A DNA stretch of 64,000 nt from Geodermatophilus amargosae. Lineage in GTDB: Bacteria > Actinomycetota > Actinomycetes > Mycobacteriales > Geodermatophilaceae. The notes under the pieces were generated by a model. It did no database searches. It was given only the letters and a program-made list of their open reading frames with translations, and was not told where the DNA came from. How positions within the stretch are numbered: the first letter of the stretch is position 1; the number at the start of each line of letters is the position of its first letter. The stretch lies in contig NZ_FPBA01000013.1 in assembly GCF_900116515.1 (NCBI RefSeq), positions 62,001 through 126,000 on the forward strand. Reading direction: 5' to 3'. The translations under genes were made by a program, and so were the position numbers. This document shows, piece after piece, positions 1-64,000 of the stretch.

Positions 1-277
1 CCGACTGCTCCACGAGCGCGACGTCTTCGCCGGCGACCTCTACACCGGCGCGACCAGCCTGGTCGGTCTGTGCGGTGCGGTGGGGAGCGCGGGCGCGCTG
101 GTCGCGGTCGCCAACCTCGCGCCCGAGGACGCCGCCGCAGCCTTCGCCGGCGACGCGGAGGCCCAGGTGCGGCTGGCCGCCGTGGACCGCACGGCGTCCG
201 CCGACTTCCCGGCGGGCTACAAGCGGGCCGCCGCGGAGCGCTTCGGCACCTCGGTGGTCACCCGGGTGGGCGGCTGA
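1..277 (+). CDS. DHDPS/KDG-aldolase family protein, C-terminal part (cut by window edge)
   Basis: The open frame runs in from the left edge (first full codon at base 2), giving about 91 residues that end in VVTRVGG. The stretch GATSLVGLCGAVGSAGALV followed by ANLAPEDAAAAFAGD resembles the C-terminal barrel strand and helix of the dihydrodipicolinate synthase / N-acetylneuraminate lyase family, in which a G-V-I-S-V-x-x-N-x-x-P motif precedes the last helices. The catalytic Lys and Tyr lie outside the window. Members of this family cleave or dehydrate 2-keto-3-deoxy sugar acids. A sugar-acid dehydratase is encoded convergently only 6 bases away, so a 2-keto-3-deoxy-sugar-acid aldolase or dehydratase is a reasonable inference. 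True DapA is less likely in this context. Confidence 0.6.
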   Translation, partial: RLLHERDVFAGDLYTGATSLVGLCGAVGSAGALVAVANLAPEDAAAAFAGDAEAQVRLAAVDRTASADFPAGYKRAAAERFGTSVVTRVGG

Positions 278-283
278 CCGCGC

Positions 284-2002
284 TCAGTGGGACTCGCGGC
301 TCACCGCCGATCCGCTCGAGCCGACGAGGAAGTCCAGGTCCGCGCCGGTGTCGGCCTGCAGCACGTGGTCGACGTAGAGCCGCTCCCAGCCGCGCCGGGG
401 GTCGGCGAAGGCGGCGACGGTCGCCTCGCTCGGCCGGCGCCGGGCCAGTTCGTCGTCCGGGACCTCGACGTCGATCCGCCGGGCCGCGACGTCCAGCGTG
501 ACGACGTCGCCGGTGCGCACGAGGGCCAGCGGGCCGCCGGCCGCCGCCTCCGGCGCCACGTGCAGGACGACGGTGCCGTAGGCGGTGCCGCTCATCCGCC
601 CGTCGCACACCCGCACCATGTCGCGCACCCCCTGCTCCAGCAGCTTCCTCGGCAGCGGCATGTTCGAGACCTCGGGCATGCCGGGGTAGCCCTTCGGGCC
701 ACAGCCCCGCAGGACGAGCACCGAGTCGGCGTCGACGTCGAGGTCGGGGTCGTCCAGCCGGGCGTGGAGGTCCTCGATGGAGTCGAAGACCACCGCCCGG
801 CCGCGGTGCCGCATGAGGTGTGGCGACGCCGCGGCCGGCTTGACGACCGCGCCGGACGGCGCGAGGTTCCCGCGCAGGACGGCGATGCCCCCGTGCTCGA
901 CCAGCGGCTCCCCGCGAGGCCGGATCACCTGCGGGTCCCAGATCGGGGCGTCGTCGAGGGTGTCGACCAGCGGTCTGCCAGTGACGGTGATCGCGGTCGG
1001 GTCGAGCAGGTCGCGGACCTGGGCCAGCACGGCGAGCAGGCCGCCGGCGCGGTGGAGGTCCTCCATGAGGAACCGCCCCGCCGGGAGCAGGTCGACGAGC
1101 ACCGGCACGCCCGAGCCGATGCGGTCGAAGTCGTCGAGCGTCAGGTCGATCCCCAGCCGGCCGGCGATGGCCAGCAGGTGGACGACGGCGTTCGTCGACC
1201 CGCCGATGGCGGCCAGCGCCACGATGGCGTTGGCGAAGGACCCCTCGGTGAGGAACGTCGAGGGCCGGCGGTCGGCGGCCACCATCTCCACCACCAGCCG
1301 ACCCGTTCCGTGCGCGGCCTCCAGCAGGCGGCTGTCCGCGGCGGGGGTGCCGGCGACCCCGGGGACGACGGTGCCCAGCGCCTCGGCGACGAGCGCCATG
1401 GTCGAGGCGGTGCCCATCGTGTTGCAGTGCCCGCGGCTGCGGATCATCGCCGACTCGGACCGCGTGAACTCCTCCGCCGACAACGTGCCCGCGCGGACCT
1501 CCTCGGAGAGCCGGAACACGTCGGTGCCGCAGCCCAGCGGCACCCCGCGGAAGGTGCCGGTCAGCATGGGCCCGCCCGGGACGACGACAGCGGGCAGGTC
1601 GACCGAGGCGGCGGCCATGAGGAGCGACGGGATCGTCTTGTCGCACCCGCCGAGCAGCACCAGCCCGTCGACCGGGTTGGCCCTGAACATCTCCTCCATC
1701 TGCATCGCGGCCAGGTTGCGCCAGAGCATCGCCGTGGGCCGGACCTGCGTCTCGCCCAGACCGAGCACGGGCAGTTCCAGCGGGGTGCCGCCGGCGGCGT
1801 GGACGCCGTCGCGCACGGCGGCCGCGACCTCGGAGAGGTGGCGGTTGCAGGGCACGAGGTCGGAGGCGGTGTTCGCGATGGCGATCTGTGGGCGGCCGAA
1901 CGCGTCGTCCGGGACGCCGCGGCGCATCCACGCCCGGTGGATGTAGGCGTTGCGGACGTCGCCGGAGTACCACTGCGCGCTGCGGAGGGTCACGGCCGCC
2001 AT
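284..2002 (-). CDS. IlvD/Edd family sugar-acid dehydratase
   Basis: A 572-residue member of the Fe-S-dependent dihydroxy-acid / 6-phosphogluconate dehydratase family. Three likely cluster cysteines are visible: Cys52 (PCN), Cys120 (GGCDKT) and Cys193 (GHCNTMG). Also present are GGSTNAVVHL, GCGPKGYPGMPEV and DGRMSGTAYG near the C-terminus. The RSAQWYSGD opening and the GHCNTMGTASTM motif are closer to L-arabonate/xylonate-type dehydratases than to the branched-chain IlvD. It would convert an aldonic acid to its 2-keto-3-deoxy derivative in the cytoplasm. I chose ATG 2002 because GGAGCGAGG lies just upstream; an in-frame start 39 bases earlier adds residues the family lacks. It lies 84 bases after the esterase gene, probably in the same operon. 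The substrate cannot be read from sequence. Confidence 0.8.
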   Translation of the reverse strand: MAAVTLRSAQWYSGDVRNAYIHRAWMRRGVPDDAFGRPQIAIANTASDLVPCNRHLSEVAAAVRDGVHAAGGTPLELPVLGLGETQVRPTAMLWRNLAAMQMEEMFRANPVDGLVLLGGCDKTIPSLLMAAASVDLPAVVVPGGPMLTGTFRGVPLGCGTDVFRLSEEVRAGTLSAEEFTRSESAMIRSRGHCNTMGTASTMALVAEALGTVVPGVAGTPAADSRLLEAAHGTGRLVVEMVAADRRPSTFLTEGSFANAIVALAAIGGSTNAVVHLLAIAGRLGIDLTLDDFDRIGSGVPVLVDLLPAGRFLMEDLHRAGGLLAVLAQVRDLLDPTAITVTGRPLVDTLDDAPIWDPQVIRPRGEPLVEHGGIAVLRGNLAPSGAVVKPAAASPHLMRHRGRAVVFDSIEDLHARLDDPDLDVDADSVLVLRGCGPKGYPGMPEVSNMPLPRKLLEQGVRDMVRVCDGRMSGTAYGTVVLHVAPEAAAGGPLALVRTGDVVTLDVAARRIDVEVPDDELARRRPSEATVAAFADPRRGWERLYVDHVLQADTGADLDFLVGSSGSAVSRESH

Positions 2003-2086
2003 CCTCGCTCCGTGCTCGGACGGTGGTCCAGACGAGCGCACGCACCGTGCGGGCCGTCGTCCTGACCGGGCCGGGAGAGGAGGCGG

Positions 2087-3064
2087 TCAGACGGCGGCGT
2101 CCCGCCTCCGCTCGGTGCCGAGGACCACGTCGGCCATCAGGGTCAGCGCCCGCTCCACCGGCTCGACGTCGGCCGCCGGCATGTTGAGGAAGCCGTGCAG
2201 CATGCCGGGCACCAGCACCTGACGGACGTCGACGCCGGCGAGCGCCAGCGCCGCCGTGAACGCCTCGGCCGAGGCGCGCAGGTCGTCGTACTCGGAGTTG
2301 AGCAGCAGGACCGGGCAGAGCCCGTCGAGGACGGCGGTGGCCGGCATCGCGTACCCGTCGGCCCGGCTCTCCGGCCCGCCCAGGTAGTTACGGGTGATCG
2401 ACGCGCGGTCCTCGGGCAGGAAGCGGAGCAGCCGCGGGACCTCGGTCATGAGCGCCGCGAGCGCCGTGGACGGGGCCGGGACGACGGCGTGCAGTGTCGT
2501 GTAGGCCAGCACCAGGGCCGCGGGCTGCCAGCCGTCGTCGTCGCGGAGTCGCAGGGCCGCCCCGGTGGCCAGGTTGCCGCCGGCGCTGGCGCCGCCGACC
2601 GTGATGCGGTCGGGGTCGATGCCCAGGTCGGCGGCGGAGTCGCGGACCCAGCGCACGGCGGCGACGGCGTCGTCGTGGGGGACCGGGTAGGTGACCCCGC
2701 CGACGCAGAGCCGGTAGTCGACGCTCACGACGACCGCGTCGGCCCGCTCGCAGACCTGCCGCGCGGTCCAGTCGGCCTCCGGCATGTCCAGGTCGCCCAT
2801 GCGGAAGGCCCCGCCGTGCAGCCACACGAAGCACGGCCGGCCGCCGCCGCCGCCCTCGGGCTCGTAGACGCGCACGGGCACGTCGCCGTGCGGCCCAGGC
2901 GCCGACGCCGACCGCGTGGCGACGGCCGGCGGCTCGGGTGCCCCGGCGATCGACGTGAACGCGTCCAGCCGCGCGCGCTGCTCCGGGTCGGCCAGGCCCT
3001 GCTCGAAGGACTCGATGCCCTCGAGCAGGTGCAGGTTCGAGGCGATGGCGGGATGGATCGGCAC
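2087..3064 (-). CDS. HSL-type (family IV) alpha/beta-hydrolase esterase
   Basis: A 325-residue alpha/beta hydrolase of the hormone-sensitive-lipase group. The oxyanion motif HGGAF is at residues 83-87 and the nucleophile Ser160 lies in GGASAGGN. Asp260 (SEYDD) and His290 (MLHGF) complete the triad. No signal peptide is visible, so it is cytoplasmic. The GTG start at 3064 is preceded by GGAGG at a good distance, whereas longer in-frame starts reach back towards the IclR gene and look non-coding. In this glycan locus it may remove acyl groups from imported oligosaccharides, although the family mostly shows short-chain ester activity in vitro. A 17-bp regulatory motif lies about 70 bases upstream. 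Confidence 0.8.
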   Translation of the reverse strand: MPIHPAIASNLHLLEGIESFEQGLADPEQRARLDAFTSIAGAPEPPAVATRSASAPGPHGDVPVRVYEPEGGGGGRPCFVWLHGGAFRMGDLDMPEADWTARQVCERADAVVVSVDYRLCVGGVTYPVPHDDAVAAVRWVRDSAADLGIDPDRITVGGASAGGNLATGAALRLRDDDGWQPAALVLAYTTLHAVVPAPSTALAALMTEVPRLLRFLPEDRASITRNYLGGPESRADGYAMPATAVLDGLCPVLLLNSEYDDLRASAEAFTAALALAGVDVRQVLVPGMLHGFLNMPAADVEPVERALTLMADVVLGTERRRDAAV

Positions 3065-3132
3065 GGGTCCTCCGGCGGGTCGGCGGTGGTCCAGGCCACC
3101 TTCGCCATCAGGCCGGCCGTCGGGCGATGCAC

Positions 3133-3149
3133 CTGCCATTGACCGGCAG
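3133..3149. promoter_or_regulatory. Operator-like motif, site 2 of 4
   Basis: CTGCCATTGACCGGCAG has six-base arms around a five-base spacer with one arm mismatch, and an extra C/G pair on each side extends the symmetry. It lies between the IclR gene and the esterase start, about 70 bases upstream of the esterase GTG. The same 17-mer pattern recurs at 4063-4079, 19353-19369 and 22571-22587. Confidence 0.6.
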
Positions 3150-3212
3150 GGACGGCCCCGTCCGGAGGCTCGGCCCGAGCGTGCGAGGGCTGAGAGGGAC
3201 GGGGTCCTCCGA

Positions 3213-4016
3213 TCAGCGGCCGAGCGGCCGCCGGGCACCGAGCTCACGGGAGATCGCGCGTGCCGCGGTGCGCACGGCCGGGCCGAGCAGCCGCGCGTCG
3301 GCGCGCTCCTCCGGCACGACCACCGACAGCGCCGCCGACAGCCGGTCCTGCGCGTCGAACACGGGCGCGGCGACGGACACCAGCGGCTGGGGGACCTTGC
3401 GGCGGAAGTGCGCGAGCCCCTCGCGGCGGACGTCGGCGAGCGTCCGCCGTAGCGCCGCCTCCGACACCGGGACCCGCTCGGGCTCGTGCAGCAGCGGCCG
3501 GGACAGGTACTCCTCCTGCACGTCGTGGTCGGCGTAGGCGAGCAGCACGAGGCCGACGCCGGTCGAGTGCAGCGGCAGCCGGCCGCCCACCTGGTAGAGC
3601 ACCGGGATCGCCGCGTGCGCCGAGAGCCGCTCCACCAGGACGGCGTCCCCGCCCTCCCGCACGGCGAGCAGCACGTGCTGGCGGGTGACCTCCTCGAGGT
3701 CGCCCAGGTAGGGCATCGCCACCTGGCGCAGGCCGCGGGCGCGTGGCGCCAGCGAGGCGACCTCCCACAGCCGCAGCCCCACGGTGAACCGGCCGTCGGC
3801 GCCGCGCTCGAGCGCGCCCCAGGCCTGCAGCCGCCCGGCGAGCCGGAGCGTGGAACTGGTCGGGATGCCGCTGCGGCGGGACAGCTCGCCGAGGGTCAGC
3901 GCGGGGTGTGCGGCGTCGAAGGCGGACAGCAGTGCCAGCGCCCGGTCGACCACCGGATCGCCCTGTGGCGGCCGGCGGCCGCGGACGCGCGCCACGGGGG
4001 GTGGGTCGTCGGTCAT
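3213..4016 (-). CDS. IclR family transcriptional regulator (probable glycan-locus regulator)
   Basis: A 267-residue IclR protein. The winged HTH spans about residues 20-80 (DRALALLSAF, then TLGELSRRSGIPTSSTLRLAGRLQ), and the effector-binding domain fills about 95-260 (PLHSTGVGLVLLAYA, SVAAPVFDAQDRLSAALSVVV). It is divergent from the ABC importer operon and upstream of the esterase and dehydratase on its own strand. IclR proteins bind short palindromes and respond to sugar-acid or aromatic metabolites. The shared 17-bp motif lies just upstream of its start (4063-4079) and at three other places in the locus, so autoregulation plus control of the whole cluster is a strong inference. Confidence 0.85.
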   Translation of the reverse strand: MTDDPPPVARVRGRRPPQGDPVVDRALALLSAFDAAHPALTLGELSRRSGIPTSSTLRLAGRLQAWGALERGADGRFTVGLRLWEVASLAPRARGLRQVAMPYLGDLEEVTRQHVLLAVREGGDAVLVERLSAHAAIPVLYQVGGRLPLHSTGVGLVLLAYADHDVQEEYLSRPLLHEPERVPVSEAALRRTLADVRREGLAHFRRKVPQPLVSVAAPVFDAQDRLSAALSVVVPEERADARLLGPAVRTAARAISRELGARRPLGR

Positions 4017-4200
4017 CTCCCGGTCACCTCCCGGTCACTGATGAGGCGCGCACCACACTGGCGTTCCATTCAACGGCATTGTGCCTGACGCCACACCCGG
4101 GTCGTCCTCATCGTCTACGTCAGTCGGGCGGAGTCGCCCGCGCGGCCGCCGGTCGGCCGTCCAGACCCCTCGACCCGTCGAGGATGGGGAGCCAGGACAC
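4017..4200. promoter_or_regulatory. Divergent intergenic region, IclR / ABC importer
   Basis: These 184 bases separate the IclR gene from the importer operon and must hold both promoters. The only clear structure I see is the 17-bp motif at 4063-4079. No convincing -35/-10 pair could be fixed by eye. Confidence 0.5.
4063..4079. promoter_or_regulatory. Operator-like motif, site 1 of 4
   Basis: GTTCCATTCAACGGCAT matches the site at 3133-3149 at 12 of 17 positions, including the core CCATT-A-CGGCA. It also sits within a slightly wider imperfect palindrome, TGGCGTT-N6-AACGGCA (4059-4078). It is 47 bases from the IclR start and 122 bases from the importer start, so it could serve both. Confidence 0.55.
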
Positions 4201-5811
4201 ATGATCAAGATCTCTCGACTGCGACTGCGACTGCGCAGCTCGGCCACGCGGCCGATGTCGGTCCGCATCGGTGCGGCGACCATCGCCCTCGCGACGGCCA
4301 CCACGCTGGCCGCCTGCGGTGGCAACGGCGGCGGCGGTGGCGGCGGCGGCGCCGGCAGCGCGAGTGCCGAGGGCACGCTGACCTTCGCCTACGACGCGGA
4401 CGCCGCCCCGACCGGCTACGACCCGCTGCTCTACTCGCAGGGCCAGTTCACCTTCTTCAGCGCGATGTACGACGCGCTGTTCGTGACCCAGGCCGACGGC
4501 ACCGTCGCACCGAGCCTGGTGACCGAGTTCTCCAACAACCCCGAGAACACCCAGACGACGCTGTCCCTGCGGGAGGGCGTCACCTTCACCGACGGGTCGC
4601 CGCTGGACGCCGAGCTGGTCAAGGTCAACCTCGACCGGCGCAGCGACGAGGACCTGGAGGCCTACGGCGCCATCGCCCCCGGCGGCGCGAGCGAGATCAC
4701 CGACGTCACGGTGTCCGACCCGCAGACCGTGGTCATCACCTGGGCCCAGCCGCAGGCGACGCCCGAGAACAACCTCGTCGACACCGCCGGCATCATCGTC
4801 GGCCCGGCCGGCGTCGCCGACCCCTCATCGCTGGAGACCACGCCGGACGGCTCGGGCGCCTACACGCTCAACGCCGACGAGACGACGCGGGCGAGCACCT
4901 ACACCCTCGACAAGAACGACGAGGCGTGGGCCGCCGACGAGTGGAGCTACGACACGATCGTCTTCGACGTCATCACCGACCCGCAGGCCCTCGCCAACGC
5001 GGTGGTCTCCGGCCAGGCCGACGTCGCGACCGTCCTGGACCCGACGACGATCGACCTGGTCGAGCAGCGGCAGCGGACGGTGAGCGTCGGCGGCACCATC
5101 GTCGGCTTCCCGGTCATCGACAAGACCGGCGCGAACAACCCCGCCTTCGCCAGCGAGCAGGTGCGGCTGGCGATGATCCACGCCACCGACCGCGAGACGC
5201 TGGTCAACGACCTGCACGACGGCTCCCGGCCGACGTCGCAGCTGTTCCCCGAGAGCGCTCCCGGGTTCGACCCGGCGATCGACGAGGAGTTCGCCTACGA
5301 CCCCGACCGCGCCCGGGAGCTGCTCGCCGAGGCCGGGTTCCCGGACGGCATCGACGTCAACTACACGGTCCTCGGGCAGCCGGACGAGGACGCCGTCGCG
5401 ATCCAGGGCCAGTGGGCCGAGGTCGGGATCCGGCTGAACTTCGTCACCGCGACCTCGACCGACCAGGTGTTCGCCGCGGTGCGCACCGACCCGGTCATCT
5501 TCGGCCCCTTCACCGTCGGCGCGCAGCCCGCCGGCTTCATCGCCGGCGTGCTCTACGGCGGGTTCATGAACATGCAGGGCGCCACCGAGCCGGAGATCGA
5601 GTCCTCCCTCGGCGCTGCCCTCGGTGCCACCGGTGACGCGCAGGAGCACGCCCTGACCGACCTCAACCGGGCCATCACCGCCAACGGCTGGTTCGTCCCG
5701 GTGTACGAGGACTTCACCTACGCCGGCTACAACGCCGAGTCCGTGTCGGAGCCGGCCTTCGCCGGGACCAACAACTACCTGGTCCTGTCGGAGATCCAGC
5801 CCGCCAGCTGA
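4201..5811 (+). CDS. ABC importer solute-binding lipoprotein, family 5 (oligopeptide/oligosaccharide type)
   Basis: A 536-residue SBP_bac_5 protein. It has an Arg-rich N-terminus, a hydrophobic stretch and a lipobox LAAC with Cys39, followed by a long Gly linker. The mature part has typical family-5 features: an early YDPLLYSQ segment, LREGVTFTDGSPLDAELVK, and a C-terminal half with FAYDPDRARELLAEAGFP. It would be anchored outside the membrane and deliver ligand to the permeases encoded downstream. Family 5 proteins bind peptides, nickel chelates, opines or oligosaccharides; the glycosidase context favours oligosaccharides here. ATG 4201 was chosen for the AGGA just upstream. A later in-frame ATG (4255) would also leave a usable signal peptide. 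Confidence 0.85.
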   Translation: MIKISRLRLRLRSSATRPMSVRIGAATIALATATTLAACGGNGGGGGGGGAGSASAEGTLTFAYDADAAPTGYDPLLYSQGQFTFFSAMYDALFVTQADGTVAPSLVTEFSNNPENTQTTLSLREGVTFTDGSPLDAELVKVNLDRRSDEDLEAYGAIAPGGASEITDVTVSDPQTVVITWAQPQATPENNLVDTAGIIVGPAGVADPSSLETTPDGSGAYTLNADETTRASTYTLDKNDEAWAADEWSYDTIVFDVITDPQALANAVVSGQADVATVLDPTTIDLVEQRQRTVSVGGTIVGFPVIDKTGANNPAFASEQVRLAMIHATDRETLVNDLHDGSRPTSQLFPESAPGFDPAIDEEFAYDPDRARELLAEAGFPDGIDVNYTVLGQPDEDAVAIQGQWAEVGIRLNFVTATSTDQVFAAVRTDPVIFGPFTVGAQPAGFIAGVLYGGFMNMQGATEPEIESSLGAALGATGDAQEHALTDLNRAITANGWFVPVYEDFTYAGYNAESVSEPAFAGTNNYLVLSEIQPAS

Positions 5812-5817
5812 GGCCAC

Positions 5818-5855
5818 CGGCCGGTGGCCGCGGAACCCTCCGCGGCCACCGGCCG
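5818..5855 (+). terminator. Intercistronic GC-rich hairpin after the binding-protein gene
   Basis: A perfect 17-bp stem (5818-5834 with 5839-5855) and a 4-base loop ACCC begin 7 bases after the stop codon. There is no T-tract. A competing 18-bp palindrome (5812-5829) overlaps its left arm. Such hairpins between a binding-protein gene and its permease genes usually act as attenuators or RNA-stability elements that give the binding protein excess expression. Confidence 0.7.
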
Positions 5856-5902
5856 TGCCCGACCACCCCACTGACCCGGCACCCACGGACAAGGGACCCG
5901 AG

Positions 5903-6844
5903 ATGCTCGCCTACGTCGCCAAGCGACTGGCCCTGGCGGTCGGCACCGTGCTCGCCGCGGTCGTGATCGTCTTCCTGCTGGTGCACGCCAGCGACACCAC
6001 CCCCGGCGCCGTCCGTGCCGGTGCGGGCGCCACCGCCGAGCGGGTCGCCGCGGAGAACGAGGCCCTGGGCTGGAACCGTCCGCTGTGGGTGCAGTTCACC
6101 GACTACCTGGGGCAGCTCGTGCAAGGCGACCTGGGGACCTCGCTCGTCGACGGCCGCGACATCGCCGCCGACCTCGCCGACCGGCTGCCGGTGACCGCCT
6201 CGATCGCGCTGTTCGCCACTCTGCTGTCGGGCCTGGTCGGGGTCTTCCTCGGCGTCACCGCCGCCGTCCGCGGCGGTCGCCTCGGCCGGCTCATCACCAC
6301 CGGCAGCGGCGTCGCGCTGTCCCTGCCCGCGTTCTGGGTGGGGATCCTGTTCGTCTACCTCCTGTCGCTGCAGCTGGGGTGGTTCCCCGCCACCGGCTAC
6401 ACCGAGTTCTCCTCCGACCCGCTCGGGTGGCTCTCGAGCATCGCGATCCCGGTGATCACCCTGGCCGTCGGCGGTGCCGCGATCATCGCCCGCACCGCCG
6501 CGGCCGGGATGCGCGAGGCCCTCACCCAGGAGCACATCCGCACGCTGCGGGCCATGGGGACGCCGCGGTGGCGGATCCGGTACGTGCACGCACTCCGATA
6601 CGCCAGCGTGCCGGTGGTCTCCACGCTCGGCATCCAGTTCATCGCGCTGTTCGGCGGCTCGGTGATCATCGAGAACCTCTTCGCGCTGCCCGGCCTCGGC
6701 CAGGCCAGCCAGGTCGCCGCGTCCTCGAGCGACTTCCCCGCGCTGGTCGGCGTCGTCGTCGTGGCCACGGTGGTCGTGGTCGTCACCAACCTGCTGCTCG
6801 ACCTCGTCGTCGCCGCCCTGGACCCGAAGGTGCGCACCTCATGA
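5903..6844 (+). CDS. ABC importer permease 1 (DppB-like)
   Basis: A 313-residue inner-membrane permease of the DppB/OppB type. It has an N-terminal TM helix (about 9-28), then a periplasmic segment (WNRPLWVQFTDYLGQLVQGDLGTS) and five more hydrophobic segments. The ATPase-contact EAA loop lies at about 200-235 (AGMREALTQEHIRTLRAMG). The C-terminal LDPKVR is typical of the family. Its stop overlaps the next start by ATGA, so the two are translationally coupled. It would form the channel with the permease half of the following fusion protein. Confidence 0.88.
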   Translation: MLAYVAKRLALAVGTVLAAVVIVFLLVHASDTTPGAVRAGAGATAERVAAENEALGWNRPLWVQFTDYLGQLVQGDLGTSLVDGRDIAADLADRLPVTASIALFATLLSGLVGVFLGVTAAVRGGRLGRLITTGSGVALSLPAFWVGILFVYLLSLQLGWFPATGYTEFSSDPLGWLSSIAIPVITLAVGGAAIIARTAAAGMREALTQEHIRTLRAMGTPRWRIRYVHALRYASVPVVSTLGIQFIALFGGSVIIENLFALPGLGQASQVAASSSDFPALVGVVVVATVVVVVTNLLLDLVVAALDPKVRTS

Positions 6845-8873
6845 GCGTCATCCCCCTCGACGCGGCCGACGAGGTCGCCACCGAACCCGTCCCGCCGGCC
6901 CGGCGCCGCCGCGGCCTCCCTGGCCTCCTCCGCCGTCCCGGCGGGATCTTCGGCGCCGCCTGGCTGACCTTCGTCATCGTGGCGTCGCTCACCGCGCCGC
7001 TGTGGCGGCCGTTCGAGCCCGGCCAGCAGGACACCGCCAACCGGCTCGCGCTGCCCTCGGCCGAGCACTGGCTGGGCACCGACCCGCTGGGCCGCGACCT
7101 GCTCTCGCGGATCTTCACCGCCGGCTCGCTGCCGCTGCTGTCCTCGGCGCTCATGCTCGTCGTCGCCTTCGGCATCGGCCTGCCGCTCGCGCTGATCGCC
7201 GCCGAGCGCGGCCGCCGTGTCGAGCGGGTCATCAGCCGGGTCACCGAGGTCTTCCTCGCACTCCCGGCCACGATCCTGCTGCTGGCGCTCATCGGCGTGA
7301 TCGGCAACCGGCTCTACCCGGTGATGGCGGTCCTCGGTGTGCTCATCTCCGCCGCGGTCTACCGCGTGCTGCTCGGGGTCGCGCAGTCGGTGCGCCAGCG
7401 GCTCTACGTCGACGCCGCCCGGGTCAACGGCCTGGGCTCGCTGCGGGTGAACCTCGTCCACGTGCTGCCCTCGATGGCCACCGTCGTGGCGGTGCAGGCC
7501 GCGCAGCTGTTCGGCATCGGCCTGCTCATCGTCGCGGGCCTGGCCTTCCTCGGGTTCGGGCCGGGCGAGCCCGAGCCCAGCTGGGGCTTCATGATCCAGG
7601 ACGCGTCGGGCTACATCTACACGTCGCCGTGGCTGATGGTCCCCACGGGCCTGGTGCTCGCACTGACGGTCGTCGCGGCCAACGAGCTCGCCGACGCGCT
7701 GGCGGGCAGGGCCGCCGGTGCACGCGGGACCCGCCGTCGCCGCCGTCCGCTGCGCCGGGCCGTCGCCGCAGCCGCCGTGCCGGACGGCACCCCGGCCGAC
7801 CCGGCCGCCGTCCTCGAGGTCCGGGACCTCACCGTGTCCGTCGACGACGGCCCGGACCTGGTCACCGGCGTCTCCTTCTCTCTGCGGCAGGGGCAGGTCC
7901 TCGGTCTGGTCGGCGAGTCCGGCTGCGGCAAGACGATGACCGCCCGCTCGCTCCTGGGGCTGCTGCCCGACGGGGTCTCGGTCACCGGCGGATCCATCCG
8001 CTGGCAGGGCCGCGAGCTGGCCGGTCTGCCCGAGACCGAGCTCAACCGCATCCGCGGCCGGGAGATCGCGATGATCTCCCAGGAGCCGATGGTCGCCCTC
8101 GACCCGATGTTCTCCATCGCCACCCAGCTCGTCGGCCCGATCCGCCGCTTCCGCGAGGTGGGCCGGTCCCAGGCGAAGAGGATCGCCGCCGAGCTGCTGC
8201 GCAACGTCGGCATCGTCGACGCCGAGCGGGTGCTGAAGAGCTACCCGCACCAGCTGTCGGGCGGCATGGCACAGCGGGTCTGCATCGCGCTGGCGCTGAC
8301 CGGTGAGCCGCAGCTGCTCGTCGCCGACGAGCCGACCACCGCCCTCGACGTCACCGTGCAGGCCGAGATCCTGTCGCTGCTGCGCGCGCTCGTCCGTGAC
8401 ACCGGCCTGTCGGTCGTCATCGTCAGCCACGACCTCGGTGTGGTCGCCGACATCTGCGACGACGTCGCGGTGATGTACGCCGGCCAGGCCGTCGAGTCCG
8501 GCACCGCCGAGGCCGTCCTGGACGCGCCCGCGCACCCGTACACGATGGCGCTGCTCGGGGCGAACCCGCACGTGCCCGAGGGCGAGCCGGTGCCCGAGCG
8601 GCTGGCCTCGATCGCCGGCACCGTCCCCCCGCCCGGCTCGTGGCCGACCGGCTGCCGGTTCGCCACTCGCTGCCGCTTCGCGCAGGAGAAGTGCACCGTG
8701 CCCTTCCCGGCGCTGCCCGCCCACGGCGCGGGCTCGGTCCTCTGCATCCGGGTCGACGAGCTCAGCCGTGAGCACGCCACCTGGACGCCGGAGCGCGCAG
8801 GCGACGAGATCCAGCCCGGTGCCGAGGTCCTGGCGCCGGCCGACGAGACCGCCCCGACCGCTGGAGTGTCCTC

Positions 8874-8877
<4 letters not shown>
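6841..8877 (+). CDS. Fused ABC permease (DppC-like) and ATPase (DppD-like)
   Basis: A 678-residue fusion. Residues 1 to about 285 are a DppC-type permease: N-terminal TM after an Arg-rich stretch, GTDPLGRDLLSRI, EAA loop around YVDAARVNGLGSLRVNLVHVL. A basic Arg/Ala linker (about 287-320) joins it to an ATPase. Walker A GESGCGKT lies at about 358-365, followed by LSGGMAQR, the Walker B LLVADEPTTALD, the H-loop SHDLG and the Cys-containing oligopeptide-ABC C-terminal segment. The start is ATG 6841, overlapping the previous stop; longer in-frame upstream sequence is a shadow of the DppB gene. It overlaps the next gene by 4 bases. The ATPase half would pair with the separate DppF-like ATPase. 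Confidence 0.88.
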
Positions 8878-9959
<1,082 letters not shown>

Positions 9960-9969
9960 CGGGAGACAC

Positions 9970-12618
9970 GTGCCCTCCGCAGCACACTCGCTCCGCGTCG
10001 AGCACCTCGACGAGCCGCTCGGCATCCGGACGACGGCACCGCGGCTGTCCTGGCGGCTCCCCGACGGCGCCCGCGAGCAGGTCGCGTACCGCCTGACCTC
10101 CGACGACGGGTGGGACTCCGGCTGGGTCTCCGACGGCAGCCACCTGCTCGTGCCCTACGACGGCCCGGCGCCGGCGTCGTCGCAGCGGGTGCACTGGCGC
10201 GTGCAGGTGCGCACCGACCTCGGCGAGAGCCCGGTGTCCGAGCCCGCCTGGTTCGAGACCGGGCTGCTCGCGGCCGAGGACTGGCAGGCCTCCTGGATCG
10301 AGCCGGGCGAGATGCCCGGCGGCCCGGCGGGGGAGCGGCCTGCGGCCCTGCTCCGCGCGGAGTTCGACGTCGACCGGCCGGTGGTGGCCGCGCGGCTGCA
10401 CGCCACCGCGCAGGGGCTCTACGAGGCGTTCCTCGACGGGCAGCGGGCCGGCGACGCCGAGCTCACGCCCGGCTGGACCCAGTACGACGCCCGCCTGCAG
10501 GTGCAGACGCTCGACGTGACGTCGCTCCTCCGCACGGGCCGCACCACGCTCGCCGTCGTCCTCGCCGACGGCTGGTTCCGCGGACAGATCGGCATCACCC
10601 GCGCCGCCGACCAGTGGGGCGACCGCACCGCCGTCCTCGCCCAGCTGCACCTGACGCACGACGACGGCACGGTCACCGTGGTCGGCACCGGGCCGGACTG
10701 GCGCAGCGCCCCTGGCCACGTGGTCGCCGCCGACCTCATCGCGGGTGAGCGCTGGGACCTCGGCCGGCTGCCCCGCGGCTGGGACACGCCCGGCTTCGAC
10801 GACTCCGGCTGGGACGCCGTCCAGGTCGTCGAGCACGGCCTCGCCGGGCTGGTCGACTCCCCGGCGCCGCCGGTGCGCCGGGTGGAGGAGCTGGTGCCCG
10901 TGTCGGTGACCCGGCTCGACGAAGACCGGCAGGTGGTCGACCTCGGCCGGAACGTCAACGGCTGGGTGCGGCTGACCGACCTGGGCCCCGCCGGGACGAC
11001 GGTGACGCTCACCCACGGCGAGTGGCTCGGCCCTGACGGCGACGTGACCACCGAGCACCTGCGCCCCGCCGTGCCCTTCCTCCCGCACCCGCTGCCGGCC
11101 GGCCAGGTCGACACGGTCGTCAGCGCGGGCGTCCCCGGCGACGTCTTCGAGCCGCGGCGCACCACCCACGGCTTCCGGTACGTGCGGGTCGAGGGGCATC
11201 CGTCCGACCTCACGCCGGACGACGTCCGCGGCGTCGTCGTGCACACCGACATGCGCCGCACCGGCTGGTTCTCCTGCAGCGACGAGCGGGTCACGCGCCT
11301 GCACGAGGCCGCCGTGTGGAGCCTGCGCGACAACGCCTGCGACGTCCCCACCGACTGCCCGCACCGCGAGCGCGTCGGCTGGACCGGCGACTGGCAGCTG
11401 TTCGTGCCGACCGCCGCCTTCCTCTACGACGTCGCCGGCTTCTCCACCAAGTGGCTGCGCGACGTCGTCGCCGACCAGTGGCCCGACGGGACCGTCGCCA
11501 ACGTCAGCCCGATGCCGCGCTCGGAGGGCCGGGAGAGCCCGGTCGCCTTCCTCAACGGCTCGGCCGGGTGGGGCGACGCCGCGGTGGTCGTGCCGTGGGA
11601 GCTGTACCGCGCCTACGGCGATCCCGGCGTGCTCGCCGAGCTGTGGCCGACGATGGTCCGCTGGCTGGACCGGGCCGAGCGCATGGCCCGCGAGCAGCGG
11701 CACCCGGCGCGGGTGGCGCGCCGGCCGGAGCCGGCGCCGCACGAGCGGGAGCTGTGGGACACCGGCTTCCACTGGGGCGAGTGGCTCGTCCCGGGGGAGG
11801 AGATCACCGACTTCGGTGCCTTCGTCGCCGCAGACGAGGGCGACGTGGCCACGGCGTACCTCGCGCACAGCGCGGACCTGGTGCGCAGGACCGCGGAAGT
11901 GCTCGGCCGGGACGACGACGCCGCGCGGTACGCGGAGCTGGCCGACCGGGTGCGCGCCGCCTGGCAGGCCGAGTACCTGGACGACGACGGGCGTCTCACG
12001 CCCGACACCCAGGCGAACCACGTCCGCGCGCTGGCCTTCGGCCTGGTCCCCGACGCACTGCGCCCGGCCGTCGCCGAGCGGCTGGTCGAGCTGGTGCGGA
12101 GGGCCGGTACCCACCTGGGCACCGGCTTCCTGGCCACGCCGTACCTGCTGCCGGTGCTCGCCGACGCGGGCCACCTCGACGTGGCGTACGAGCTGCTGCT
12201 GCAGGACACCGAGCCGTCCTGGTTGACGATGGTCGACCGCGGCGGCACCACGGTGTGGGAGCGCTGGAACGGCGTCGACGCCGACGGGGTGCCGCACGAG
12301 TCGCTCAACCACTACTCCAAGGGCGCCGTCGTCTCGTTCCTGCACCGGTACGTCGCCGGGATCGAGCCGATCGAGCCCGCGTACCGCCGGTTCCGCGTCC
12401 ACCCACGCCCCGGTGGCGGGCTCACCTCCGCCGAGGCCGCGCACGAGTCGCCGTACGGCCGGATCGGGTCGTCCTGGCGGCTGGACGGCGGCGTCCTGTC
12501 CCTGACCGTCGTCGTCCCCTCCGGGACTCAGGCCGAGGTCGTCCTGCCCGACGGCACCACCACGACCGCCGGCCCCGGCCGGCACGAGTTCACGAGCACC
12601 TCCGAGGAGACGCGATGA
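9970..12618 (+). CDS. GH78 alpha-L-rhamnosidase (first copy)
   Basis: An 882-residue bacterial alpha-L-rhamnosidase. N-terminal beta-sandwich domains (APRLSWRLP, ARLHATAQGLYEAFLDGQ, LADGWFRGQIG) precede the (alpha/alpha)6 barrel. The catalytic motif DCPHRERVGWTGD begins at Asp462. Its spacing matches the Asp-Glu-Asp acid cluster described for Bacillus GL1 RhaB (Asp567, Glu572, Asp579), making Glu467 the likely general acid. Glu764 in TTVWERW is the likely base. No signal peptide is visible, so it acts on imported oligosaccharides. GTG 9970 is preceded by GGGAG. It would release terminal L-rhamnose. It is clearly diverged from the second GH78 at 13538. Confidence 0.9.
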   Translation: MPSAAHSLRVEHLDEPLGIRTTAPRLSWRLPDGAREQVAYRLTSDDGWDSGWVSDGSHLLVPYDGPAPASSQRVHWRVQVRTDLGESPVSEPAWFETGLLAAEDWQASWIEPGEMPGGPAGERPAALLRAEFDVDRPVVAARLHATAQGLYEAFLDGQRAGDAELTPGWTQYDARLQVQTLDVTSLLRTGRTTLAVVLADGWFRGQIGITRAADQWGDRTAVLAQLHLTHDDGTVTVVGTGPDWRSAPGHVVAADLIAGERWDLGRLPRGWDTPGFDDSGWDAVQVVEHGLAGLVDSPAPPVRRVEELVPVSVTRLDEDRQVVDLGRNVNGWVRLTDLGPAGTTVTLTHGEWLGPDGDVTTEHLRPAVPFLPHPLPAGQVDTVVSAGVPGDVFEPRRTTHGFRYVRVEGHPSDLTPDDVRGVVVHTDMRRTGWFSCSDERVTRLHEAAVWSLRDNACDVPTDCPHRERVGWTGDWQLFVPTAAFLYDVAGFSTKWLRDVVADQWPDGTVANVSPMPRSEGRESPVAFLNGSAGWGDAAVVVPWELYRAYGDPGVLAELWPTMVRWLDRAERMAREQRHPARVARRPEPAPHERELWDTGFHWGEWLVPGEEITDFGAFVAADEGDVATAYLAHSADLVRRTAEVLGRDDDAARYAELADRVRAAWQAEYLDDDGRLTPDTQANHVRALAFGLVPDALRPAVAERLVELVRRAGTHLGTGFLATPYLLPVLADAGHLDVAYELLLQDTEPSWLTMVDRGGTTVWERWNGVDADGVPHESLNHYSKGAVVSFLHRYVAGIEPIEPAYRRFRVHPRPGGGLTSAEAAHESPYGRIGSSWRLDGGVLSLTVVVPSGTQAEVVLPDGTTTTAGPGRHEFTSTSEETR

Positions 12619-13541
12619 GCACCACCGAGACGCCCGGGTGGGCCGGCCCCGCCCGGTTCCTGCCGCCGGCCGAACCGACCCGCCGGGACGACGGCGCGCG
12701 GCACTTCCCCGGGCTGACCTACGCCGTCGCCTTCGGGTACCGGCCGCTGCAGCTGGACGTGTGGGTCCCCGACACCCCGGCGCCCGCGCCCCTGGTCGTG
12801 TGGGTCCACGGCGGTGCCTGGATGATCGGCGACCGCCGTGAGCTGCCCGAGACCCTGCGGCCCGGCCAGGTCTTCGACGCGCTGCTGTCCGCCGGGCTCG
12901 CCGTGGCCACGATCGACTACCGGTTCACGCTGGAGGCGCCCTTCCCGGCGCAGCTGCACGACGCCAAGGCCGCGGTCCGCTACCTGCGCTCCTTCGCCGG
13001 GGAGCTCGGCGTGGACACCACCCGCATCGGCGTGATGGGGGAGTCGGCCGGCGGGCACCTCGCCGCGCTGGTCGGCCTGACCGGGCACCGCGCCGACCCG
13101 GAGGGCACGCTCGGCGTCGTCGGCCCGTCGAGCGCGGTCGACGTCGTCGTCGACTGGTACGGCGTCTCGGATCTCGACACCATGCCGCGCCAGGCGCCGC
13201 CCCCGGAGATCGCCGCCCGGCTGCCCGAGGAGCTGCGCGTCCCGCCGGAGGACCACCTGGTCGCCGGCCTGACCGACGCCACCCGGGCGGACGCCAGCCC
13301 GGTCACCCACGTGACCGCCGGCGCCCCGCCGTTCCTCCTGCTGCACGGCACGGCCGACTGGCTGGTGCCCTTCGCGCAGAGCGCGCGCCTGGCCACGGCA
13401 CTTCGGGAGGCCGGCGTGCCCGTCGAGTTCGAGGCCGTGGACGGCGCCGGGCACATCTGGGAGGGCTCCGACGACGTCGACGGGATCGTCGACCGCTCCG
13501 TCCGGTACCTCGCCGACGCGCTGATCGGAGCCCGGGCATGA
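12615..13541 (+). CDS. BD-FAE-like alpha/beta-hydrolase esterase
   Basis: A 308-residue alpha/beta hydrolase. HGGAW is at residues 65-69, the nucleophile Ser144 in GESAGG, Asp248 in LLHGTADW and His280 in GAGH. The fold pattern (YGVSDLDTMP, then a small lid) resembles bifunctional feruloyl/acetyl-xylan esterases and other hemicellulose-locus esterases. No export signal. It overlaps both GH78 genes by ATGA, so it is co-translated with them and probably deacylates the same oligosaccharide. Substrate preference (acetyl, feruloyl, methyl) cannot be told from sequence. Confidence 0.82.
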   Translation: MSTTETPGWAGPARFLPPAEPTRRDDGARHFPGLTYAVAFGYRPLQLDVWVPDTPAPAPLVVWVHGGAWMIGDRRELPETLRPGQVFDALLSAGLAVATIDYRFTLEAPFPAQLHDAKAAVRYLRSFAGELGVDTTRIGVMGESAGGHLAALVGLTGHRADPEGTLGVVGPSSAVDVVVDWYGVSDLDTMPRQAPPPEIAARLPEELRVPPEDHLVAGLTDATRADASPVTHVTAGAPPFLLLHGTADWLVPFAQSARLATALREAGVPVEFEAVDGAGHIWEGSDDVDGIVDRSVRYLADALIGARA

Positions 13542-16168
13542 GCGACCTGACCGTCGGCGCCGTCACCGTCGAGCACCACCGCGAGCCGCTCGGCATCGGC
13601 GAGACGGCACCGCGCCTGTCGTGGGTGACGTCGACCGAGCTGCCGGACTGGCGGCAGGCCGCCTACGAGGTGGAGGTCGAGCCGCAGGGCGGGCCGGCGT
13701 GGTCGTCGGGCCGCGTCGACTCCGACGCGTCGGTGCTCGTGCCGTGGGGCGCGCCACCGCTGACCAGCCGCGAGCGGCGCACCGTCCGCGTCCGCGTGTG
13801 GGGCGCCGGCGACGCGCAGCCCTCCGCATGGGGCGAGGACGTCGTCGTCGAGGCGGGGCTGCTCGAGCCCGCGGACTGGACGGCCACCCTGGTGCGGCCG
13901 GTGCTGCCCGAGGGCGACGAGCCGGCGGTCCTGCTGCGGCGCGAGTTCGTGCTCGACGCCCCGGTGGTCAGGGCCCGCCTGTACGCCACCGCGCAGGGCG
14001 TGTTCGAGGCCGAGCTCAACGGCGCTCCCGTCGGCGACGAGGTGCTGGCGCCGGGCTGGACCAGCTACCGGCACCGGCTGCGCTACCGCACGCACGACGT
14101 CACGTCCCTGCTCGCCGAGGGCGGCAACGCGCTCGGCGTGCACCTGGCCGACGGCTGGTTCCGCGGATACCTCGGCTTCACCGGCAAGCGGGACTGGTAC
14201 GGCGACCGCACCGGCGCCTTCGCGCAGCTGGAGGTCGACCACGCCGACGGCTCCCGCACGGTGGTCACCACCGACGGCACGTGGCGGTCGGCGCCGAGCT
14301 GGCTGACCCGCGCCGGGCTGTACAACGGCGAGACCGCCGACCTGCGCGCCGAGCTGCCGGACTGGTCGGCGCCCGGCTTCGACGACGCGGGCTGGACGCC
14401 GGTCGAGGCGGGCGAGCTCGACGTCGCCACGCTGGTCGCCCCGACCGGCCCGCCGATACGGCGCACGCAGGTCCTGCCGGTGCAGGCCGTCACCACCTCG
14501 CCGTCCGGGAGGACGCTGGTCGACCTCGGCCAGAACCTGGTCGGCCGGCTGCGGCTGCGGCTGCCCGACGGCCCGGCCGGCACGGAGGTCACCGTCCGGC
14601 ACGCCGAGGTCCTGGAGGACGGCGAGCTCGGCACCCGCCCGCTCCGGGCCGCGAGGGCGACCGACGTGGTCGTCCTCGACGGCGACGGCCCGCGCACCTG
14701 GGAGCCGCGGTTCACCTTCCACGGCTTCCGGTACGCCGAGGTGACCGGCTGGCCCGGCGAGCTGCGGGCAGAGGACCTCGAGGCCGTCGTCCTGCACACG
14801 GACATGCGGCGCACCGGCACGTTCACCTGCTCCGACCCCGACGTCGAGCGGCTGCACGAGAACGTCGTGTGGGGGATGCGGGGCAACTTCCTCGACATCC
14901 CGACCGACTGCCCGCAGCGCGACGAGCGGCTCGGCTGGACCGGCGACCTGCAGGTGTTCGCGCCCACCGCGTCGTTCCTCTACGACACCACCGGCATGCT
15001 CCGCTCCTGGCTGGCCGACCTCGCCGTCGAGCAGCGCGGGTTCGACGGCACGGTGCCCATGTACGTCCCGTTCCTCCCGCTGCTGCCGTTCCCGCAGCAG
15101 CCCGAGGTGGGCTGGGGCGACGCCGCCGTCGTCGTCCCGTGGGTGCTGTACCAGCGGACCGGGGACGCGGGCCTGCTCGCCGACCAGTGGGAGTCGATGA
15201 CCGCCTGGATCGACGCGTTCGCCGCCCGGGCGGGGGAGGACCTCGACTTCCCCGGCGGTGGCTTCTCCTTCGGGGACTGGCTCGACACCGCCGCCCCGCC
15301 GGACAACCCGGCGGCCGCCCGGACGCCGTGGCAGTGCGTGGCCACCGCCTACCTCGCCCGCTCGGCGCGCACGGTCGCGCAGGCGGCGCGGGTGCTGGGC
15401 CGCGACGGCGCCCGGTTCGCCGAGCTGGGGGAGCGGGCCGCCGCGCGGTTCCGCGCCGAGTACGTCTCCCCGAACGGCCGGGTCGCCTTCCCGTCGCAGA
15501 CCGCCTACGCGCTGGCGCTGGAGTTCGACCTGCTCGAGCCGCGCCAGCGCGGGCACGCCGGGCGGCTGCTGGCCGACCAGGTGCTGAAGGACGGGTTCCA
15601 CATCGCCAGCGGCTTCCTGGGCACGCCGCTGGTCACCGACGCGCTCACGGACGCCGGGGAACTGGCCACCGCCTACGAGCTGCTGCTGCAGCGGGAGAAC
15701 CCGTCGTGGCTGTACCCGGTGACGATGGGCGCCACGACGATCTGGGAGCGCTGGGACTCGATGCTCCCCGACGGGTCGATCAACCCCGGCGACATGACGT
15801 CGTTCAACCACTACGCGCTCGGCGCCGTCGCCGACTGGCTGCACCGCACCGTGGCCGGCCTCGCCCCGGCCGCGCCGGGCTACCGGCGGCTGCAGGTGGA
15901 GCCCCGCCCCGGTCCGGGGCTCACCTCGGCGGCGGCCACGCACGAGACGCCGTACGGTCCGGCATCGGTGTCCTGGGCGCTGACCGGCGGGACCGCGTTC
16001 GCCCTCGACGTGGTCGTCCCGCCGAACACCACCGCGGAGGTCGTGCTGCCCGACGGCAGCGCGCCGGTGGAGGTCGGCTCCGGCCGGCACTCCTTCACCG
16101 CGGAGGTCCCGGAGCCGCGGCCGGTGGAGAAGCCGGCGCTGTTCTTCGACCCGGACGCGCACGCATGA
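13538..16168 (+). CDS. GH78 alpha-L-rhamnosidase (second copy)
   Basis: An 876-residue GH78 protein with the classic motif DCPQRDERLGWTGD starting at Asp457. Glu463 is the likely acid and Glu737 in TTIWERWD the likely base. N-terminal sandwich domains carry APRLSWV, ARLYATAQGVFEAELNG and LADGWFRGYLG. It differs from the first GH78 in the active-site motif (one extra residue, Asp-Glu-Arg rather than Glu-Arg) and in much of the barrel, so the two probably cut different rhamnosyl linkages. No signal peptide. ATG 13538 overlaps the preceding stop. Confidence 0.9.
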   Translation: MSDLTVGAVTVEHHREPLGIGETAPRLSWVTSTELPDWRQAAYEVEVEPQGGPAWSSGRVDSDASVLVPWGAPPLTSRERRTVRVRVWGAGDAQPSAWGEDVVVEAGLLEPADWTATLVRPVLPEGDEPAVLLRREFVLDAPVVRARLYATAQGVFEAELNGAPVGDEVLAPGWTSYRHRLRYRTHDVTSLLAEGGNALGVHLADGWFRGYLGFTGKRDWYGDRTGAFAQLEVDHADGSRTVVTTDGTWRSAPSWLTRAGLYNGETADLRAELPDWSAPGFDDAGWTPVEAGELDVATLVAPTGPPIRRTQVLPVQAVTTSPSGRTLVDLGQNLVGRLRLRLPDGPAGTEVTVRHAEVLEDGELGTRPLRAARATDVVVLDGDGPRTWEPRFTFHGFRYAEVTGWPGELRAEDLEAVVLHTDMRRTGTFTCSDPDVERLHENVVWGMRGNFLDIPTDCPQRDERLGWTGDLQVFAPTASFLYDTTGMLRSWLADLAVEQRGFDGTVPMYVPFLPLLPFPQQPEVGWGDAAVVVPWVLYQRTGDAGLLADQWESMTAWIDAFAARAGEDLDFPGGGFSFGDWLDTAAPPDNPAAARTPWQCVATAYLARSARTVAQAARVLGRDGARFAELGERAAARFRAEYVSPNGRVAFPSQTAYALALEFDLLEPRQRGHAGRLLADQVLKDGFHIASGFLGTPLVTDALTDAGELATAYELLLQRENPSWLYPVTMGATTIWERWDSMLPDGSINPGDMTSFNHYALGAVADWLHRTVAGLAPAAPGYRRLQVEPRPGPGLTSAAATHETPYGPASVSWALTGGTAFALDVVVPPNTTAEVVLPDGSAPVEVGSGRHSFTAEVPEPRPVEKPALFFDPDAHA

Positions 16169-17640
16169 CCCCACGTCCCGTCGTCCCCGGCTTCCACCCC
16201 GACCCGAGCGTCGTCCGGGTCGGCGACACCTACTGGATGGTGCACTCGAGCTTCGAGTACGCCCCCGGCGTCCCGCTGTACCGCTCGCCCGACCTGGTGA
16301 CGTGGGAGCAGGCCGGGCACGTGCTGGCCCGGCCCTCGCAGCTCGACGTCTCGGCCGCGCCCGGGTCGGGCGGGATCACCGCGCCGACCATCCGCCACCA
16401 CGACGGCCGGTTCTGGATGGTGACCACCAACCTCGCCGACGGCGGCTGGCAGGTGCTCACCTCCGCCGAGGACCCGCTCGGCGACTGGTCGGACCCGGTC
16501 CGGCTGACCGGCGTCCGCGGCATCGACCCAGACCTGGCCTGGGACGACGACGGCACGCTGCTGGTCAGCTACGCCGGCTTCGGCGCGGGCGGCCCGGCCG
16601 GGCTGGTGCAGCAGGCCGTCGACCCGGTCACCGGCGCAGCGCTCACCGAGCGGCGCCCGCTGTGGCAGGGCACCGGCGGCCGGTTCCCGGAGGGGCCGCA
16701 CCTGTACCGGGTGGGCGCCCTCTGGTACCTGCTCATCGCCGAGGGCGGCACCGAGCGCGGGCACGCGGTGACCATCGCGCGCGGGCACTCGCCGGCCGGG
16801 CCGTTCGAGCCGTGCCCGTCCAACCCGCTGCTCACCCACCGCGGCGTCGAGTCGCCGGTGCAGAACACCGGCCACGCCGACCTGGTGCAGCGCCCCGACG
16901 GCAGCTGGGCGATCCTCTTCCACGGCGTGCGCCCGCGCGGCGCCAGCCCGCAGTTCCACGTCCTCGGCCGGGAGACCTTCGCCGCCGAGGTGGAGTGGGT
17001 CGACGGCTGGCCCCGGCTGGGGGAGTGGCTGACCCCGCCGGACGGCGCCGTCGAGGTCTCCGACGACCTCTCCGGCCCCGCCTGGGTGGCGCCCCGCCGC
17101 TTCCCCGGCGAGCTGCTGACCCGGGTCGAGGGCGGCTGGCGGCTGACCGCGGCCGACCCCGACCCCGCGTCGGAGGACCTCGCCGTCGTGGGCCGCCGCC
17201 AGGAGCACGAGGACGCCCTCTTCCGCGCCGTCGTGCGGGCCTCCGACGGGGTCGGGGGGCTGACGGTGCGCATCGACGCCCGGCACCACCTCGACCTCGA
17301 GGTCGAGGGCGACCGCGTCCGTGCCGTCGCCCAGGTCGGCGCGCTGCGCTCGGTGCTCGGCGAGGCCGCCGTCCCCCCGGGCGACGACGTCGTCCTGGAG
17401 ATCCGCACGCTGCCGGGCGAGGGGCACTTCTCCTCGACGGCGCTCGCCCCCGACGTGCTGGTGGCCGGGCTCGCCGGCGCGGGCGGGTCCACCGAGCTCG
17501 GCCGCCTCGACGGGCGCTACGTCTCCACCGAGGTGGCGGGCGGCATGACCGGACGGCTGGGCGGCGTCTGGTGTGCGCGGGGCGAACTGCTCGTCCGATC
17601 GACCACCTACCGCGGCGCCGACGCCCCGGCCGCCGTCTGA
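16165..17640 (+). CDS. GH43 family glycosidase (beta-xylosidase/alpha-L-arabinofuranosidase type)
   Basis: A 491-residue GH43 enzyme made of an N-terminal five-bladed propeller (about 1-300) and a C-terminal beta-sandwich (about 310-491). The catalytic trio is visible: Asp13 in FHPDPSV (base), Asp121 in GIDPDLAWDDDG (pKa modulator) and Glu176 in RFPEGPHLY (acid). The two-domain layout is that of the beta-xylosidase/arabinofuranosidase subgroup with the LGR-x-TF sequence near 270. No signal peptide. ATG 16165 overlaps the second rhamnosidase stop. It would remove arabinose or xylose side chains from imported oligosaccharides. Confidence 0.88.
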   Translation: MTPRPVVPGFHPDPSVVRVGDTYWMVHSSFEYAPGVPLYRSPDLVTWEQAGHVLARPSQLDVSAAPGSGGITAPTIRHHDGRFWMVTTNLADGGWQVLTSAEDPLGDWSDPVRLTGVRGIDPDLAWDDDGTLLVSYAGFGAGGPAGLVQQAVDPVTGAALTERRPLWQGTGGRFPEGPHLYRVGALWYLLIAEGGTERGHAVTIARGHSPAGPFEPCPSNPLLTHRGVESPVQNTGHADLVQRPDGSWAILFHGVRPRGASPQFHVLGRETFAAEVEWVDGWPRLGEWLTPPDGAVEVSDDLSGPAWVAPRRFPGELLTRVEGGWRLTAADPDPASEDLAVVGRRQEHEDALFRAVVRASDGVGGLTVRIDARHHLDLEVEGDRVRAVAQVGALRSVLGEAAVPPGDDVVLEIRTLPGEGHFSSTALAPDVLVAGLAGAGGSTELGRLDGRYVSTEVAGGMTGRLGGVWCARGELLVRSTTYRGADAPAAV

Positions 17641-17654
17641 CCATGGAGGAACGC

Positions 17655-18521
17655 GTGTCCCTGCGCATCACGGAACGCTGCCGGGTCGTCGTCGACAACG
17701 ACTGGGCCGGCGACCCCGACGGCCTGGTCGCCCTCGCCCACCACCTGCTCAGCCCCGCCAACCGGGTGGACGCGGTGACCAGCTCGCACCTGAACCCGGT
17801 GTTCGGGCCACCCGAGGGCACCGCGGAGAGAGGCGCCCGGTTCGCCCAGGAGCTGGTGGACCTGGTCGACGGCCCCCGGCCGGCGGTCGCCGCCGGCTGC
17901 GACGTGGTCCTGGACGCAGGCGACACCCGCTCGGCCGCGGCGGACCTCATCGTCGCCGAGGCCCGGCGGGACGACCCGTTGCCGCTGCTGCTCGTCTGCG
18001 CCGGGCCGCTCACCAACGTCGCGCAGGCGCTACGGCAGGCGCCGGAGATCGCGTCGCGGCTGACGCTGGTCTGGGTCGGCGGGGCACTGGACCCGGCCGC
18101 CTTCGAGTACAACCGGGAGACCGACGCCGAGGCAGCCCGTGAGGTGCTGGCCCGCACCGACCTCGCGGTCTCCCAGTTCCCGCTGGAGACCTACCGGCGG
18201 TGCGAGTACTCCGTCGCCGAACTGGAGCAGGACCTGGGTGGGGCGGGCCGGGTGGGGGCGTGGCTGTGGCAGCGGTACGTCGAGCTGCCGATCCCCTACT
18301 TCGTGGAGCAGGGGGAGACCTGGCCGCTCGGCGACAGCCCGCCGTTGCTGCTGACCGCCCTCAGCGATGCGACCAGCGCGTGGACCGAGACCGCGTCCGC
18401 GCCCGGGGGTGCGTCCCGCCGCGTGTACGTCGACGTCGACGTCCGGCTGCTGGTCGCCGACCTCTACGCCAAACTGCGCCGGCACGAGCGGCAGGCGGTC
18501 GGGTCCTCGGGGCCGGTGTGA
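17655..18521 (+). CDS. Nucleoside-hydrolase-like (IUNH superfamily) protein
   Basis: A 288-residue protein with an inosine-uridine nucleoside hydrolase fold. VVVDNDWAGDPDGLVAL replaces the usual D-T-D-P-G-x-D-D Ca2+ motif, keeping three Asp but one residue longer. VCAGPLTNVAQAL is the conserved second motif, and the C-terminal RRVYVDVDVRLL supplies another Asp pair. GTG 17655 was preferred because GGAGG lies 7 bases upstream; an in-frame ATG at 17643 precedes it. It lies last in the importer-glycosidase operon. Ribohydrolases of this superfamily cleave N-glycosides, but the setting suggests a role on a glycan or sugar derivative, which is inference. Confidence 0.75.
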   Translation: MSLRITERCRVVVDNDWAGDPDGLVALAHHLLSPANRVDAVTSSHLNPVFGPPEGTAERGARFAQELVDLVDGPRPAVAAGCDVVLDAGDTRSAAADLIVAEARRDDPLPLLLVCAGPLTNVAQALRQAPEIASRLTLVWVGGALDPAAFEYNRETDAEAAREVLARTDLAVSQFPLETYRRCEYSVAELEQDLGGAGRVGAWLWQRYVELPIPYFVEQGETWPLGDSPPLLLTALSDATSAWTETASAPGGASRRVYVDVDVRLLVADLYAKLRRHERQAVGSSGPV

Positions 18522-18557
18522 CCGGTGACCGGGGGGGCACCCGCCCCACCCCACGGG
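18522..18557. terminator. Weak bidirectional terminator between convergent genes
   Basis: The 36 bases between the nucleoside-hydrolase-like gene and the convergent SDR gene contain GTGACC and GGTCAC arms around a run of G and a C-rich stretch, giving a short imperfect hairpin. No T-tract. This is a modest call. Confidence 0.35.
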
Positions 18558-19310
18558 TCACAACGTGGTCATGCCGCCGTCCACGGCGAACACCGCACCG
18601 GTGGCGAACGCCGACTCGTCGCTGGCCAGGAACACCATGACGCCCTCGAGGCCACCGGTCGTGCCGGCCCGGCCCATCGGGATCCGGCCGACGATCCCGG
18701 CCCGCGCCCCGGGGTCGGCGGTGAGGGTGCTGACCAGACCGGTCTCGGTGTAGGGCGGCACGACGGTGTTCACCCGGATGCCCCGCCGGGCGTAGGCGGC
18801 GGCGACCGTGCGGCCCAGCCCGTGCATGCCGGCCTTGGACGACGCGTAGGCGGTGAACTCCGCGCCCTCGCCACTGAGCGCGGTGGGGCGGCCGGTCAGG
18901 ACGATCGAGCCGCCGCCGACGGTCAGCATCCCGCGGACGGCGTGCTTGACGGTCAGGAAGGCGCCGGTCAGGTTGACCTCGTGGGTGCGCCGCCAGACGT
19001 CGAGGTCGAGGTCGGCGACCTCGGCGTCCTGTCCGAACAGCTGCACGCCGGCGTTGACGACGACGACGTCGGGGACCCAGCCGTCCGCGGCCAGCGCGGC
19101 GAACCCGCCCGCGACGCCGTCCTCGTCGGTGACGTCCATCGGCACCGCCCGCCCGCCCGACGCCGCGGCGGCCGCCTCGGCCCCTGCGGCGTCCCGGTCG
19201 GCGTAGGCGACCCGCGCTCCCTCGGCGGCGAACCGGTCGGCCACCGCCCGCCCGATGCCGGCGGCAGCACCGGTGACCAGTGCCGTCTTCCCTGCCAGTC
19301 GCCCACTCAC
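18558..19310 (-). CDS. SDR family oxidoreductase
   Basis: A 250-residue classical short-chain dehydrogenase. It has the NAD(P) motif TGAAAGIG (about 12-19), NAG (about 87-89), YASSK with the catalytic Tyr/Lys pair, and a C-terminal AVDGGMTTL. The Asp after beta-2 (AYADRD) favours NAD. The residue where the catalytic Ser normally sits (13-14 residues before Tyr) lies in LTGRPTAL and is not Ser. Start is GTG 19310; no strong ribosome-binding site. In this locus it could oxidise a sugar, a sugar lactone precursor or a deoxy-keto acid (as in the LRA5 step of L-rhamnose oxidation), but the substrate is unknown. Confidence 0.78.
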   Translation of the reverse strand: MSGRLAGKTALVTGAAAGIGRAVADRFAAEGARVAYADRDAAGAEAAAAASGGRAVPMDVTDEDGVAGGFAALAADGWVPDVVVVNAGVQLFGQDAEVADLDLDVWRRTHEVNLTGAFLTVKHAVRGMLTVGGGSIVLTGRPTALSGEGAEFTAYASSKAGMHGLGRTVAAAYARRGIRVNTVVPPYTETGLVSTLTADPGARAGIVGRIPMGRAGTTGGLEGVMVFLASDESAFATGAVFAVDGGMTTL

Positions 19311-19541
19311 GTCCGCAGTCTGTCCCGCGCCCCCCGGGGCACCGGGACCCGTCTGCCATCCACCGGCACGCGGCTGTCCGTCGGCTGCCCGCGTCGTCGA
19401 GTATCGGGGACGCGGGCTCCAGCGGCGACCCAGCGGACGGCCGGTCGCCCCTGACGCCGGACCCGCGTGGGCACGGGGCGCTCCAGCCAGGACGCCATCC
19501 GTCGCGTGCTGCCCCCTCGTCCCCCCGATGACAGGACAGCC
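19311..19541. promoter_or_regulatory. Divergent intergenic region, SDR / GH2
   Basis: These 231 bases lie between the SDR gene and the GH2 gene and must carry both promoters. The only recognisable element is the 17-bp motif at 19353-19369. No coding potential is convincing. Confidence 0.5.
19353..19369. promoter_or_regulatory. Operator-like motif, site 3 of 4
   Basis: CTGCCATCCACCGGCAC matches site 2 (3133-3149) at 14 of 17 positions. It lies 43 bases upstream of the SDR start and 173 bases upstream of the GH2 start, so it could act on either divergent promoter. Confidence 0.55.
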
Positions 19542-21947
19542 ATGCGCCGCATCCCGTTCACGACCGGCTGGCAGACCCGGCCGCACGCCAACTCCTTCGC
19601 CGAGGTGGTGGGTGCCGCCGCGCCCTGGCAGGACGTGACCCTGCCGCACGACGCCACGCTCGGCGAGCCCCGCGAACCCGCTCACGGCGCCGGCCGCGGC
19701 TACTTCCCCGGCGGCGTGTACGAGTACCGGAGGACGTTCGACGTCCCGTCCGACGCCGCCGGCCGGCGGTGGGTGCTCGAGTTCGAGGGCGTCTACCGGC
19801 GGGCGACGGTCCACGTGAACGGCGCCCTGGCCGGGCACTGGGCGTCGGGCTACACCGGCTTCGCCGTGCCGCTCGACGACTTCCTGCGGTACGGCGACGA
19901 CAACGAGGTGCGGGTCGTGTGCCGGTCGGCCCAGGACTCCCGCTGGTACGCCGGCGCGGGCATCCACCGGCCGGTGCACCTCGTCGTCGGCGACCTGCTG
20001 CACGTCGCGCTCGACGGCGTCCGCGTCACCACCCGGGACGCCGACGCCGAGCTCGCCGTCATCGAGATCGCGACGACCGTGGAGAACGACCGGCCGCGGC
20101 TGGCCACCGTCGAGGCGGTCACCGAGGTCCGCGACGCTGCCGGTGCCGTGGTCGCCACCGACCGGGCGCCGGTCACCGTCCGGCCCGGCGAGCCCGCGGT
20201 CGTGCGGCAGCGCCTCGTCGTCCGCGAGCCGGCCCTGTGGGGTCCCGGCTCACCCGCGCTGTACACCGCCACGGTGCACCTGCGCGACGGCGACGCGGTC
20301 GTCGACGACGACACGGTGACCTTCGGCATCCGGACGGTCTCGGTCGACCCGGTGCGCGGCCTGCGGGTCAACGGCGAGACCGTGGACCTGCGCGGGGCGT
20401 GCGTGCACTCCGACAACGGCGTCCTCGGTTCCGCCACCGTCGACCGCGCCGACGAGCGGCGGGTGGAGCTGCTGCGGGCGGCCGGCTTCAACGCCCTGCG
20501 CAGCGCCCACAACCCGATGAGCCGGGCGATGCTCCAGGCCTGCGACCGGCTCGGCGTCCTCGTCATGGACGAGCTCACCGACGTGTGGACGGAGAGCAAG
20601 TCCGACTTCGACGCCGCACTGGACTTCTCCGAGTGGTGGCAGCGCGACGTCGCGGCGATGGTGCGCAAGGACGTCAACCACCCGAGCGTGGTCATGTACT
20701 CGATCGGCAACGAGATCCCCGAGGTCGCCACCCCGCACGGCGCGCTGTGGTCGCGACGGCTGGCGGAGGCGGTGCGGGCCCTCGACGACACCCGCTCGGT
20801 CACCAACGGCGTCAACGGCATGCTCGCCGTGATCGGCGAGGCGACGCAGAGCGTCGACGGCGGCATCAACACGATGCTGTCGGACATGGGTGGCTTCATG
20901 CGCGAGCTGTCCGGGTCGGAGCTGGTCGGCCGGCGGACGGCGGAGTCCTTCGCGGTGCTCGACGTGGCCGGCCTGAACTACATGGACGCCCGCTACGAGG
21001 CCGACCGCGAGGTCTTCCCGAACCGCGTCGTCGTGGGCAGCGAGACCTTCCCGGGCGACGTCGACCGGCTGTGGCGGCTGGTCCGCGACAACCCGCACGT
21101 GATCGGCGACTTCACCTGGACCGGCTGGGACTACCTCGGGGAGGTGGGCATCGGCCGGGTCGCCGACGTCGAGGACCCGACCGCCCGTCAGCTCAACGGC
21201 CCGTTCCCGTGGCTGCTGGCGCACGTCGGCGACATCGACGTCACCGGGCACCGGCGGCCGGCGTCCTACCACCGCGAGATCGTCTTCGGTCTCCGCCGCG
21301 ACCCCTACGTCGCGGTCCTGCGGCCGGAGCGCTCCGGTCGGGAGACCGTGTCGACACCGTGGTCGTGGAGTGACACCGTCGGCAGCTGGGCCTTCCCCTC
21401 CGGGACCGAGGGGACGCCGCTGACGGTCGAGGTCCACAGCGACGCCGACGAGGTCGAGCTGCTGCTCGACGGCGAGTCGCTGGGCACCGCGAAGGCAGGG
21501 GAGGCCCACCGCTTCCGGGCGGAGTTCACGGTGACCTGGGCGCCCGGTGAGCTCACCGCCGTCGCCCGCACCGGCGGCGGGGAGACCGGCCGGTTCTCGC
21601 TGCGGTCGGTGGAGGGGCCGGTCGCGCTGGCCGCCGTCGCCGACCGCGAGGTGATCCGGGCCGACGGCACCGACCTCGCGTACGTGGACCTCACGCTGCA
21701 GGACGCCGCCGGCACCGTGGCGCTCGGCGTCGACCGCGAGGTCACCGTCACGGTCGAGGGGCCCGGCGTGCTCGCCGGGTTCGGCAGCGCGGCGCCGTCG
21801 ACCGAGGAGTCCTACCTCGACGACGTGCACACCACGTTCGACGGCCGCGCGCTGGCCGTCGTCCGCCCGACCGGCCCGGGGACGATCACGGTCACCGCGT
21901 CGGCGGCCGGCTGCGAGCGCGTGACCACGACCGTCGAGGCGCGCTGA
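19542..21947 (+). CDS. GH2 family glycoside hydrolase (beta-galactosidase/beta-glucuronidase type)
   Basis: An 801-residue GH2 enzyme. It opens with the sugar-binding domain (LPHDATL, YEYRRTFDVP), then an immunoglobulin-like sandwich (to VTFGIRTVSVD) and the TIM barrel with LRGACVHSDNG and AHNPMS. Glu391 in SIGNEIPE is the acid/base and Glu501 in GSETFPG the nucleophile. C-terminal sandwich modules follow, ending in a Big-like domain (VTVEGPGVLAGFGSAAPS). No signal peptide, so it is cytoplasmic. ATG 19542 follows an AGGA. It would remove a non-reducing beta-linked galactose or glucuronic acid from rhamnogalacturonan-like fragments. Confidence 0.85.
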   Translation: MRRIPFTTGWQTRPHANSFAEVVGAAAPWQDVTLPHDATLGEPREPAHGAGRGYFPGGVYEYRRTFDVPSDAAGRRWVLEFEGVYRRATVHVNGALAGHWASGYTGFAVPLDDFLRYGDDNEVRVVCRSAQDSRWYAGAGIHRPVHLVVGDLLHVALDGVRVTTRDADAELAVIEIATTVENDRPRLATVEAVTEVRDAAGAVVATDRAPVTVRPGEPAVVRQRLVVREPALWGPGSPALYTATVHLRDGDAVVDDDTVTFGIRTVSVDPVRGLRVNGETVDLRGACVHSDNGVLGSATVDRADERRVELLRAAGFNALRSAHNPMSRAMLQACDRLGVLVMDELTDVWTESKSDFDAALDFSEWWQRDVAAMVRKDVNHPSVVMYSIGNEIPEVATPHGALWSRRLAEAVRALDDTRSVTNGVNGMLAVIGEATQSVDGGINTMLSDMGGFMRELSGSELVGRRTAESFAVLDVAGLNYMDARYEADREVFPNRVVVGSETFPGDVDRLWRLVRDNPHVIGDFTWTGWDYLGEVGIGRVADVEDPTARQLNGPFPWLLAHVGDIDVTGHRRPASYHREIVFGLRRDPYVAVLRPERSGRETVSTPWSWSDTVGSWAFPSGTEGTPLTVEVHSDADEVELLLDGESLGTAKAGEAHRFRAEFTVTWAPGELTAVARTGGGETGRFSLRSVEGPVALAAVADREVIRADGTDLAYVDLTLQDAAGTVALGVDREVTVTVEGPGVLAGFGSAAPSTEESYLDDVHTTFDGRALAVVRPTGPGTITVTASAAGCERVTTTVEAR

Positions 21948-21970
21948 CCGGGCTCCTCCACCGTGCCGGC

Positions 21971-22564
21971 ATGACGGACGGGGGCCTGCGGGTGCAGCCG
22001 TGGCGCGCCGGCGGGTGGACGACCGCCCCCGCCGCCGCCGTCGAGGACGGGCCGGACCTGGTGGTGACCGCCGTCGAGGGCAGCGACGCGGGGCGGCACA
22101 CCGCCTACGGCTTCGTGCACGACGACGCGCACGCGCTCCTGTCCCCGATGGCGTCCCCGGGCGCGGTCGAGGTGACGTCCGACGTCGGCTGGGACGGGCA
22201 GTTCGACCAGGCCGGGCTGGTGCTCCGGGCGGACGAGGAGACCTGGCTCGAGGCCGGGGTGGAGACGACCGACGGCGCCGCCTACGTCGGCGCCGTCGTC
22301 ACGCTGGGCCACTCGGACTGGTCATCGGCACCGGCGCCGGAGTGGGCCGGCCGCCGGGTCACCGTCCGGGCCAGCCGTGCCGGGGACGCGGTCACCGTCC
22401 GCGCGCGGGTCGACGACGAGGCCTTCCGCCTGGTCCGGGTCGCGTCCTTCCCGCCGGAGGCCGCGGTGCGGGCCGGGCCCCACTGCTGCGCACCCACCCG
22501 GAGCGGCCTCGTCGTGCGCTTCCGGCGGTGGGCGCTCGGCCCGGCGGACGCCGCGCTGCACTGA
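21971..22564 (+). CDS. DUF1349 domain protein (concanavalin-like fold)
   Basis: A 197-residue protein. SDVGWDGQFDQAGLVLRADEETWLEAGVE and the closing VRAGPHCCAPTRSGLVVRF match DUF1349, a family with a ConA-like lectin/glucanase fold common in glycan loci. No catalytic residue pair is assured. It starts 23 bases after the GH2 stop, without a strong ribosome-binding site, so coupled translation is likely. A role as cytoplasmic carbohydrate-binding or processing partner of the GH2 enzyme is inference. Confidence 0.75.
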   Translation: MTDGGLRVQPWRAGGWTTAPAAAVEDGPDLVVTAVEGSDAGRHTAYGFVHDDAHALLSPMASPGAVEVTSDVGWDGQFDQAGLVLRADEETWLEAGVETTDGAAYVGAVVTLGHSDWSSAPAPEWAGRRVTVRASRAGDAVTVRARVDDEAFRLVRVASFPPEAAVRAGPHCCAPTRSGLVVRFRRWALGPADAALH

Positions 22565-22570
22565 GCCGCG

Positions 22571-22587
22571 CTGCCACTGGATGGCAG
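22571..22587. promoter_or_regulatory. Operator-like motif, site 4 of 4 (perfect palindrome)
   Basis: CTGCCACTGGATGGCAG is a perfect six-base inverted repeat with a five-base spacer. Read on the other strand (CTGCCATCCAGTGGCAG) it matches site 3 at 14 of 17 positions. It lies in the short DUF1349-GH3 gap, 41 bases upstream of the GH3 GTG, where a promoter for GH3 would sit. Confidence 0.6.
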
Positions 22588-22627
22588 CCGCGAGGACGTG
22601 CGGTCCGCGGCACAGCAGGATCGGGCG

Positions 22628-24874
22628 GTGACCTCCGCCACGCCCTCCGTCCGGTCCCACCTCGACGCACTGCCCCTCGAGACGAAGGCGGCGCTGCTGT
22701 CCGGCCAGGACTTCTGGTCCACCGCGCCGGTCGAGGAGGCCGGGCTGCCGTCGGTGGTGCTCACCGACGGCCCGCACGGCGTGCGGCGCCAGGAGGGGGA
22801 CTTCGACCGGATCGGGCTGCTGCAGAGCGTCCCGGCCACCTGCTTCCCGCCGGCCGTCGCCGTCGGGTCGAGCTGGGACCCGGAGGTCGCCAAGCGGATC
22901 GGGACGGCGGTCGGGCGGGAGGCGCGGGCGCTCGGGGTGCCCGTCGTCCTCGGCCCGGGCGTGAACATCAAGCGGTCGCCGCTGTGCGGGCGGAACTTCG
23001 AGTACTACTCCGAAGACCCGTTGCTGACCGGCGTGCTCGGCGCCGCGCACGTCCGCGGCCAGCAGGCGGAGGGTGTCGGCGCGTCGGTGAAGCACTTCGC
23101 GGCCAACAACCAGGAGACGCAGCGCATGCAGGTCAGCGCCGACGTCGACGAGCGCACCCTGCGCGAGATCTACCTGCCCGCCTTCGAGCGGATCGTCACC
23201 TCGGCGCAGCCGGCCACGGTCATGTGTGCCTACAACCGGGTGAACGGCGTCTACGCGTCGCAGAACCGCTGGCTGCTCACCGAGGTGCTGCGCGAGCAGT
23301 GGGGCTTCGAGGGCGTCGTCGTCTCCGACTGGGGCGCCGTCGACGACCGGGTCGCGGCGCTGGCCGCCGGCCTGGACCTGCAGATGCCCGGCGACCACGG
23401 CGCGGGCAACCGGCTCGTCGTCGAGGCCGTCCGCGCCGGCGAGCTCGACGAGGCCCTCGTCGACCGCAGCGCCCGGCGGGTGGCCGTTCTCGCCGACCTG
23501 GTGACCGAGCCGACCGCCGGCTTCGACGTCGACGCCCACCACACCCTGGCCCGGGAGCTCGCGGCGCAGTGCGCGGTGCTGCTCAAGAACGACGGCGCCG
23601 TGCTGCCGCTGGCGCCGGGTGCGCGGGTCGCCGTCGTCGGCGAGTTCGCCCGCACCCCGCGCTACCAGGGCGGCGGCAGCTCGCACGTCAACGCCACCCG
23701 CGTCGACGACGCGCTGACCGCGCTGCGGGAGGCGCTCCCCGCCGTCTCGTTCGCGCCCGGCTTCTCCCTCGACGGCTCCGGCGACGCCGCCGCACTGCGG
23801 GACGAGGCGGTCGCCGCGGCCCGCGACGCCGAGGTCACCGTCGTCTTCGCCGGCCTGGCCGAGTCCGACGAGTCCGAGGGCTTCGACCGCACCACCATCG
23901 GCCTGCCCGCGGTGCAGGTGGAGCTGATCCGGGCCGTGGCCGCGGCCAGCCCGCGCACCGTCGTCGTCCTGTCCTCGGGCGGCATCGTGTCCCTGGAGGG
24001 CTGGCACGACGACGTCGACGCGGTCCTGGCCGGGTTCCTGCTCGGCCAGGCCGGCGGCAGCGCGCTGGCCGACCTGCTCACCGGCGCGGTGAGCCCCTCC
24101 GGGCGGCTGGCCGAGTCGATCCCGCTGCGCCTGGAGGACACCCCCAGCCACCTGAACTTCCCGGGCGAGCAGGGGCACGTCCGCTACGGCGAGGGCGTGA
24201 TGGTCGGCTACCGGCACTACACGACCGTCGACCGTCCGGTGCGGTACCCCTTCGGGCACGGGCTGGGCTACACGACCGTCGAGACCTCCGACCTTCGGGT
24301 GACGGCGACCGGCGACGACTCGGCGACCGTCTCGGTGAGCGTGACCAACACCGGGGAGCGGACGGGCCGGCACGTGGTGCAGGTCTACGTGGCGACGACG
24401 GCCGGCCCGGTCCGCCGTCCCGCCCGGGAGCTGCGCGCCTTCGCCAAGGTCTCGCTGCAGCCCGGGGAGTCGCGGACGGTGGAGCTGGCGCTCGACCGCC
24501 GCGCGTTCGCCTACTGGGACGTCCGCGAGGGCGGCTGGGTCGTGGCGCCGGGCGAGTACACCGTGCAGGTCGGCGCCAGCGCTGCCGAGGTCCTGGCCGA
24601 GGAGACGGTGACGCTGGCCGGCGACACGGTCGTCCCGGAGCTCACGCTGGGCTCGTCGGTGGCCGAGTGGTTCACCCACCCGGTCGTCGGGGCGCGGCTG
24701 CTCGAGGGCTTCCTCGCCACCATGCCGGAGGGCGCCGCGGAGATGCACGCCGGGATGCTGCAGATGATCGGGTCGATGCCGATGCGCCGGTTCGCCGCCG
24801 ACTTCGGTGCCGCCATCCCGCCCGCCGAGCTCGACCGCCTCGTCGCCGTCGCCCGCGAGGCCCGCGCCGGCTGA
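22628..24874 (+). CDS. GH3 family beta-glycosidase
   Basis: A 748-residue GH3 enzyme with the N-terminal barrel (TDGPHGVR, GPGVNIKRSPLCGRNFEYYSED in pieces, VKHFAANNQE), nucleophile Asp234 in VVSDWGAV, the C-terminal alpha/beta sandwich (GGGSSHVN) and an FnIII-like domain (PFGHGLGYT to the end). KHF-AxNxQE and RNFEYYSEDP are beta-glucosidase/beta-xylosidase hallmarks. No signal peptide. GTG 22628 was chosen because the family alignment begins shortly after; ribosome-binding site is weak. It closes the glycan locus and would finish depolymerisation to monosaccharides. Confidence 0.88.
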   Translation: MTSATPSVRSHLDALPLETKAALLSGQDFWSTAPVEEAGLPSVVLTDGPHGVRRQEGDFDRIGLLQSVPATCFPPAVAVGSSWDPEVAKRIGTAVGREARALGVPVVLGPGVNIKRSPLCGRNFEYYSEDPLLTGVLGAAHVRGQQAEGVGASVKHFAANNQETQRMQVSADVDERTLREIYLPAFERIVTSAQPATVMCAYNRVNGVYASQNRWLLTEVLREQWGFEGVVVSDWGAVDDRVAALAAGLDLQMPGDHGAGNRLVVEAVRAGELDEALVDRSARRVAVLADLVTEPTAGFDVDAHHTLARELAAQCAVLLKNDGAVLPLAPGARVAVVGEFARTPRYQGGGSSHVNATRVDDALTALREALPAVSFAPGFSLDGSGDAAALRDEAVAAARDAEVTVVFAGLAESDESEGFDRTTIGLPAVQVELIRAVAAASPRTVVVLSSGGIVSLEGWHDDVDAVLAGFLLGQAGGSALADLLTGAVSPSGRLAESIPLRLEDTPSHLNFPGEQGHVRYGEGVMVGYRHYTTVDRPVRYPFGHGLGYTTVETSDLRVTATGDDSATVSVSVTNTGERTGRHVVQVYVATTAGPVRRPARELRAFAKVSLQPGESRTVELALDRRAFAYWDVREGGWVVAPGEYTVQVGASAAEVLAEETVTLAGDTVVPELTLGSSVAEWFTHPVVGARLLEGFLATMPEGAAEMHAGMLQMIGSMPMRRFAADFGAAIPPAELDRLVAVAREARAG

Positions 24875-24881
24875 ACGGTCC

Positions 24882-24913
24882 GGGGTGGCAGGAATGGCCG
24901 TTCCTGCCACCCC
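24882..24913. terminator. Bidirectional hairpin terminator
   Basis: A perfect 13-bp stem (24882-24894 with 24901-24913) and a 6-base loop lie 7 bases after the GH3 stop and before the convergent MmyB-like gene. The T-tract is missing, as is common in this group. Confidence 0.75.
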
Positions 24914-24934
24914 CGGGCCGGCGGCTGGTCGGGA

Positions 24935-25822
24935 TCAGGTCCGGTCCGCCGCCGGGGTGGCCGCCTGGGTGGCGGTTGCGGCCCAGCTGGCCAGGAGCTT
25001 GAGCGCGTCCTCCGACGGTGAGCCCGGTTCGGCCGTGTAGATGGTCAGGCGGAGGTCCGAGCGGTCCTCGGTGGGGAGGTCGAGGGTGCGGTAGTGCAGG
25101 TCCACCGTGCCGACGACGGGGTGGTGGAACTGCTTGGTCCCGTTGTGGTGGATGCGGACGTCGTGCGCGGCCCACCGGGTCCGGAACTCCTCGCTCACCG
25201 TGGACAGCTCCCCGACGAGCTCGCGCAGCTGCGTGTCGTGCGGGCGGCGGCCGGCCTCGGCGCGGAGCAGGGCAACGGTGACGTCGGCCGCGCCCTCCCG
25301 GTCCAGGTAGAAGTCGCGCGCCCGCGGGTCGAGGAACTGGAACCGGGCGAAGTTCGGCGGACGCCGCGGGTCGTCGAACATCGGGGAGTGCAGCGCCCAC
25401 CCCAGGGTGTTGGTCGCGAGGACGTCCAGGCGACCGTCGGCGACGAACGCGGCCGACCCCGTCATCGAGTCGAGCATCCACTGCACCTGCGGCTGGATGT
25501 GCGCCCTGCCACCGCGGCGTTGCGGGGTGCGGGCCGGCCTGGAGGCGGCGCGGGCCAGGTTGAACAGGTGGGCGCGCTCGGCCTCGTCGAGCTGCAGCGC
25601 CCGGGCGACGGCCTCCAGCACGTCCTCGGAGACACCGGCGATGTGGCCCTTCTCCAGCCGGGTGTACCAGTCGGTGCTCACCCCGGCGAGGACGGCGACC
25701 TCCTCGCGGCGCAGCCCGGCCACCCGCCGCCGCCCACCGCCCGGCAGGAGCCCGGCCTGCTCGGGGGTGATGCGGGCCCGCCGGCTGGTGAGGAAGTCGC
25801 GGATGTCGGCCCGGTTGTCCAC
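24935..25822 (-). CDS. XRE regulator with MmyB-like ligand-binding domain
   Basis: A 295-residue regulator. The HTH spans about 8-75 ([37 protein letters not shown]), followed by the MmyB-like domain ([47 protein letters not shown]). Proteins of this group often sit beside dehydrogenases or exporters and repress them. It is divergent from a zinc alcohol dehydrogenase and MFS exporter. Start GTG 25822; much longer in-frame sequence upstream is antisense of the dehydrogenase gene and was not used. Confidence 0.85.
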
Positions 25823-25966
25823 GCCGTCGACGCTACGTCGCGCCCACCGGGAGAAGGGGGGCGAGCTTCCACCCCCCACAGACCCGACCTCCCACGCGCC
25901 TTCCCGGGGGCGTTCCGTGGAGTCCAGCCACCCCACCCGACCACCTCTCGAACGAGGAGATCCACC

Positions 25967-27007
25967 GTGCGCGTCCACGCCTACGCCGCCCCCGCCGCCG
26001 GCCGCCCCCTTGCCCCCACCACCATCGAGCGCCGGGACGTCGGCCCCGACGACGTCCTGATCGAGGTCGAGTACGCCGGCATCTGCCACTCCGACATCCA
26101 CACCGTCAACGGCGACTGGGGCCCGCAGCCCTTCCCCGTCGTCCCCGGCCACGAGATCGTCGGCGTCGTCACCGAGGTCGGGCCCCGGGTCACGCGCCAC
26201 CGGGTCGGTGACCGCGTCGGCGTCGGCTGCATGGTCGACTCCTGCGGCGAGTGCGCCAACTGCCGCAACGGCGACGAGCAGTACTGCCTCGACGGCCTGG
26301 TCCCCACGTACGCCGGCACGGACCGCGACGGCAGCACCACCCAGGGCGGCTACTCCACCCACGTCGTGGTCGACGCGGACTTCGTGCTGCGCGTGCCCGA
26401 CGGCATCGGCCCCGCGGCCGCCGCGCCGCTGCTGTGCGCCGGCATCACCACCTGGTCGCCGCTGCGCCGCTGGGGCGCCGGGCCGGGCAGGCGGGTCGCC
26501 GTCGTCGGCCTCGGCGGCCTGGGCCACATGGCCGTCAAGCTCGCACACGCGATGGGTGCGGAGGTGACCGTGCTGTCGCAGTCGCTGAAGAAGCAGGAGG
26601 ACGGCCTGCGGCTCGGCGCCGACTCCTACTTCGCGACCACTGACCCGGACACGTTCACCCAGCTGGCCGGGCGGTTCCACCTGATCGTGAACACCGTCAG
26701 CGCGACGATCGACGTCGACGCGTACCTGTCCCTGCTGGCCGTCGACGGCACGCTGGTCAACGTCGGCGCTCCCGCCGAGCCGCTGAGCCTGAACGCGATG
26801 TCGCTGATCGGCGGCCGCCGCTCGTACGCCGGTTCGATGATCGGCGGCATCGCCGAGACCCAGGAGATGTTGGACTTCTGTGCCGAGCACGGCATCGGGG
26901 CCGAGGTCGAGGTCGTCCCCGCCGACCGGGTCAACGAGGCCTACGAGCGCGTGCTCGCCTCCGACGTCCGCTACCGGTTCGTCATCGACGCCGCGACCCT
27001 GCGGTGA
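25967..27007 (+). CDS. Zinc-dependent alcohol dehydrogenase (CAD/YahK-like)
   Basis: A 346-residue MDR protein. Catalytic zinc ligands are Cys40, His62 and Glu63. Structural zinc Cys93, Cys96, Cys99 and Cys107 are all present. The Rossmann motif is [11 protein letters not shown] (about 180-190). The [16 protein letters not shown] segment is typical of NADP-dependent cinnamyl-alcohol/YahK-type reductases that act on aldehydes. GTG 25967 is preceded by GAGGAG. Its stop overlaps the next gene (GTGA). Likely role: aldehyde detoxification, controlled by the divergent MmyB-like protein. Confidence 0.87.
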
Positions 27008-28275
27008 CCCCGGACCGGCTGACGCGCCCGGCGGGGCCGGCGATCCCGCCCGCCGGGGCCCGGGAACGGCTCCCACTGGTCGTGTACGTGCTGGCGGCCG
27101 GCACCTTCCTGATGCTCACCACCGAGTTCGTGGTGGCCGGACTGCTGCCGGAGATCGCCGGCGACCTGCAGGTGACCGTGGCCCAGGCCGGGCTGCTGAT
27201 CACGGTGTTCGCGGCCGGGATGATCGTAGGCTCACCGGTGATGGCGCTGCTGACCCGGCGGATGCCGCAGCGGACGACGCTGGTGCTCGCCCTCGTCGTC
27301 TTCGCGGCCGGGCACGTCGTCGTCGCCCTCGGCTCGGACTTCCCGCTGCTGCTCGCGGCCCGCTTCGTCACCGCGTGGGCGGCCGGCGCCTTCTGGTCGG
27401 TGGCATCGGTGGCGGCCACCCGCGCCGCCGGCCCCGGCGCCGGCGCCCGCGCCCTGGGCCTGGTGGGCGCCGGCGGCATGCTCGCCAACGTCGTCGGTGT
27501 GCCGTTGGGCGCGTTCGCCGGACAGCTGACGGGCTGGCGCGGACCGTTCTGGGCGCTCGCCGCACTCGCCGGAGGCGCCGTCTGGCTCATCGCCCGCCAG
27601 GTACCGCACGGCGGCCCGGCCGGGGAGGCGGTGTCCCTGCGATCCCAGTTCGCCGCGGTGCGCTCCGGCCGGCTGTGGCTGGTGCTGGCCGCCTGCGCGA
27701 CCACGACCGGCGCGGTGCTGTCGGCCTACTCCTACGTCTCCCCGCTGCTCACCGACCGGGCCGGCATCGCCGTCGGCCTGGTGCCGCTCGTGCTCGTGGG
27801 CTTCGGCGTCGGCTCCCTGGTCGGCACGATCGTCGGTGGTCGCCTCGGCGACGTCCGTCCGCACGCGACGACCATCGCCGTCCCCGCGGCGACCACGGTC
27901 GTCCTCGCGGCGATCTGGCTGCTCTCCGCGCAGGCGGTGCCCACGGTCGTGCTGGTCACCCTGCTGGGGCTCGTCGGGCTCAGCGCCAACCCGGTGTTGT
28001 CGTCCCTGGCGGTCCGCTTCGCCGGCGTGGCACCCACGCTCGGGGTGGCGATGTCGGTCTCGGCGTACAACCTCGGCACCGCCGCCGGGACCGGGATCGC
28101 CGGCGCCACCCTCGACTCGGGTCTCGGTGCAGTCGGTCCCGCGATGGTCGGCACCGTTCTCGCCGCACTGACCCTGGTCCCCGCGGTCACCATCGCCCGC
28201 GTCCAGCGCCGCCGGCGCGCGACGCGCCCGGCCGCCGGGATCGGAAGCGCTGCCGCCTGCGGCCGGGCCGCCTGA
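27004..28275 (+). CDS. MFS transporter (DHA1 / AraJ-like exporter)
   Basis: A 423-residue membrane protein with about twelve hydrophobic segments. After TM2 it carries a motif A variant ([15 protein letters not shown]) and [16 protein letters not shown] in TM4-5. This pattern fits the DHA1 drug/sugar exporters related to AraJ and chloramphenicol exporters. The short cytoplasmic C-tail is Arg-rich. GTG 27004 overlaps the dehydrogenase stop, so the pair is co-translated. Export of a toxic alcohol, aldehyde or antibiotic is possible; the substrate is unknown. Confidence 0.82.
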
Positions 28276-28285
28276 CCCCTTGCTC

Positions 28286-28330
28286 CGTGCACGTCCGCGG
28301 ATCTGTCCCGCAGATCCGCGGACGTGCGCG
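28286..28330. terminator. Strong bidirectional hairpin between MFS and mazF
   Basis: A 17-bp perfect stem (28289-28305 with 28311-28327), extended to 20 bp with a G-T wobble, and a five-base loop TCCCG. It serves the convergent MFS and mazF genes. The stem core TCCGCGGATC is repeated in the hairpin past the DHA2 gene at 28939-28967. Confidence 0.8.
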
Positions 28331-28336
28331 GTCAGA
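28294..28336. repeat. Hairpin repeat, left copy flanking mazEF
   Basis: The segment TCCGCGGATC...GATCCGCGG, followed at a fixed distance by GTGC-CGG-TCAGA, has a near-copy at 28938-28983. Both copies end at the stop codon (TCA on this strand) of a minus-strand gene, and between them lies exactly the mazEF pair. Confidence 0.6.
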
Positions 28337-28679
28337 GCTGGAGGTGCAGGCGGAGCGCGTCGTCGAGGGCGGCCATCGTCGTGGCGGGCACCCGTCCGAG
28401 CACTGGACCGACGCGCTCGACCGCGACTGCACGCACCTGTTCCGCCTGGGCCTTGCTGTCGACCTGCAGGCCCGTGTCCGCAGCTGGGAGCAGGGTCTGG
28501 AAGGGGAAGACACGGGTGGTGTTGCCGGTGACCGGGACGACGGTCACCACGCCACGCCGCAGACGGTCCGCCACCGCGTTGGCCCGGTCGTTGCTGACGA
28601 CGACGGCGGGTCGGCGCTTTCCGGCCTCGCTCCCGCGGATCGGTTCGAGGTCGACCAGGCGGATCTCACCGCGCAGCAT
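28332..28679 (-). CDS. mazF: MazF/PemK-type mRNA interferase toxin
   Basis: A 115-residue toxin of the MazF family. It has the N-terminal [29 protein letters not shown] with the conserved R-P-x-V-V-x-S-N core, [15 protein letters not shown], and [17 protein letters not shown]. The family cleaves single-stranded mRNA at short motifs. The start overlaps the antitoxin stop by 14 bases, the usual antitoxin-first order. No transmembrane or signal segment; a cytoplasmic enzyme. Confidence 0.9.
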
Positions 28680-28896
28680 CGCCCGGCCCGTCGCCCACGG
28701 TCGTCTGCCAGTCGGCCTCCTCGCCCGACGCCCGCCACTCCTCCCACGCGGCCGCGTAGTCGTCCTCGAGGTCTGGGTGCCGGAGGAGACGGATCGCGTG
28801 CTGCAGGGCCGCCGACCGGGACCGGAGGCCGGCCGACCGGGCGTAGTCGTCGAGGACCGCGACGTCCTCCTCGGTCAGGCTGATGCTGAGCTTCAC
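28666..28896 (-). CDS. mazE: MazE-like ribbon-helix-helix antitoxin
   Basis: A 76-residue protein. The N-terminal [22 protein letters not shown] matches a ribbon-helix-helix DNA-binding fold, and the acidic, Trp-rich C-terminus ([15 protein letters not shown]) is the likely toxin-binding tail, as in mycobacterial MazE proteins. It would neutralise MazF and repress the operon. A perfect 16-bp palindrome starts 9 bases upstream of its ATG. Confidence 0.88.
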
Positions 28897-28904
28897 ACCG
28901 CGAT

Positions 28905-28920
28905 GCTACTCCGGTAGCAC
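28905..28920. promoter_or_regulatory. mazEF autoregulatory operator candidate
   Basis: TGCTACTCCGGTAGCA is a perfect six-base inverted repeat around TCCG, placed 9-24 bases upstream of the mazE ATG, where a ribbon-helix-helix antitoxin would bind over the promoter. Confidence 0.6.
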
Positions 28921-28937
28921 CGTTCTTCCCCTGTCCT

Positions 28938-31334
<2,397 letters not shown>

Positions 31335-31422
31335 CCGGACATCATCGCGCGGATCGTGCAGTCCGGGCAATGTTGCGTAGCCTGCACGGCGTGTCGCGTC
31401 GGTCTCAGGGGCCGGCGCCCTG

Positions 31423-31992
31423 TCAGTCCCGGTCGCGCTGCTCCTCGATCGCCTCGAGCACCGTCTTGCGGCCCGTGCCGAGGTCGCGCTCGGCCTGCTC
31501 GGCGCGGTCCAGCTGGGAGTCGCCGTGCATCTTCGCCACCCGCTCGCGCGCCTCGGGAGCGGGAACGTCGAGGAGCTCGGCGGCCTTGCGGGCCTCCTTG
31601 GCGGCGTCGGTGTTGGCCACGTGCTGCTCGTCGGAGCCCCGCTTGCGCGCGTCGGTGGCCGCCTTCTCCTCGTCGGACAGCAGCTCCCACGCGGCGTCGG
31701 GCAGGTACCGCTTCGTCCCGTCGGACCCGCGGGCCCGGTCGCCGCCGTCGGCGGTGTGCCAGTCCTGCTTCGTCCACTCCTGCAGGTGCTCCTGCGACGC
31801 GGTGCGCTCGCCCTCGTGCCGGTAGCCGCCGCCCTGCGCCTCGTACTCGTGGGTGAGCAGCTGGCTCTTGCGGGCGCTCCACTGACCGGGCCGCCCGCCC
31901 TTGTCGCCGGCCTTGATCTCCTCCTTGAGCCGCTCCCGCAGCTCCGGGTCCGTGTAGTCCTGGGCGTAGTCCTCCGCCGACTTCCCGCTCAT
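31423..31992 (-). CDS. DUF5872-like protein
   Basis: A 189-residue soluble, highly charged protein. YTDPELRERLKEEIKAGDKG followed by GRPGQWSARKSQLL recalls DUF5872, a family of unknown role found in actinobacteria and some phages. EAQGGGYRHEGERT and the C-terminal coiled Glu/Arg helix (AAELLDVPAPEARERVAKM) are further features. It lies between two regulators with its own promoter. No function can be assigned. Confidence 0.65.
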   Translation of the reverse strand: MSGKSAEDYAQDYTDPELRERLKEEIKAGDKGGRPGQWSARKSQLLTHEYEAQGGGYRHEGERTASQEHLQEWTKQDWHTADGGDRARGSDGTKRYLPDAAWELLSDEEKAATDARKRGSDEQHVANTDAAKEARKAAELLDVPAPEARERVAKMHGDSQLDRAEQAERDLGTGRKTVLEAIEEQRDRD

Positions 31993-32023
31993 GACGGCGG
32001 TCGGTACCCAGGGCGCCGCCCGC

Positions 32024-32845
32024 TCACCCGGCCGCGGTGGCCGCCCGCTCGACCTCGACGTGCGGGCGGGCCTGCCAGCGCGTCCAGTCGGCGCTCACCT
32101 CGCCGGCGGTGCGCAGCAGGGCCGGCAGGTGCTCGCCCAGCAGCCGCTCGATGGACGTCTCGGCGGCGTGCACGGTCACGTTCATGGCCGCGCGCACGGC
32201 CCCGGTCCCGTCCCGCACCGGGACGGCCACCGAGCGGACGCCGGGCGCCAGCTCCTCGTCGGCGAGCGCCCAGCCGCGGGCACGCACCTCGGTCAGCTCC
32301 TCGCGCAGCTGCTCCGGCGTGCGCCCGATGTAGGGGGGCAGGCCCGAGCGGCTGGGCTGCGCGAGGGTCTCCGCCAGCTGGTCAGGGGTCAGGGCGGCGA
32401 GCAGCACCTTGCCCTGCGAGGTCTGCACGGCGGGGAAGCGCGTGCCGATCTCCACCCGCAGCGTGATCAGCTTGGGCACCGAGACGCGGGCGACGTAGAC
32501 GATGTCCGAGCCGTCGAGCTGGGCCATCGACGACGACTCGCCGGTCCGCGCCACCAGCTCCTCGAGGTGCGGCCGGGCGACGTCCCACAGCCCGAGCGCG
32601 CCGACGTAGGCCATGCCGAGCGAGAGCACCCGCGGCGTGAGCGAGAACGCCCCGCCGGCCAACCGGACGTGGCCCAGCTCCACGAGGGTCAGGAGCAGCC
32701 GCCGCGCCGTCGGGCGGGCCAGCCCCGCGGCGGCCGCCACCTCGCTCAGCGTCATGGCGGGCCGGTCGGCGTCGAAGCAGGCGAGCACGTCCAGTCCGCG
32801 CGCCAGCGCCTCGACGAAGTCCGGTCCCTCACCCCGTCCGGCCAT
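32024..32845 (-). CDS. IclR family regulator (PcaR/PobR-like) of the aromatic cluster
   Basis: A 273-residue IclR protein. HTH about 10-75 (EALARGLDVLACFDADRPAMTL, AAAAGLARPTARRLLLTL), ligand domain about 85-255 (SSSMAQLDGSDIVYVARV, FPAVQTSQGKVLLA, GVRSVAVPVRDGTGAVRAAMNV). The VYVARV and A-x-x-S-x-G-K-V-L-L pattern is that of the PcaR/PcaU/PobR branch, which responds to beta-ketoadipate or protocatechuate-type compounds. It is last in the minus-strand operon after the flavin hydroxylase, and candidate palindromes lie in the divergent promoter at 36223-36359. Confidence 0.85.
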   Translation of the reverse strand: MAGRGEGPDFVEALARGLDVLACFDADRPAMTLSEVAAAAGLARPTARRLLLTLVELGHVRLAGGAFSLTPRVLSLGMAYVGALGLWDVARPHLEELVARTGESSSMAQLDGSDIVYVARVSVPKLITLRVEIGTRFPAVQTSQGKVLLAALTPDQLAETLAQPSRSGLPPYIGRTPEQLREELTEVRARGWALADEELAPGVRSVAVPVRDGTGAVRAAMNVTVHAAETSIERLLGEHLPALLRTAGEVSADWTRWQARPHVEVERAATAAG

Positions 32846-32902
32846 GCCGTCTCCTGTTCCTGGTGTCGCAGGTGCGCGGGACCCCGCCCGTCGGCCGGGT
32901 GC

Positions 32903-34696
32903 TCAGGGCTGCGCGGCGACGGTGCCGTGGACGAGGCGCTCCAGCGCCGCGGCGAGCGCCGTCGCCGGGTCCTGCGGCAGGTCGCGGGCCCGCCAGGCCA
33001 CGATGGTGTCAGGGCGGACGAGCAGGGCGCCGCCGGGTGCGACCTCCCGCAGGCGGGGCCAGTCCTCCCCGCTGCGGACCGCCGCGTCCGGCCCCACCGC
33101 GACGACGTCGACCAGGCCCGCGAGCGGGGACGAGGACGCGGCGAGCGCCTGCTGCCACTGCTCCGCCGCGGTGTCGACGACGAGCGCCCACCTCCCGCGA
33201 CCGACCAGGTCGAGCGTGGAGCGCCGCTGGTCCCCGGCCGTCACCCACGCGTGCGGCAGGTGGTGGCCGGGAGCGGTCGTGGGCCGGTACACCAGCAGGT
33301 CCGAGGGGACGCAGCCCTCGGCCTGCCCGGGCTCGCGGACGACCGTGCCCTGCGGGTAGGACCAGCCGAGCTCGGCGCCGTGGGCGTGGAACTCCGCGTC
33401 GAGGACGTCCATGGCCGCCTGCACCGAGGCCCGCGCGGCGTCGCCGTCGGGACCGTCGTCGAACAGCCGGGCGAGCGCGGCCCAGCCGGCCGCCGGGCCG
33501 GCCGCGGGGTCCAGTCCGAGCGCCACGTCGACGACGCCGCCGTGGGCCTGGAAGTTGGCCAGGGAGTTGGCCGCGACGGTCAGCGCGATCGGCCGGCGCT
33601 CGGTCTCGTAGCCGTCGAGCAGCGGCTCCAGGTCGGGATCGGCCAGGGCGGCCGCGATCCGCCACGTCAGCGCGTGCACGTCCTGGACGCCGGTGTTGAG
33701 GCCCAGCGCCCCCCACGGCGGGATGCGGTGCGCGGCGTCGCCGGCCAGGTAGACCCGACCGGACCGGAACCGGTCGGCGACCACCGAGCGGATGTACCAG
33801 TGGCTGATCGAGTGCAGGTCCACCTCGAGGTCGGGCAGGCCGAGCGACCGCGAGATCCGGGCGCGCATGTCGTCGTCGTCGAAGCGGGCCGGGTCGGTCG
33901 GGAGGAAGGCGCAGGCGAACACCCACTCCCGGGACGTGCCGGCCTCGTCCCACGGGCCGAGGTGGTAGAGGTACCCGCTGCCGATGGACCCGGCGTGGTC
34001 GGGGTTGACGAACCAGTGGATAAGCAGGCCGGGGTCGGGCAGGGCGGCGGACAGGTCGGCGCTGAAGTGCGCGCTCACCATGTCGAGGAGGTCGGTGGGG
34101 CCGGTGTCGCCGATGCCGAGCAGGCCCGCGGCCGTGCGGCCGCCGTCCGCGGCGACCACGTGGTCGGCGACGACGTCCCCCCGGCGGCCGTCGGTGCTCT
34201 CCCAGCTCACGGTGACCGGCCCGGCGTCGGTGTCGGACAGGCCCGTGACCGCGGTGCCGAAGCGGAGCTCGGCCTCGGGGGCGGCCTCGGCGGCCGCGCG
34301 GAGCAGGGGCTCCAGCCGGATCTGCGGCAGCATCGTGTAGCCGCAGGGGCTGGCCGCGGCGTACTCGTCGCGGTACCGCCCGCCACCCCAGGCGTCGCGG
34401 ACGGCGATCCGGCGACCGTGGAGGCCGGTCGGCCCCGCGAAGGAGGTGTACCAGCCCGTGCGGCCCACCGTCTCCGGCGGTGCCGCGTGCCCGCGGACGA
34501 CGTCCTCGATCCCCAGCGACCGGAACACCTCGATCGTCCGCTGGTTGAGCCCGATGGCCTTGGGGTGCACCGACGTCCCGGGGTGCCGCTCGAACAGGAC
34601 GTGCCGCACGCCCAGGCGGCTCAGGAGCAGCGAGGCGGTCAGCCCGACCGGCCCGCCCCCGACGACGGCGACCGGCACCCGCTCCGGCGCGGTCAC
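32903..34696 (-). CDS. FAD-dependent aromatic hydroxylase (MhpA/PheA/TfdB type)
   Basis: A 597-residue flavoprotein monooxygenase. The N-terminal FAD site is VVGGGPVGL (about 9-17). The second FAD motif is VYLAGDAAHRIPPWGALGLN, split over GD and the following helix. The C-terminal region (LLVYRPTTAPGHHLPHAWV to the end) is the thioredoxin-like domain of phenol hydroxylases. It would add a hydroxyl ortho to an existing one with NAD(P)H and O2, producing a diol for ring cleavage. GTG 34696 overlaps the amidohydrolase stop; longer in-frame sequence is antisense shadow. Cytoplasmic. Confidence 0.87.
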   Translation of the reverse strand: MTAPERVPVAVVGGGPVGLTASLLLSRLGVRHVLFERHPGTSVHPKAIGLNQRTIEVFRSLGIEDVVRGHAAPPETVGRTGWYTSFAGPTGLHGRRIAVRDAWGGGRYRDEYAAASPCGYTMLPQIRLEPLLRAAAEAAPEAELRFGTAVTGLSDTDAGPVTVSWESTDGRRGDVVADHVVAADGGRTAAGLLGIGDTGPTDLLDMVSAHFSADLSAALPDPGLLIHWFVNPDHAGSIGSGYLYHLGPWDEAGTSREWVFACAFLPTDPARFDDDDMRARISRSLGLPDLEVDLHSISHWYIRSVVADRFRSGRVYLAGDAAHRIPPWGALGLNTGVQDVHALTWRIAAALADPDLEPLLDGYETERRPIALTVAANSLANFQAHGGVVDVALGLDPAAGPAAGWAALARLFDDGPDGDAARASVQAAMDVLDAEFHAHGAELGWSYPQGTVVREPGQAEGCVPSDLLVYRPTTAPGHHLPHAWVTAGDQRRSTLDLVGRGRWALVVDTAAEQWQQALAASSSPLAGLVDVVAVGPDAAVRSGEDWPRLREVAPGGALLVRPDTIVAWRARDLPQDPATALAAALERLVHGTVAAQP

Positions 34697-36186
34697 CGCT
34701 CGCCGGCCAGGTGGCGCTCGAAGGCCTCCTCGCGGGCGGCGTGCGTGGAGTCCGAGCGGTAGTCGGTGTACTGGTACGGGTTGTCGAGCACCTCGCCCGA
34801 GGGGAGCTCCGGGTCCATCCCCGCCTGCCAGACGTCCTCGCCCATGTCGGCGCGCAGGTGCTCGACGGTGGCCTCGACCTCGCGGCGCACGGCCGCCAGG
34901 TCGACGCCGACCAGCCGGTGGCCGGACTTCACCACCCGGCCGTCGACCAGCACGGTGTGCACGTCGCCGCGCTGCGCCTGGAACGCCACGTGGCCGTAGG
35001 GGTTGAGGAGGGGGAACGACACCGGCGAGGCGTCGTTCTTGAGCAGGACGACGTCGGCCTTCGCGCCCGGGGTCAGCCGGCCGAGGTCGTCGCGGCCCAG
35101 CGCCGCCGCGCCGCCGCGGGTGGCCCACGAGACGACGTGCTGGGCCCGCAGTGCCAGCTGCGTCACGGTCTCACCCTTGAGGTGGGCCTCGAAGTGCTCG
35201 CGCGAGCGGTCGGCGCCCAGGGTCGTGCGCATCGCGGAGAACAGGTCGCCGCTCCACCACACGCTGGTGTCCATCGACAGCGACACCGGGATGCCGTGCG
35301 CGCGGACCTGCCAGGTGGGCGGGTAGCCCTGACCGGCGCTCTGCTCGGACTCCGTGGACACCGAGATCGACCCGCCGGTGGCGGCGATGCGGTGGTAGCT
35401 GTCGGGGGAGAGCGAGGCGGCGTGCACGTAGACCGTCTCCGGCGTGGCGAAGCCGTGCTCGTGCATGAGCCGGACGCCCTCGTCGTTCGTCGCGCCCCAG
35501 ACGCCGGCGTGCGTGGTCACCGGCAGGCCGAGCTCGCGGGCCACCTCGAACGCCGCCTTCTCGGGGAAGGCCGGGTCGCCGGTGACGTCGAAGGCGAGCT
35601 GGAAGGCGAGCAGGTCGCCTGCGCCGGTGCGGCGGCGCTCGAGGAAGCCCTGCACGGCCGGGTCGGCGGTCCACTCCCACGGCGCGCCCTGGATGTTGCC
35701 GTAGGCGAGCACGTACCGGCCGGGCACCGACTGCAGCGCGTCGACGGCGGCCTCGGCGTGGTCGACCGTCTGCAGCCCGTGCGACCAGTCGACGACCGTG
35801 GTGACCCCGGAGTCGAGCGCCTCGACGGCGGCCAGCCGGTTGCCCGCGGCGACGTCCTCGGGCCGGAAGCGCCGACCGTGCTCGAGGTAGTACCAGACGA
35901 AGTACTGGGTCAGGGACCAGTCGGCGCCGTAGCCGCGCATGGCCGTCTGCCACATGTGCCGGTGGGTGTCGATCATCCCGGGCATCACGACGCCGTCGGT
36001 GGCGTCGACCTCCTGGGTCCCCTCGGGCACCTCCAGCGCGGGTCCGACGGCCGCGATCCGGTCGCCGACCACCAGGACGTCGGCGTCGCGCAGCACCGTC
36101 CCGGCGTCGTCCATCGTGAGCACGGTGCCGCCGCGCAGGACGACGGGGCGGCCGGCCTGCGGCGCCGGGGACGGGGGCTGGGTCAT
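34693..36186 (-). CDS. Amidohydrolase (cytosine deaminase / TrzN-AtzB-like group)
   Basis: A 497-residue metal-dependent amidohydrolase. DTHRHMWQT supplies the His-x-His motif (about 72-76), VTTHAGVWG holds the next His, VYVHAASLS the third and SMDTSVWW the catalytic Asp. The fold and the C-terminal LTPGAKADVVLLKND are those of the hydrolase group that dechlorinates or deaminates heterocycles. ATG 36186 has GGAG upstream. It is first in the minus-strand operon of the aromatic cluster, so it may open the pathway by removing an amino or halo group. The substrate is unknown. Confidence 0.83.
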   Translation of the reverse strand: MTQPPSPAPQAGRPVVLRGGTVLTMDDAGTVLRDADVLVVGDRIAAVGPALEVPEGTQEVDATDGVVMPGMIDTHRHMWQTAMRGYGADWSLTQYFVWYYLEHGRRFRPEDVAAGNRLAAVEALDSGVTTVVDWSHGLQTVDHAEAAVDALQSVPGRYVLAYGNIQGAPWEWTADPAVQGFLERRRTGAGDLLAFQLAFDVTGDPAFPEKAAFEVARELGLPVTTHAGVWGATNDEGVRLMHEHGFATPETVYVHAASLSPDSYHRIAATGGSISVSTESEQSAGQGYPPTWQVRAHGIPVSLSMDTSVWWSGDLFSAMRTTLGADRSREHFEAHLKGETVTQLALRAQHVVSWATRGGAAALGRDDLGRLTPGAKADVVLLKNDASPVSFPLLNPYGHVAFQAQRGDVHTVLVDGRVVKSGHRLVGVDLAAVRREVEATVEHLRADMGEDVWQAGMDPELPSGEVLDNPYQYTDYRSDSTHAAREEAFERHLAGER

Positions 36187-36222
36187 GGGGGCTCCTCGGA
36201 CGCCTCGACACGGACGGACGCC

Positions 36223-36239
36223 TGTCCGCTGCACGGACA
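36223..36239. promoter_or_regulatory. Operator candidate near the amidohydrolase start
   Basis: TGTCCGCTGCACGGACA is a perfect six-base inverted repeat with a five-base spacer, 37 bases upstream of the amidohydrolase ATG. Its 6-5-6 layout equals that of the palindromic motif linked to the other IclR gene, but the sequence differs. Confidence 0.55.
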
Positions 36240-36345
36240 CCGACGCCGGACGGCGTCACCCTGTCCGTGACCTGCGCCACCTGTCAAGCGGCCGGCCTCC
36301 CGGTTGACAGCGTGCGGTCGCCCTCCCCAGGATCGGCGGCGACGA

Positions 36346-36359
36346 CGGACGGCCGTCCG
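36346..36359. promoter_or_regulatory. Operator candidate near the CoA-transferase start
   Basis: CGGACGGCCGTCCG is a perfect 14-base palindrome 41 bases upstream of the CoA-transferase ATG and shares the CGGAC/GTCCG half-sites with the site at 36223-36239. Confidence 0.45.
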
Positions 36360-36399
36360 CTGATCGGTGCAGCACCGCGGTGAGGAGCTCGAGGCGACG

Positions 36400-37581
36400 A
36401 TGACGGCAGGACCCGCCGGAGCCGCACCCCGGGGACCTCTCGCAGGCCTGCTCGTGGCCGACTTCTCCCGCATCCTGGCCGGCCCCTACGCCACGATGCT
36501 GATGGCCGACCTCGGCGCCGAGGTGGTCAAGGTCGAGGGCCCGCGCGGCGACGACACGCGCACCTGGCAGCCGCCGGTGCGCGAGGACGTGTCGACGTAC
36601 TACCTCGGCGTCAACCGCAACAAGCGGTCGGTGGCCCTCGACCTCACCGACGAGAGCGACGCCGCCGCCGCCCGCGAGCTGGCCCGCCGTGCCGACGTCC
36701 TGGTCGAGAACTTCAAGCCCGGCGGCCTGGCCCGCTTCGGGCTCGACTTCGAGACCGTCGCGGCGACCAACCCGGCGGTCGTCTACGCGTCGATCAGCGG
36801 CTTCGGCAGCGGGCCCGGCGGACGGTCGCTGCCCGGCTACGACCTCATCGTCCAGGCGATCTCCGGGCTGATGAGCCTCACCGGGGACCCCGACGGCGAT
36901 CCCTACCGCGCCGGCGTCGCCGTCTTCGACGTCATGGCCGGGCTGCACGCCACCATCGGCGTGCTCTCGGCCCTCAACCACCGGCACGCCACCGGCCGCG
37001 GGCAGCACGTCGAGGTGAACCTGCTCTCCAGCGCGCTGTCGGGCCTGGTCAACCAGACCTCGGCGTTCGTGGCCGGCGACGTCGTCCCGTTCCGGATGGG
37101 CAACAGCCACCCGAGCCTGTTCCCCTACGAGCCGCTGCCCTGTTCCGACGGCGACCTGATCGTGACCGCGGGCAACGACGGCCAGTTCCGCAAGCTGTGC
37201 GACGTGCTCGGGCTCCCCGGGCTGGCCGACGACCCGCGGTTCCTGCACAACGAGGACCGGACCGCCAACCGCGGGGAGCTGCGCCCGCTGCTGGTCGAGC
37301 GGCTCGCCACCCGCACGAAGATGGAGTGGTTCCGCGAGATCATCGCCGCGGGCGTGCCGTGCGGGCCGATCAACACCATCGACCAGGGCGTCGCCTTCGC
37401 CGAGGAGGTCGGCCTGGACCCCGTCGTGACGGCGGGGGACGGCGACGCGGGGGTCCCCTCGATCCGCAACCCGATCCGCTTCTCCGACACCGCCGCGGAG
37501 TACCGGCTGCCACCGCCCACGCTGGACGAGCACGGCGAGGAGGTCCGCCGCTGGCTGACCGAGGGCGGGGAGACGCCGTGA
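36400..37581 (+). CDS. Class III CoA-transferase (CaiB/BaiF family)
   Basis: A 393-residue family III CoA-transferase. It has DFSRILAGPYATMLMADLGAEV in the N-terminal Rossmann part, YLGVNRNKRSVALDL, and LPGYDLIVQA where the Asp is the catalytic acyl-anhydride residue of the family. It would move CoA from a donor such as succinyl-CoA to a carboxylic acid. ATG 36400 was chosen over an in-frame GTG 33 bases earlier, which would put non-family residues in front. It is first in the plus-strand operon and overlaps the lyase gene by GTGA, so activation and cleavage are probably linked. Confidence 0.87.
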   Translation: MTAGPAGAAPRGPLAGLLVADFSRILAGPYATMLMADLGAEVVKVEGPRGDDTRTWQPPVREDVSTYYLGVNRNKRSVALDLTDESDAAAARELARRADVLVENFKPGGLARFGLDFETVAATNPAVVYASISGFGSGPGGRSLPGYDLIVQAISGLMSLTGDPDGDPYRAGVAVFDVMAGLHATIGVLSALNHRHATGRGQHVEVNLLSSALSGLVNQTSAFVAGDVVPFRMGNSHPSLFPYEPLPCSDGDLIVTAGNDGQFRKLCDVLGLPGLADDPRFLHNEDRTANRGELRPLLVERLATRTKMEWFREIIAAGVPCGPINTIDQGVAFAEEVGLDPVVTAGDGDAGVPSIRNPIRFSDTAAEYRLPPPTLDEHGEEVRRWLTEGGETP

Positions 37582-38405
37582 TCGGGCCGCGCGAGTACCC
37601 GACCGCGCTGGGCGCCTCGAGCCGGGAGTCGATCACCCTGCTCGGCACCGACCTCGCCCGCGACGTCATGGGCAGCGTCGGCTTCGGCGAGCTGGCGTTC
37701 TGGCTGGCCACCCAGCGCCGGCCGACCCGGGGGGAGACCCGGGTGTTCGAGGCGGTGCTCGCGGCGCTGGCCGACCACGGCTTCACCCCGACCGCGATCG
37801 TGACCCGGCTGACCTGGCTGTCGGCGCCGGACTCGGTGCAGGGCGCGCTGGCCGCCGGGCTGCTGGGCGGCGGGTCACGCTTCCTGGGGGTCACCGAGGA
37901 CTGCGGCCGGTTCCTGCACGGCGTCCTCACCTCGACGGAGGGCGAGCTGCCCGGGGACGACGCCGGCTGGGACGCCCTCGCGCTGGAGACGGTGACCGCG
38001 CAGCGGACCGCGGGCCGGTTCGTGCCGGGCCTGGGTCACCACGTGCACAAGGACGGCGACCCGCGCACCCCGCGGCTGTTCGAGATCGCCGCCGAGGAGG
38101 GCCTGGTCGGGCCGCACCTGGCGCTGTTCGCCGCGATCGGCCGGGTGCACCCGCAGGTGCTGGGCAAGACGCTGCCGCTCAACGGCGCCGGCGTGTGCGG
38201 GGCCGCGCTGGCAGACCTCGGCCTGCCGCTGGAGCTGCTGCGCGGGTTCGCGCTGCTGGCCCGCACCGCCGGGCTCATCGGCCAGCTCGCCGAGGAGCTG
38301 CGCCACCCCGTGGCCAACGACGTCTTCCTGTCGGTGGACCTGAACAACCGCTCCGTCGCCCCGGATCCGTACGAGCCCGACTCACTGGGAGGTCGGCATG
38401 GCTGA
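37578..38405 (+). CDS. Citryl-CoA-lyase-like protein (short citrate-synthase superfamily)
   Basis: A 275-residue member of the citrate synthase superfamily, much shorter than citrate synthase (about 370-430) and near the length of citryl-CoA lyase. It has GLGHHVHKDGDPRTPRLFEI in two parts, the usual G-x-G-H-x-x-x-x-x-D-P-R core with the catalytic His, and a C-terminal VDLNN in place of the N-V-D-F motif. No signal peptide. Start GTG 37578 overlaps the CoA-transferase stop. In such a pair the CoA ester of a citrate-like tricarboxylic acid could be split to an acyl-CoA and a keto acid. The actual substrate is inference. Confidence 0.75.
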   Translation: MIGPREYPTALGASSRESITLLGTDLARDVMGSVGFGELAFWLATQRRPTRGETRVFEAVLAALADHGFTPTAIVTRLTWLSAPDSVQGALAAGLLGGGSRFLGVTEDCGRFLHGVLTSTEGELPGDDAGWDALALETVTAQRTAGRFVPGLGHHVHKDGDPRTPRLFEIAAEEGLVGPHLALFAAIGRVHPQVLGKTLPLNGAGVCGAALADLGLPLELLRGFALLARTAGLIGQLAEELRHPVANDVFLSVDLNNRSVAPDPYEPDSLGGRHG

Positions 38406-39261
38406 ACTGGCCGCGGTCATCGCGTCCACCCACCACCCCTTCTACTACCGCGCCAGCACCGCCACCGGCGCGGACCGGCCGCCGTTCGCCGACGAGTGGG
38501 TGGCCAAGATCGAGCGGTTCCGGGAGACCCTGACCCGGGCCGAGCCCGACGTGCTGGTGATGGTGGGCAGCGACCACTTCCACCAGCTGTGGCTGGACAA
38601 CATGCCGCAGTTCCTGGTGGGCAAGGCGCCCTTCTTCGACGCCAACTGGTACAACGAGGAGCGCGAGTTCGGCCTGCCGCGGATGACGCTGCGCGGCGAG
38701 GAGGACCTGGCCGCGCACCTGCTGCGCGACGGCCTGGACCGCGACTTCGACCTGGCCTTCTCCAACGAGCTGCGGATCGACCACAGCATCACGTGCCCGA
38801 TCATCACGCTGCGCCCCCAGGCCGACCTGCCGATCGTGCCGGTCTACACGAACATCTTCGCGCCGCCGCTGCCGCAGCCGAGGCGGTTCGTGGCCCTCGG
38901 CCGCGCGATCCGGGAGATGGTCGAGTCCTGGGAGTCGGACGAGCGGGTCGCCGTCATCGGCACCGGCCACCTCTCGCTCGAGCTCGGCGGTCCGCGCCAG
39001 TTCGGCGAGCACGGCCCGGACCCGGAGTTCGACCGCCGGGCGGTGGAGTGGATCGCCTCCGGGGACATCGAGGGCTGCCTGGCCGAGGTGTCGCTGGAGT
39101 CCCTGCACCACCCCGGCAACGCCACCCACGGGTTCATGGACTTCATGCTGATGATGGGCGTGGCCGGCGAGGGCGCGAAGGCCGACCACGTCGACACCCT
39201 CGACCTGTTCCACACCATGGAGGCGTACTTCACCTGGTACCCGGACGGGGTCCCGGCATGA
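38398..39261 (+). CDS. LigB-like extradiol dioxygenase catalytic (beta) subunit
   Basis: A 287-residue class III extradiol dioxygenase. The expected iron and acid/base His residues are at His12/13 (STHHPF), His60 (GSDHFH) and His191 (GTGHLS, matching catalytic His195 of LigB), with Glu234 a possible third iron ligand. The C-terminal NATHGFMDFMLMM is typical of the group. It would open the ring of a catechol-type compound next to the diol with O2 and Fe2+. ATG 38398 follows GGAGG and overlaps the lyase stop by 8 bases. It pairs with the LigA-like protein downstream. Confidence 0.85.
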   Translation: MAELAAVIASTHHPFYYRASTATGADRPPFADEWVAKIERFRETLTRAEPDVLVMVGSDHFHQLWLDNMPQFLVGKAPFFDANWYNEEREFGLPRMTLRGEEDLAAHLLRDGLDRDFDLAFSNELRIDHSITCPIITLRPQADLPIVPVYTNIFAPPLPQPRRFVALGRAIREMVESWESDERVAVIGTGHLSLELGGPRQFGEHGPDPEFDRRAVEWIASGDIEGCLAEVSLESLHHPGNATHGFMDFMLMMGVAGEGAKADHVDTLDLFHTMEAYFTWYPDGVPA

Positions 39262-39617
39262 GCCGCTACCTGCTGGACAAGTTCCTCTTCACCGTCGACC
39301 GCGACCCGGCCCTGGTCGAGCGCTACCGCGAGGACCCCGCCGGCACCGTGGCGTGGTGGGAGGCCGAGATGGCCAACACGATCCTCAACTGCACCCCGGC
39401 CGAGAAGAGCACCTGGCTGGAGTTCACCGAGGACGAGCGGCGCGCGCTGCGCGAGCACGACCACGTGACGCTGTTCGAGATGGGCGCCCACCCCTTCCTC
39501 ACGCTCACGCTGTTCATCGCGATGTTCGAGCGCGACCACGGGCCGCTGGAGTACCAGAAGGCCTACGGGAAGGCGATGGAGCACCTGACGCTGCCCTATC
39601 CCGACATCAGCACCTGA
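39258..39617 (+). CDS. LigA-like extradiol dioxygenase alpha subunit
   Basis: A 119-residue all-helical protein. LLDKFLFTVDRDPALVERYRED, then a Trp-rich helix and ALREHDHVTLFEMGAHPFL, fits the small alpha subunit of protocatechuate 4,5-dioxygenase, which caps the active site of the beta subunit. ATG 39258 overlaps the beta-subunit stop, so the two are made together. It has no catalytic role alone. Confidence 0.82.
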   Translation: MSRYLLDKFLFTVDRDPALVERYREDPAGTVAWWEAEMANTILNCTPAEKSTWLEFTEDERRALREHDHVTLFEMGAHPFLTLTLFIAMFERDHGPLEYQKAYGKAMEHLTLPYPDIST

Positions 39618-39618
39618 C

Positions 39619-40590
39619 GTGCGCGCCGCCGTCGTCCGGGCGCCCGGGGCGCTCCCGGAGCACGCCGAGCACCCCGACCCGGTGGCCGGGCCGGGGCGCA
39701 GCCTGGTGCGGGTCACCGCCGCGCCGATCGTGCCGCTGGACCTGCTCTGCGCCTCCGGCACGAGCTACTTCGGCACGCCGGCGGTGCCCTACGTCCCCGG
39801 CGTCCAGGGCGTCGGCGTCGTCGAGGAGTCCGGCCGGCTGCCGGCCGGCACCCGGGTCTGGTTCGCGACGTCGGCCGGCATGGCGCCCGGCGACGGCGGC
39901 CTCGCGCAGCGCTGCGCGGTGGCGGACGACGACCTCGTGCCGCTGACCGCCGACGTGCCCGACGCTGCGGTCGCGGCCCTCGGCCTGTCGGCGGTGGCCG
40001 CGTGGATGGCGCTGACCTGGCGCGGGCGGCTGCAGCCGGGGGAGCGGGTGGTGGTCCTCGGCGCCGGCGGCGCGGTGGGCCAGGTGGCGGTCGGGGCCGC
40101 GCGGGTCCTGGGTGCCGGGCGGGTGGTGGCGGTCTGCCGCTCCGCCGCGGCGCAGGAGCGGGCCCGGGCGGCCGGCGCCGACGCCGTGGTGCCGGCGGGC
40201 GGCGACGTCGACGCGCTCGCGGCCGCGCTGGCCGGGGCGTGCGAGGGCGACGCGGACGTCGTCGTCGACCCGGTGTTCGGCACCGCGGCCACCGCGGCCT
40301 CGCGGGTGCTGGCGCCGGGCGGGCGGCTGGTGAACCTGGGCGGCGCGTCCGGCGACGAGGCGGTGTTCTCCTCGGCGGTGCTGCGCGGCCGGTCGGCCGA
40401 GGTGCTCGGCTACACCAACAACGCGCTCACCCCCGCGCAGCGCCGCAGCGCCCTGGGCGCGGTCCTCGCGGCGGCCGCCGCCGGCCGGGTCGGCGTGGCG
40501 TACGAGACGGTGCCGCTGGCCGACGTCGCCGCTGCCTGGGCGCGGCAGGCCGCGGGCGACGCCGGCGCGCGGCTGGTCGTCGTCCCCTGA
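39619..40590 (+). CDS. Quinone oxidoreductase-like MDR protein
   Basis: A 323-residue zinc-free MDR oxidoreductase. The N-terminal GroES-like part includes VPYVPGVQGVGVVEESG, the Rossmann motif is VVLGAGGAVGQVAVGAAR (about 144-161), and no zinc Cys cluster exists. Such enzymes reduce quinones or enoyl/enone groups with NADPH. GTG 39619 lies one base after the LigA stop, so it is the last gene of the ring-cleavage operon. It may reduce a ring-cleavage intermediate. Confidence 0.8.
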   Translation: MRAAVVRAPGALPEHAEHPDPVAGPGRSLVRVTAAPIVPLDLLCASGTSYFGTPAVPYVPGVQGVGVVEESGRLPAGTRVWFATSAGMAPGDGGLAQRCAVADDDLVPLTADVPDAAVAALGLSAVAAWMALTWRGRLQPGERVVVLGAGGAVGQVAVGAARVLGAGRVVAVCRSAAAQERARAAGADAVVPAGGDVDALAAALAGACEGDADVVVDPVFGTAATAASRVLAPGGRLVNLGGASGDEAVFSSAVLRGRSAEVLGYTNNALTPAQRRSALGAVLAAAAAGRVGVAYETVPLADVAAAWARQAAGDAGARLVVVP

Positions 40591-40605
40591 GGGGGGCTCG
40601 TAGCG

Positions 40606-41187
40606 CTAGTGGCTGCGGGGGGCGGCGCGCACGTGCATCCGCTCGCCCTGCGGGCCGTACAGCGCCAGCAGCTCGGCCGGCCGGTCGTCGGGGTTGCCCA
40701 TCCAGTGCGGGGTCCGGGTGTCGAACTCGGCCACCTCGCCGGCGGTGAGGACGACGTCGACGTCACCGAGCAGCAGCCGTAGCCGCCCGGACAGGACGTA
40801 GAGCCACTCGTAGCCCTCGTGCGACCGCTGCTCGCCCGGCTCCCCGCCCCAGCGCGGCGGCAGCACCTGCTTGTAGGCCTGCAGCCCACCGGGCCGGCGG
40901 GTCAGCGGGATGAACGTGGCGCCGTGCCGGGTGACCGGCTTGAGGCGCACGCGCGGGTCGCCGGTCTCGGGTGCGTCGACCAGCTCGTCGAGCGGCACCT
41001 GGTGCGCCCGGGCCAGGGGCAGCAGCAGCTCCAGGGTGGGCCGGCGCTGCCCCGACTCCAGCCGGGAGAGCGTCGACACCGAGATGCCGGTGTCCTCCGA
41101 CAGCGCGGTGAGCGTGGCCCCCCGCCGGCGGCGCAGCTCGCGCAGGCGCGGGCCCACGGCGTCGAGGACGGAGTCGAGGTCGGTCAC
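40606..41187 (-). CDS. XRE family regulator with cupin domain
   Basis: A 193-residue protein with an HTH at about 12-66 (LRELRRRRGATLTALSEDTGISVSTLSRLESGQ) and a cupin barrel at about 100-190 (HEGYEWLYVLSGRLRLLLGD, GEVAEFDTRTPHW). In this type the cupin senses a small molecule. It is divergent from the thioredoxin-reductase/methyltransferase fusion, with a perfect palindrome between the two genes, so it most probably controls that gene and itself. Confidence 0.87.
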   Translation of the reverse strand: MTDLDSVLDAVGPRLRELRRRRGATLTALSEDTGISVSTLSRLESGQRRPTLELLLPLARAHQVPLDELVDAPETGDPRVRLKPVTRHGATFIPLTRRPGGLQAYKQVLPPRWGGEPGEQRSHEGYEWLYVLSGRLRLLLGDVDVVLTAGEVAEFDTRTPHWMGNPDDRPAELLALYGPQGERMHVRAAPRSH

Positions 41188-41196
41188 GCCGTCCAG

Positions 41197-41213
41197 TTTG
41201 CCGTTCTGGCAAA
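41197..41213. promoter_or_regulatory. Operator candidate of the XRE-cupin regulator
   Basis: TTTGCCGTTCTGGCAAA is a perfect six-base inverted repeat with a five-base spacer, 10 bases from the regulator start and 43 from the fusion gene. A second TGGCACTGCCA palindrome and a TTTGTCA half-site follow at 41217-41240. Confidence 0.7.
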
Positions 41214-41255
41214 GGTGTTTGTCAAGGTGGCACTGCCAGGCGCACAGTCGTCGGC

Positions 41256-42872
41256 ATGGACGAGACGTACGACGTGGTGGTCATCGGTGGGGGAGCGGCG
41301 GGCCTGTCGGGGGCCCTGGCGCTGGGACGGGCGCGGCGCTCGGTCGCCGTCGTCGACGAGGGGACGCCGCGCAACGCGCCGGCGCACGAGATGCACAACT
41401 ACCTGGGCCGCGACGGCACGCCGCCCGGTGACCTGCTCGCCGCCGGGCGGGCCGAGGTCGCCGGGTACGGCGTCGCGCTCGTCCAGGACACGGTGACCTC
41501 GACCGGCGGCACGGTCGGCGCCTTCACCGTGGAGCTGGCCGGGGGTCGGGTGCTGCAGGCGCGCCGGCTGCTGGTCACCACCGGCCTCACCGACGAGCTG
41601 CCGGACATCCCGGGGGTGCGCGAGCTGTGGGGCACGGACGTCCTGCACTGCCCGTACTGCCACGGCTGGGAGGTGCGCGACCAGGCGGTCGGCGTGATCG
41701 CCACCGGCCCGATGTCCGTGCACCAGGCCCAGCTGTGGCGGCAGTGGAGCGCCGACGTCCTGCTGTTCCTGCACACCGCGCCGGAACCCGACGACGCCAC
41801 GGCCGAGGCGCTCGCCGCGCGCGGCGTCCGGGTGGTGCGCGGCGAGGTGGCGGCGCTGGAGACCGAGGGCGGGCGGCTCACCGGCGTCCGGCTGGCCGAC
41901 GGCGAGGTCGTGCCCCGCGCGGCCGTCGTCGTCGCCCCGCGGTTCACCGCCCGCTCGGCCGTGCTCACGGGGCTGGGCCTGGAGGCCGCGCCGTTCCGGA
42001 TGGGCGAGGCGGTCGTCGGGTCGCACGTGCCGGTGGACCCGCGCGGCGCCACCGCGGTGCCCGGCGTCTGGGCGGCCGGGAACGTCGCGGACCTGAGCGC
42101 GCAGGTGATCAGCGCGGCGGCCGCCGGCCTGGGGGCCGGTGCGCAGATCAACGCCGACCTCGTCGCCGAGGACACCCGCGCCGCGGTCGAGGTGGTCCGC
42201 GCGCAGACCGACCCGGAGTTCGGCGAGAGGTGGTGGGAGGAGCGCTACCGCGCGAACGGGCACCGGGTCTGGAGCGGCCGGGTCAACGACGTGCTGGCCA
42301 CCGAGGCCGCCGGCCTCCCGCCCGGCCGCGCCCTGGACGCCGGCGCGGGCGAGGGCGGCGACTCCGTCTGGCTGGCCCGCCGCGGCTGGCAGGTGACCGC
42401 CCTCGACGTCTCCCGCACCGCGCTCGACCGGGCGGCCGCGGCCGCCGCGGACGCCGGCGTCGAGCTGGAGACCCGCCAGGCCGACATCACCGCGTGGCAG
42501 CCGGGGGAGGAGCGCTGGGACCTGGTGACCGCGTCCTTCCTGCACTTCCTGCCCGACCGCCGCGACGACGTGCTGCGGACGCTGGCGTCGGCGGTCGCGC
42601 CCGGCGGCACGCTGCTGGTGACCGCCCACGACGGCGGCGACGCCGCGCACGGCGTGCGGCGGCCGGGGCTGCCCGAATGGTACGCCACCGGCGAGCAGAT
42701 GGCCGCCGCCCTCGACCCGGCCGAGTGGACGGTGGAGGTGGCCGAGACCCGGCCGCGGCCGGCCCGCGGGCACGAGGCCGTCCACGGGGGTCACGGCGGT
42801 CACGAGGGGCACGTGGCCGACGCCGTCCTGCGCGCGCGGCGTCAGCCGGTGACGTCGTCCTCGCTGGTGTAG
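41256..42872 (+). CDS. Thioredoxin-reductase-like flavoprotein fused to a SAM methyltransferase
   Basis: A 538-residue two-domain protein. Residues 1 to about 300 form a TrxB-type FAD/NAD(P)H oxidoreductase: VVVIGGGAAGLSGALAL, redox pair Cys132/Cys135 in HCPYCHG, and GVWAAGNVADLSAQVISAAAAG as the FAD end. Residues about 315-538 form a class I SAM methyltransferase (GRALDAGAGEGGDSVWLA, VTALDVS, FLHFLPDRR) similar to TehB/thiol methyltransferases. A His-rich stretch (HGGHGGHEGH) lies near the C-terminus. ATG 41256; no signal peptide. Reduction and methylation of one electrophile or metalloid is plausible but unproven. Confidence 0.85.
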   Translation: MDETYDVVVIGGGAAGLSGALALGRARRSVAVVDEGTPRNAPAHEMHNYLGRDGTPPGDLLAAGRAEVAGYGVALVQDTVTSTGGTVGAFTVELAGGRVLQARRLLVTTGLTDELPDIPGVRELWGTDVLHCPYCHGWEVRDQAVGVIATGPMSVHQAQLWRQWSADVLLFLHTAPEPDDATAEALAARGVRVVRGEVAALETEGGRLTGVRLADGEVVPRAAVVVAPRFTARSAVLTGLGLEAAPFRMGEAVVGSHVPVDPRGATAVPGVWAAGNVADLSAQVISAAAAGLGAGAQINADLVAEDTRAAVEVVRAQTDPEFGERWWEERYRANGHRVWSGRVNDVLATEAAGLPPGRALDAGAGEGGDSVWLARRGWQVTALDVSRTALDRAAAAAADAGVELETRQADITAWQPGEERWDLVTASFLHFLPDRRDDVLRTLASAVAPGGTLLVTAHDGGDAAHGVRRPGLPEWYATGEQMAAALDPAEWTVEVAETRPRPARGHEAVHGGHGGHEGHVADAVLRARRQPVTSSSLV

Positions 42873-43678
42873 AGCAGCCGCAGGCGGGCCGGCGGGGTGA
42901 ACGGCCGCCACTCGTCGCCGCTCTGCGCCAGGCGGTCGGCGACCAGCCACAGCACCGCCGGGTCGTGGCCCATCCCGAGGTGGCTGGCGTGCACGCCGAC
43001 GTTCTCCGCCCCCGGGCCGGGAGCCTGCCGGCAGGCCCGCCAGTCCACGACGCCGTCCCAGCGCGAGTAGACCGCGGTGCTCGGGACCGGCAGCGAGCCG
43101 CGCAGGTCGCCCCGGCCGGTGGTCGGGACGGCGTGCAGGTGCCGGTAGCGGGCGTACGCGCGGGCACCGGGCGTGCCGTCGGCAGGCCGCCCGGACAGGC
43201 CGAACGGCGAGCCGAGGCTGATCACCTGGCGGACCAGGCGCGGCACCCGCAGCGCCAGCCGCCGGGCGAAGATGCCGCCGAGGCTCTGGCCGACGACGCT
43301 GACCGGCCCGCCGTGCCGGTCGGCGAGCTGCTCGATCAGCTTCGGCAGCTGCTCGGTGATCTCGCGGGTGGGGCCGCGGTTGCGGCCGAGCTCCCACCCG
43401 ACCACCGGGTAGCCGAGCCCGCGCAGCCAGCGGCGCAGGGTGACGGTCGAGGCGTCGGAGGCCATGAGGCCCGGGAGCACGAGGACACCGTGCGGCTCGC
43501 CGCGCGGGGCGCCGCGCAGCAGAGGGTAGGTCAGCGCGAGCGCGCCGGCGCTGGCCGCGGCCCGGACCGGCTCGGTGGCCGCGAGCAGGGTGGCCCGGCG
43601 GCTGGGCTGGAGGAACCCGGCGGCGCGGCCGGGGGTGGCGCGGCCGCTGGACCGGCGGTTCTGCGGGGACTCGGGCAC
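42842..43678 (-). CDS. Alpha/beta hydrolase (lipase-like)
   Basis: A 278-residue hydrolase with the nucleophile motif VVGQSLGG (GxSxG), the HG-type loop VLVLPGLMAS, SPFGLSGRP after the nucleophile strand, and a late Asp (YSRWDGVVDW) and His (GMGHDPAV). It resembles PGAP1-like or triacylglycerol-lipase-type hydrolases. GTG 43678 has GGAGG upstream. Its 3-prime end overlaps the fusion gene on the opposite strand by 31 bases. No signal peptide. The substrate is unknown. Confidence 0.75.
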   Translation of the reverse strand: MPESPQNRRSSGRATPGRAAGFLQPSRRATLLAATEPVRAAASAGALALTYPLLRGAPRGEPHGVLVLPGLMASDASTVTLRRWLRGLGYPVVGWELGRNRGPTREITEQLPKLIEQLADRHGGPVSVVGQSLGGIFARRLALRVPRLVRQVISLGSPFGLSGRPADGTPGARAYARYRHLHAVPTTGRGDLRGSLPVPSTAVYSRWDGVVDWRACRQAPGPGAENVGVHASHLGMGHDPAVLWLVADRLAQSGDEWRPFTPPARLRLLYTSEDDVTG

Positions 43679-43718
43679 GGGTGCTCCTCCGACTGCGGTG
43701 GCGTCCCGCTGCGCTACC

Positions 43719-43755
43719 CCGCCGGGCGGCCGGGTGCACCCCGGACGCCCGGCGG
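43719..43755 (-). terminator. Hairpin terminator of the acetamidase/formamidase operon
   Basis: A 10-bp perfect stem (43719-43728 with 43746-43755) with an inner CCGGG/CCCGG stem in its loop starts 5 bases past the formamidase stop. The 82-base gap to the hydrolase gene holds nothing else apart from that gene's ribosome-binding site. Confidence 0.75.
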
Positions 43756-43760
43756 AGTCC

Positions 43761-44783
43761 TCAGCGCTGCTGCAGGTACGCCGAGGCGGTGGCCCGCAGC
43801 CGCTCGTGGACGCCGTCGTGCGCCACGGCACCGGGCACGTACCGCTTCGCCAGCTTGGCGACCATCGTGTAGTTGGTGTCGACCACGTTGCCCGCGGGCG
43901 CCAGGCCGGCCTGGCTGACCAGCTGCAGGGCGTCGAGCGGGTCCCAGCCGGTGAGCTGCGCCGCCCAGGTGACCAGGTCGTGCTGGCTCACCCGGTAGGC
44001 GTCCTCCAGCGGCCGGACCGAGCCGGTCGACATGAGGAACTCGTCGGTCTCCAGCCGTGGCCAGACCGGGCCGCCGCCCTTGACCAGGTCGACGACGACG
44101 ACCGTGCGCATCGCCGACTCGACCGCGGTGCCGCAGACCTCGCCCTCGCCCTGCCGGCAGTGCCCGTCGCCGAGGGCGAGCATCGCGCCGGGCACGTTGA
44201 CGCCGAAGTGGACGGTCGTGCCCGCCCGCATCTCGGGGGTGTCCATGTTCCCGCCGTGCGCGCCCGGCGTGATGCTGGCGAACACCTCGCCCGCGGCCGG
44301 CGCGACGCCGATCGTGCCGTGCATCGGGTCGAGCGGGAGCTCCACCTCCGGGCCGCCGCGGCGTGGGCGGAACAGGCAGGTGCCCCGCTCGCGGTCGACC
44401 TCGTAGAGCCAGACCAGCTCCTCGAGCGGCTCGTGCAGCATCGCCGTCGAGTGGGTGGTGGTGAGCGCGCCGAAGTGCGGGAACGTGCTCGACACCGCCC
44501 AGTCGCGGGCCGGCGCGATATCGACCAGGTGCACCGCCAGGGTGTCGCCGGGCTCGGCCCCCTCGACGGCGATCGGGCCGCTGACCGGGTTGAGGTAGGG
44601 GAAGTCGCACACCCGGCTGGGCAGGTCGTCGACGCCACGCACCTTCCCGCCGTAGCAGTCCTCGGTGGTCAGCTCGACCACCGTGCCCGGCGCCACCGTG
44701 ATCAGCGGCTCGCCGCCGCCGAACGAGAAGCGGTACTGGTCGGGGGTCGGCTCCAGCGACACGACCTCCAGCGACGTCGTCAC
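43761..44783 (-). CDS. Acetamidase/formamidase family protein
   Basis: A 340-residue amidase of the acetamidase/formamidase family. LTTEDCYGGKV, GPIAVEGAEPGDTLAVHLVDI, ITPGAHGGNMDTPEMRAGTTVHF and LALGDGHCRQGEGEVCGTAVE are the family blocks, with the metal-binding Asp/His in GDGH. It hydrolyses formamide or short aliphatic amides to ammonia and the acid. GTG 44783 overlaps the permease stop (GTGA). The gene completes an amide-uptake and hydrolysis operon with the AmiC-like sensor. Confidence 0.88.
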   Translation of the reverse strand: MTTSLEVVSLEPTPDQYRFSFGGGEPLITVAPGTVVELTTEDCYGGKVRGVDDLPSRVCDFPYLNPVSGPIAVEGAEPGDTLAVHLVDIAPARDWAVSSTFPHFGALTTTHSTAMLHEPLEELVWLYEVDRERGTCLFRPRRGGPEVELPLDPMHGTIGVAPAAGEVFASITPGAHGGNMDTPEMRAGTTVHFGVNVPGAMLALGDGHCRQGEGEVCGTAVESAMRTVVVVDLVKGGGPVWPRLETDEFLMSTGSVRPLEDAYRVSQHDLVTWAAQLTGWDPLDALQLVSQAGLAPAGNVVDTNYTMVAKLAKRYVPGAVAHDGVHERLRATASAYLQQR

Positions 44784-46234
44784 AGGTTCTCCTCCGCTCG
44801 GATCTCGGGCTTGCGGCCGGTGGCGATGAGCACGCCCATGAGCACCAGGCCGATGACCAGCCACACGAAGCCGAGCTCCTGCGCGGCCACCTGGGCGTTG
44901 TAGACGACGTAGGCCAGGATCGCGAACCCGATGACGGGCACCGCGAGGTGCAGCCACCAGTTCCTGCTCTTCAGCCGGCCGACGTAGTGCCACACCACCG
45001 AGACGTGCAGCAGCAGGAACGCCGACAGCGCGCCGAAGTTGACCAGCGTCGACAGCAGCGTGATCCCGTCCTCGCGCGACTCCATGTACAGACCCAGCAC
45101 GAGGGAGATCACCGCCACCAGCAGCGTGGCGTTGACCGGCACGCGGCGGGTCGGGTGCACCTGCTTGAGGAAGGCGGGCAGCTGCCGGTCCCGGGCCATC
45201 GCGAACAGCAGCCGCGAGGTGGCCGCCTGGGCGACGAGGGAGTTGGCGAAGCCCCACGCGATCGCCGTCGCCACGGCGGTCAGGGTGCCCAGCCACGCGC
45301 CGCCGGCGACCTCGGCCGCGTCGTAGAACGCGGTGCCGGCGGCGTCGCCCTCGGCGATGAGCGTGTCGGGGTCGGGAACGAGCAGCGCGGCGACCCAGGT
45401 CTGGACGATGAACAGCGTCCCGGCCAGCGCCAGCGCGGCGATCATCGCCTTGCCGATCGAGCGGGCCGAGTCCCTGTTTTCCTCGGCGAGGGTGGAGATG
45501 CCGTCGAAGCCGAGGAAGCTCAGCACCGCGATCGAGACCGCGCCGAAGACGAGCTCCAGCGAGAACGTGTCGGCGTTGTAGATCGGCGTGAAGTCGAAGC
45601 CGCGGCCCGCGCCGGTGGCCAGTGCGATGACGCCGATGACCAGGAAGACCGCCAGCACGATCAGCTCGCCGACCAGCATGATCTTGTTGACCCGCGCGGT
45701 GAACTCGATGCCGAAGTAGTTGACGACGGTGTTGAGGACGACGAAGCCGATCAGCCACACCCACACCGGGACCGACGGGAGGATCGAGTTCATCGCGACC
45801 GCGGCGATGAGGTAGAGCAGCCCGGGGACGAGCACGTAGTCGAGCAGGATCATCCAGCCGGCCATGAACCCGACCGGCTGGGCGATGCCGCGGCCGGCGT
45901 AGGTGTAGACCGAGCCGGCCATCGGGAAGGCCCGCGACATCTGCGAGTAGGACGCGGCGGTGAAGGCCATGGCCAGCCCGCCGATCGCGTAGGCGAGGGC
46001 GATCATGCCGCCCGAGCCCTGGAAGACACTGCCGAAGATCCCGAACGGCGCGATCGGGACCATGAAGACCAGGCCGTAGACCAGCAGGTCGGTGAAGGTC
46101 AGCGAGCGCTTGAGCTCCTGGCGGTAACCGAACTCCTCGACGCCGGCCGCGCCGGCGGCGGGCACGGCTCCGGCGCCGGTTCCTCGACCCGGCTTCGTGA
46201 GGTCGGGGGACGGGGTGGTGCGGGGGTCGCTCAC
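44780..46234 (-). CDS. APC superfamily amino-acid/amide permease
   Basis: A 484-residue permease with about twelve hydrophobic segments. LTFTDLLVYGLVFMVPIAPFGIFG in TM1, AGSVYTYAGRG, and FLGFDGISTLAEENRD are APC hallmarks. The N-terminal tail is about 45 residues of Gly/Ala/Pro. GTG 46234 has AGGAGG upstream. It overlaps the formamidase gene, so an amide or amino acid is the likely cargo. The substrate cannot be read from sequence. Confidence 0.85.
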   Translation of the reverse strand: MSDPRTTPSPDLTKPGRGTGAGAVPAAGAAGVEEFGYRQELKRSLTFTDLLVYGLVFMVPIAPFGIFGSVFQGSGGMIALAYAIGGLAMAFTAASYSQMSRAFPMAGSVYTYAGRGIAQPVGFMAGWMILLDYVLVPGLLYLIAAVAMNSILPSVPVWVWLIGFVVLNTVVNYFGIEFTARVNKIMLVGELIVLAVFLVIGVIALATGAGRGFDFTPIYNADTFSLELVFGAVSIAVLSFLGFDGISTLAEENRDSARSIGKAMIAALALAGTLFIVQTWVAALLVPDPDTLIAEGDAAGTAFYDAAEVAGGAWLGTLTAVATAIAWGFANSLVAQAATSRLLFAMARDRQLPAFLKQVHPTRRVPVNATLLVAVISLVLGLYMESREDGITLLSTLVNFGALSAFLLLHVSVVWHYVGRLKSRNWWLHLAVPVIGFAILAYVVYNAQVAAQELGFVWLVIGLVLMGVLIATGRKPEIRAEENL

Positions 46235-46286
46235 GGCTCCTCCTCTCGGCCGGCACGCAGCCGGACGCGGGGAGGGTAGGCCACAG

Positions 46287-46305
46287 TTGTTTCCGTTCGG
46301 AAGCA
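46287..46305. promoter_or_regulatory. Inverted repeat between permease and AmiC-like genes
   Basis: TTGTTTCCGTTCGGAAGCA holds a TTCCG-TT-CGGAA core with partly paired flanks. It lies 53-71 bases upstream of the permease GTG and 7 bases past the AmiC-like stop, so it could be an operator or a terminator-antiterminator stem. Confidence 0.4.
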
Positions 46306-46311
46306 GTGGGG

Positions 46312-47352
46312 TCAGTCGCGCGACCCGACCTCGCGGAACACCAGCCCGTCGGCCCTGGCCAGCCGCGGCCGGGGGATCCGCGGCGGCTCCGGGACGCCGG
46401 TCTCCAGCAGCCGCGCGGCGGCGCGGACGCCGTCGTGGACGCCGCGGGCGTAGGCGCACACCACCGGCGCGCTCGGCCCGACGCGCGCCGCGAGCCGCTC
46501 CTGCAGGGCCAGCTGCCCCTCGTCGGCGGCGCCGTCGGCCGCCGCGAACGAGGGCATGCAGGCGTACAGCTCACCGGTGCCGTCGCCGCCCACCGCGTAC
46601 AGGCCGTTCTCCTCGAGCGCCCCGGACAGCCGGACGACGCGGCGGTCGAGCCCGGCGCGGGCGAACGCGCGGTTGACGGCGACCAGGTCGCGGCCGACGA
46701 GGCTGAGCAGCACGGCGTCGGCGCGGGTGCGGCGGATCAGGCCGAGCGCGGGGCCGGGGTCGGCCGGGCCGAAGGGGACGAGCAGCTCGCCGACCACCTC
46801 GGCGCCGAGGTCTCGCAGGACCGTCCGGGCGGCGCGGTGCACCGCCTGCGGCCAGACGTAGTCGGTGCCGAGCAGGACCCAGCGCCGGGCGCGGCGGTGC
46901 CGCACCAGCCAGGCCAGGGCGGCGGCGTGCTGCACCAGCGGCGACGAGCCGATGCGCAGCGCCCCCCGTGAGCCGCGGCCGCCCTCGTGCGGCGGGGTGA
47001 AGACGTACCCGGCCCGCCCGGCCAGCGCGGCGGCGACCGCACGCGACACGTCGCTGGTGGAGAAGCCGACGAGGACGTCGACGGCGCCGGCGGCGTGCAG
47101 CGCGGCGACCTCGGCGGCCACCTCCGCGGGCCGCTGTCCGGCGTCGACGGTGACCAGCTCGACCGCGCGGCCGCGCACCCCGCCGGCCTCGGTGAGCTCG
47201 TCGGCGGCCAGCGCGGCGAGGTCCAGGGCCGAGGGCGCGGTCATGGCCAGCGGGCCGGTCAGCGGGACGGCCAGGCCGATCCGGACGACGTCGGGGGAGC
47301 GGCCGGCGACGGCGGCCTCCCACGCGTCCATCGGGACGGTCGGTCCGGGCAC
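46312..47352 (-). CDS. AmiC-like cytoplasmic amide-sensing protein (Peripla_BP_6 fold)
   Basis: A 346-residue periplasmic-binding-protein fold (VRIGLAVPLTGPLAM, GGVRGRAVELVTVDAG, VDVLVGFSTSDVSRAV, LLGTDYVWPQAVHRAARTVL) without a signal peptide or lipobox. This is how Pseudomonas AmiC differs from transport binding proteins. AmiC binds short amides and controls amidase expression. It is the first gene of the permease-amidase operon. No AmiR/ANTAR gene is adjacent; a MarR gene is divergent 20 bases away. Start GTG 47352 fits a leaderless mRNA; an internal ATG at 47331 is possible. Confidence 0.75.
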   Translation of the reverse strand: MPGPTVPMDAWEAAVAGRSPDVVRIGLAVPLTGPLAMTAPSALDLAALAADELTEAGGVRGRAVELVTVDAGQRPAEVAAEVAALHAAGAVDVLVGFSTSDVSRAVAAALAGRAGYVFTPPHEGGRGSRGALRIGSSPLVQHAAALAWLVRHRRARRWVLLGTDYVWPQAVHRAARTVLRDLGAEVVGELLVPFGPADPGPALGLIRRTRADAVLLSLVGRDLVAVNRAFARAGLDRRVVRLSGALEENGLYAVGGDGTGELYACMPSFAAADGAADEGQLALQERLAARVGPSAPVVCAYARGVHDGVRAAARLLETGVPEPPRIPRPRLARADGLVFREVGSRD

Positions 47353-47372
47353 TCTCTGAGTATGGTGCGGCC
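47353..47372. promoter_or_regulatory. Overlapping divergent leaderless promoters
   Basis: Only 20 bases separate the AmiC-like and MarR genes. On the plus strand TATGGT (47361-47366) is followed after 6 bases by the MarR ATG. On the minus strand CATACT is followed after 6 bases by the GTG of the AmiC-like gene. Both fit leaderless mRNAs whose -10 boxes overlap, so one repressor could shut both. Confidence 0.6.
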
Positions 47373-47822
47373 ATGGCGGTCGAGCAGCAGGCCACCCGGA
47401 CCGAGGCGCCGGCGTCCTCGCTCGTCGAGCTGCTGAGCGTGGTCTCGCGGCGGGTCGCCCGTGGGGTCGGGGCGGTGCTCGCCGAGGACGGCGCCTCGCT
47501 GGACACCTACCGGCTGATGCGCGCGCTCGCCTCCGGACCGGGCCGGACGATGAGCGAGCTGGGTGCCGCGCTGTGCGTCCCGGCGCCGACCGCCACCCGC
47601 CTGGTCGACGGGCTGGTCGACGCCGCGCTGGCCTACCGGCTGCCCGACCCCGACGACGGCCGGCGGGTGCGGGTGCACCTGTCCGCCCGCGGCCGCACCC
47701 GGCTGGACCGTCTCGAGGCGCTGGTGTCCGCGCACGAGGCGGCGCTGACCACCGAGCTCGGCCACGCCCGGGTCGCCGCGCTGGTCACGGCCCTCACCGA
47801 CCTCGCGACGCCGTCCGCCTGA
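47373..47822 (+). CDS. MarR family regulator
   Basis: A 149-residue MarR protein. The winged HTH is at about 55-110 (GRTMSELGAALCVPAPTATRLVDGLVD, PDPDDGRRVRVHLSARGRTRL), with dimer helices at both ends. It is divergent from the AmiC-like gene and shares its promoter. Mycobacterium smegmatis acetamidase is also controlled by several small regulators, so a role in amide induction is a fair inference. Confidence 0.83.
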   Translation: MAVEQQATRTEAPASSLVELLSVVSRRVARGVGAVLAEDGASLDTYRLMRALASGPGRTMSELGAALCVPAPTATRLVDGLVDAALAYRLPDPDDGRRVRVHLSARGRTRLDRLEALVSAHEAALTTELGHARVAALVTALTDLATPSA

Positions 47823-47862
47823 TCCGCGCCCCTGGCCGCCCGCGGTCCCGTTCGCTGCGTGC

Positions 47863-47943
47863 CGGCGACGATGACGGAGCCGCGGCGGCGACACGCCGCC
47901 GGGCCTCGGCGCGTCGTGGCACCCGCCCCGTGATCACGCCGGA
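47863..47943. repeat. Palindromic intergenic repeat, unit 1
   Basis: The first 39 bases (47863-47901) match unit 2 at 37 of 39 positions. The unit has an inner GGCGGCG-ACA-CGCCGCC hairpin and outer arms (CCGGCGACGATGACGG and CCGTGATCACGCCGG) that pair imperfectly, so the whole unit can fold into one long hairpin of about 80 bases. Confidence 0.65.
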
Positions 47944-47994
47944 CAGCGCCACGTCGCCGCCCCCGAGACCGTCGGCGGTCCGCCTCCCGCGCTC

Positions 47995-48076
47995 CGGCGA
48001 CGATCACGGAGCTGCGGCGGCGACACGCCGCCCGGCGACGGCGTGGCGCGGCGCCGGCTCCATGATCGCGGCGGAG
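47995..48076. repeat. Palindromic intergenic repeat, unit 2
   Basis: The first 39 bases (47995-48033) repeat unit 1 with two substitutions, and the following part (GGCTCCATGATCGCGGCGG) is a diverged right arm. Units 1 and 2 start exactly 132 bases apart. Confidence 0.6.
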
Positions 48077-48133
48077 GGCGATGTCGACAGCGCTGGAACG
48101 GCGCCGGACCGCCGGCCCTACCGCCGCTGGAGC

Positions 48134-48439
48134 TCAGTCGGACGGGGGCAGGACGCGGGGGAGGAACACCTCGTCGATCGGGCGCGGGCCGACGTACTGC
48201 CGGCAGGTGCAGGGCACCCAGCTGTGCCCCGCCCAGCGGCCGCGCCTGTCGAAGGTGTCGCGGCGCAGCTCGGCGTAGCAGGTGTTGGTCTCGGTGTCGT
48301 GCTGGCTCAGCGGGTGCCCGCAGCCGCACACGGGCACCGGGGTGGGTGGGGGACCGGCGGGACGGCGACGCCCGAGCCGTCCGGCGAGGAAGCCCGTGAC
48401 GAGCAGCGCCGCCCCGACCACCAGGCTGATTGGATCCAC
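48134..48439 (-). CDS. Small membrane-anchored Cys-rich protein
   Basis: A 101-residue protein of unknown function. One N-terminal hydrophobic segment (ISLVVGAALLVTGFLAG) is followed by a basic stretch and a Cys/His-rich part: CGCGHPLSQHD, TNTCYAEL, WVPCTCRQYVG. This spacing suggests a zinc-ribbon-like site. GTG 48439 is preferred because GGAG lies upstream and the TM starts at once; a longer frame to 48505 exists. No functional assignment. Confidence 0.65.
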   Translation of the reverse strand: MDPISLVVGAALLVTGFLAGRLGRRRPAGPPPTPVPVCGCGHPLSQHDTETNTCYAELRRDTFDRRGRWAGHSWVPCTCRQYVGPRPIDEVFLPRVLPPSD

Positions 48440-48747
48440 CGCGCTCGCTCCTCCGCTCTGCAGGACTCCCCGACGGTAACGCCGCGAGGCGCCCGGAGGT
48501 GCCACCCGCGGGCCGCCGGTCGGTTCCCCGGACGAGGGGGTCGGCTCGCGGTGACGCGGGGCACGGCCCGGCCGGTGGACTCGACGGCGAGGTGGAGCCG
48601 GCCCTCTGCGGTGCGATCGTGCAGGTCCGGGGCAGCCAGACGTGGGAGCGCATCGGGGCCGGGCGCACCGGCTGCCCGGAGTGCCGACGGCTGTCCCGGC
48701 CGGCCTGGGAGGTCGCCACGTTCAGCCGCGCGGGCTCAGCGCGCGAC
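48440..48747. other. Gene-poor stretch, with a possible Cys-motif gene remnant
   Basis: These 308 bases lie between two minus-strand genes and must include the promoter of the Cys-rich gene. On the plus strand (about 48592-48735) a frame reads EVEPALCGAIVQVRG, then TWERIGAGRTGCPECRRLSR, a pattern like small actinobacterial zinc-binding proteins. It meets no stop before running antisense through the acyl-CoA dehydrogenase gene. It may be a decayed or truncated gene. Confidence 0.3.
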
Positions 48748-49929
48748 TCACCGCCGCCGGCCGCTGATCGCCGACAGCCCGGTGATCTCCCGTCCGACGA
48801 TGAGCGCCTGCACGTGGTCGGTGCCCTCGAAGGTGTAGATCGCCTCGATGTCGGCGTGGTGCCGCGCGATGTGGTGCTCGAGCAGGATCCCGTCGCCGCC
48901 GAACAGGTCGCGGGCGTCGGCCACGATCGCCCGCGCGGTGGCGCAGCAGTGCCGCTTGGCCAGCGACGCCATCGCCGCGGTCATCCGGCCGGTGTCGGCC
49001 AGGCTCGACAGCCGCCAGCACATCAGCTGCATGGTGGTGATCTCGGCGAGCATCGTCGCGAGCTTCTCCTGCACGAGCTGGTAGCCGGCGATGGGCTGGC
49101 CGAACTGCTCGCGGCTCAGGCAGTGCGCCAGCGCCAGCTCGTAGGAGGCCATCGCCACGCCCAGCGCCCGCCAGGCGACGGTGTAGCGGGTGCGGTCGAG
49201 GATCGTGGACACGTCCTTGAACGACCGGCAGTTCTCCAGCTTGTTCTCGGCCGGGACGCGGGCGCCGTCGAGGGTGATCTCGGCCTGCCACACGGCCCGC
49301 AGCGCCGTCTTGCCGGTCATGACCCGCGCGGTGAAGCCGGGCGTGCCCTTCTCGACGACGTACCCGCCGACCTGGCCCTCCTCGTCGCGCGCCCAGATGA
49401 GCACGTAGTCGGCGATCGAGCCGTTGCCGATCCACTTCTTCTGCCCGTCGAGGACGTAGGAGTCGCCGTCGCGGCGGGCGCGGGTCTCCAGGGCGACGGC
49501 GTCCGAGCCGTGCCGCGGCTCGGTGAGGCCGAACGCGCCGATCTTCTCCATCCGAGCCATCGCGGGCAGGAACCGCTCGCGCTGCTCCTCCGAGCCCAGC
49601 AGCGCGATCGACTGCATCGCGAGGAAGCTGTGCACGCCGTTGAAGGTGCCGATGCTGCCGTCGGCGCGGGCCAGCTCGGCGGCGACCAGGCCGGCCGCGA
49701 CGGCGCTCATCCCAGGGGAGCCGTAGCCCTCGATGGTCCCGCCGGCGATGCCGAGCTCGGCGAAGCCCGGCACCAGCTCGAACGGGAACTCCGCGCGCTC
49801 CCAGTAGTCGTTGATCCGCGGCGTGACCTCCTTCGCGCACCAGTCCGCCACCCGGTCGCGGACGTCGATCTCCTCGGGCGTGAGGAGCTCCTCGAGTGCG
49901 TAGAAGTCGGTGCGCGCGGTCTCGGTCAC
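48748..49929 (-). CDS. Acyl-CoA dehydrogenase (glutaryl-CoA-dehydrogenase-like)
   Basis: A 393-residue FAD flavoprotein. FGLTEPRHGSDA and WIGNGSIADYVLIWARDE are the FAD/substrate-binding blocks. YTFEGTDHVQALIVGREITGLSAI carries the catalytic Glu in the position used by glutaryl-CoA dehydrogenases and plant peroxisomal ACX4-like oxidases. It oxidises an acyl-CoA to its enoyl-CoA. Start GTG 49929 sits 6 bases after TAGCGT, so the mRNA is probably leaderless. It is transcribed alone, divergently from glycerate kinase. Confidence 0.87.
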   Translation of the reverse strand: MTETARTDFYALEELLTPEEIDVRDRVADWCAKEVTPRINDYWERAEFPFELVPGFAELGIAGGTIEGYGSPGMSAVAAGLVAAELARADGSIGTFNGVHSFLAMQSIALLGSEEQRERFLPAMARMEKIGAFGLTEPRHGSDAVALETRARRDGDSYVLDGQKKWIGNGSIADYVLIWARDEEGQVGGYVVEKGTPGFTARVMTGKTALRAVWQAEITLDGARVPAENKLENCRSFKDVSTILDRTRYTVAWRALGVAMASYELALAHCLSREQFGQPIAGYQLVQEKLATMLAEITTMQLMCWRLSSLADTGRMTAAMASLAKRHCCATARAIVADARDLFGGDGILLEHHIARHHADIEAIYTFEGTDHVQALIVGREITGLSAISGRRR

Positions 49930-49935
49930 GTCCCG

Positions 49936-49941
49936 ACGCTA
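49936..49941 (-). promoter_or_regulatory. -10 box of the acyl-CoA dehydrogenase gene
   Basis: On the minus strand TAGCGT is followed by six bases and the GTG start, the typical actinobacterial leaderless arrangement. Confidence 0.5.
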
Positions 49942-49955
49942 CGCGCGGGGAGGGC

Positions 49956-51062
49956 ATGCTGCCGGGCGTGCGGATCGTCGTCGCGCCCGACTCCTTCAAG
50001 GGCACCCTGACCGCCGCGGAGGCCGCCGACGCGGTCTCCCGCGGCCTCCTCCGGGTGCACCCGGACGCCGAGGTGCTGACCCGTCCGATGGCCGACGGCG
50101 GGGAGGGCACGGTGGCCGCCGCACTGCGCGCCGGCGCCCGCCCGGTGACGACGACGGTCAGCGGTCCCGACGGCCGGCCGGTACGCGCCACCACCGCCGT
50201 CGACGGGACGACGGCGGTGGTCGAGCTCGCCGCCGCGGCCGGGCTCGGGCTGCTCCCCGAGCCCGCGCCGATGACCGCGACCACCCGCGGGGTGGGGGAG
50301 CTGCTGCTGGCCGCGCTCGACGCCGGCGCGCGGAGGGTCGTGCTCGGCCTGGGCGGCAGCGCCACCACCGACGCCGGCGCGGGCCTGCTGCAGGCCCTCG
50401 GCGTTCGGCTGCTCGACGCGACCGGCCGCGACGTGCCGCCCGGCGGGGCGGGCCTCGCCTCCCTCGACCGGATCGACGTCGGCGCCCGCGACCCGCGGCT
50501 GCGCGAGGTCACCGTCTCGGTGGCCACCGACGTCGACAACCCGCTCACCGGCCCGGACGGCGCCGCCGCGGTCTACGGCCCGCAGAAGGGTGCGACGCCG
50601 GAGCAGGTGGCCGAGCTGGACGCCGCGCTCGGGAGGTTCGCCGCCGTCGTCCGGCGCGACCTGGGGATCGACCTCGAGGGCCGGCCGGCGATGGGCGCGG
50701 CGGGCGGCACCGCGGCGGGCGTGGCCGCCGTCCTGACGTGCACGGTCGGATCGGGGGCGGAGCTGGTCGCCGACCTCGTCGGGCTCGACGCGGCGCTGGC
50801 CGGCGCGGACCTCGCCGTGACGGGGGAGGGCAGCCTGGACGCGCAGTCGCTGCGCGGCAAGGCGCCGGCCGTCGTCGCCGCCCGGGCCCGGGCGGCCGGG
50901 GTGCCCTGCGTCGGGCTGGCCGGCCGGGTCGCCCTGGGACCGGGCGAGCTCGCGGCCGCCGGCCTCGCCGCCGCGCACGCCCTGACGGAGGTGGCCGACC
51001 TCGCCCGCTGCCTGGCCGAGCCCGCGGCCGTCCTCGAGGAGCTCGCCGCCCGGGTGCTGTGA
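49956..51062 (+). CDS. Glycerate kinase
   Basis: A 368-residue glycerate kinase (GarK/GlxK family). VVAPDSFKGTLTAAEAA opens the protein, then PMADGGEGTVAA, LGLGGSATTDAGAGLLQALG and VTGEGSLDAQSLRGKAP as the family blocks. It phosphorylates glycerate to 2- or 3-phosphoglycerate with ATP. ATG 49956 follows GGGAGGG; a GTG at 49968 directly before RIVVAPDSF is possible. It has no close operon partner and could feed products of sugar-acid or glyoxylate metabolism into glycolysis. Confidence 0.9.
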   Translation: MLPGVRIVVAPDSFKGTLTAAEAADAVSRGLLRVHPDAEVLTRPMADGGEGTVAAALRAGARPVTTTVSGPDGRPVRATTAVDGTTAVVELAAAAGLGLLPEPAPMTATTRGVGELLLAALDAGARRVVLGLGGSATTDAGAGLLQALGVRLLDATGRDVPPGGAGLASLDRIDVGARDPRLREVTVSVATDVDNPLTGPDGAAAVYGPQKGATPEQVAELDAALGRFAAVVRRDLGIDLEGRPAMGAAGGTAAGVAAVLTCTVGSGAELVADLVGLDAALAGADLAVTGEGSLDAQSLRGKAPAVVAARARAAGVPCVGLAGRVALGPGELAAAGLAAAHALTEVADLARCLAEPAAVLEELAARVL

Positions 51063-51064
51063 CC

Positions 51065-51571
51065 TCAGGCGCCGAGCAGCCCCCGCACGTAGGCCGCCTG
51101 GCCCACGTGCTGCAGGTCGTCGGAGAGCACGCTGACCAGCCGGACGCCGAGGGTGACCGGAGGGTCCCACCGCTCGTCGACGACGCGGTCGAGGTCGTCG
51201 TCGGACAGGCTCCCGAGGTACTCGGCGCTGCGGGCGGCCACCGCGTCGGCGTACTCCAGCAGCAGGTCGGCGGAGGGCACCCGCAGCGACTCCACCTCCA
51301 GGCTGCTCATCCCGTACCCGGTGGCGGCGTCGTCGGCCGGCCGGCCGAAGCGGACGGCGAACCCCTGCGCCGAGTAGACCTGCTCGCTGCCGGCGACCTC
51401 GGCGAGGTGGTCGTCCTGCACCCGGAGCAGGTGCCAGGCCAGCCAGCCGATCGGGTTGGCGTCGGGGCCGACCCGGGCGGCGAGCTGGTCGGGGGACAGG
51501 CCCTCGACGGCGGCGTGCAGCGTCTCGCCGACCTGCGAGTACGCGTGGGTGAGCAGCTCACGGGTGCGCAT
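51065..51571 (-). CDS. DinB family protein
   Basis: A 168-residue four-helix protein of the DinB/mycothiol-maleylpyruvate-isomerase-like superfamily. Metal-binding His residues are likely in LAWHLLRVQDDH and in the C-terminal LSDDLQHVGQAAYVRG. Many members are metal-dependent thiol transferases using mycothiol, the actinobacterial thiol. The stop lies 2 bases from the convergent glycerate kinase stop. The substrate is unknown. Confidence 0.83.
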   Translation of the reverse strand: MRTRELLTHAYSQVGETLHAAVEGLSPDQLAARVGPDANPIGWLAWHLLRVQDDHLAEVAGSEQVYSAQGFAVRFGRPADDAATGYGMSSLEVESLRVPSADLLLEYADAVAARSAEYLGSLSDDDLDRVVDERWDPPVTLGVRLVSVLSDDLQHVGQAAYVRGLLGA

Positions 51572-51667
51572 GGGCGGCCGCTACCCGTCCCGCTCCCGGG
51601 GGACTCCTGGGGGCGCCGCGCGACGGTAGGTTGCGGTGTCCGCCGCGCCGTCGAGGGAGCCCCCGCG

Positions 51668-52687
51668 TTGCCGTTCTTCCTGCACCGGCTGCTGCGCTTC
51701 GCCCGCATCCGGCTGCCCGGCTGGAGGCTGCCACTGGCGGTGGCCACGCTGGTGTTCCTCACCAGCTGGGGCCTCATGGCGCTGGCCGAGCCGGGCAGCG
51801 AGCTCGTCACCCCCGCCAACTACTGGTGGTACTTCGTCGTCACCGCCGCCACCGTCGGCTACGGCGACTTCTTCCCCGAGTCCGGCCCCGGCCACCTCGT
51901 CGGCGCCTACGTCATCGTCGGCGGGATCGTCACCCTGACCCTGTTGTTCACCGAGCTGGCCACCGCCCTGCAGACGGCGCGGGGCAAGCGGCTGAGAGGA
52001 GTGGTCGGCCTGGACCTCCGGGACCACGTGGTCGTCCTGGGTTACACGCCGGGACGGACCGAGCGGATCGTCGCCGAGCTCACCGTCGAGCCGGGCACCC
52101 AGGTGGTGCTCGCCGCCCACGACGACGTGCCCGGCAACCCCATGCCCGAGGAGCCGAGGGTCTCCTTCGTCCGCGGCGACCTCACGCACGCCGACGTCAT
52201 GACGCGCGCCTGCGTGGACCGCGCGCGCACGGCGGTCATCGACGGCCGCGACGACAACGAGACCCTCGCCATCGCGGTCGCCGTCGACCACGCCAACCCG
52301 CAGGTGCACATGGTCGCCGCCGTGCGCGACCTCGGCCGGCGCGACACCCTCCGCTACGTCAACGCCGGCGTGCAGGTGGTGCAGTGGCACATGCCCTTCC
52401 TGCTGTCGGAGGAGGCCGCCGACCCGGGGCTGACCCAGGTCTACAACGAGCTGATGACCGCCGGCGGGCACGGCAACACCTACTCGGTGCGGGTGCCACA
52501 CGACCTGCCGCAGCGGACGTTCGGCGAGTGCCAGACGGCCTTCGGCCGCGAGCACGGCGCCACGGTGCTCGCGATGCGCACCGGTGAGGGGCTGCTCGTC
52601 AGCCCCTCGTGGGACACCCCGGTGCCGGAGGGCGCCACCCTGTACTACGTGGCGTCGCAGCGGCTGGACGCGTCCCGGCTGGGTCGC

Positions 52688-52717
<30 letters not shown>
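51668..52717 (+). CDS. Two-TM potassium channel with RCK (TrkA-N) domain
   Basis: A 349-residue channel subunit. TM1 (about 18-38), a pore loop with the K+ filter TVGYG (62-66) and TM2 (about 75-97) are followed by an RCK/TrkA-N domain (HVVVLGYTPGRTERIVAEL) and a C-terminal RCK_C-like part. The design is that of MthK-type ligand-gated K+ channels. TTG 51668 is the likely start, as GGGAG lies upstream and no ATG or GTG is in frame nearby. A TAGGTT box at 51627 fits its promoter. Its last 30 bases overlap the convergent kinase gene. Confidence 0.85.
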
Positions 52718-53980
<1,263 letters not shown>

Positions 53981-53987
53981 GCCCGGG

Positions 53988-53993
53988 ACGGTA
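53988..53993 (-). promoter_or_regulatory. -10 box of the kinase gene
   Basis: On the minus strand TACCGT is followed by seven bases and ATG, with inverted CCCGGG/CCGGGC bases around it. Confidence 0.5.
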
Positions 53994-54020
53994 CGCCCGG
54001 AGCGGCCCGGACGGCCCGGC

Positions 54021-54146
54021 TCAGTCACTGCGACCGGGCGCGGGCTCGGGGTCGCTCTGCGCCTCGAGGTGGGCGGCGGTCTCCTCGTCCTCCATCTCCA
54101 GGGCGATGTCGCGCGGCTGCGGGGGATCGGGCTCCGGCGTCGTCAT
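54021..54146 (-). CDS. Small acidic protein (41 residues)
   Basis: A short frame MTTPEPDPPQPRDIALEMED and an acidic, Pro-rich tail. It lies 40 bases upstream of the kinase start on the same strand and has a hairpin terminator upstream of it. Codon use is consistent with coding. No known domain, no TM. It could be a real small protein or chance. Confidence 0.45.
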   Translation of the reverse strand: MTTPEPDPPQPRDIALEMEDEETAAHLEAQSDPEPAPGRSD

Positions 54147-54184
54147 GCGCCCAGCCTGCCCCGGTCCGGCTCCTCCCGCGCCCC

Positions 54185-54221
54185 GGCGCCGGACCCGTCC
54201 GGGGAGGACGGGCCCGGCGCC
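54185..54221 (-). terminator. Long hairpin terminator after the truncated membrane gene
   Basis: A 16-bp stem (54185-54200 with 54206-54221) has one mismatch and a five-base loop. It lies 30 bases past the stop at 54251 and would end minus-strand transcription there. Confidence 0.7.
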
Positions 54222-54250
54222 GCCGGACGGGAGGGGTTCCCCGCGGAGGG

Positions 54251-54625
54251 TCACCCGCGGAGGGCAGCCCGGGCCACCGGGACCAGCGCGGCCAGCACGA
54301 GCGCCTCGCCGAGGACGCTCACGGCGGCGGGGAACTCGCCGCCGGCCAGGACGAAGCCGGCCAGGTGGGCCGGCGCGGCCCAGACCGTGACGTCGGCCCG
54401 TGCCCGGACCAGCGCCACCGTGGCCAGCACCGTGCCGATGACCGCCATGAGCACCAGCGGGCCGAGGACGAGGAAGGGCGGGCCCTGCTGCACGGCCGTC
54501 CACGTCTCGGCGGCCGCGGGACCGCCCTCGCCGGCCAGGACGCCGGCGACCAGCCGCATGCCGGCGAACCTGCCGCCGCCCACGCTGCCGGCGGCCAGCA
54601 GCGCCGCGGCGATCCCGGACAGCAA
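54251..54625 (-). pseudogene. Truncated membrane protein (C-terminal part)
   Basis: Frame of 124 residues with about three to four hydrophobic segments (LLSGIAAALLAAGSVGGG, PFLVLGPLVLMAVIGTVLATVAL, LGEALVLAALVPVARA). Its only start is TTG at the very edge of a LuxR-type remnant on the other strand, and the preceding in-frame codons are antisense to that remnant. It looks like the C-terminal portion of a four-TM protein that lost its N-terminus. It may still be expressed, but I treat it as a broken gene. Confidence 0.5.
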
Positions 54626-54627
54626 CG

Positions 54628-54916
54628 GGGCTCGGTGGCCGCGGGCTGGGCGCGGCGCTGGCGCGGCTGGGCCCCCGCAGCGACGGGCTCCCCGCCTTCC
54701 CGCAGCTCACCGACCGCGAGCGGGAGGTGCTCGGGCTGCTGGCCACGGGGGCGTCCAACGGCGAGATCGCCGGGCGGCTGTACCTGTCGGAGAAGACGGT
54801 GCGCAACGTGGTCTCGGCCGTGTTCGCCAGAGCTCGAGGTGGGCAGCCGGGCCGAGGCGGTGGCACGGGCCCGGGACGCCGGCCTCGGTGGTGCCGCGCC
54901 CGGTCTGGGGGTCTGA
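54628..54916 (+). pseudogene. LuxR-type HTH regulator remnant (truncated and frameshifted)
   Basis: From 54628 the plus strand reads a LuxR C-terminal domain: FPQLTDREREVLGLLATGAS, NGEIAGRLYLSEKTVRNVV, SAVFA. The frame then shifts (near 54829) to ELEVGSRAEAVARARDAGLG and a stop at 54914-54916. An intact protein would read VFA-x-LEVGSRAEAV, so one base is extra or two are missing. There is no N-terminal sensor or receiver part. The remnant abuts a truncated membrane gene at 54625. Confidence 0.7.
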
Positions 54917-54939
54917 CCCCGGCCTAGACTCCGCGGCCG

Positions 54940-57900
54940 ATGACGATCACCCGCCTGCTGGTGGCCAACCGCGGCGAGGTCGCCGTCCGCGTGCTCCGGA
55001 CCGCCGCCGCCCTCGGCCTGTCCACCGTCGCGGTCGCGCCCGAGGACGACGCGGGGAGCCTGCACGCCCGCCGCGCCGATGACGTCGTCCGCCTGCCCGG
55101 GACCGGCCCGGCGGCCTACCTCGACGTCGCCGCGGTCGTGGGTGCCGCGGTGGACACCGGCGCCGACGGCCTGCACCCGGGCTGGGGCTTCCTCGCCGAG
55201 AGCCCCGACCTGGCCCGGGCGTGCGCGGACGCCGGCGTCGCGTTCGTCGGACCGGACGCCGAGGCCCTCGCGCTGCTCGGCGACAAGACCGCCGCCCGCG
55301 CCCGCGCCGCCGGTCTAGGCCTGCCGGTGCTGGCGGCCACCGACGGCGACACGGACCTCGACGCCGCCGGCGCCTTCCTCGCCCGGCTCGGCGACGGCGG
55401 CGCGGTCATGGTCAAGGCGGTCGCCGGGGGCGGCGGGCGCGGCATGCGCCCGGTGCGCGACGCCGCGGACCTGCCCGCGGCGCTCGAGCGCGCCCGGTCG
55501 GAGGCGACGGCGGCCTTCGGCAGCGGCGCGGTCTACGTCGAGCGGCTGCTGACCGGCGCCCGGCACGTCGAGGTCCAGGTGGCCGGCGACCGGGGCGCGG
55601 TGGTGGCCCTCGGCGACCGGGACTGCTCGCTGCAGCGGCGCCGGCAGAAGCTGGTCGAGATCGCCCCCGCGCCCGGGCTGGACGACGACCTGCGCGCCCG
55701 CCTGGCCGCGTACGCCACCACGCTGTGCGGGTCGCTGGGCTACCGCGGGCTGGCCACCGTCGAGTTCCTCGTCCGCGGCGGCGAGGTGGCCTTCCTCGAG
55801 GTCAACCCGCGGCTGCAGGTCGAGCACACGGTGACCGAGGAGGTCACCGGGCTGGACCTGGTCGAGGTCGGCATCCGGCTCGCCGAGGGCGCGACGCTCG
55901 CCGGCCTCGGGCTGGCCTCGCCGCCGCCGTCCCGGGGTGCGGCGGTGCAGGCCCGGGTGAACGCCGAGACGCTGCTGCCCGACGGCACGGTGCACCCGGG
56001 CGTGGGACGGCTCGAGCGGTTCGTGCCGCCCACCGGGCGCGGCGTGCGGGTGGACACCGGTGTGGTCGCCGGCGACGAGGTCGGCCCGCGCTACGACTCG
56101 CTGCTGGCCAAGGTCGTCGTCTCCGACCGCGACCTGCCGCGGGCCCTGGCCGGCTGCCGCCGCGCGCTGGCCGAGCTCGACGTCGCCGGGGTGCCGGTCA
56201 ACCGCGACCTGCTGGCCGCGCTGCTCGACCTGCCCGGGGTGGCCGACGGCGGGGCGACCACCGACCTCGTCGACGACCGCCTGGCCGACCTGGTGCCCGA
56301 CGCACCCGTGCAGGCCGCCGTCGCCGGGACCGACGGCGCGCTGCCGGTCACCGCGCCGCTGTCCGGCGCGGTGGTGGAGGTGGCCGCCGCCGCGGGCGAC
56401 GCCGTCGCCGCCGGGACGACGCTGCTGGTGCTCGAGGCGATGAAGATGGAGCACGTCGTGCCCGCGCCGGCCGCCGGCGTGCTGACCGGGCTGGCCGTGC
56501 GGGTGGGCGACGTCGTGACCGCGGGGACGGTGCTCGGCGGTGTGGTGCCCGGGGACGTCGGCGACACCGCCGCGGGCCCGGAGGCGGCCGACCCCGACGC
56601 CGTCCGCCCGGAGCTCGCCGAGCTGCGGGAGCGGCGGGCCGCCACCCTCGACGCCGCCCGGCCCGAGGCGGTCACCCGCCGGCACGGCGCCGGGCGGCTG
56701 ACCGCGCGCGAGACGGTGGCCGCGCTGGTCGACCCGGGCACGTTCGTGGAGTACGGCCAGCTCGGCATCGCCGCCCAGCGCGCGCGGCGGTCGCTGGAGG
56801 AGCTGGTCGCTCGGACGCCGGCCGACGGCATGGTCACCGGCATCGGCGAGGTCGGCGGCGTGCCGTGCGCGGTCCTGGTCTACGACTACACCGTGCTGGC
56901 CGGCACCCAGGGCCGCACCAACCACCGCAAGACCGACCGGCTGCTCGAGGTCGCCGCCGAGCGGGGGCTGCCGGTGGTGCTGGTGGCCGAGGGCGGCGGC
57001 GGGCGGCCCGGCGACACCGACGGCGGCGGCTTCTCCCGCCTCGACGTCCCGACCTTCACCACGATGGCGCGGCTGGCCGGGACGGTGCCCACGGTCGCCG
57101 TCGTCTCGGGGTACTGCTTCGCCGGCAACGCTGCGCTGGTCGGCTGCTGCGACGTCGTCATCGCCACCGCGGACAGCAGCATCGGCATGGGCGGCCCGGC
57201 GATGATCGAGGCCGGCGGGCTGGGGGTCGTCGCGCCGGAGGACGTCGGCCCGACCGCGGTGCAGGCCGCCAACGGCGTCGTCGACGTCGTGGTGCCCGAC
57301 GACGCCGCCGCCGTGGCCGCCGCCCGGCAGGCGATCGGGCTGCTGACCGGGCGGGTCGTGCCGGGGGAGGCCGCCGACCAGCGGGCGCTGCGGACGGCGC
57401 TGCCGGCCAACCGGGTGCGCAGCTACGACGTCCGGCCCGTGGTGACCACGCTCGCCGACACCGGCAGCGTGCTGGAGCTGCGGCCGGCGTTCGGCCGCGG
57501 CATCGTCACCGCGCTGGCCCGGCTCGGCGGGCGGCCGGTGGGGATCGTGGCCAACGACCCGCGGCACCTCGGCGGCGCCATCGACGGCGAGTCGGCGGAC
57601 AAGGCCGCGGCATTCCTGCGGCTGTGCGCCTCCGCCGCGCTGCCCGTGGTCTCGCTGGTCGACACCCCGGGGTTCATGGTGGGCCCGGAGTCCGAGCGCA
57701 CCGGCACCGTGCGCCGCTTCGGCGGGTTGTACGTGGCCGGGGCGCAGCTGGGCGTGCCGCTGCTGGCGGTGGTGCTGCGCAAGGCCTACGGGCTGGGCGC
57801 GATGGCCATGCTCGGCGGCGACCTGCGGGTCCCGCTGCTCACCCTGGCCTGGCCCACCGGCGAGTTCGGGCCGATGAGCCTGGAGGGCGCGATCCGGCTC

Positions 57901-58086
57901 GGGCACCGGCGCGAGCTGGAGGCGCTGCCGCCCGGCGCCCGCGAGGCCCGCTACGCCGAGCTGGTGGCGGAGTCCTACGCGCAGGGAAGGGCGCTCAACG
58001 TCGCCTCGGCGTTCGAGGTGGACGACGTCGTCGACCCGGCCGACACCCGGGAGGTGCTGGTCCGCGCGCTGGCCGGACTGTCGTAG
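54940..58086 (+). CDS. Single-chain acyl-CoA carboxylase (biotin carboxylase-BCCP-carboxyltransferase)
   Basis: A 1048-residue trifunctional protein. Biotin carboxylase (about 1-440: LVANRGEVAVRV, KAVAGGGGRGMR, EVNPRLQVEHTVTE), a biotin-carrier domain with the biotinylated Lys502 in EAMKMEH, and a carboxyltransferase (about 560-1048: SYDVRPVV, DTPGFMVGPESE, GGDLRVPLLTLAWPTGEFGPM). Such one-chain enzymes carboxylate acyl-CoAs, including long-chain ones in actinobacteria. ATG 54940 lies 9 bases after TAGACT. It has no partner beta subunit nearby, so it is complete in itself. A role in branched- or long-chain acid metabolism is likely. Confidence 0.88.
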   Translation: MTITRLLVANRGEVAVRVLRTAAALGLSTVAVAPEDDAGSLHARRADDVVRLPGTGPAAYLDVAAVVGAAVDTGADGLHPGWGFLAESPDLARACADAGVAFVGPDAEALALLGDKTAARARAAGLGLPVLAATDGDTDLDAAGAFLARLGDGGAVMVKAVAGGGGRGMRPVRDAADLPAALERARSEATAAFGSGAVYVERLLTGARHVEVQVAGDRGAVVALGDRDCSLQRRRQKLVEIAPAPGLDDDLRARLAAYATTLCGSLGYRGLATVEFLVRGGEVAFLEVNPRLQVEHTVTEEVTGLDLVEVGIRLAEGATLAGLGLASPPPSRGAAVQARVNAETLLPDGTVHPGVGRLERFVPPTGRGVRVDTGVVAGDEVGPRYDSLLAKVVVSDRDLPRALAGCRRALAELDVAGVPVNRDLLAALLDLPGVADGGATTDLVDDRLADLVPDAPVQAAVAGTDGALPVTAPLSGAVVEVAAAAGDAVAAGTTLLVLEAMKMEHVVPAPAAGVLTGLAVRVGDVVTAGTVLGGVVPGDVGDTAAGPEAADPDAVRPELAELRERRAATLDAARPEAVTRRHGAGRLTARETVAALVDPGTFVEYGQLGIAAQRARRSLEELVARTPADGMVTGIGEVGGVPCAVLVYDYTVLAGTQGRTNHRKTDRLLEVAAERGLPVVLVAEGGGGRPGDTDGGGFSRLDVPTFTTMARLAGTVPTVAVVSGYCFAGNAALVGCCDVVIATADSSIGMGGPAMIEAGGLGVVAPEDVGPTAVQAANGVVDVVVPDDAAAVAAARQAIGLLTGRVVPGEAADQRALRTALPANRVRSYDVRPVVTTLADTGSVLELRPAFGRGIVTALARLGGRPVGIVANDPRHLGGAIDGESADKAAAFLRLCASAALPVVSLVDTPGFMVGPESERTGTVRRFGGLYVAGAQLGVPLLAVVLRKAYGLGAMAMLGGDLRVPLLTLAWPTGEFGPMSLEGAIRLGHRRELEALPPGAREARYAELVAESYAQGRALNVASAFEVDDVVDPADTREVLVRALAGLS

Positions 58087-58139
58087 CGCGGGAGGGCCGG
58101 GTGCTCGCCACGGCCACCGCGACCGCCCGAATCGTGCAT

Positions 58140-58156
58140 CCCGCCTGACCGGCGGG
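58140..58156. terminator. Short hairpin after the carboxylase gene
   Basis: CCCGCC-TGACC-GGCGGG forms a 6-bp stem 53 bases past the stop and just before the promoter of the next small gene. Weak as a terminator. Confidence 0.35.
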
Positions 58157-58172
58157 CACGGCGGACCGCCGA

Positions 58173-58178
58173 TACGGT
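58173..58178 (+). promoter_or_regulatory. -10 box of the 65-residue protein gene
   Basis: TACGGT is followed by six bases and ATG 58185, another leaderless arrangement. Confidence 0.45.
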
Positions 58179-58184
58179 CCGGCC

Positions 58185-58382
58185 ATGCCTCACTACCGCC
58201 TGACCACCGGCGACGGCGCCGTCGTGCACGAGTGGGACGCCGCTGACGCGACCGCCGCCGAGTCCGAGGCCGTCGACGTCGTCAGCCGGCACCGCGCGGA
58301 CGACCCGTCGGGTGCCGCCGAGTACGTGCTCGTCGACGAGAGCGGCGCCGACGTGGCGCGGTGGGGCTCGGTCGCTCCCTGA
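58185..58382 (+). CDS. Small conserved-looking protein (65 residues)
   Basis: The frame reads MPHYRLTTGDGAVVHEWDAA followed by an acidic Ala/Val/Glu-rich rest ending in DVARWGSVAP. A leaderless -10 box lies directly upstream and the frame has a proper start and stop between two real genes, so I regard it as real. The beta-strand-rich pattern (YRLT, EYVLVDESG, VARWGS) suggests a compact single domain. No function can be assigned. Confidence 0.6.
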   Translation: MPHYRLTTGDGAVVHEWDAADATAAESEAVDVVSRHRADDPSGAAEYVLVDESGADVARWGSVAP

Positions 58383-58384
58383 GC

Positions 58385-58888
58385 TCAGCCCTCGGCGAGG
58401 CGGCGCTGCAGCACCTCGTGCTCGTGGCGCAGGACCACCTGGGTCACCAGGTCGCGGACGGCGCCCTCGGCCTTCCGGCCGATGAAGGGCGCGTCGACCT
58501 TGGCGTCGCCGGTCACCGTGGCGCGGGTGCCGCCGCCCGAGGCCGGGGTCAGCCGCCGCTCGCAGGTGACCACGGCCTGGCGGCCCATGATCTCCGCACG
58601 CAGGTCGAGCGCGCCGCGGTAGCCGCCGTTCCCGTCGGGGGTCCAGGTGGTGACCTCGGTGACCGGCACCGTCCTGCCGACGAACCGGGCGAACACCGGC
58701 GGGATGCCCGTCGTCGCCGCCGTCAGCCGCACCCGCGTGGTGGTCCCCGACCCCTCGGCGCGGCTCGACACCTCCTGCACCTGCGCCTCCAGCGCCCGGG
58801 CGACCTCGCGCAGGAACGCCTCGTCGGTCAGGGCGGCGAGGACGCGGTCGGGGTCGGCGGCGTAGCTCGTGGTGGCGTCGATGGGCAC
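58385..58888 (-). CDS. DUF2505 (SRPBCC-type) protein
   Basis: A 167-residue START/SRPBCC-like protein. VPIDATTSYAADPDRVLAAL at the N-terminus, TTRVRLTAATTGIPPVFARF, and RRLTPASGGGTRATVTGDAKVDAPFIGRKAEGAV match DUF2505, which has a lipid-binding-like barrel found across actinobacteria. GTG 58888 follows GAGGATGGGG. The stop lies 2 bases from the convergent small gene. Role unknown; ligand binding in a hydrophobic cavity is expected of the fold. Confidence 0.8.
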   Translation of the reverse strand: MPIDATTSYAADPDRVLAALTDEAFLREVARALEAQVQEVSSRAEGSGTTTRVRLTAATTGIPPVFARFVGRTVPVTEVTTWTPDGNGGYRGALDLRAEIMGRQAVVTCERRLTPASGGGTRATVTGDAKVDAPFIGRKAEGAVRDLVTQVVLRHEHEVLQRRLAEG

Positions 58889-59072
58889 GCCCCATCCTCG
58901 TCCGGGCGCGCACAGGCGGCCCACCGGGGTCACCGGGACGGGCGAGGGCACTGGGGCCGCTGGGCCGGACCCGCGCTCGCGACCTCCGGGATGGGCCGGC
59001 CCGGGCGACCTAGCGTCCGTCGCACCGCGCGCCGGCCGATCGGGACCGGCGCTCTTCTCGAGGAGACGACGC

Positions 59073-59798
59073 GTGCGCCGCAGCACCGCTGTGGCCGGGG
59101 CCCTGGCCGCCGGCATGACCATCCTGTTCACCGGTCCGGCCGCCTCGGCCGCGCCGACCGCCACGGACACCCTCTACGTGCCGGACGACTTCGCGCCCGC
59201 GTTCCGTGCCGTGCTGGGTACAGGCCACTACGAGGTCGAGGGCACCGGCCTCCGCGTGACCACCCTCACCAGCGCCGACAAGGTCGCCGAGTACGTCGCC
59301 ACCAACACGCCGCTGGATGAGGCCGGTGACCCGACCCTCGACTACGTGGCCACCAGCGGCGCTGCACCGGGCTACCAGTTGGTCATCGACCTCGACGGAG
59401 ACGGTGATCGCGACGGCATCCTGGTGGGCGAGCCGACCGTCCCCGGCTACGGAGAAAACTGGTGGCTGGCCTCCGGCACGACCGAGGGCAAGGCCCTCGC
59501 CCCGCACGACAGCGGCGGCATCTTCAACACCGCCTGGTACGGCACGCTCGACGAATGGCGTGCTTCAGCACCCCAGGCCGACGTCCTCGCCTTCGGCTTC
59601 TCGCTCGGGAGAGGACCCGTCGGTGATGGTGTCATCGAGTCGATGAGCTTCGCCGGCACGACCTACACCTTCGCCCAGCACGTCCGGGTGCCCAGCAAGC
59701 AGGCGTGCAAGAACGGTGGCTGGGCCACCAGCACCGACCCGGTCTTCCGCAACCAGGGCGAGTGCGTGAGCAGCTTCGCCAAGGCCGCGGAGCGCTGA
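59073..59798 (+). CDS. Secreted protein of unknown function
   Basis: A 241-residue exported protein. The N-terminus VRRSTAVAGALAAGMTILFT followed by GPAASAAPTA is a Sec signal peptide with a likely AXA cleavage site near residue 25-27. The mature part (TLYVPDDFAPAFRAVLGTGH, YQLVIDLDGDGDRDGILVGE, YTFAQHVRVP) has a DxDxDxD loop (DLDGDGDRDG) that could bind Ca2+. Two Cys near the C-terminus (KQACKNGGW, GECVSSFA) may form a disulfide. GTG 59073 follows GAGGAG. No family was recognised. Confidence 0.7.
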   Translation: MRRSTAVAGALAAGMTILFTGPAASAAPTATDTLYVPDDFAPAFRAVLGTGHYEVEGTGLRVTTLTSADKVAEYVATNTPLDEAGDPTLDYVATSGAAPGYQLVIDLDGDGDRDGILVGEPTVPGYGENWWLASGTTEGKALAPHDSGGIFNTAWYGTLDEWRASAPQADVLAFGFSLGRGPVGDGVIESMSFAGTTYTFAQHVRVPSKQACKNGGWATSTDPVFRNQGECVSSFAKAAER

Positions 59799-59815
59799 CC
59801 CGCGCATTACCGACA

Positions 59816-59847
59816 GAGGCTCCCACCCGGATCCGGGTGGGAGCCTC
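59816..59847. terminator. Perfect 32-base palindromic bidirectional terminator
   Basis: The sequence 59816-59847 is its own reverse complement (16 bases each side of GGATCC). It lies between the stops of the secreted protein and the convergent Pro-rich protein, 17 bases past one and 12 past the other. Confidence 0.85.
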
Positions 59848-59859
59848 CGTGCGTCCGCG

Positions 59860-61074
59860 TCAGGGAGCCGGGGCCGGCTCCTCCGGTGCTGTGCACGCCG
59901 GGACGGTCGCCGCGGGGGACTCCGCCGGCGCGGGGTCGGCTGGGGCGGCTGCTTCCGTGGCCAGCGCCGGGTCGTCGACCGCAGTGCCGTCGGCCGCTGC
60001 CGGGTCGACGGGGTCCTCGCACGCCGGGGCGACCAAAGGCTGCTCCGCGACCGGCTCCTCCACGGGGGGCTGCTCTGCGGCCGGGGGCTCCTCGATTGGT
60101 GGTTGCTCCGTGGACGGCTGGCTCGCTGGGGGCTCCTCGACTGGCGGCTGCTCAGGCGGGGGCTGCTCGACGGGAGGCTGCGCGGCGGGCGGCTGCTCCG
60201 CTGGGGACTCCTCGACAGGAGGCTCCTCCGCCGGGGGCTGCTCAGTCGGGGGCTCTTCGGCGGGCGGCTGCTCCGCTGGGGGCTCCTCGACGGGAGCCTC
60301 TCCGACGGGAGGCTGCACAGCCGGGGGCTCTTCGACGGGAGGCTGCACGGCGGGCGGCTCCTCGACGGGAGGTTCCTCCACCGGGGGCTGCTCGGCCGGG
60401 GGTTCCTCGGCGGGCGGCTCCTCGGTCGGCGGCTGCTCGGCGGCCGGTGGTGCAGGCTCGGCCGGAGCGAGGGGTGCCGCGTCCGCCGGCGCCTCGGCAG
60501 GAGGCTGCTCGCTGGGCGGCTCTGTCACCGGCGGGGCCTCGGGAGCGGGTGCCTCGGGAGCGGGTGCCTCGGGAGCGGGCGCCTCCGGTGCGGGCGCCTT
60601 GGGTGCAGCAGCTTCGGGAGCAGGCGCCGCGGGGACCGGTTCGGCGGGAACGGGTGTTGGCGGGAGCGCGTCCGCGAGGGGCGGCTCGTCCACGGATCCA
60701 TCCGTCGGGAACGCCTCCCCGAGGTGGGACTCGTCGAGCAGGAACGGGTCGAGGTCGTCGGGCGAGGCGGTCGACCCGCCGGCGTCCGGCAGCGGGCGCG
60801 GAGCAGATTCCGGCGCCCAGCCGTCCTCGAACCCGGGTGCGGTGACACCGATGCTCGGGAGCACCAGCGGGCCGGCCTCGTCCGCGGCCTCGCCCACCCG
60901 GGCCTCCGTGTGGGCGGCCTCCACTGCCGCCGACGAACGGCCCTCACCGGTGGCACCGGCGACCGGCGTGTCGGAGACCGCGGCCATCGCGGCCACCATC
61001 CCGAGCGCGCACGCGCTCGCTCCGATGCCCGGGATGAACCGCGCGGACCGCACCCCGCGCCGCTTCCTGTCCAT
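59860..61074 (-). CDS. Secreted Pro/Glu-rich repeat protein
   Basis: A 404-residue protein. A basic start (MDRKRRGVRS) and a hydrophobic core (GIGASACALGMVAAMAAV) form a signal peptide or anchor. Residues about 50-135 are a non-repetitive acidic domain, and about 140-345 consist of PAPEAPAPEA units and then more than twenty PPxEEPP / PPAEQPP repeats. The C-terminal part has Cys residues (ACEDPVDP, VPACTAPE). An extended, negatively charged wall-spanning stalk is the likely structure. No enzyme motif. The DNA repeat array can expand or contract. Confidence 0.7.
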   Translation of the reverse strand: MDRKRRGVRSARFIPGIGASACALGMVAAMAAVSDTPVAGATGEGRSSAAVEAAHTEARVGEAADEAGPLVLPSIGVTAPGFEDGWAPESAPRPLPDAGGSTASPDDLDPFLLDESHLGEAFPTDGSVDEPPLADALPPTPVPAEPVPAAPAPEAAAPKAPAPEAPAPEAPAPEAPAPEAPPVTEPPSEQPPAEAPADAAPLAPAEPAPPAAEQPPTEEPPAEEPPAEQPPVEEPPVEEPPAVQPPVEEPPAVQPPVGEAPVEEPPAEQPPAEEPPTEQPPAEEPPVEESPAEQPPAAQPPVEQPPPEQPPVEEPPASQPSTEQPPIEEPPAAEQPPVEEPVAEQPLVAPACEDPVDPAAADGTAVDDPALATEAAAPADPAPAESPAATVPACTAPEEPAPAP

Positions 61075-61301
61075 GTGCCCTTCCCCCTGAGCTGTCGGAA
61101 GGCCCGGCCCATCGTGTCCCGGACGGTTTCGTACGTCTACGGGCGTCGGAGTGGCGCCGGCACCGCGTGCGCGTGTCGCGGGTACGCCTCGCCGGAGGCC
61201 CGCGGGAGGCGCACCCGCCCGTCACCCCGGTCGCGGAGAACACCGACCTCCTGCACGGAACCGATCCGATCATGAACTCCCGGGTGCCGCAGGGGACGGC
61301 G
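61075..61301. other. Intergenic stretch upstream of the Pro-rich gene
   Basis: These 227 bases lie between the start of the Pro/Glu-rich gene and the stop of the tspO gene on the same strand. They must carry the promoter of the former. No strong hairpin, repeat or credible gene was seen. Confidence 0.4.
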
Positions 61302-61769
61302 TCAGCGGCGGTCGCGACGGGCGATCTCCGCGCTGAGCGCCGTGGCGAACGCCGTCCACGCCGCATAGGGGAGAAGGGCCAGCCGGGCCGTGCGGTCGAT
61401 CCGCGCGGAGCGCCGGGCGAGGTCGGCGGACGAGGAGGCGAGCAGCGCCGCCTCCGCCGCCGCCAGCGACGGCCGGCGCGCCCGGAAGAACGCCCACGGC
61501 CACCCGGCGTTGAGCACGAGGTTTCCCGCGAACGCCCGCGACCAGCTCCGCCGTCCGGCGCCGGCCCGCCGCAGCGTCCGGGTGCCGGCCGTGGCGAGGA
61601 GCGCGTAGAGCGCCGTCCACGGGATCCCGAACACCGGGCCGGGGGGCTGCCAGCGCGGCTCGTCCAGACGCCGGTACCAGTCCGAGCCGACGTCGGTGCC
61701 CGCCGTGCCCACCAGCGCGGTGAGCACGACGGGCACGGTGGAGGAGACCAGGGGACCGGGGCGGCTCAT
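61302..61769 (-). CDS. tspO: TspO/MBR family protein
   Basis: A 155-residue membrane protein of the TspO/peripheral benzodiazepine receptor family with five hydrophobic segments. WYRRLDEPRWQPPGPVFGIPW followed by TALYALLAT, and GNLVLNAGWPWAFF, are the family signatures, although the usual N-L-x-W-S is GWPWAF here. ATG 61769. TspO proteins bind porphyrins and take part in tetrapyrrole and stress regulation. It lies 23 bases downstream of the ABC-2-like gene on the same strand. Confidence 0.85.
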   Translation of the reverse strand: MSRPGPLVSSTVPVVLTALVGTAGTDVGSDWYRRLDEPRWQPPGPVFGIPWTALYALLATAGTRTLRRAGAGRRSWSRAFAGNLVLNAGWPWAFFRARRPSLAAAEAALLASSSADLARRSARIDRTARLALLPYAAWTAFATALSAEIARRDRR

Positions 61770-61792
61770 CCCGGGAGCACGGTCCCCGCCGC

Positions 61793-62809
61793 TCAGACGG
61801 GCACGGCCTCCCGCTCGACGGGGACCGGCCTCGCGGGTCGGGACCGGCGGGCGCGGGCGGCGCCGGTACCGACGAGCGCCAGGCCCGCGAGGCACCAGAC
61901 GCCGAGGACGAGCAGCGCCGAGCCGGCGCCCGCACCGTCGAACCACGAGGTGGCCCTCAGCAGCGTTCCGGTCGCACCCGGCGGCAGCCACTGGCCCACG
62001 GCACCCCAGGCGCCGGGCAGCAGCTCCGGCGCGCCGGCCAGTCCGGACAGCGGGTTGCCGAGCAGCACCGTCGTCGCCGCGCCGAGTGCCAGCCCGGGCG
62101 TGCCCAGCAGCTCGTGCAGGCCGAGCAGCACCAGGGCGGTCGCCGCGATGCCGAGCGCCACCACGCCCGACGTCGTCCACCACGAGGCCTCGACCGACCC
62201 GAGCCAGGTGCCCAGGACGGTCGCGGTCACCATGCCGCCGGCCACCGCTGCGGCGAGCACCGTGGCGATCCGCCGTCCGCGGCTGCGGACCAGGCGCGAG
62301 GTGAGTCCTGCGGTGACGATGCCGCCCAGCGCGAGCGGCAGGGCGGCGGCGGCCAGGCCGGCGCCGCGGGGGTCGGCTTCCGGAGCGGGGACGACGTCCT
62401 CGACCGGCACCGGTGCGCCGGTCGCCGCGCCGAGGCCGGCCGCGACCTGGCGCAGGGAGTTGGCGACGGTGGGGGAGGCGGCGGAGGCGACGAGGAGCCG
62501 CGGGCCGGAGGCGTCGACGACGACCGCCCCGTAGACCTCACGGTCCTCGATCGCCGACCGGGCGGCGGCCTCGTCGTCGACCGGCCGGACGTCGAAGGCG
62601 CCGGGGGAGGCGGTGTCGAGGGCGGCGGTCACCTGGGCGGTGGCAGGCGGCGGCCCAGCGACGGCGAGCGGGAGGTCGTGCGGCGCCGAGCGGACGGCGA
62701 ACCAGGCGAAGGCCGTGAGCACGACGGTGAGCAGGACGGCGACCGCGGCGGTCACGACCAGGACTGCGCGGGCGGCGGGGGGAGCCGCGGGCTCCGGGGA
62801 GGCGGACAT
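61793..62809 (-). CDS. ABC-2-type/YhgE-like membrane protein
   Basis: A 338-residue membrane protein. TM1 (about 13-37) is followed by a roughly 120-residue extracytoplasmic domain (LPLAVAGPPPATAQVTAALD, EDREVYGAVVVDASGPRLLV), then five TM segments and a basic tail. This layout fits the DUF3533/YhgE group of ABC-2-like proteins, which often lack their own ATPase and serve in drug tolerance or secretion. ATG 62809 has GGAG upstream. The TetR gene is divergent, with two palindromes between. Confidence 0.72.
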   Translation of the reverse strand: MSASPEPAAPPAARAVLVVTAAVAVLLTVVLTAFAWFAVRSAPHDLPLAVAGPPPATAQVTAALDTASPGAFDVRPVDDEAAARSAIEDREVYGAVVVDASGPRLLVASAASPTVANSLRQVAAGLGAATGAPVPVEDVVPAPEADPRGAGLAAAALPLALGGIVTAGLTSRLVRSRGRRIATVLAAAVAGGMVTATVLGTWLGSVEASWWTTSGVVALGIAATALVLLGLHELLGTPGLALGAATTVLLGNPLSGLAGAPELLPGAWGAVGQWLPPGATGTLLRATSWFDGAGAGSALLVLGVWCLAGLALVGTGAARARRSRPARPVPVEREAVPV

Positions 62810-62826
62810 GTGGACCACTCCAGTAA

Positions 62827-62845
62827 AACGAAGGACCGTTCGCTT
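62827..62845. promoter_or_regulatory. TetR operator candidate, site A
   Basis: AACGAAGGACCGTTCGCTT has near-symmetric AACGAA and TTCG arms and shares CGTTCGCTT with site B. It lies 18 bases upstream of the ABC-2-like start. Confidence 0.55.
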
Positions 62846-62883
62846 ACTCGGTCGAGTGTGGACCCGCCCCTGCACCGCGTCAA

Positions 62884-62895
62884 GAACGATCGTTC
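62884..62895. promoter_or_regulatory. TetR operator candidate, site B
   Basis: GAACGATCGTTC is a perfect 12-base palindrome just upstream of the -10 box TATGGT (62900-62905). That box is followed by six bases and the GTG of the TetR gene, so repressor binding would block its own leaderless promoter. Confidence 0.6.
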
Positions 62896-62911
62896 GCTTT
62901 ATGGTGGCTTA

Positions 62912-63526
62912 GTGCCCCGCGTATCCGAGTCGCACCTCGCCGCCCGTCGCGACCAGATCCTCGACGCCGCCACCACCCGCTTCGCCGCGAACGGTTTCCA
63001 GGCGACCGGCATGGCCGACGTCATCGCCGCGTCCGGGCTGTCGGCGGGCGCCGTCTACCGCTACTTCCGCAGCAAGGACGAGCTGATCGCGGCGATCGTC
63101 GAGCGGGTGGTGGGTGAGGCGGCGGCGCGTTTCGAGGTGCTGCTGCAGCAGGAGCCGGTGCCGGATCCCGCCGCGGCCGTGGCCACCGCCGTCCGGATGG
63201 TCGCCGACGTGGCCGGGCGCGGGCAGGTCGACCTCACCCGGGTCGCCGTCCAGGCGTGGGGTGAGGCGTTGCGCAACCCCGAGGTGCACGCCGTCGTCGA
63301 CCGGGCCTACCGGACGATCCGCGGGTTCTTCGTCGAGGTCGTGCGGCGGGGACAGCAGGCCGGGACCATCCCGGCCGACGCCGACCCGCTGCACCTCGGG
63401 GCGACGATGCTGTCCGCGGTCCTCGGCTTCCTCCTCCAGCGGCTGCTGCTGGCCGACCTCGACCCGGCCGCCTACACCGAGGCGCTGCGGGTCTCCTGGG
63501 TCGGCACACCCGCTGCCGGCGGATAG
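62912..63526 (+). CDS. TetR family regulator
   Basis: A 204-residue TetR protein. The HTH is at about 10-55 (RRDQILDAATTRFAANGF, MADVIAASGLSAGAVYRYFRSKDE), followed by a helical ligand domain with many hydrophobics (TMLSAVLGFLLQRLLLADL). It is divergent from the ABC-2-like membrane gene and probably represses it. GTG 62912 fits a leaderless mRNA. Its 3-prime end overlaps the convergent EamA gene by 55 bases. Confidence 0.86.
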   Translation: MPRVSESHLAARRDQILDAATTRFAANGFQATGMADVIAASGLSAGAVYRYFRSKDELIAAIVERVVGEAAARFEVLLQQEPVPDPAAAVATAVRMVADVAGRGQVDLTRVAVQAWGEALRNPEVHAVVDRAYRTIRGFFVEVVRRGQQAGTIPADADPLHLGATMLSAVLGFLLQRLLLADLDPAAYTEALRVSWVGTPAAGG

Positions 63527-64000
63527 GAGCGCGGGGGCCGGCTGCCCACCAGCACGCCGACGACCACGAGCACGCCGCAGGCCAGCTCGACCGGGGGCGT
63601 GCGCTCGCCGAGGAACAGCCAGGACGCGCCCGTGCCGACGACGGGAACGAGCATCGAGAACGGCGCGACCGTGCCCGAGGGGTGCCGGCTCATCAGCGCC
63701 GTCCAGATGCCCGAGCCGAGCAGCGTGGCGACGACGACGGTGAACAGCAGGCCGGCCAGCGCGAGCACGCCCTGCCGGGTGTCGAGCGTCGTCAACGACG
63801 TGCCGATGCGGGCGGGCCCTTCCGTGGCGAGGGAGAGGGCGAGCATCGGCAGCGGTGGCACGACGGTCATCCAGAGCATCAGCCGGAACGGCCGGGCCGG
63901 GCGCGCCTGCCGGTTGCACAGGTTGCCCAGCGCCCAGCCCAGGCCGCCGCACAGTGTCAGGACCACCGGCAGCAGCGTGGCCCCACCGTCCAGCCCGGCC
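63472..64000 (-). CDS. EamA/DMT family transporter, C-terminal part (cut by window edge)
   Basis: The frame is open through the right edge (reading GLDGGATLLPVVLTLCGGL and on). About 175 residues are visible, with five hydrophobic segments. ALGNLCNRQARPARPFRLML, LGSGIWTALMSRHPSGTVAP and WLFLGERTPPVELACGVLVVVG are typical of the second EamA repeat in drug/metabolite exporters. The N-terminal half lies outside the window. The stop (TAG) lies inside the convergent TetR gene. Substrate unknown. Confidence 0.82.
   Translation of the reverse strand, partial: AGLDGGATLLPVVLTLCGGLGWALGNLCNRQARPARPFRLMLWMTVVPPLPMLALSLATEGPARIGTSLTTLDTRQGVLALAGLLFTVVVATLLGSGIWTALMSRHPSGTVAPFSMLVPVVGTGASWLFLGERTPPVELACGVLVVVGVLVGSRPPRSYPPAAGVPTQETRSASV

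What the first reader, a model, noticed from the sequence alone, without database searches (positions are those of the whole stretch)
3133..22587. Four copies of one 17-bp palindromic motif define a glycan regulon
The 17-mers at 3133 (CTGCCATTGACCGGCAG), 4063 (GTTCCATTCAACGGCAT), 19353 (CTGCCATCCACCGGCAC) and 22571 (minus strand CTGCCATCCAGTGGCAG) share the core CCAT-N2-A-N2-GGCA, and the last is a perfect palindrome on its own. All four lie in non-coding gaps ahead of a transcription unit of the same locus: esterase/dehydratase, IclR/importer, SDR/GH2 and GH3. IclR proteins bind short palindromes of about this size, and the only regulator gene inside the locus is the IclR at 3213-4016 with a copy at its own start. 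It would tie glycosidases up to 18 kb away to one regulator.
Basis: partly seen in the sequence, partly recalled or inferred. Interest (0 to 1): 0.75.

Follow-up and report, generated by a model that had tools for sequence, protein, structure and literature searches.

The report
IclR regulon for plant flavonol glycosides
A short repeated DNA motif marks the promoters of a gene cluster that probably lets soil actinobacteria eat plant flavonoid glycosides such as rutin, and comparison with related genomes points to one IclR-type regulator gene in the cluster as the protein that reads it.

Summary
The four sites are real and beyond chance: the core CCATNNANNGGCA occurs 4 times in the window against 0.12 expected. 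Two further copies lie just left of the window, so 6 of the genome's 17 sit within 25 kb, all in gene gaps.

The motif (about TGCCATTGRNCGGCA) tracks the IclR gene across 112 genomes of the family: orthologue in 32, motif in 31, both in 29. Sites sit before the same genes in other genera; 31 of 32 orthologues have one next to the iclR gene. A 47% identical PobR/PcaR-like paralogue beside pobA has a sibling operator, TTCCGCTGAGCGGGA.

"Glycan regulon" needs correction. The strongest targets, outside the window, are a QueD-like quercetinase, an FAD monooxygenase and linked FAH/DUF3500 genes. With two GH78 rhamnosidases this reads as flavonol-glycoside (rutin-type) catabolism.

Against or open: no distant regulon member was found; unlinked quercetinase and DUF3500 copies lack the site. 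Binding, effector and sign are untested. I favour activation of the catabolic operons plus autoregulation: a -10-like box follows by 37-38 nt in 51 of 51 site-bearing monooxygenase and quercetinase promoters.

The parts
3133..3149 (+). IclR-type operator, upstream of the esterase/IlvD-EDD unit (minus strand; centre about 78 nt from the esterase start)
   Evidence: PWM 25.5; counterpart before EstB in G002, G018, G032, G051, G062, G107 and others, degenerate in G010 (12.8)
4063..4079 (+). IclR-type operator between iclR and the ABC importer operon (centre about 56 nt upstream of the iclR start)
   Evidence: all 24 called SBP promoters carry a site and its flanks are conserved; distance to the called SBP start varies from 93 to 183 nt
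19353..19369 (+). IclR-type operator between SDR (minus) and GH2 (plus)
   Evidence: a site is found before GH2 in G010, G032, G033, G050, G087, G092, G102 and G086 contig C95, often with variant sequence; none before the G107 gene
22571..22587 (-). IclR-type operator ahead of GH3 (perfect 6-bp arms, 5-nt non-palindromic middle)
   Evidence: also in G002, G010, G090 (14.3), G092, G102, G086 contig C95; not found in G006, G007, G014, G050, G100
3213..4016 (-). IclR-family regulator, predicted to bind all sites
   Evidence: PF09339 + PF01614; orthologue in 32 of 112 family genomes
284..2002 (-). IlvD/EDD-family dehydratase
   Evidence: PRK06131 above cut-off
2087..3064 (-). HSL-type alpha/beta hydrolase (EstB)
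4255..9959 (+). SBP_bac_5 ABC importer (binding protein, permeases, ATPases)
9970..12618 (+). GH78 alpha-L-rhamnosidase
12615..13541 (+). BD-FAE-type esterase (EstC)
13538..16168 (+). GH78 alpha-L-rhamnosidase, closest solved relative 6gsz
16165..17640 (+). GH43 glycosidase
17655..18521 (+). nucleoside-hydrolase-family protein
18558..19310 (-). SDR dehydrogenase (start placed at GTG 19310)
19542..22564 (+). GH2 glycosidase and DUF1349 protein
22628..24874 (+). GH3 glycosidase

Best explanation
The sites are operators of the IclR-family regulator encoded at 3213-4016. A dimer (or dimer of dimers) binds TGCCATTGRNCGGCA. With its effector it controls six promoter regions: FAD monooxygenase and the genes after it; quercetinase-esterase and divergent aldolase; esterase-dehydratase; its own gene and the divergent importer-rhamnosidase operon; SDR/GH2; GH3. 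The regulon imports and strips rhamnosylated flavonol glycosides (rutin/quercitrin type), opens the flavonol with the QueD-like dioxygenase, and degrades the phloroglucinol-type A-ring product through the monooxygenase, DUF3500 protein and FAH-family enzyme. Shown here: sites, their conservation, their link to the IclR gene, and enzyme family assignments. Inferred: physical binding, substrate, effector (I favour an A-ring intermediate, because G088 and G111, which have no QueD homologue, keep regulator, sites and the monooxygenase/FAH/DUF3500 genes), and sign. I favour activation of the catabolic promoters, since the operator centre would lie near -50 relative to a conserved -10-like box and I see no good -35, with autoregulation at 4063.
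For: Chance: 4 vs 0.12 expected; 2 out-of-sample sites. Specificity: strict motif KCCATTSRVCGGMA gives 26 hits in 26 genus genomes; 23 lie in the IclR-linked loci of 7 genomes with an orthologue, 3 elsewhere; reversed control 13 hits. Family: orthologue in 32 of 112, motif GCCATTGANCGGNA in 31 of 112, both in 29 (Fisher 3.8e-21, not corrected for kinship); reversed control in 6 genomes, none with the orthologue. Of the 58 hits, by my count 51 lie in the mapped IclR-cluster stretches or on contigs with cluster genes. A site of PWM 14.5 or more within 400 nt on the 5' side of iclR in 30 of 32 orthologue genomes, on either side in 31 of 32 (G007 and part of G018 read). In the stretches scanned, such hits are 122 in 85 kb of gaps and 14 in 1043 kb of genes. 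Sites precede the same genes in several genera. A -10-like xAnnCT box lies 37-38 nt downstream of the site centre in 24 of 24 monooxygenase and 27 of 27 quercetinase promoters that carry a site (box pattern chosen after the profile). Sibling operator beside the PobR/PcaR-like paralogue. QueD relatives 5fli/5flh E about 1e-41 with the H-x-H...E...H residues aligned. QueD homologue in 29 of 112 genomes, all 29 with the IclR orthologue. pcaH for the B-ring product is in the own genome. Review passage: a DUF3500 protein is proposed to open 1,2,3,5-tetrahydroxybenzene (PMC12388069).
Against: No binding or expression data. No distant regulon member: the separate quercetinase copy in G065 and separate DUF3500 copies in G083, G086, G034, G082 have no site, so the case rests on a physically linked cluster. 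Seven of the 58 family-wide motif hits lie away from it; two motif-bearing genomes, G069 and G097, have no orthologue, and the G097 site lies beside only a distant DUF3500 relative (27% identity). G015 (66% identical orthologue) has no QueD or DUF3500 homologue, only a weak variant beside iclR and one PWM-21 gap hit about 6 kb off before unclassified genes. G079 has its site on the 3' side of iclR only. Sites 19353 and 22571 are the weaker CCATCCA variant and are missing before some orthologous GH2/GH3 genes. The PWM does not fully separate the sibling operator: PobR-like paralogue sites score up to 17.6. The motif fits the published IclR group 1 consensus only in part. The -10 box and sign are inference; a conserved GTGAC...TCAC element between operator and box is unexplained.
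Confidence: 0.8

Rival explanations
1. Same operators and same IclR, but the regulon serves a rhamnose-containing polysaccharide or oligosaccharide and the effector is a rhamnose-derived sugar acid.
For: Two GH78, GH43, GH2, GH3, importer, SDR and IlvD/EDD dehydratase with a DapA-family aldolase fit non-phosphorylative sugar catabolism; the FAH protein also resembles L-2,4-diketo-3-deoxyrhamnonate hydrolase.
Against: Quercetinase and FAD aromatic monooxygenase are the most consistently marked targets. Stretches around iclR in G065, G080, G088, G111 lack GH78 and SBP homologues and keep monooxygenase, FAH, DUF3500 and sites. An IlvD homologue was called in 10 of 33 mapped stretch sets only. No polysaccharide lyase family appears among the locus proteins scanned.
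Confidence: 0.13
2. The motif is read by another, unlinked regulator; the IclR merely travels with the cluster.
For: Sites and IclR nearly always sit in one physical cluster, so co-occurrence alone cannot separate regulator from cluster; G069 and G097 have the motif without an orthologue (both genomes are incomplete).
Against: In G000 IclR is the only regulator among the genes scanned from DUF3500 to GH3. A site lies next to iclR in 31 of 32 orthologue genomes. Four genomes with a DUF3500 homologue but no close IclR orthologue (G001, G034, G082, G096) have no GCCATTGANCGGNA (G001 is decayed, G096 67% complete, and G001 has one stray hit of the other pattern). The paralogous PobR-like IclR has a sibling palindrome.
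Confidence: 0.07
3. IclR binds the sites as a plain repressor of all operons, released by the effector, rather than as an activator.
For: The family includes repressors, activators and dual regulators (PMC8222616 section 4); the 4063 site lies about 56 nt from the iclR start and may overlap promoters.
Against: At monooxygenase and quercetinase promoters the operator centre is 37-38 nt upstream of the -10-like box, a position more usual for activators (general knowledge); no clear -35 is seen.
Confidence: 0.35

Closest known systems
IclR-family aromatic regulators PcaR/PcaU/PobR
   Same: Same domains (PF09339 + PF01614), TIGR02431 E 6e-33, odd-length operator with YCRY..YGR core, regulator gene beside its targets, aromatic catabolic targets
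   Different: Score 114 against TIGR02431 cut-off 285, so not a member by that model; operator CTGCCAT..CGGCAG rather than GTTCG..CGAAC; six promoter regions, where the review says own gene and one or two adjacent operons (PMC8222616, section 4)
PobR/PcaR-like paralogue beside pobA (G000, G003) and pcaHGB (G003)
   Same: 47% identical, sibling operator TTCCGCTGAGCGGGA
   Different: Different half-site and HTH residues (L57 vs H57, R62 vs E62) and 4-hydroxybenzoate/protocatechuate genes as neighbours; itself also below the TIGR02431 cut-off (149.5)
Streptomyces QueD quercetinase (PDB 5fli/5flh) and Bacillus quercetin dioxygenase (1y3t/2h0v)
   Same: Cupin protein aligns with QueD over residues 20-181 of 185 with metal-ligand residues kept
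   Different: Bacillus flavonoid genes are, from recall only, under TetR-type QdoR/LmrA; here an IclR is predicted
1,2,3,5-tetrahydroxybenzene pathway of Aspergillus
   Same: DUF3500 protein proposed to act after an oxidative step on a trihydroxy-aromatic acid (PMC12388069 passages)
   Different: Fungal, gallate-fed; I saw nothing on bacteria in those passages

Membership tests
IclR-family regulator | HTH_IclR plus IclR_C domains | tested here: met
   PF09339 46.0 bits (cut-off 22), PF01614 101.3 bits (cut-off 24)
IclR-family regulator | palindromic operator of group 1, GKTYCRYW3-4RYGRAMC (PMC8222616) | tested here: inconclusive
   YCRY...YGR core and 17-bp odd length kept; left half GTTCCAT at 4063 fits fully; outer bases CTG/CAG of most sites differ
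IclR-family regulator | binds its own promoter region | tested here: inconclusive
   site on the 5' side of iclR in 30 of 32 orthologue genomes by sequence (for G007, G018); binding not testable here
PcaR/PcaU/PobR subfamily (TIGR02431) | score over curated cut-off | tested here: not met
   114.2 bits against 284.75
QueD/quercetinase | cupin with 3-His-1-Glu metal site | tested here: met
   alignment shows H, H, E and H kept; which residues are ligands is recalled
QueD/quercetinase | flavonol dioxygenase activity | not testable with these tools
   needs enzyme assay
KdgR-type sugar-acid regulon | regulator of KdgR equivalog | tested here: not met
   NF011671 71.1 bits against 275
GH78 alpha-L-rhamnosidase | Pfam rhamnosidase domains over cut-off | tested here: met
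   two proteins; both below the NCBIfam equivalog cut-offs

The most novel reading that the evidence does not exclude
A previously undescribed IclR-type master regulator controls a complete, multi-operon flavonol-glycoside pathway in Geodermatophilaceae, from uptake and de-rhamnosylation through quercetin ring opening to A-ring cleavage by a bacterial DUF3500 enzyme via 1,2,3,5-tetrahydroxybenzene, sensing an A-ring intermediate and acting through a CTG-11-CAG operator variant at about -50.
Probability: 0.45. Interest if true: 0.7.

Novelty: new member of a known kind. Interest (0 to 1): 0.5.

Why it matters
It gives a ready-made, testable regulon for flavonol glycosides in Geodermatophilus and its relatives. 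It predicts which genes of unknown role (DUF3500, FAH, GH1-like, DUF1349) work in that pathway, offers a possible flavonoid- or phloroglucinol-responsive sensor with a proposed operator, and shows two paralogous IclR regulators with related operators, one beside a flavonoid pathway and one beside the protocatechuate pathway that would take its B-ring product.

Tried and rejected
A CRP/GlxR reading of the conserved GTGAC...TCAC element was considered and set aside: in the own genome the element with its ATGCT box (1 mismatch allowed) occurs only at the quercetinase and monooxygenase promoters plus one other place (reversed control 1), so it does not look like a genome-wide CRP site; it stays unexplained.

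A three-box IclR operator at the iclR/importer gap (GGCA-TTG-TGCC) was considered; the spacing does not match the published group 2 arrangement and I do not claim it.

Distant regulon members were sought and not found: separate Cupin-EstA (G065) and DUF3500/FAH copies (G083, G086, G034, G082) have no site at PWM 14.5 or more; one gap hit of about 13 in the G086 stretch is not next to FAH/DUF3500. Seven of 58 motif hits in 112 genomes lie away from the cluster (G002 C5, G018 C47, G069, G079 C21, G084 C140, G097, G102 C19). Beside them, G084 C140 has an LGFP/galactose-oxidase-like protein and G097 a distant DUF3500 relative; neighbours of the other five were not classified. I had first counted G097 as cluster; (27% identity) does not bear that out. 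Of the 51 kept, one (G065 C32:529341) is 8 kb from iclR beside a GMC oxidoreductase.

Plasmid-borne homologues: 39 records matched, 2 looked at. The Streptomyces one (55.5%) has no catabolic cluster of this kind; the Rhodococcus one (48%) sits beside 4-hydroxybenzoate 3-monooxygenase, FAH-family and other aromatic genes; neither shows a flavonoid cluster.

Paper searches listed nothing that by title or abstract describes an IclR regulator of quercetin or rutin catabolism; I did not open the 4 papers. That library holds only open-licence papers, so this is weak evidence of absence. Seen: PMC8222616 abstract, sections 4, 13, 14, 19 and passages; PMC12388069, PMC8416521, PMC8276758 passages only; the rest listings only. 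The primary paper on the tetrahydroxybenzene pathway (PMC10832562) was not held.

Structure prediction was not run: it would not test DNA binding.


Full report
Observation. The exact core CCATNNANNGGCA occurs 4 times in the window; 100 dinucleotide shuffles average 0.12 and none reaches 4. The window is C42:62001-126000 of a 5.87 Mb genome. The core occurs 17 times in that genome, no more than its reversed control (25), but 6 of the 17 lie in 24.8 kb (binomial 7e-11, interval taken from the hits). All six are in gene gaps by my coding-potential caller; of the 11 others, 8 lie in predicted genes, 1 overlaps a gene end and 2 have no predicted gene over them.

Who carries it. The closest named IclR orthologues are 94% identical, in two Geodermatophilus records, and 78% in a Blastococcus. 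In 26 genus genomes the refined motif KCCATTSRVCGGMA has 26 hits: 23 are in the loci of seven genomes with an IclR orthologue (G000, G002, G006, G007, G010, G014, G018) and 3 are elsewhere. The reversed control has 13 hits, scattered. The pattern was shaped on five of those genomes, so G014 and G018 are the independent ones. In 112 family genomes the orthologue (E up to 1e-75) is in 32, the motif GCCATTGANCGGNA in 31, both in 29; Fisher 3.8e-21, not corrected for kinship. Motif without orthologue: G069 and G097, both incomplete genomes; the G097 site is beside a distant DUF3500 relative. Orthologue without the exact motif: G015, G033, G085; the last two have close variants at the expected places. 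Of the 58 hits, 51 are in the mapped clusters and 7 are not (my count).

Where the sites are. Gene maps show sites before the quercetinase (Cupin-EstA, often with FAH-DUF3500), the FAD monooxygenase, EstB or GH1, in the iclR/importer gap, before GH2 and before GH3. Anchored profiles show the site among the most conserved blocks of the monooxygenase, quercetinase and iclR/importer promoters, less clearly for EstB, GH2 and GH3. In the stretches scanned, PWM hits of 14.5 or more number 122 in 85 kb of gaps and 14 in 1043 kb of genes. A -10-like xAnnCT box follows the site centre by 37-38 nt in 24 of 24 monooxygenase and 27 of 27 quercetinase promoters that have a site (related genomes, box pattern taken from the profile). 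By my reading that would put the operator near -50. No site of PWM 12 or more was called upstream of 6 further monooxygenase genes (G014, G065, G077, G080, G083, G111) and 1 quercetinase gene (G080); in several of these the gene lies downstream of other cluster genes or its start looks miscalled.

Why IclR. In the scanned locus from DUF3500 to GH3 it is the only regulator. A site lies within 400 nt on the 5' side of iclR in 30 of 32 orthologue genomes and on either side in 31 of 32 (with G007 and part of G018); G079 has it on the 3' side only and G015 only a weak variant. A paralogue 47% identical, beside pobA and, in G003, pcaHGB, has the related palindrome TTCCGCTGAGCGGGA; in this PWM such sites reach 17.6, so the two are not cleanly separated by score. 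The other paralogue loci scanned (L037-L043, L054-L057) score at most 7.4 in the 300 bp on each side. HTH residues differ between the two groups. Published IclR group 1 sites follow GKTYCRYW3-4RYGRAMC (PMC8222616: abstract, sections 4, 13, 14, 19 read). The 4063 left half GTTCCAT fits fully; most sites here are a CTG-11-CAG variant. Genomes with a DUF3500 homologue but no close IclR orthologue (G001, G034, G082, G096) have no GCCATTGANCGGNA, though G001 is decayed and G096 incomplete.

What it controls. The cupin matches Streptomyces QueD (5fli, 5flh; E about 1e-41) and Bacillus quercetin dioxygenase (1y3t, 2h0v), with the metal-ligand pattern kept. Its homologue is in 29 of 112 genomes, all with the IclR orthologue. 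The monooxygenase belongs with aromatic-ring hydroxylases. The FAH protein resembles HpcE-like and 2,4-diketo-3-deoxyrhamnonate hydrolases. A review passage reports that a DUF3500 protein is proposed to open 1,2,3,5-tetrahydroxybenzene in Aspergillus (PMC12388069). With two GH78 rhamnosidases, esterases and pcaH in the genome, the simplest reading is rutin/quercitrin-type catabolism. That quercetinase gives a depside hydrolysed to protocatechuate and a phloroglucinol carboxylate is recalled, not from a call. Four genomes keep iclR with monooxygenase, FAH, DUF3500 and sites but show no GH78 or SBP_bac_5 homologue in the stretch mapped (G065, G080, G088, G111). Of these G080 still has the quercetinase in the cluster, G065 has it elsewhere without a site and has a Peripla_BP_6 binding protein near iclR, and G088 and G111 have no QueD homologue at all. 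G080, G088 and G111 have an MFS transporter beside iclR, that of G111 resembling aromatic-acid symporters though below cut-off. G088 and G111 are my reason to suspect an A-ring effector.

Against. No site was found at unlinked copies of quercetinase or DUF3500 genes. The 19353 and 22571 sites are weaker and not universal. Binding, effector and sign are untested.

Verdict. It is a new member of a known kind (IclR-type aromatic regulon), with more promoters than the review describes as usual and a pathway for which my paper searches listed no such regulator.

Noticed in passing
contig C42:59761-59781 and 61404-61424 (left of window); same in relatives: Conserved GTGAC...TCAC element plus xAnnCT box at fixed distance downstream of the operator at quercetinase and monooxygenase promoters; only these two places plus one other in the genome with one mismatch allowed. 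Role unknown.
   Followed up: partly
window 32903-40590: Second aromatic cluster: FAD monooxygenase with ring-hydroxylase C-terminus, CoA-transferase III, citrate-synthase-like protein, LigB ring-opening dioxygenase. In G015 the 66% IclR homologue sits beside homologues of some of these genes.
   Followed up: no
G000:C64:224823-225572 and G003:C1:4829688-4830458: PobR/PcaR-like IclR paralogue beside pobA (and pcaHGB in G003) with palindrome TTCCGCTGAGCGGGA; similar palindromes flank the paralogues L044-L053 and L058, whose neighbours were not checked apart from G003's.
   Followed up: partly
G001:C17 about 300900-303900: Decayed version of the locus: partial IclR, FAH, DUF3500 with an internal stop, no FAD monooxygenase homologue and no motif in the stretch.
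   Followed up: no
L018:7937-11753 (left of window): L-arabinose genes (FGGY kinase, class II aldolase, AraA) beside the locus in G000 and G002 but not seen in the other stretches mapped; no site there.
   Followed up: no
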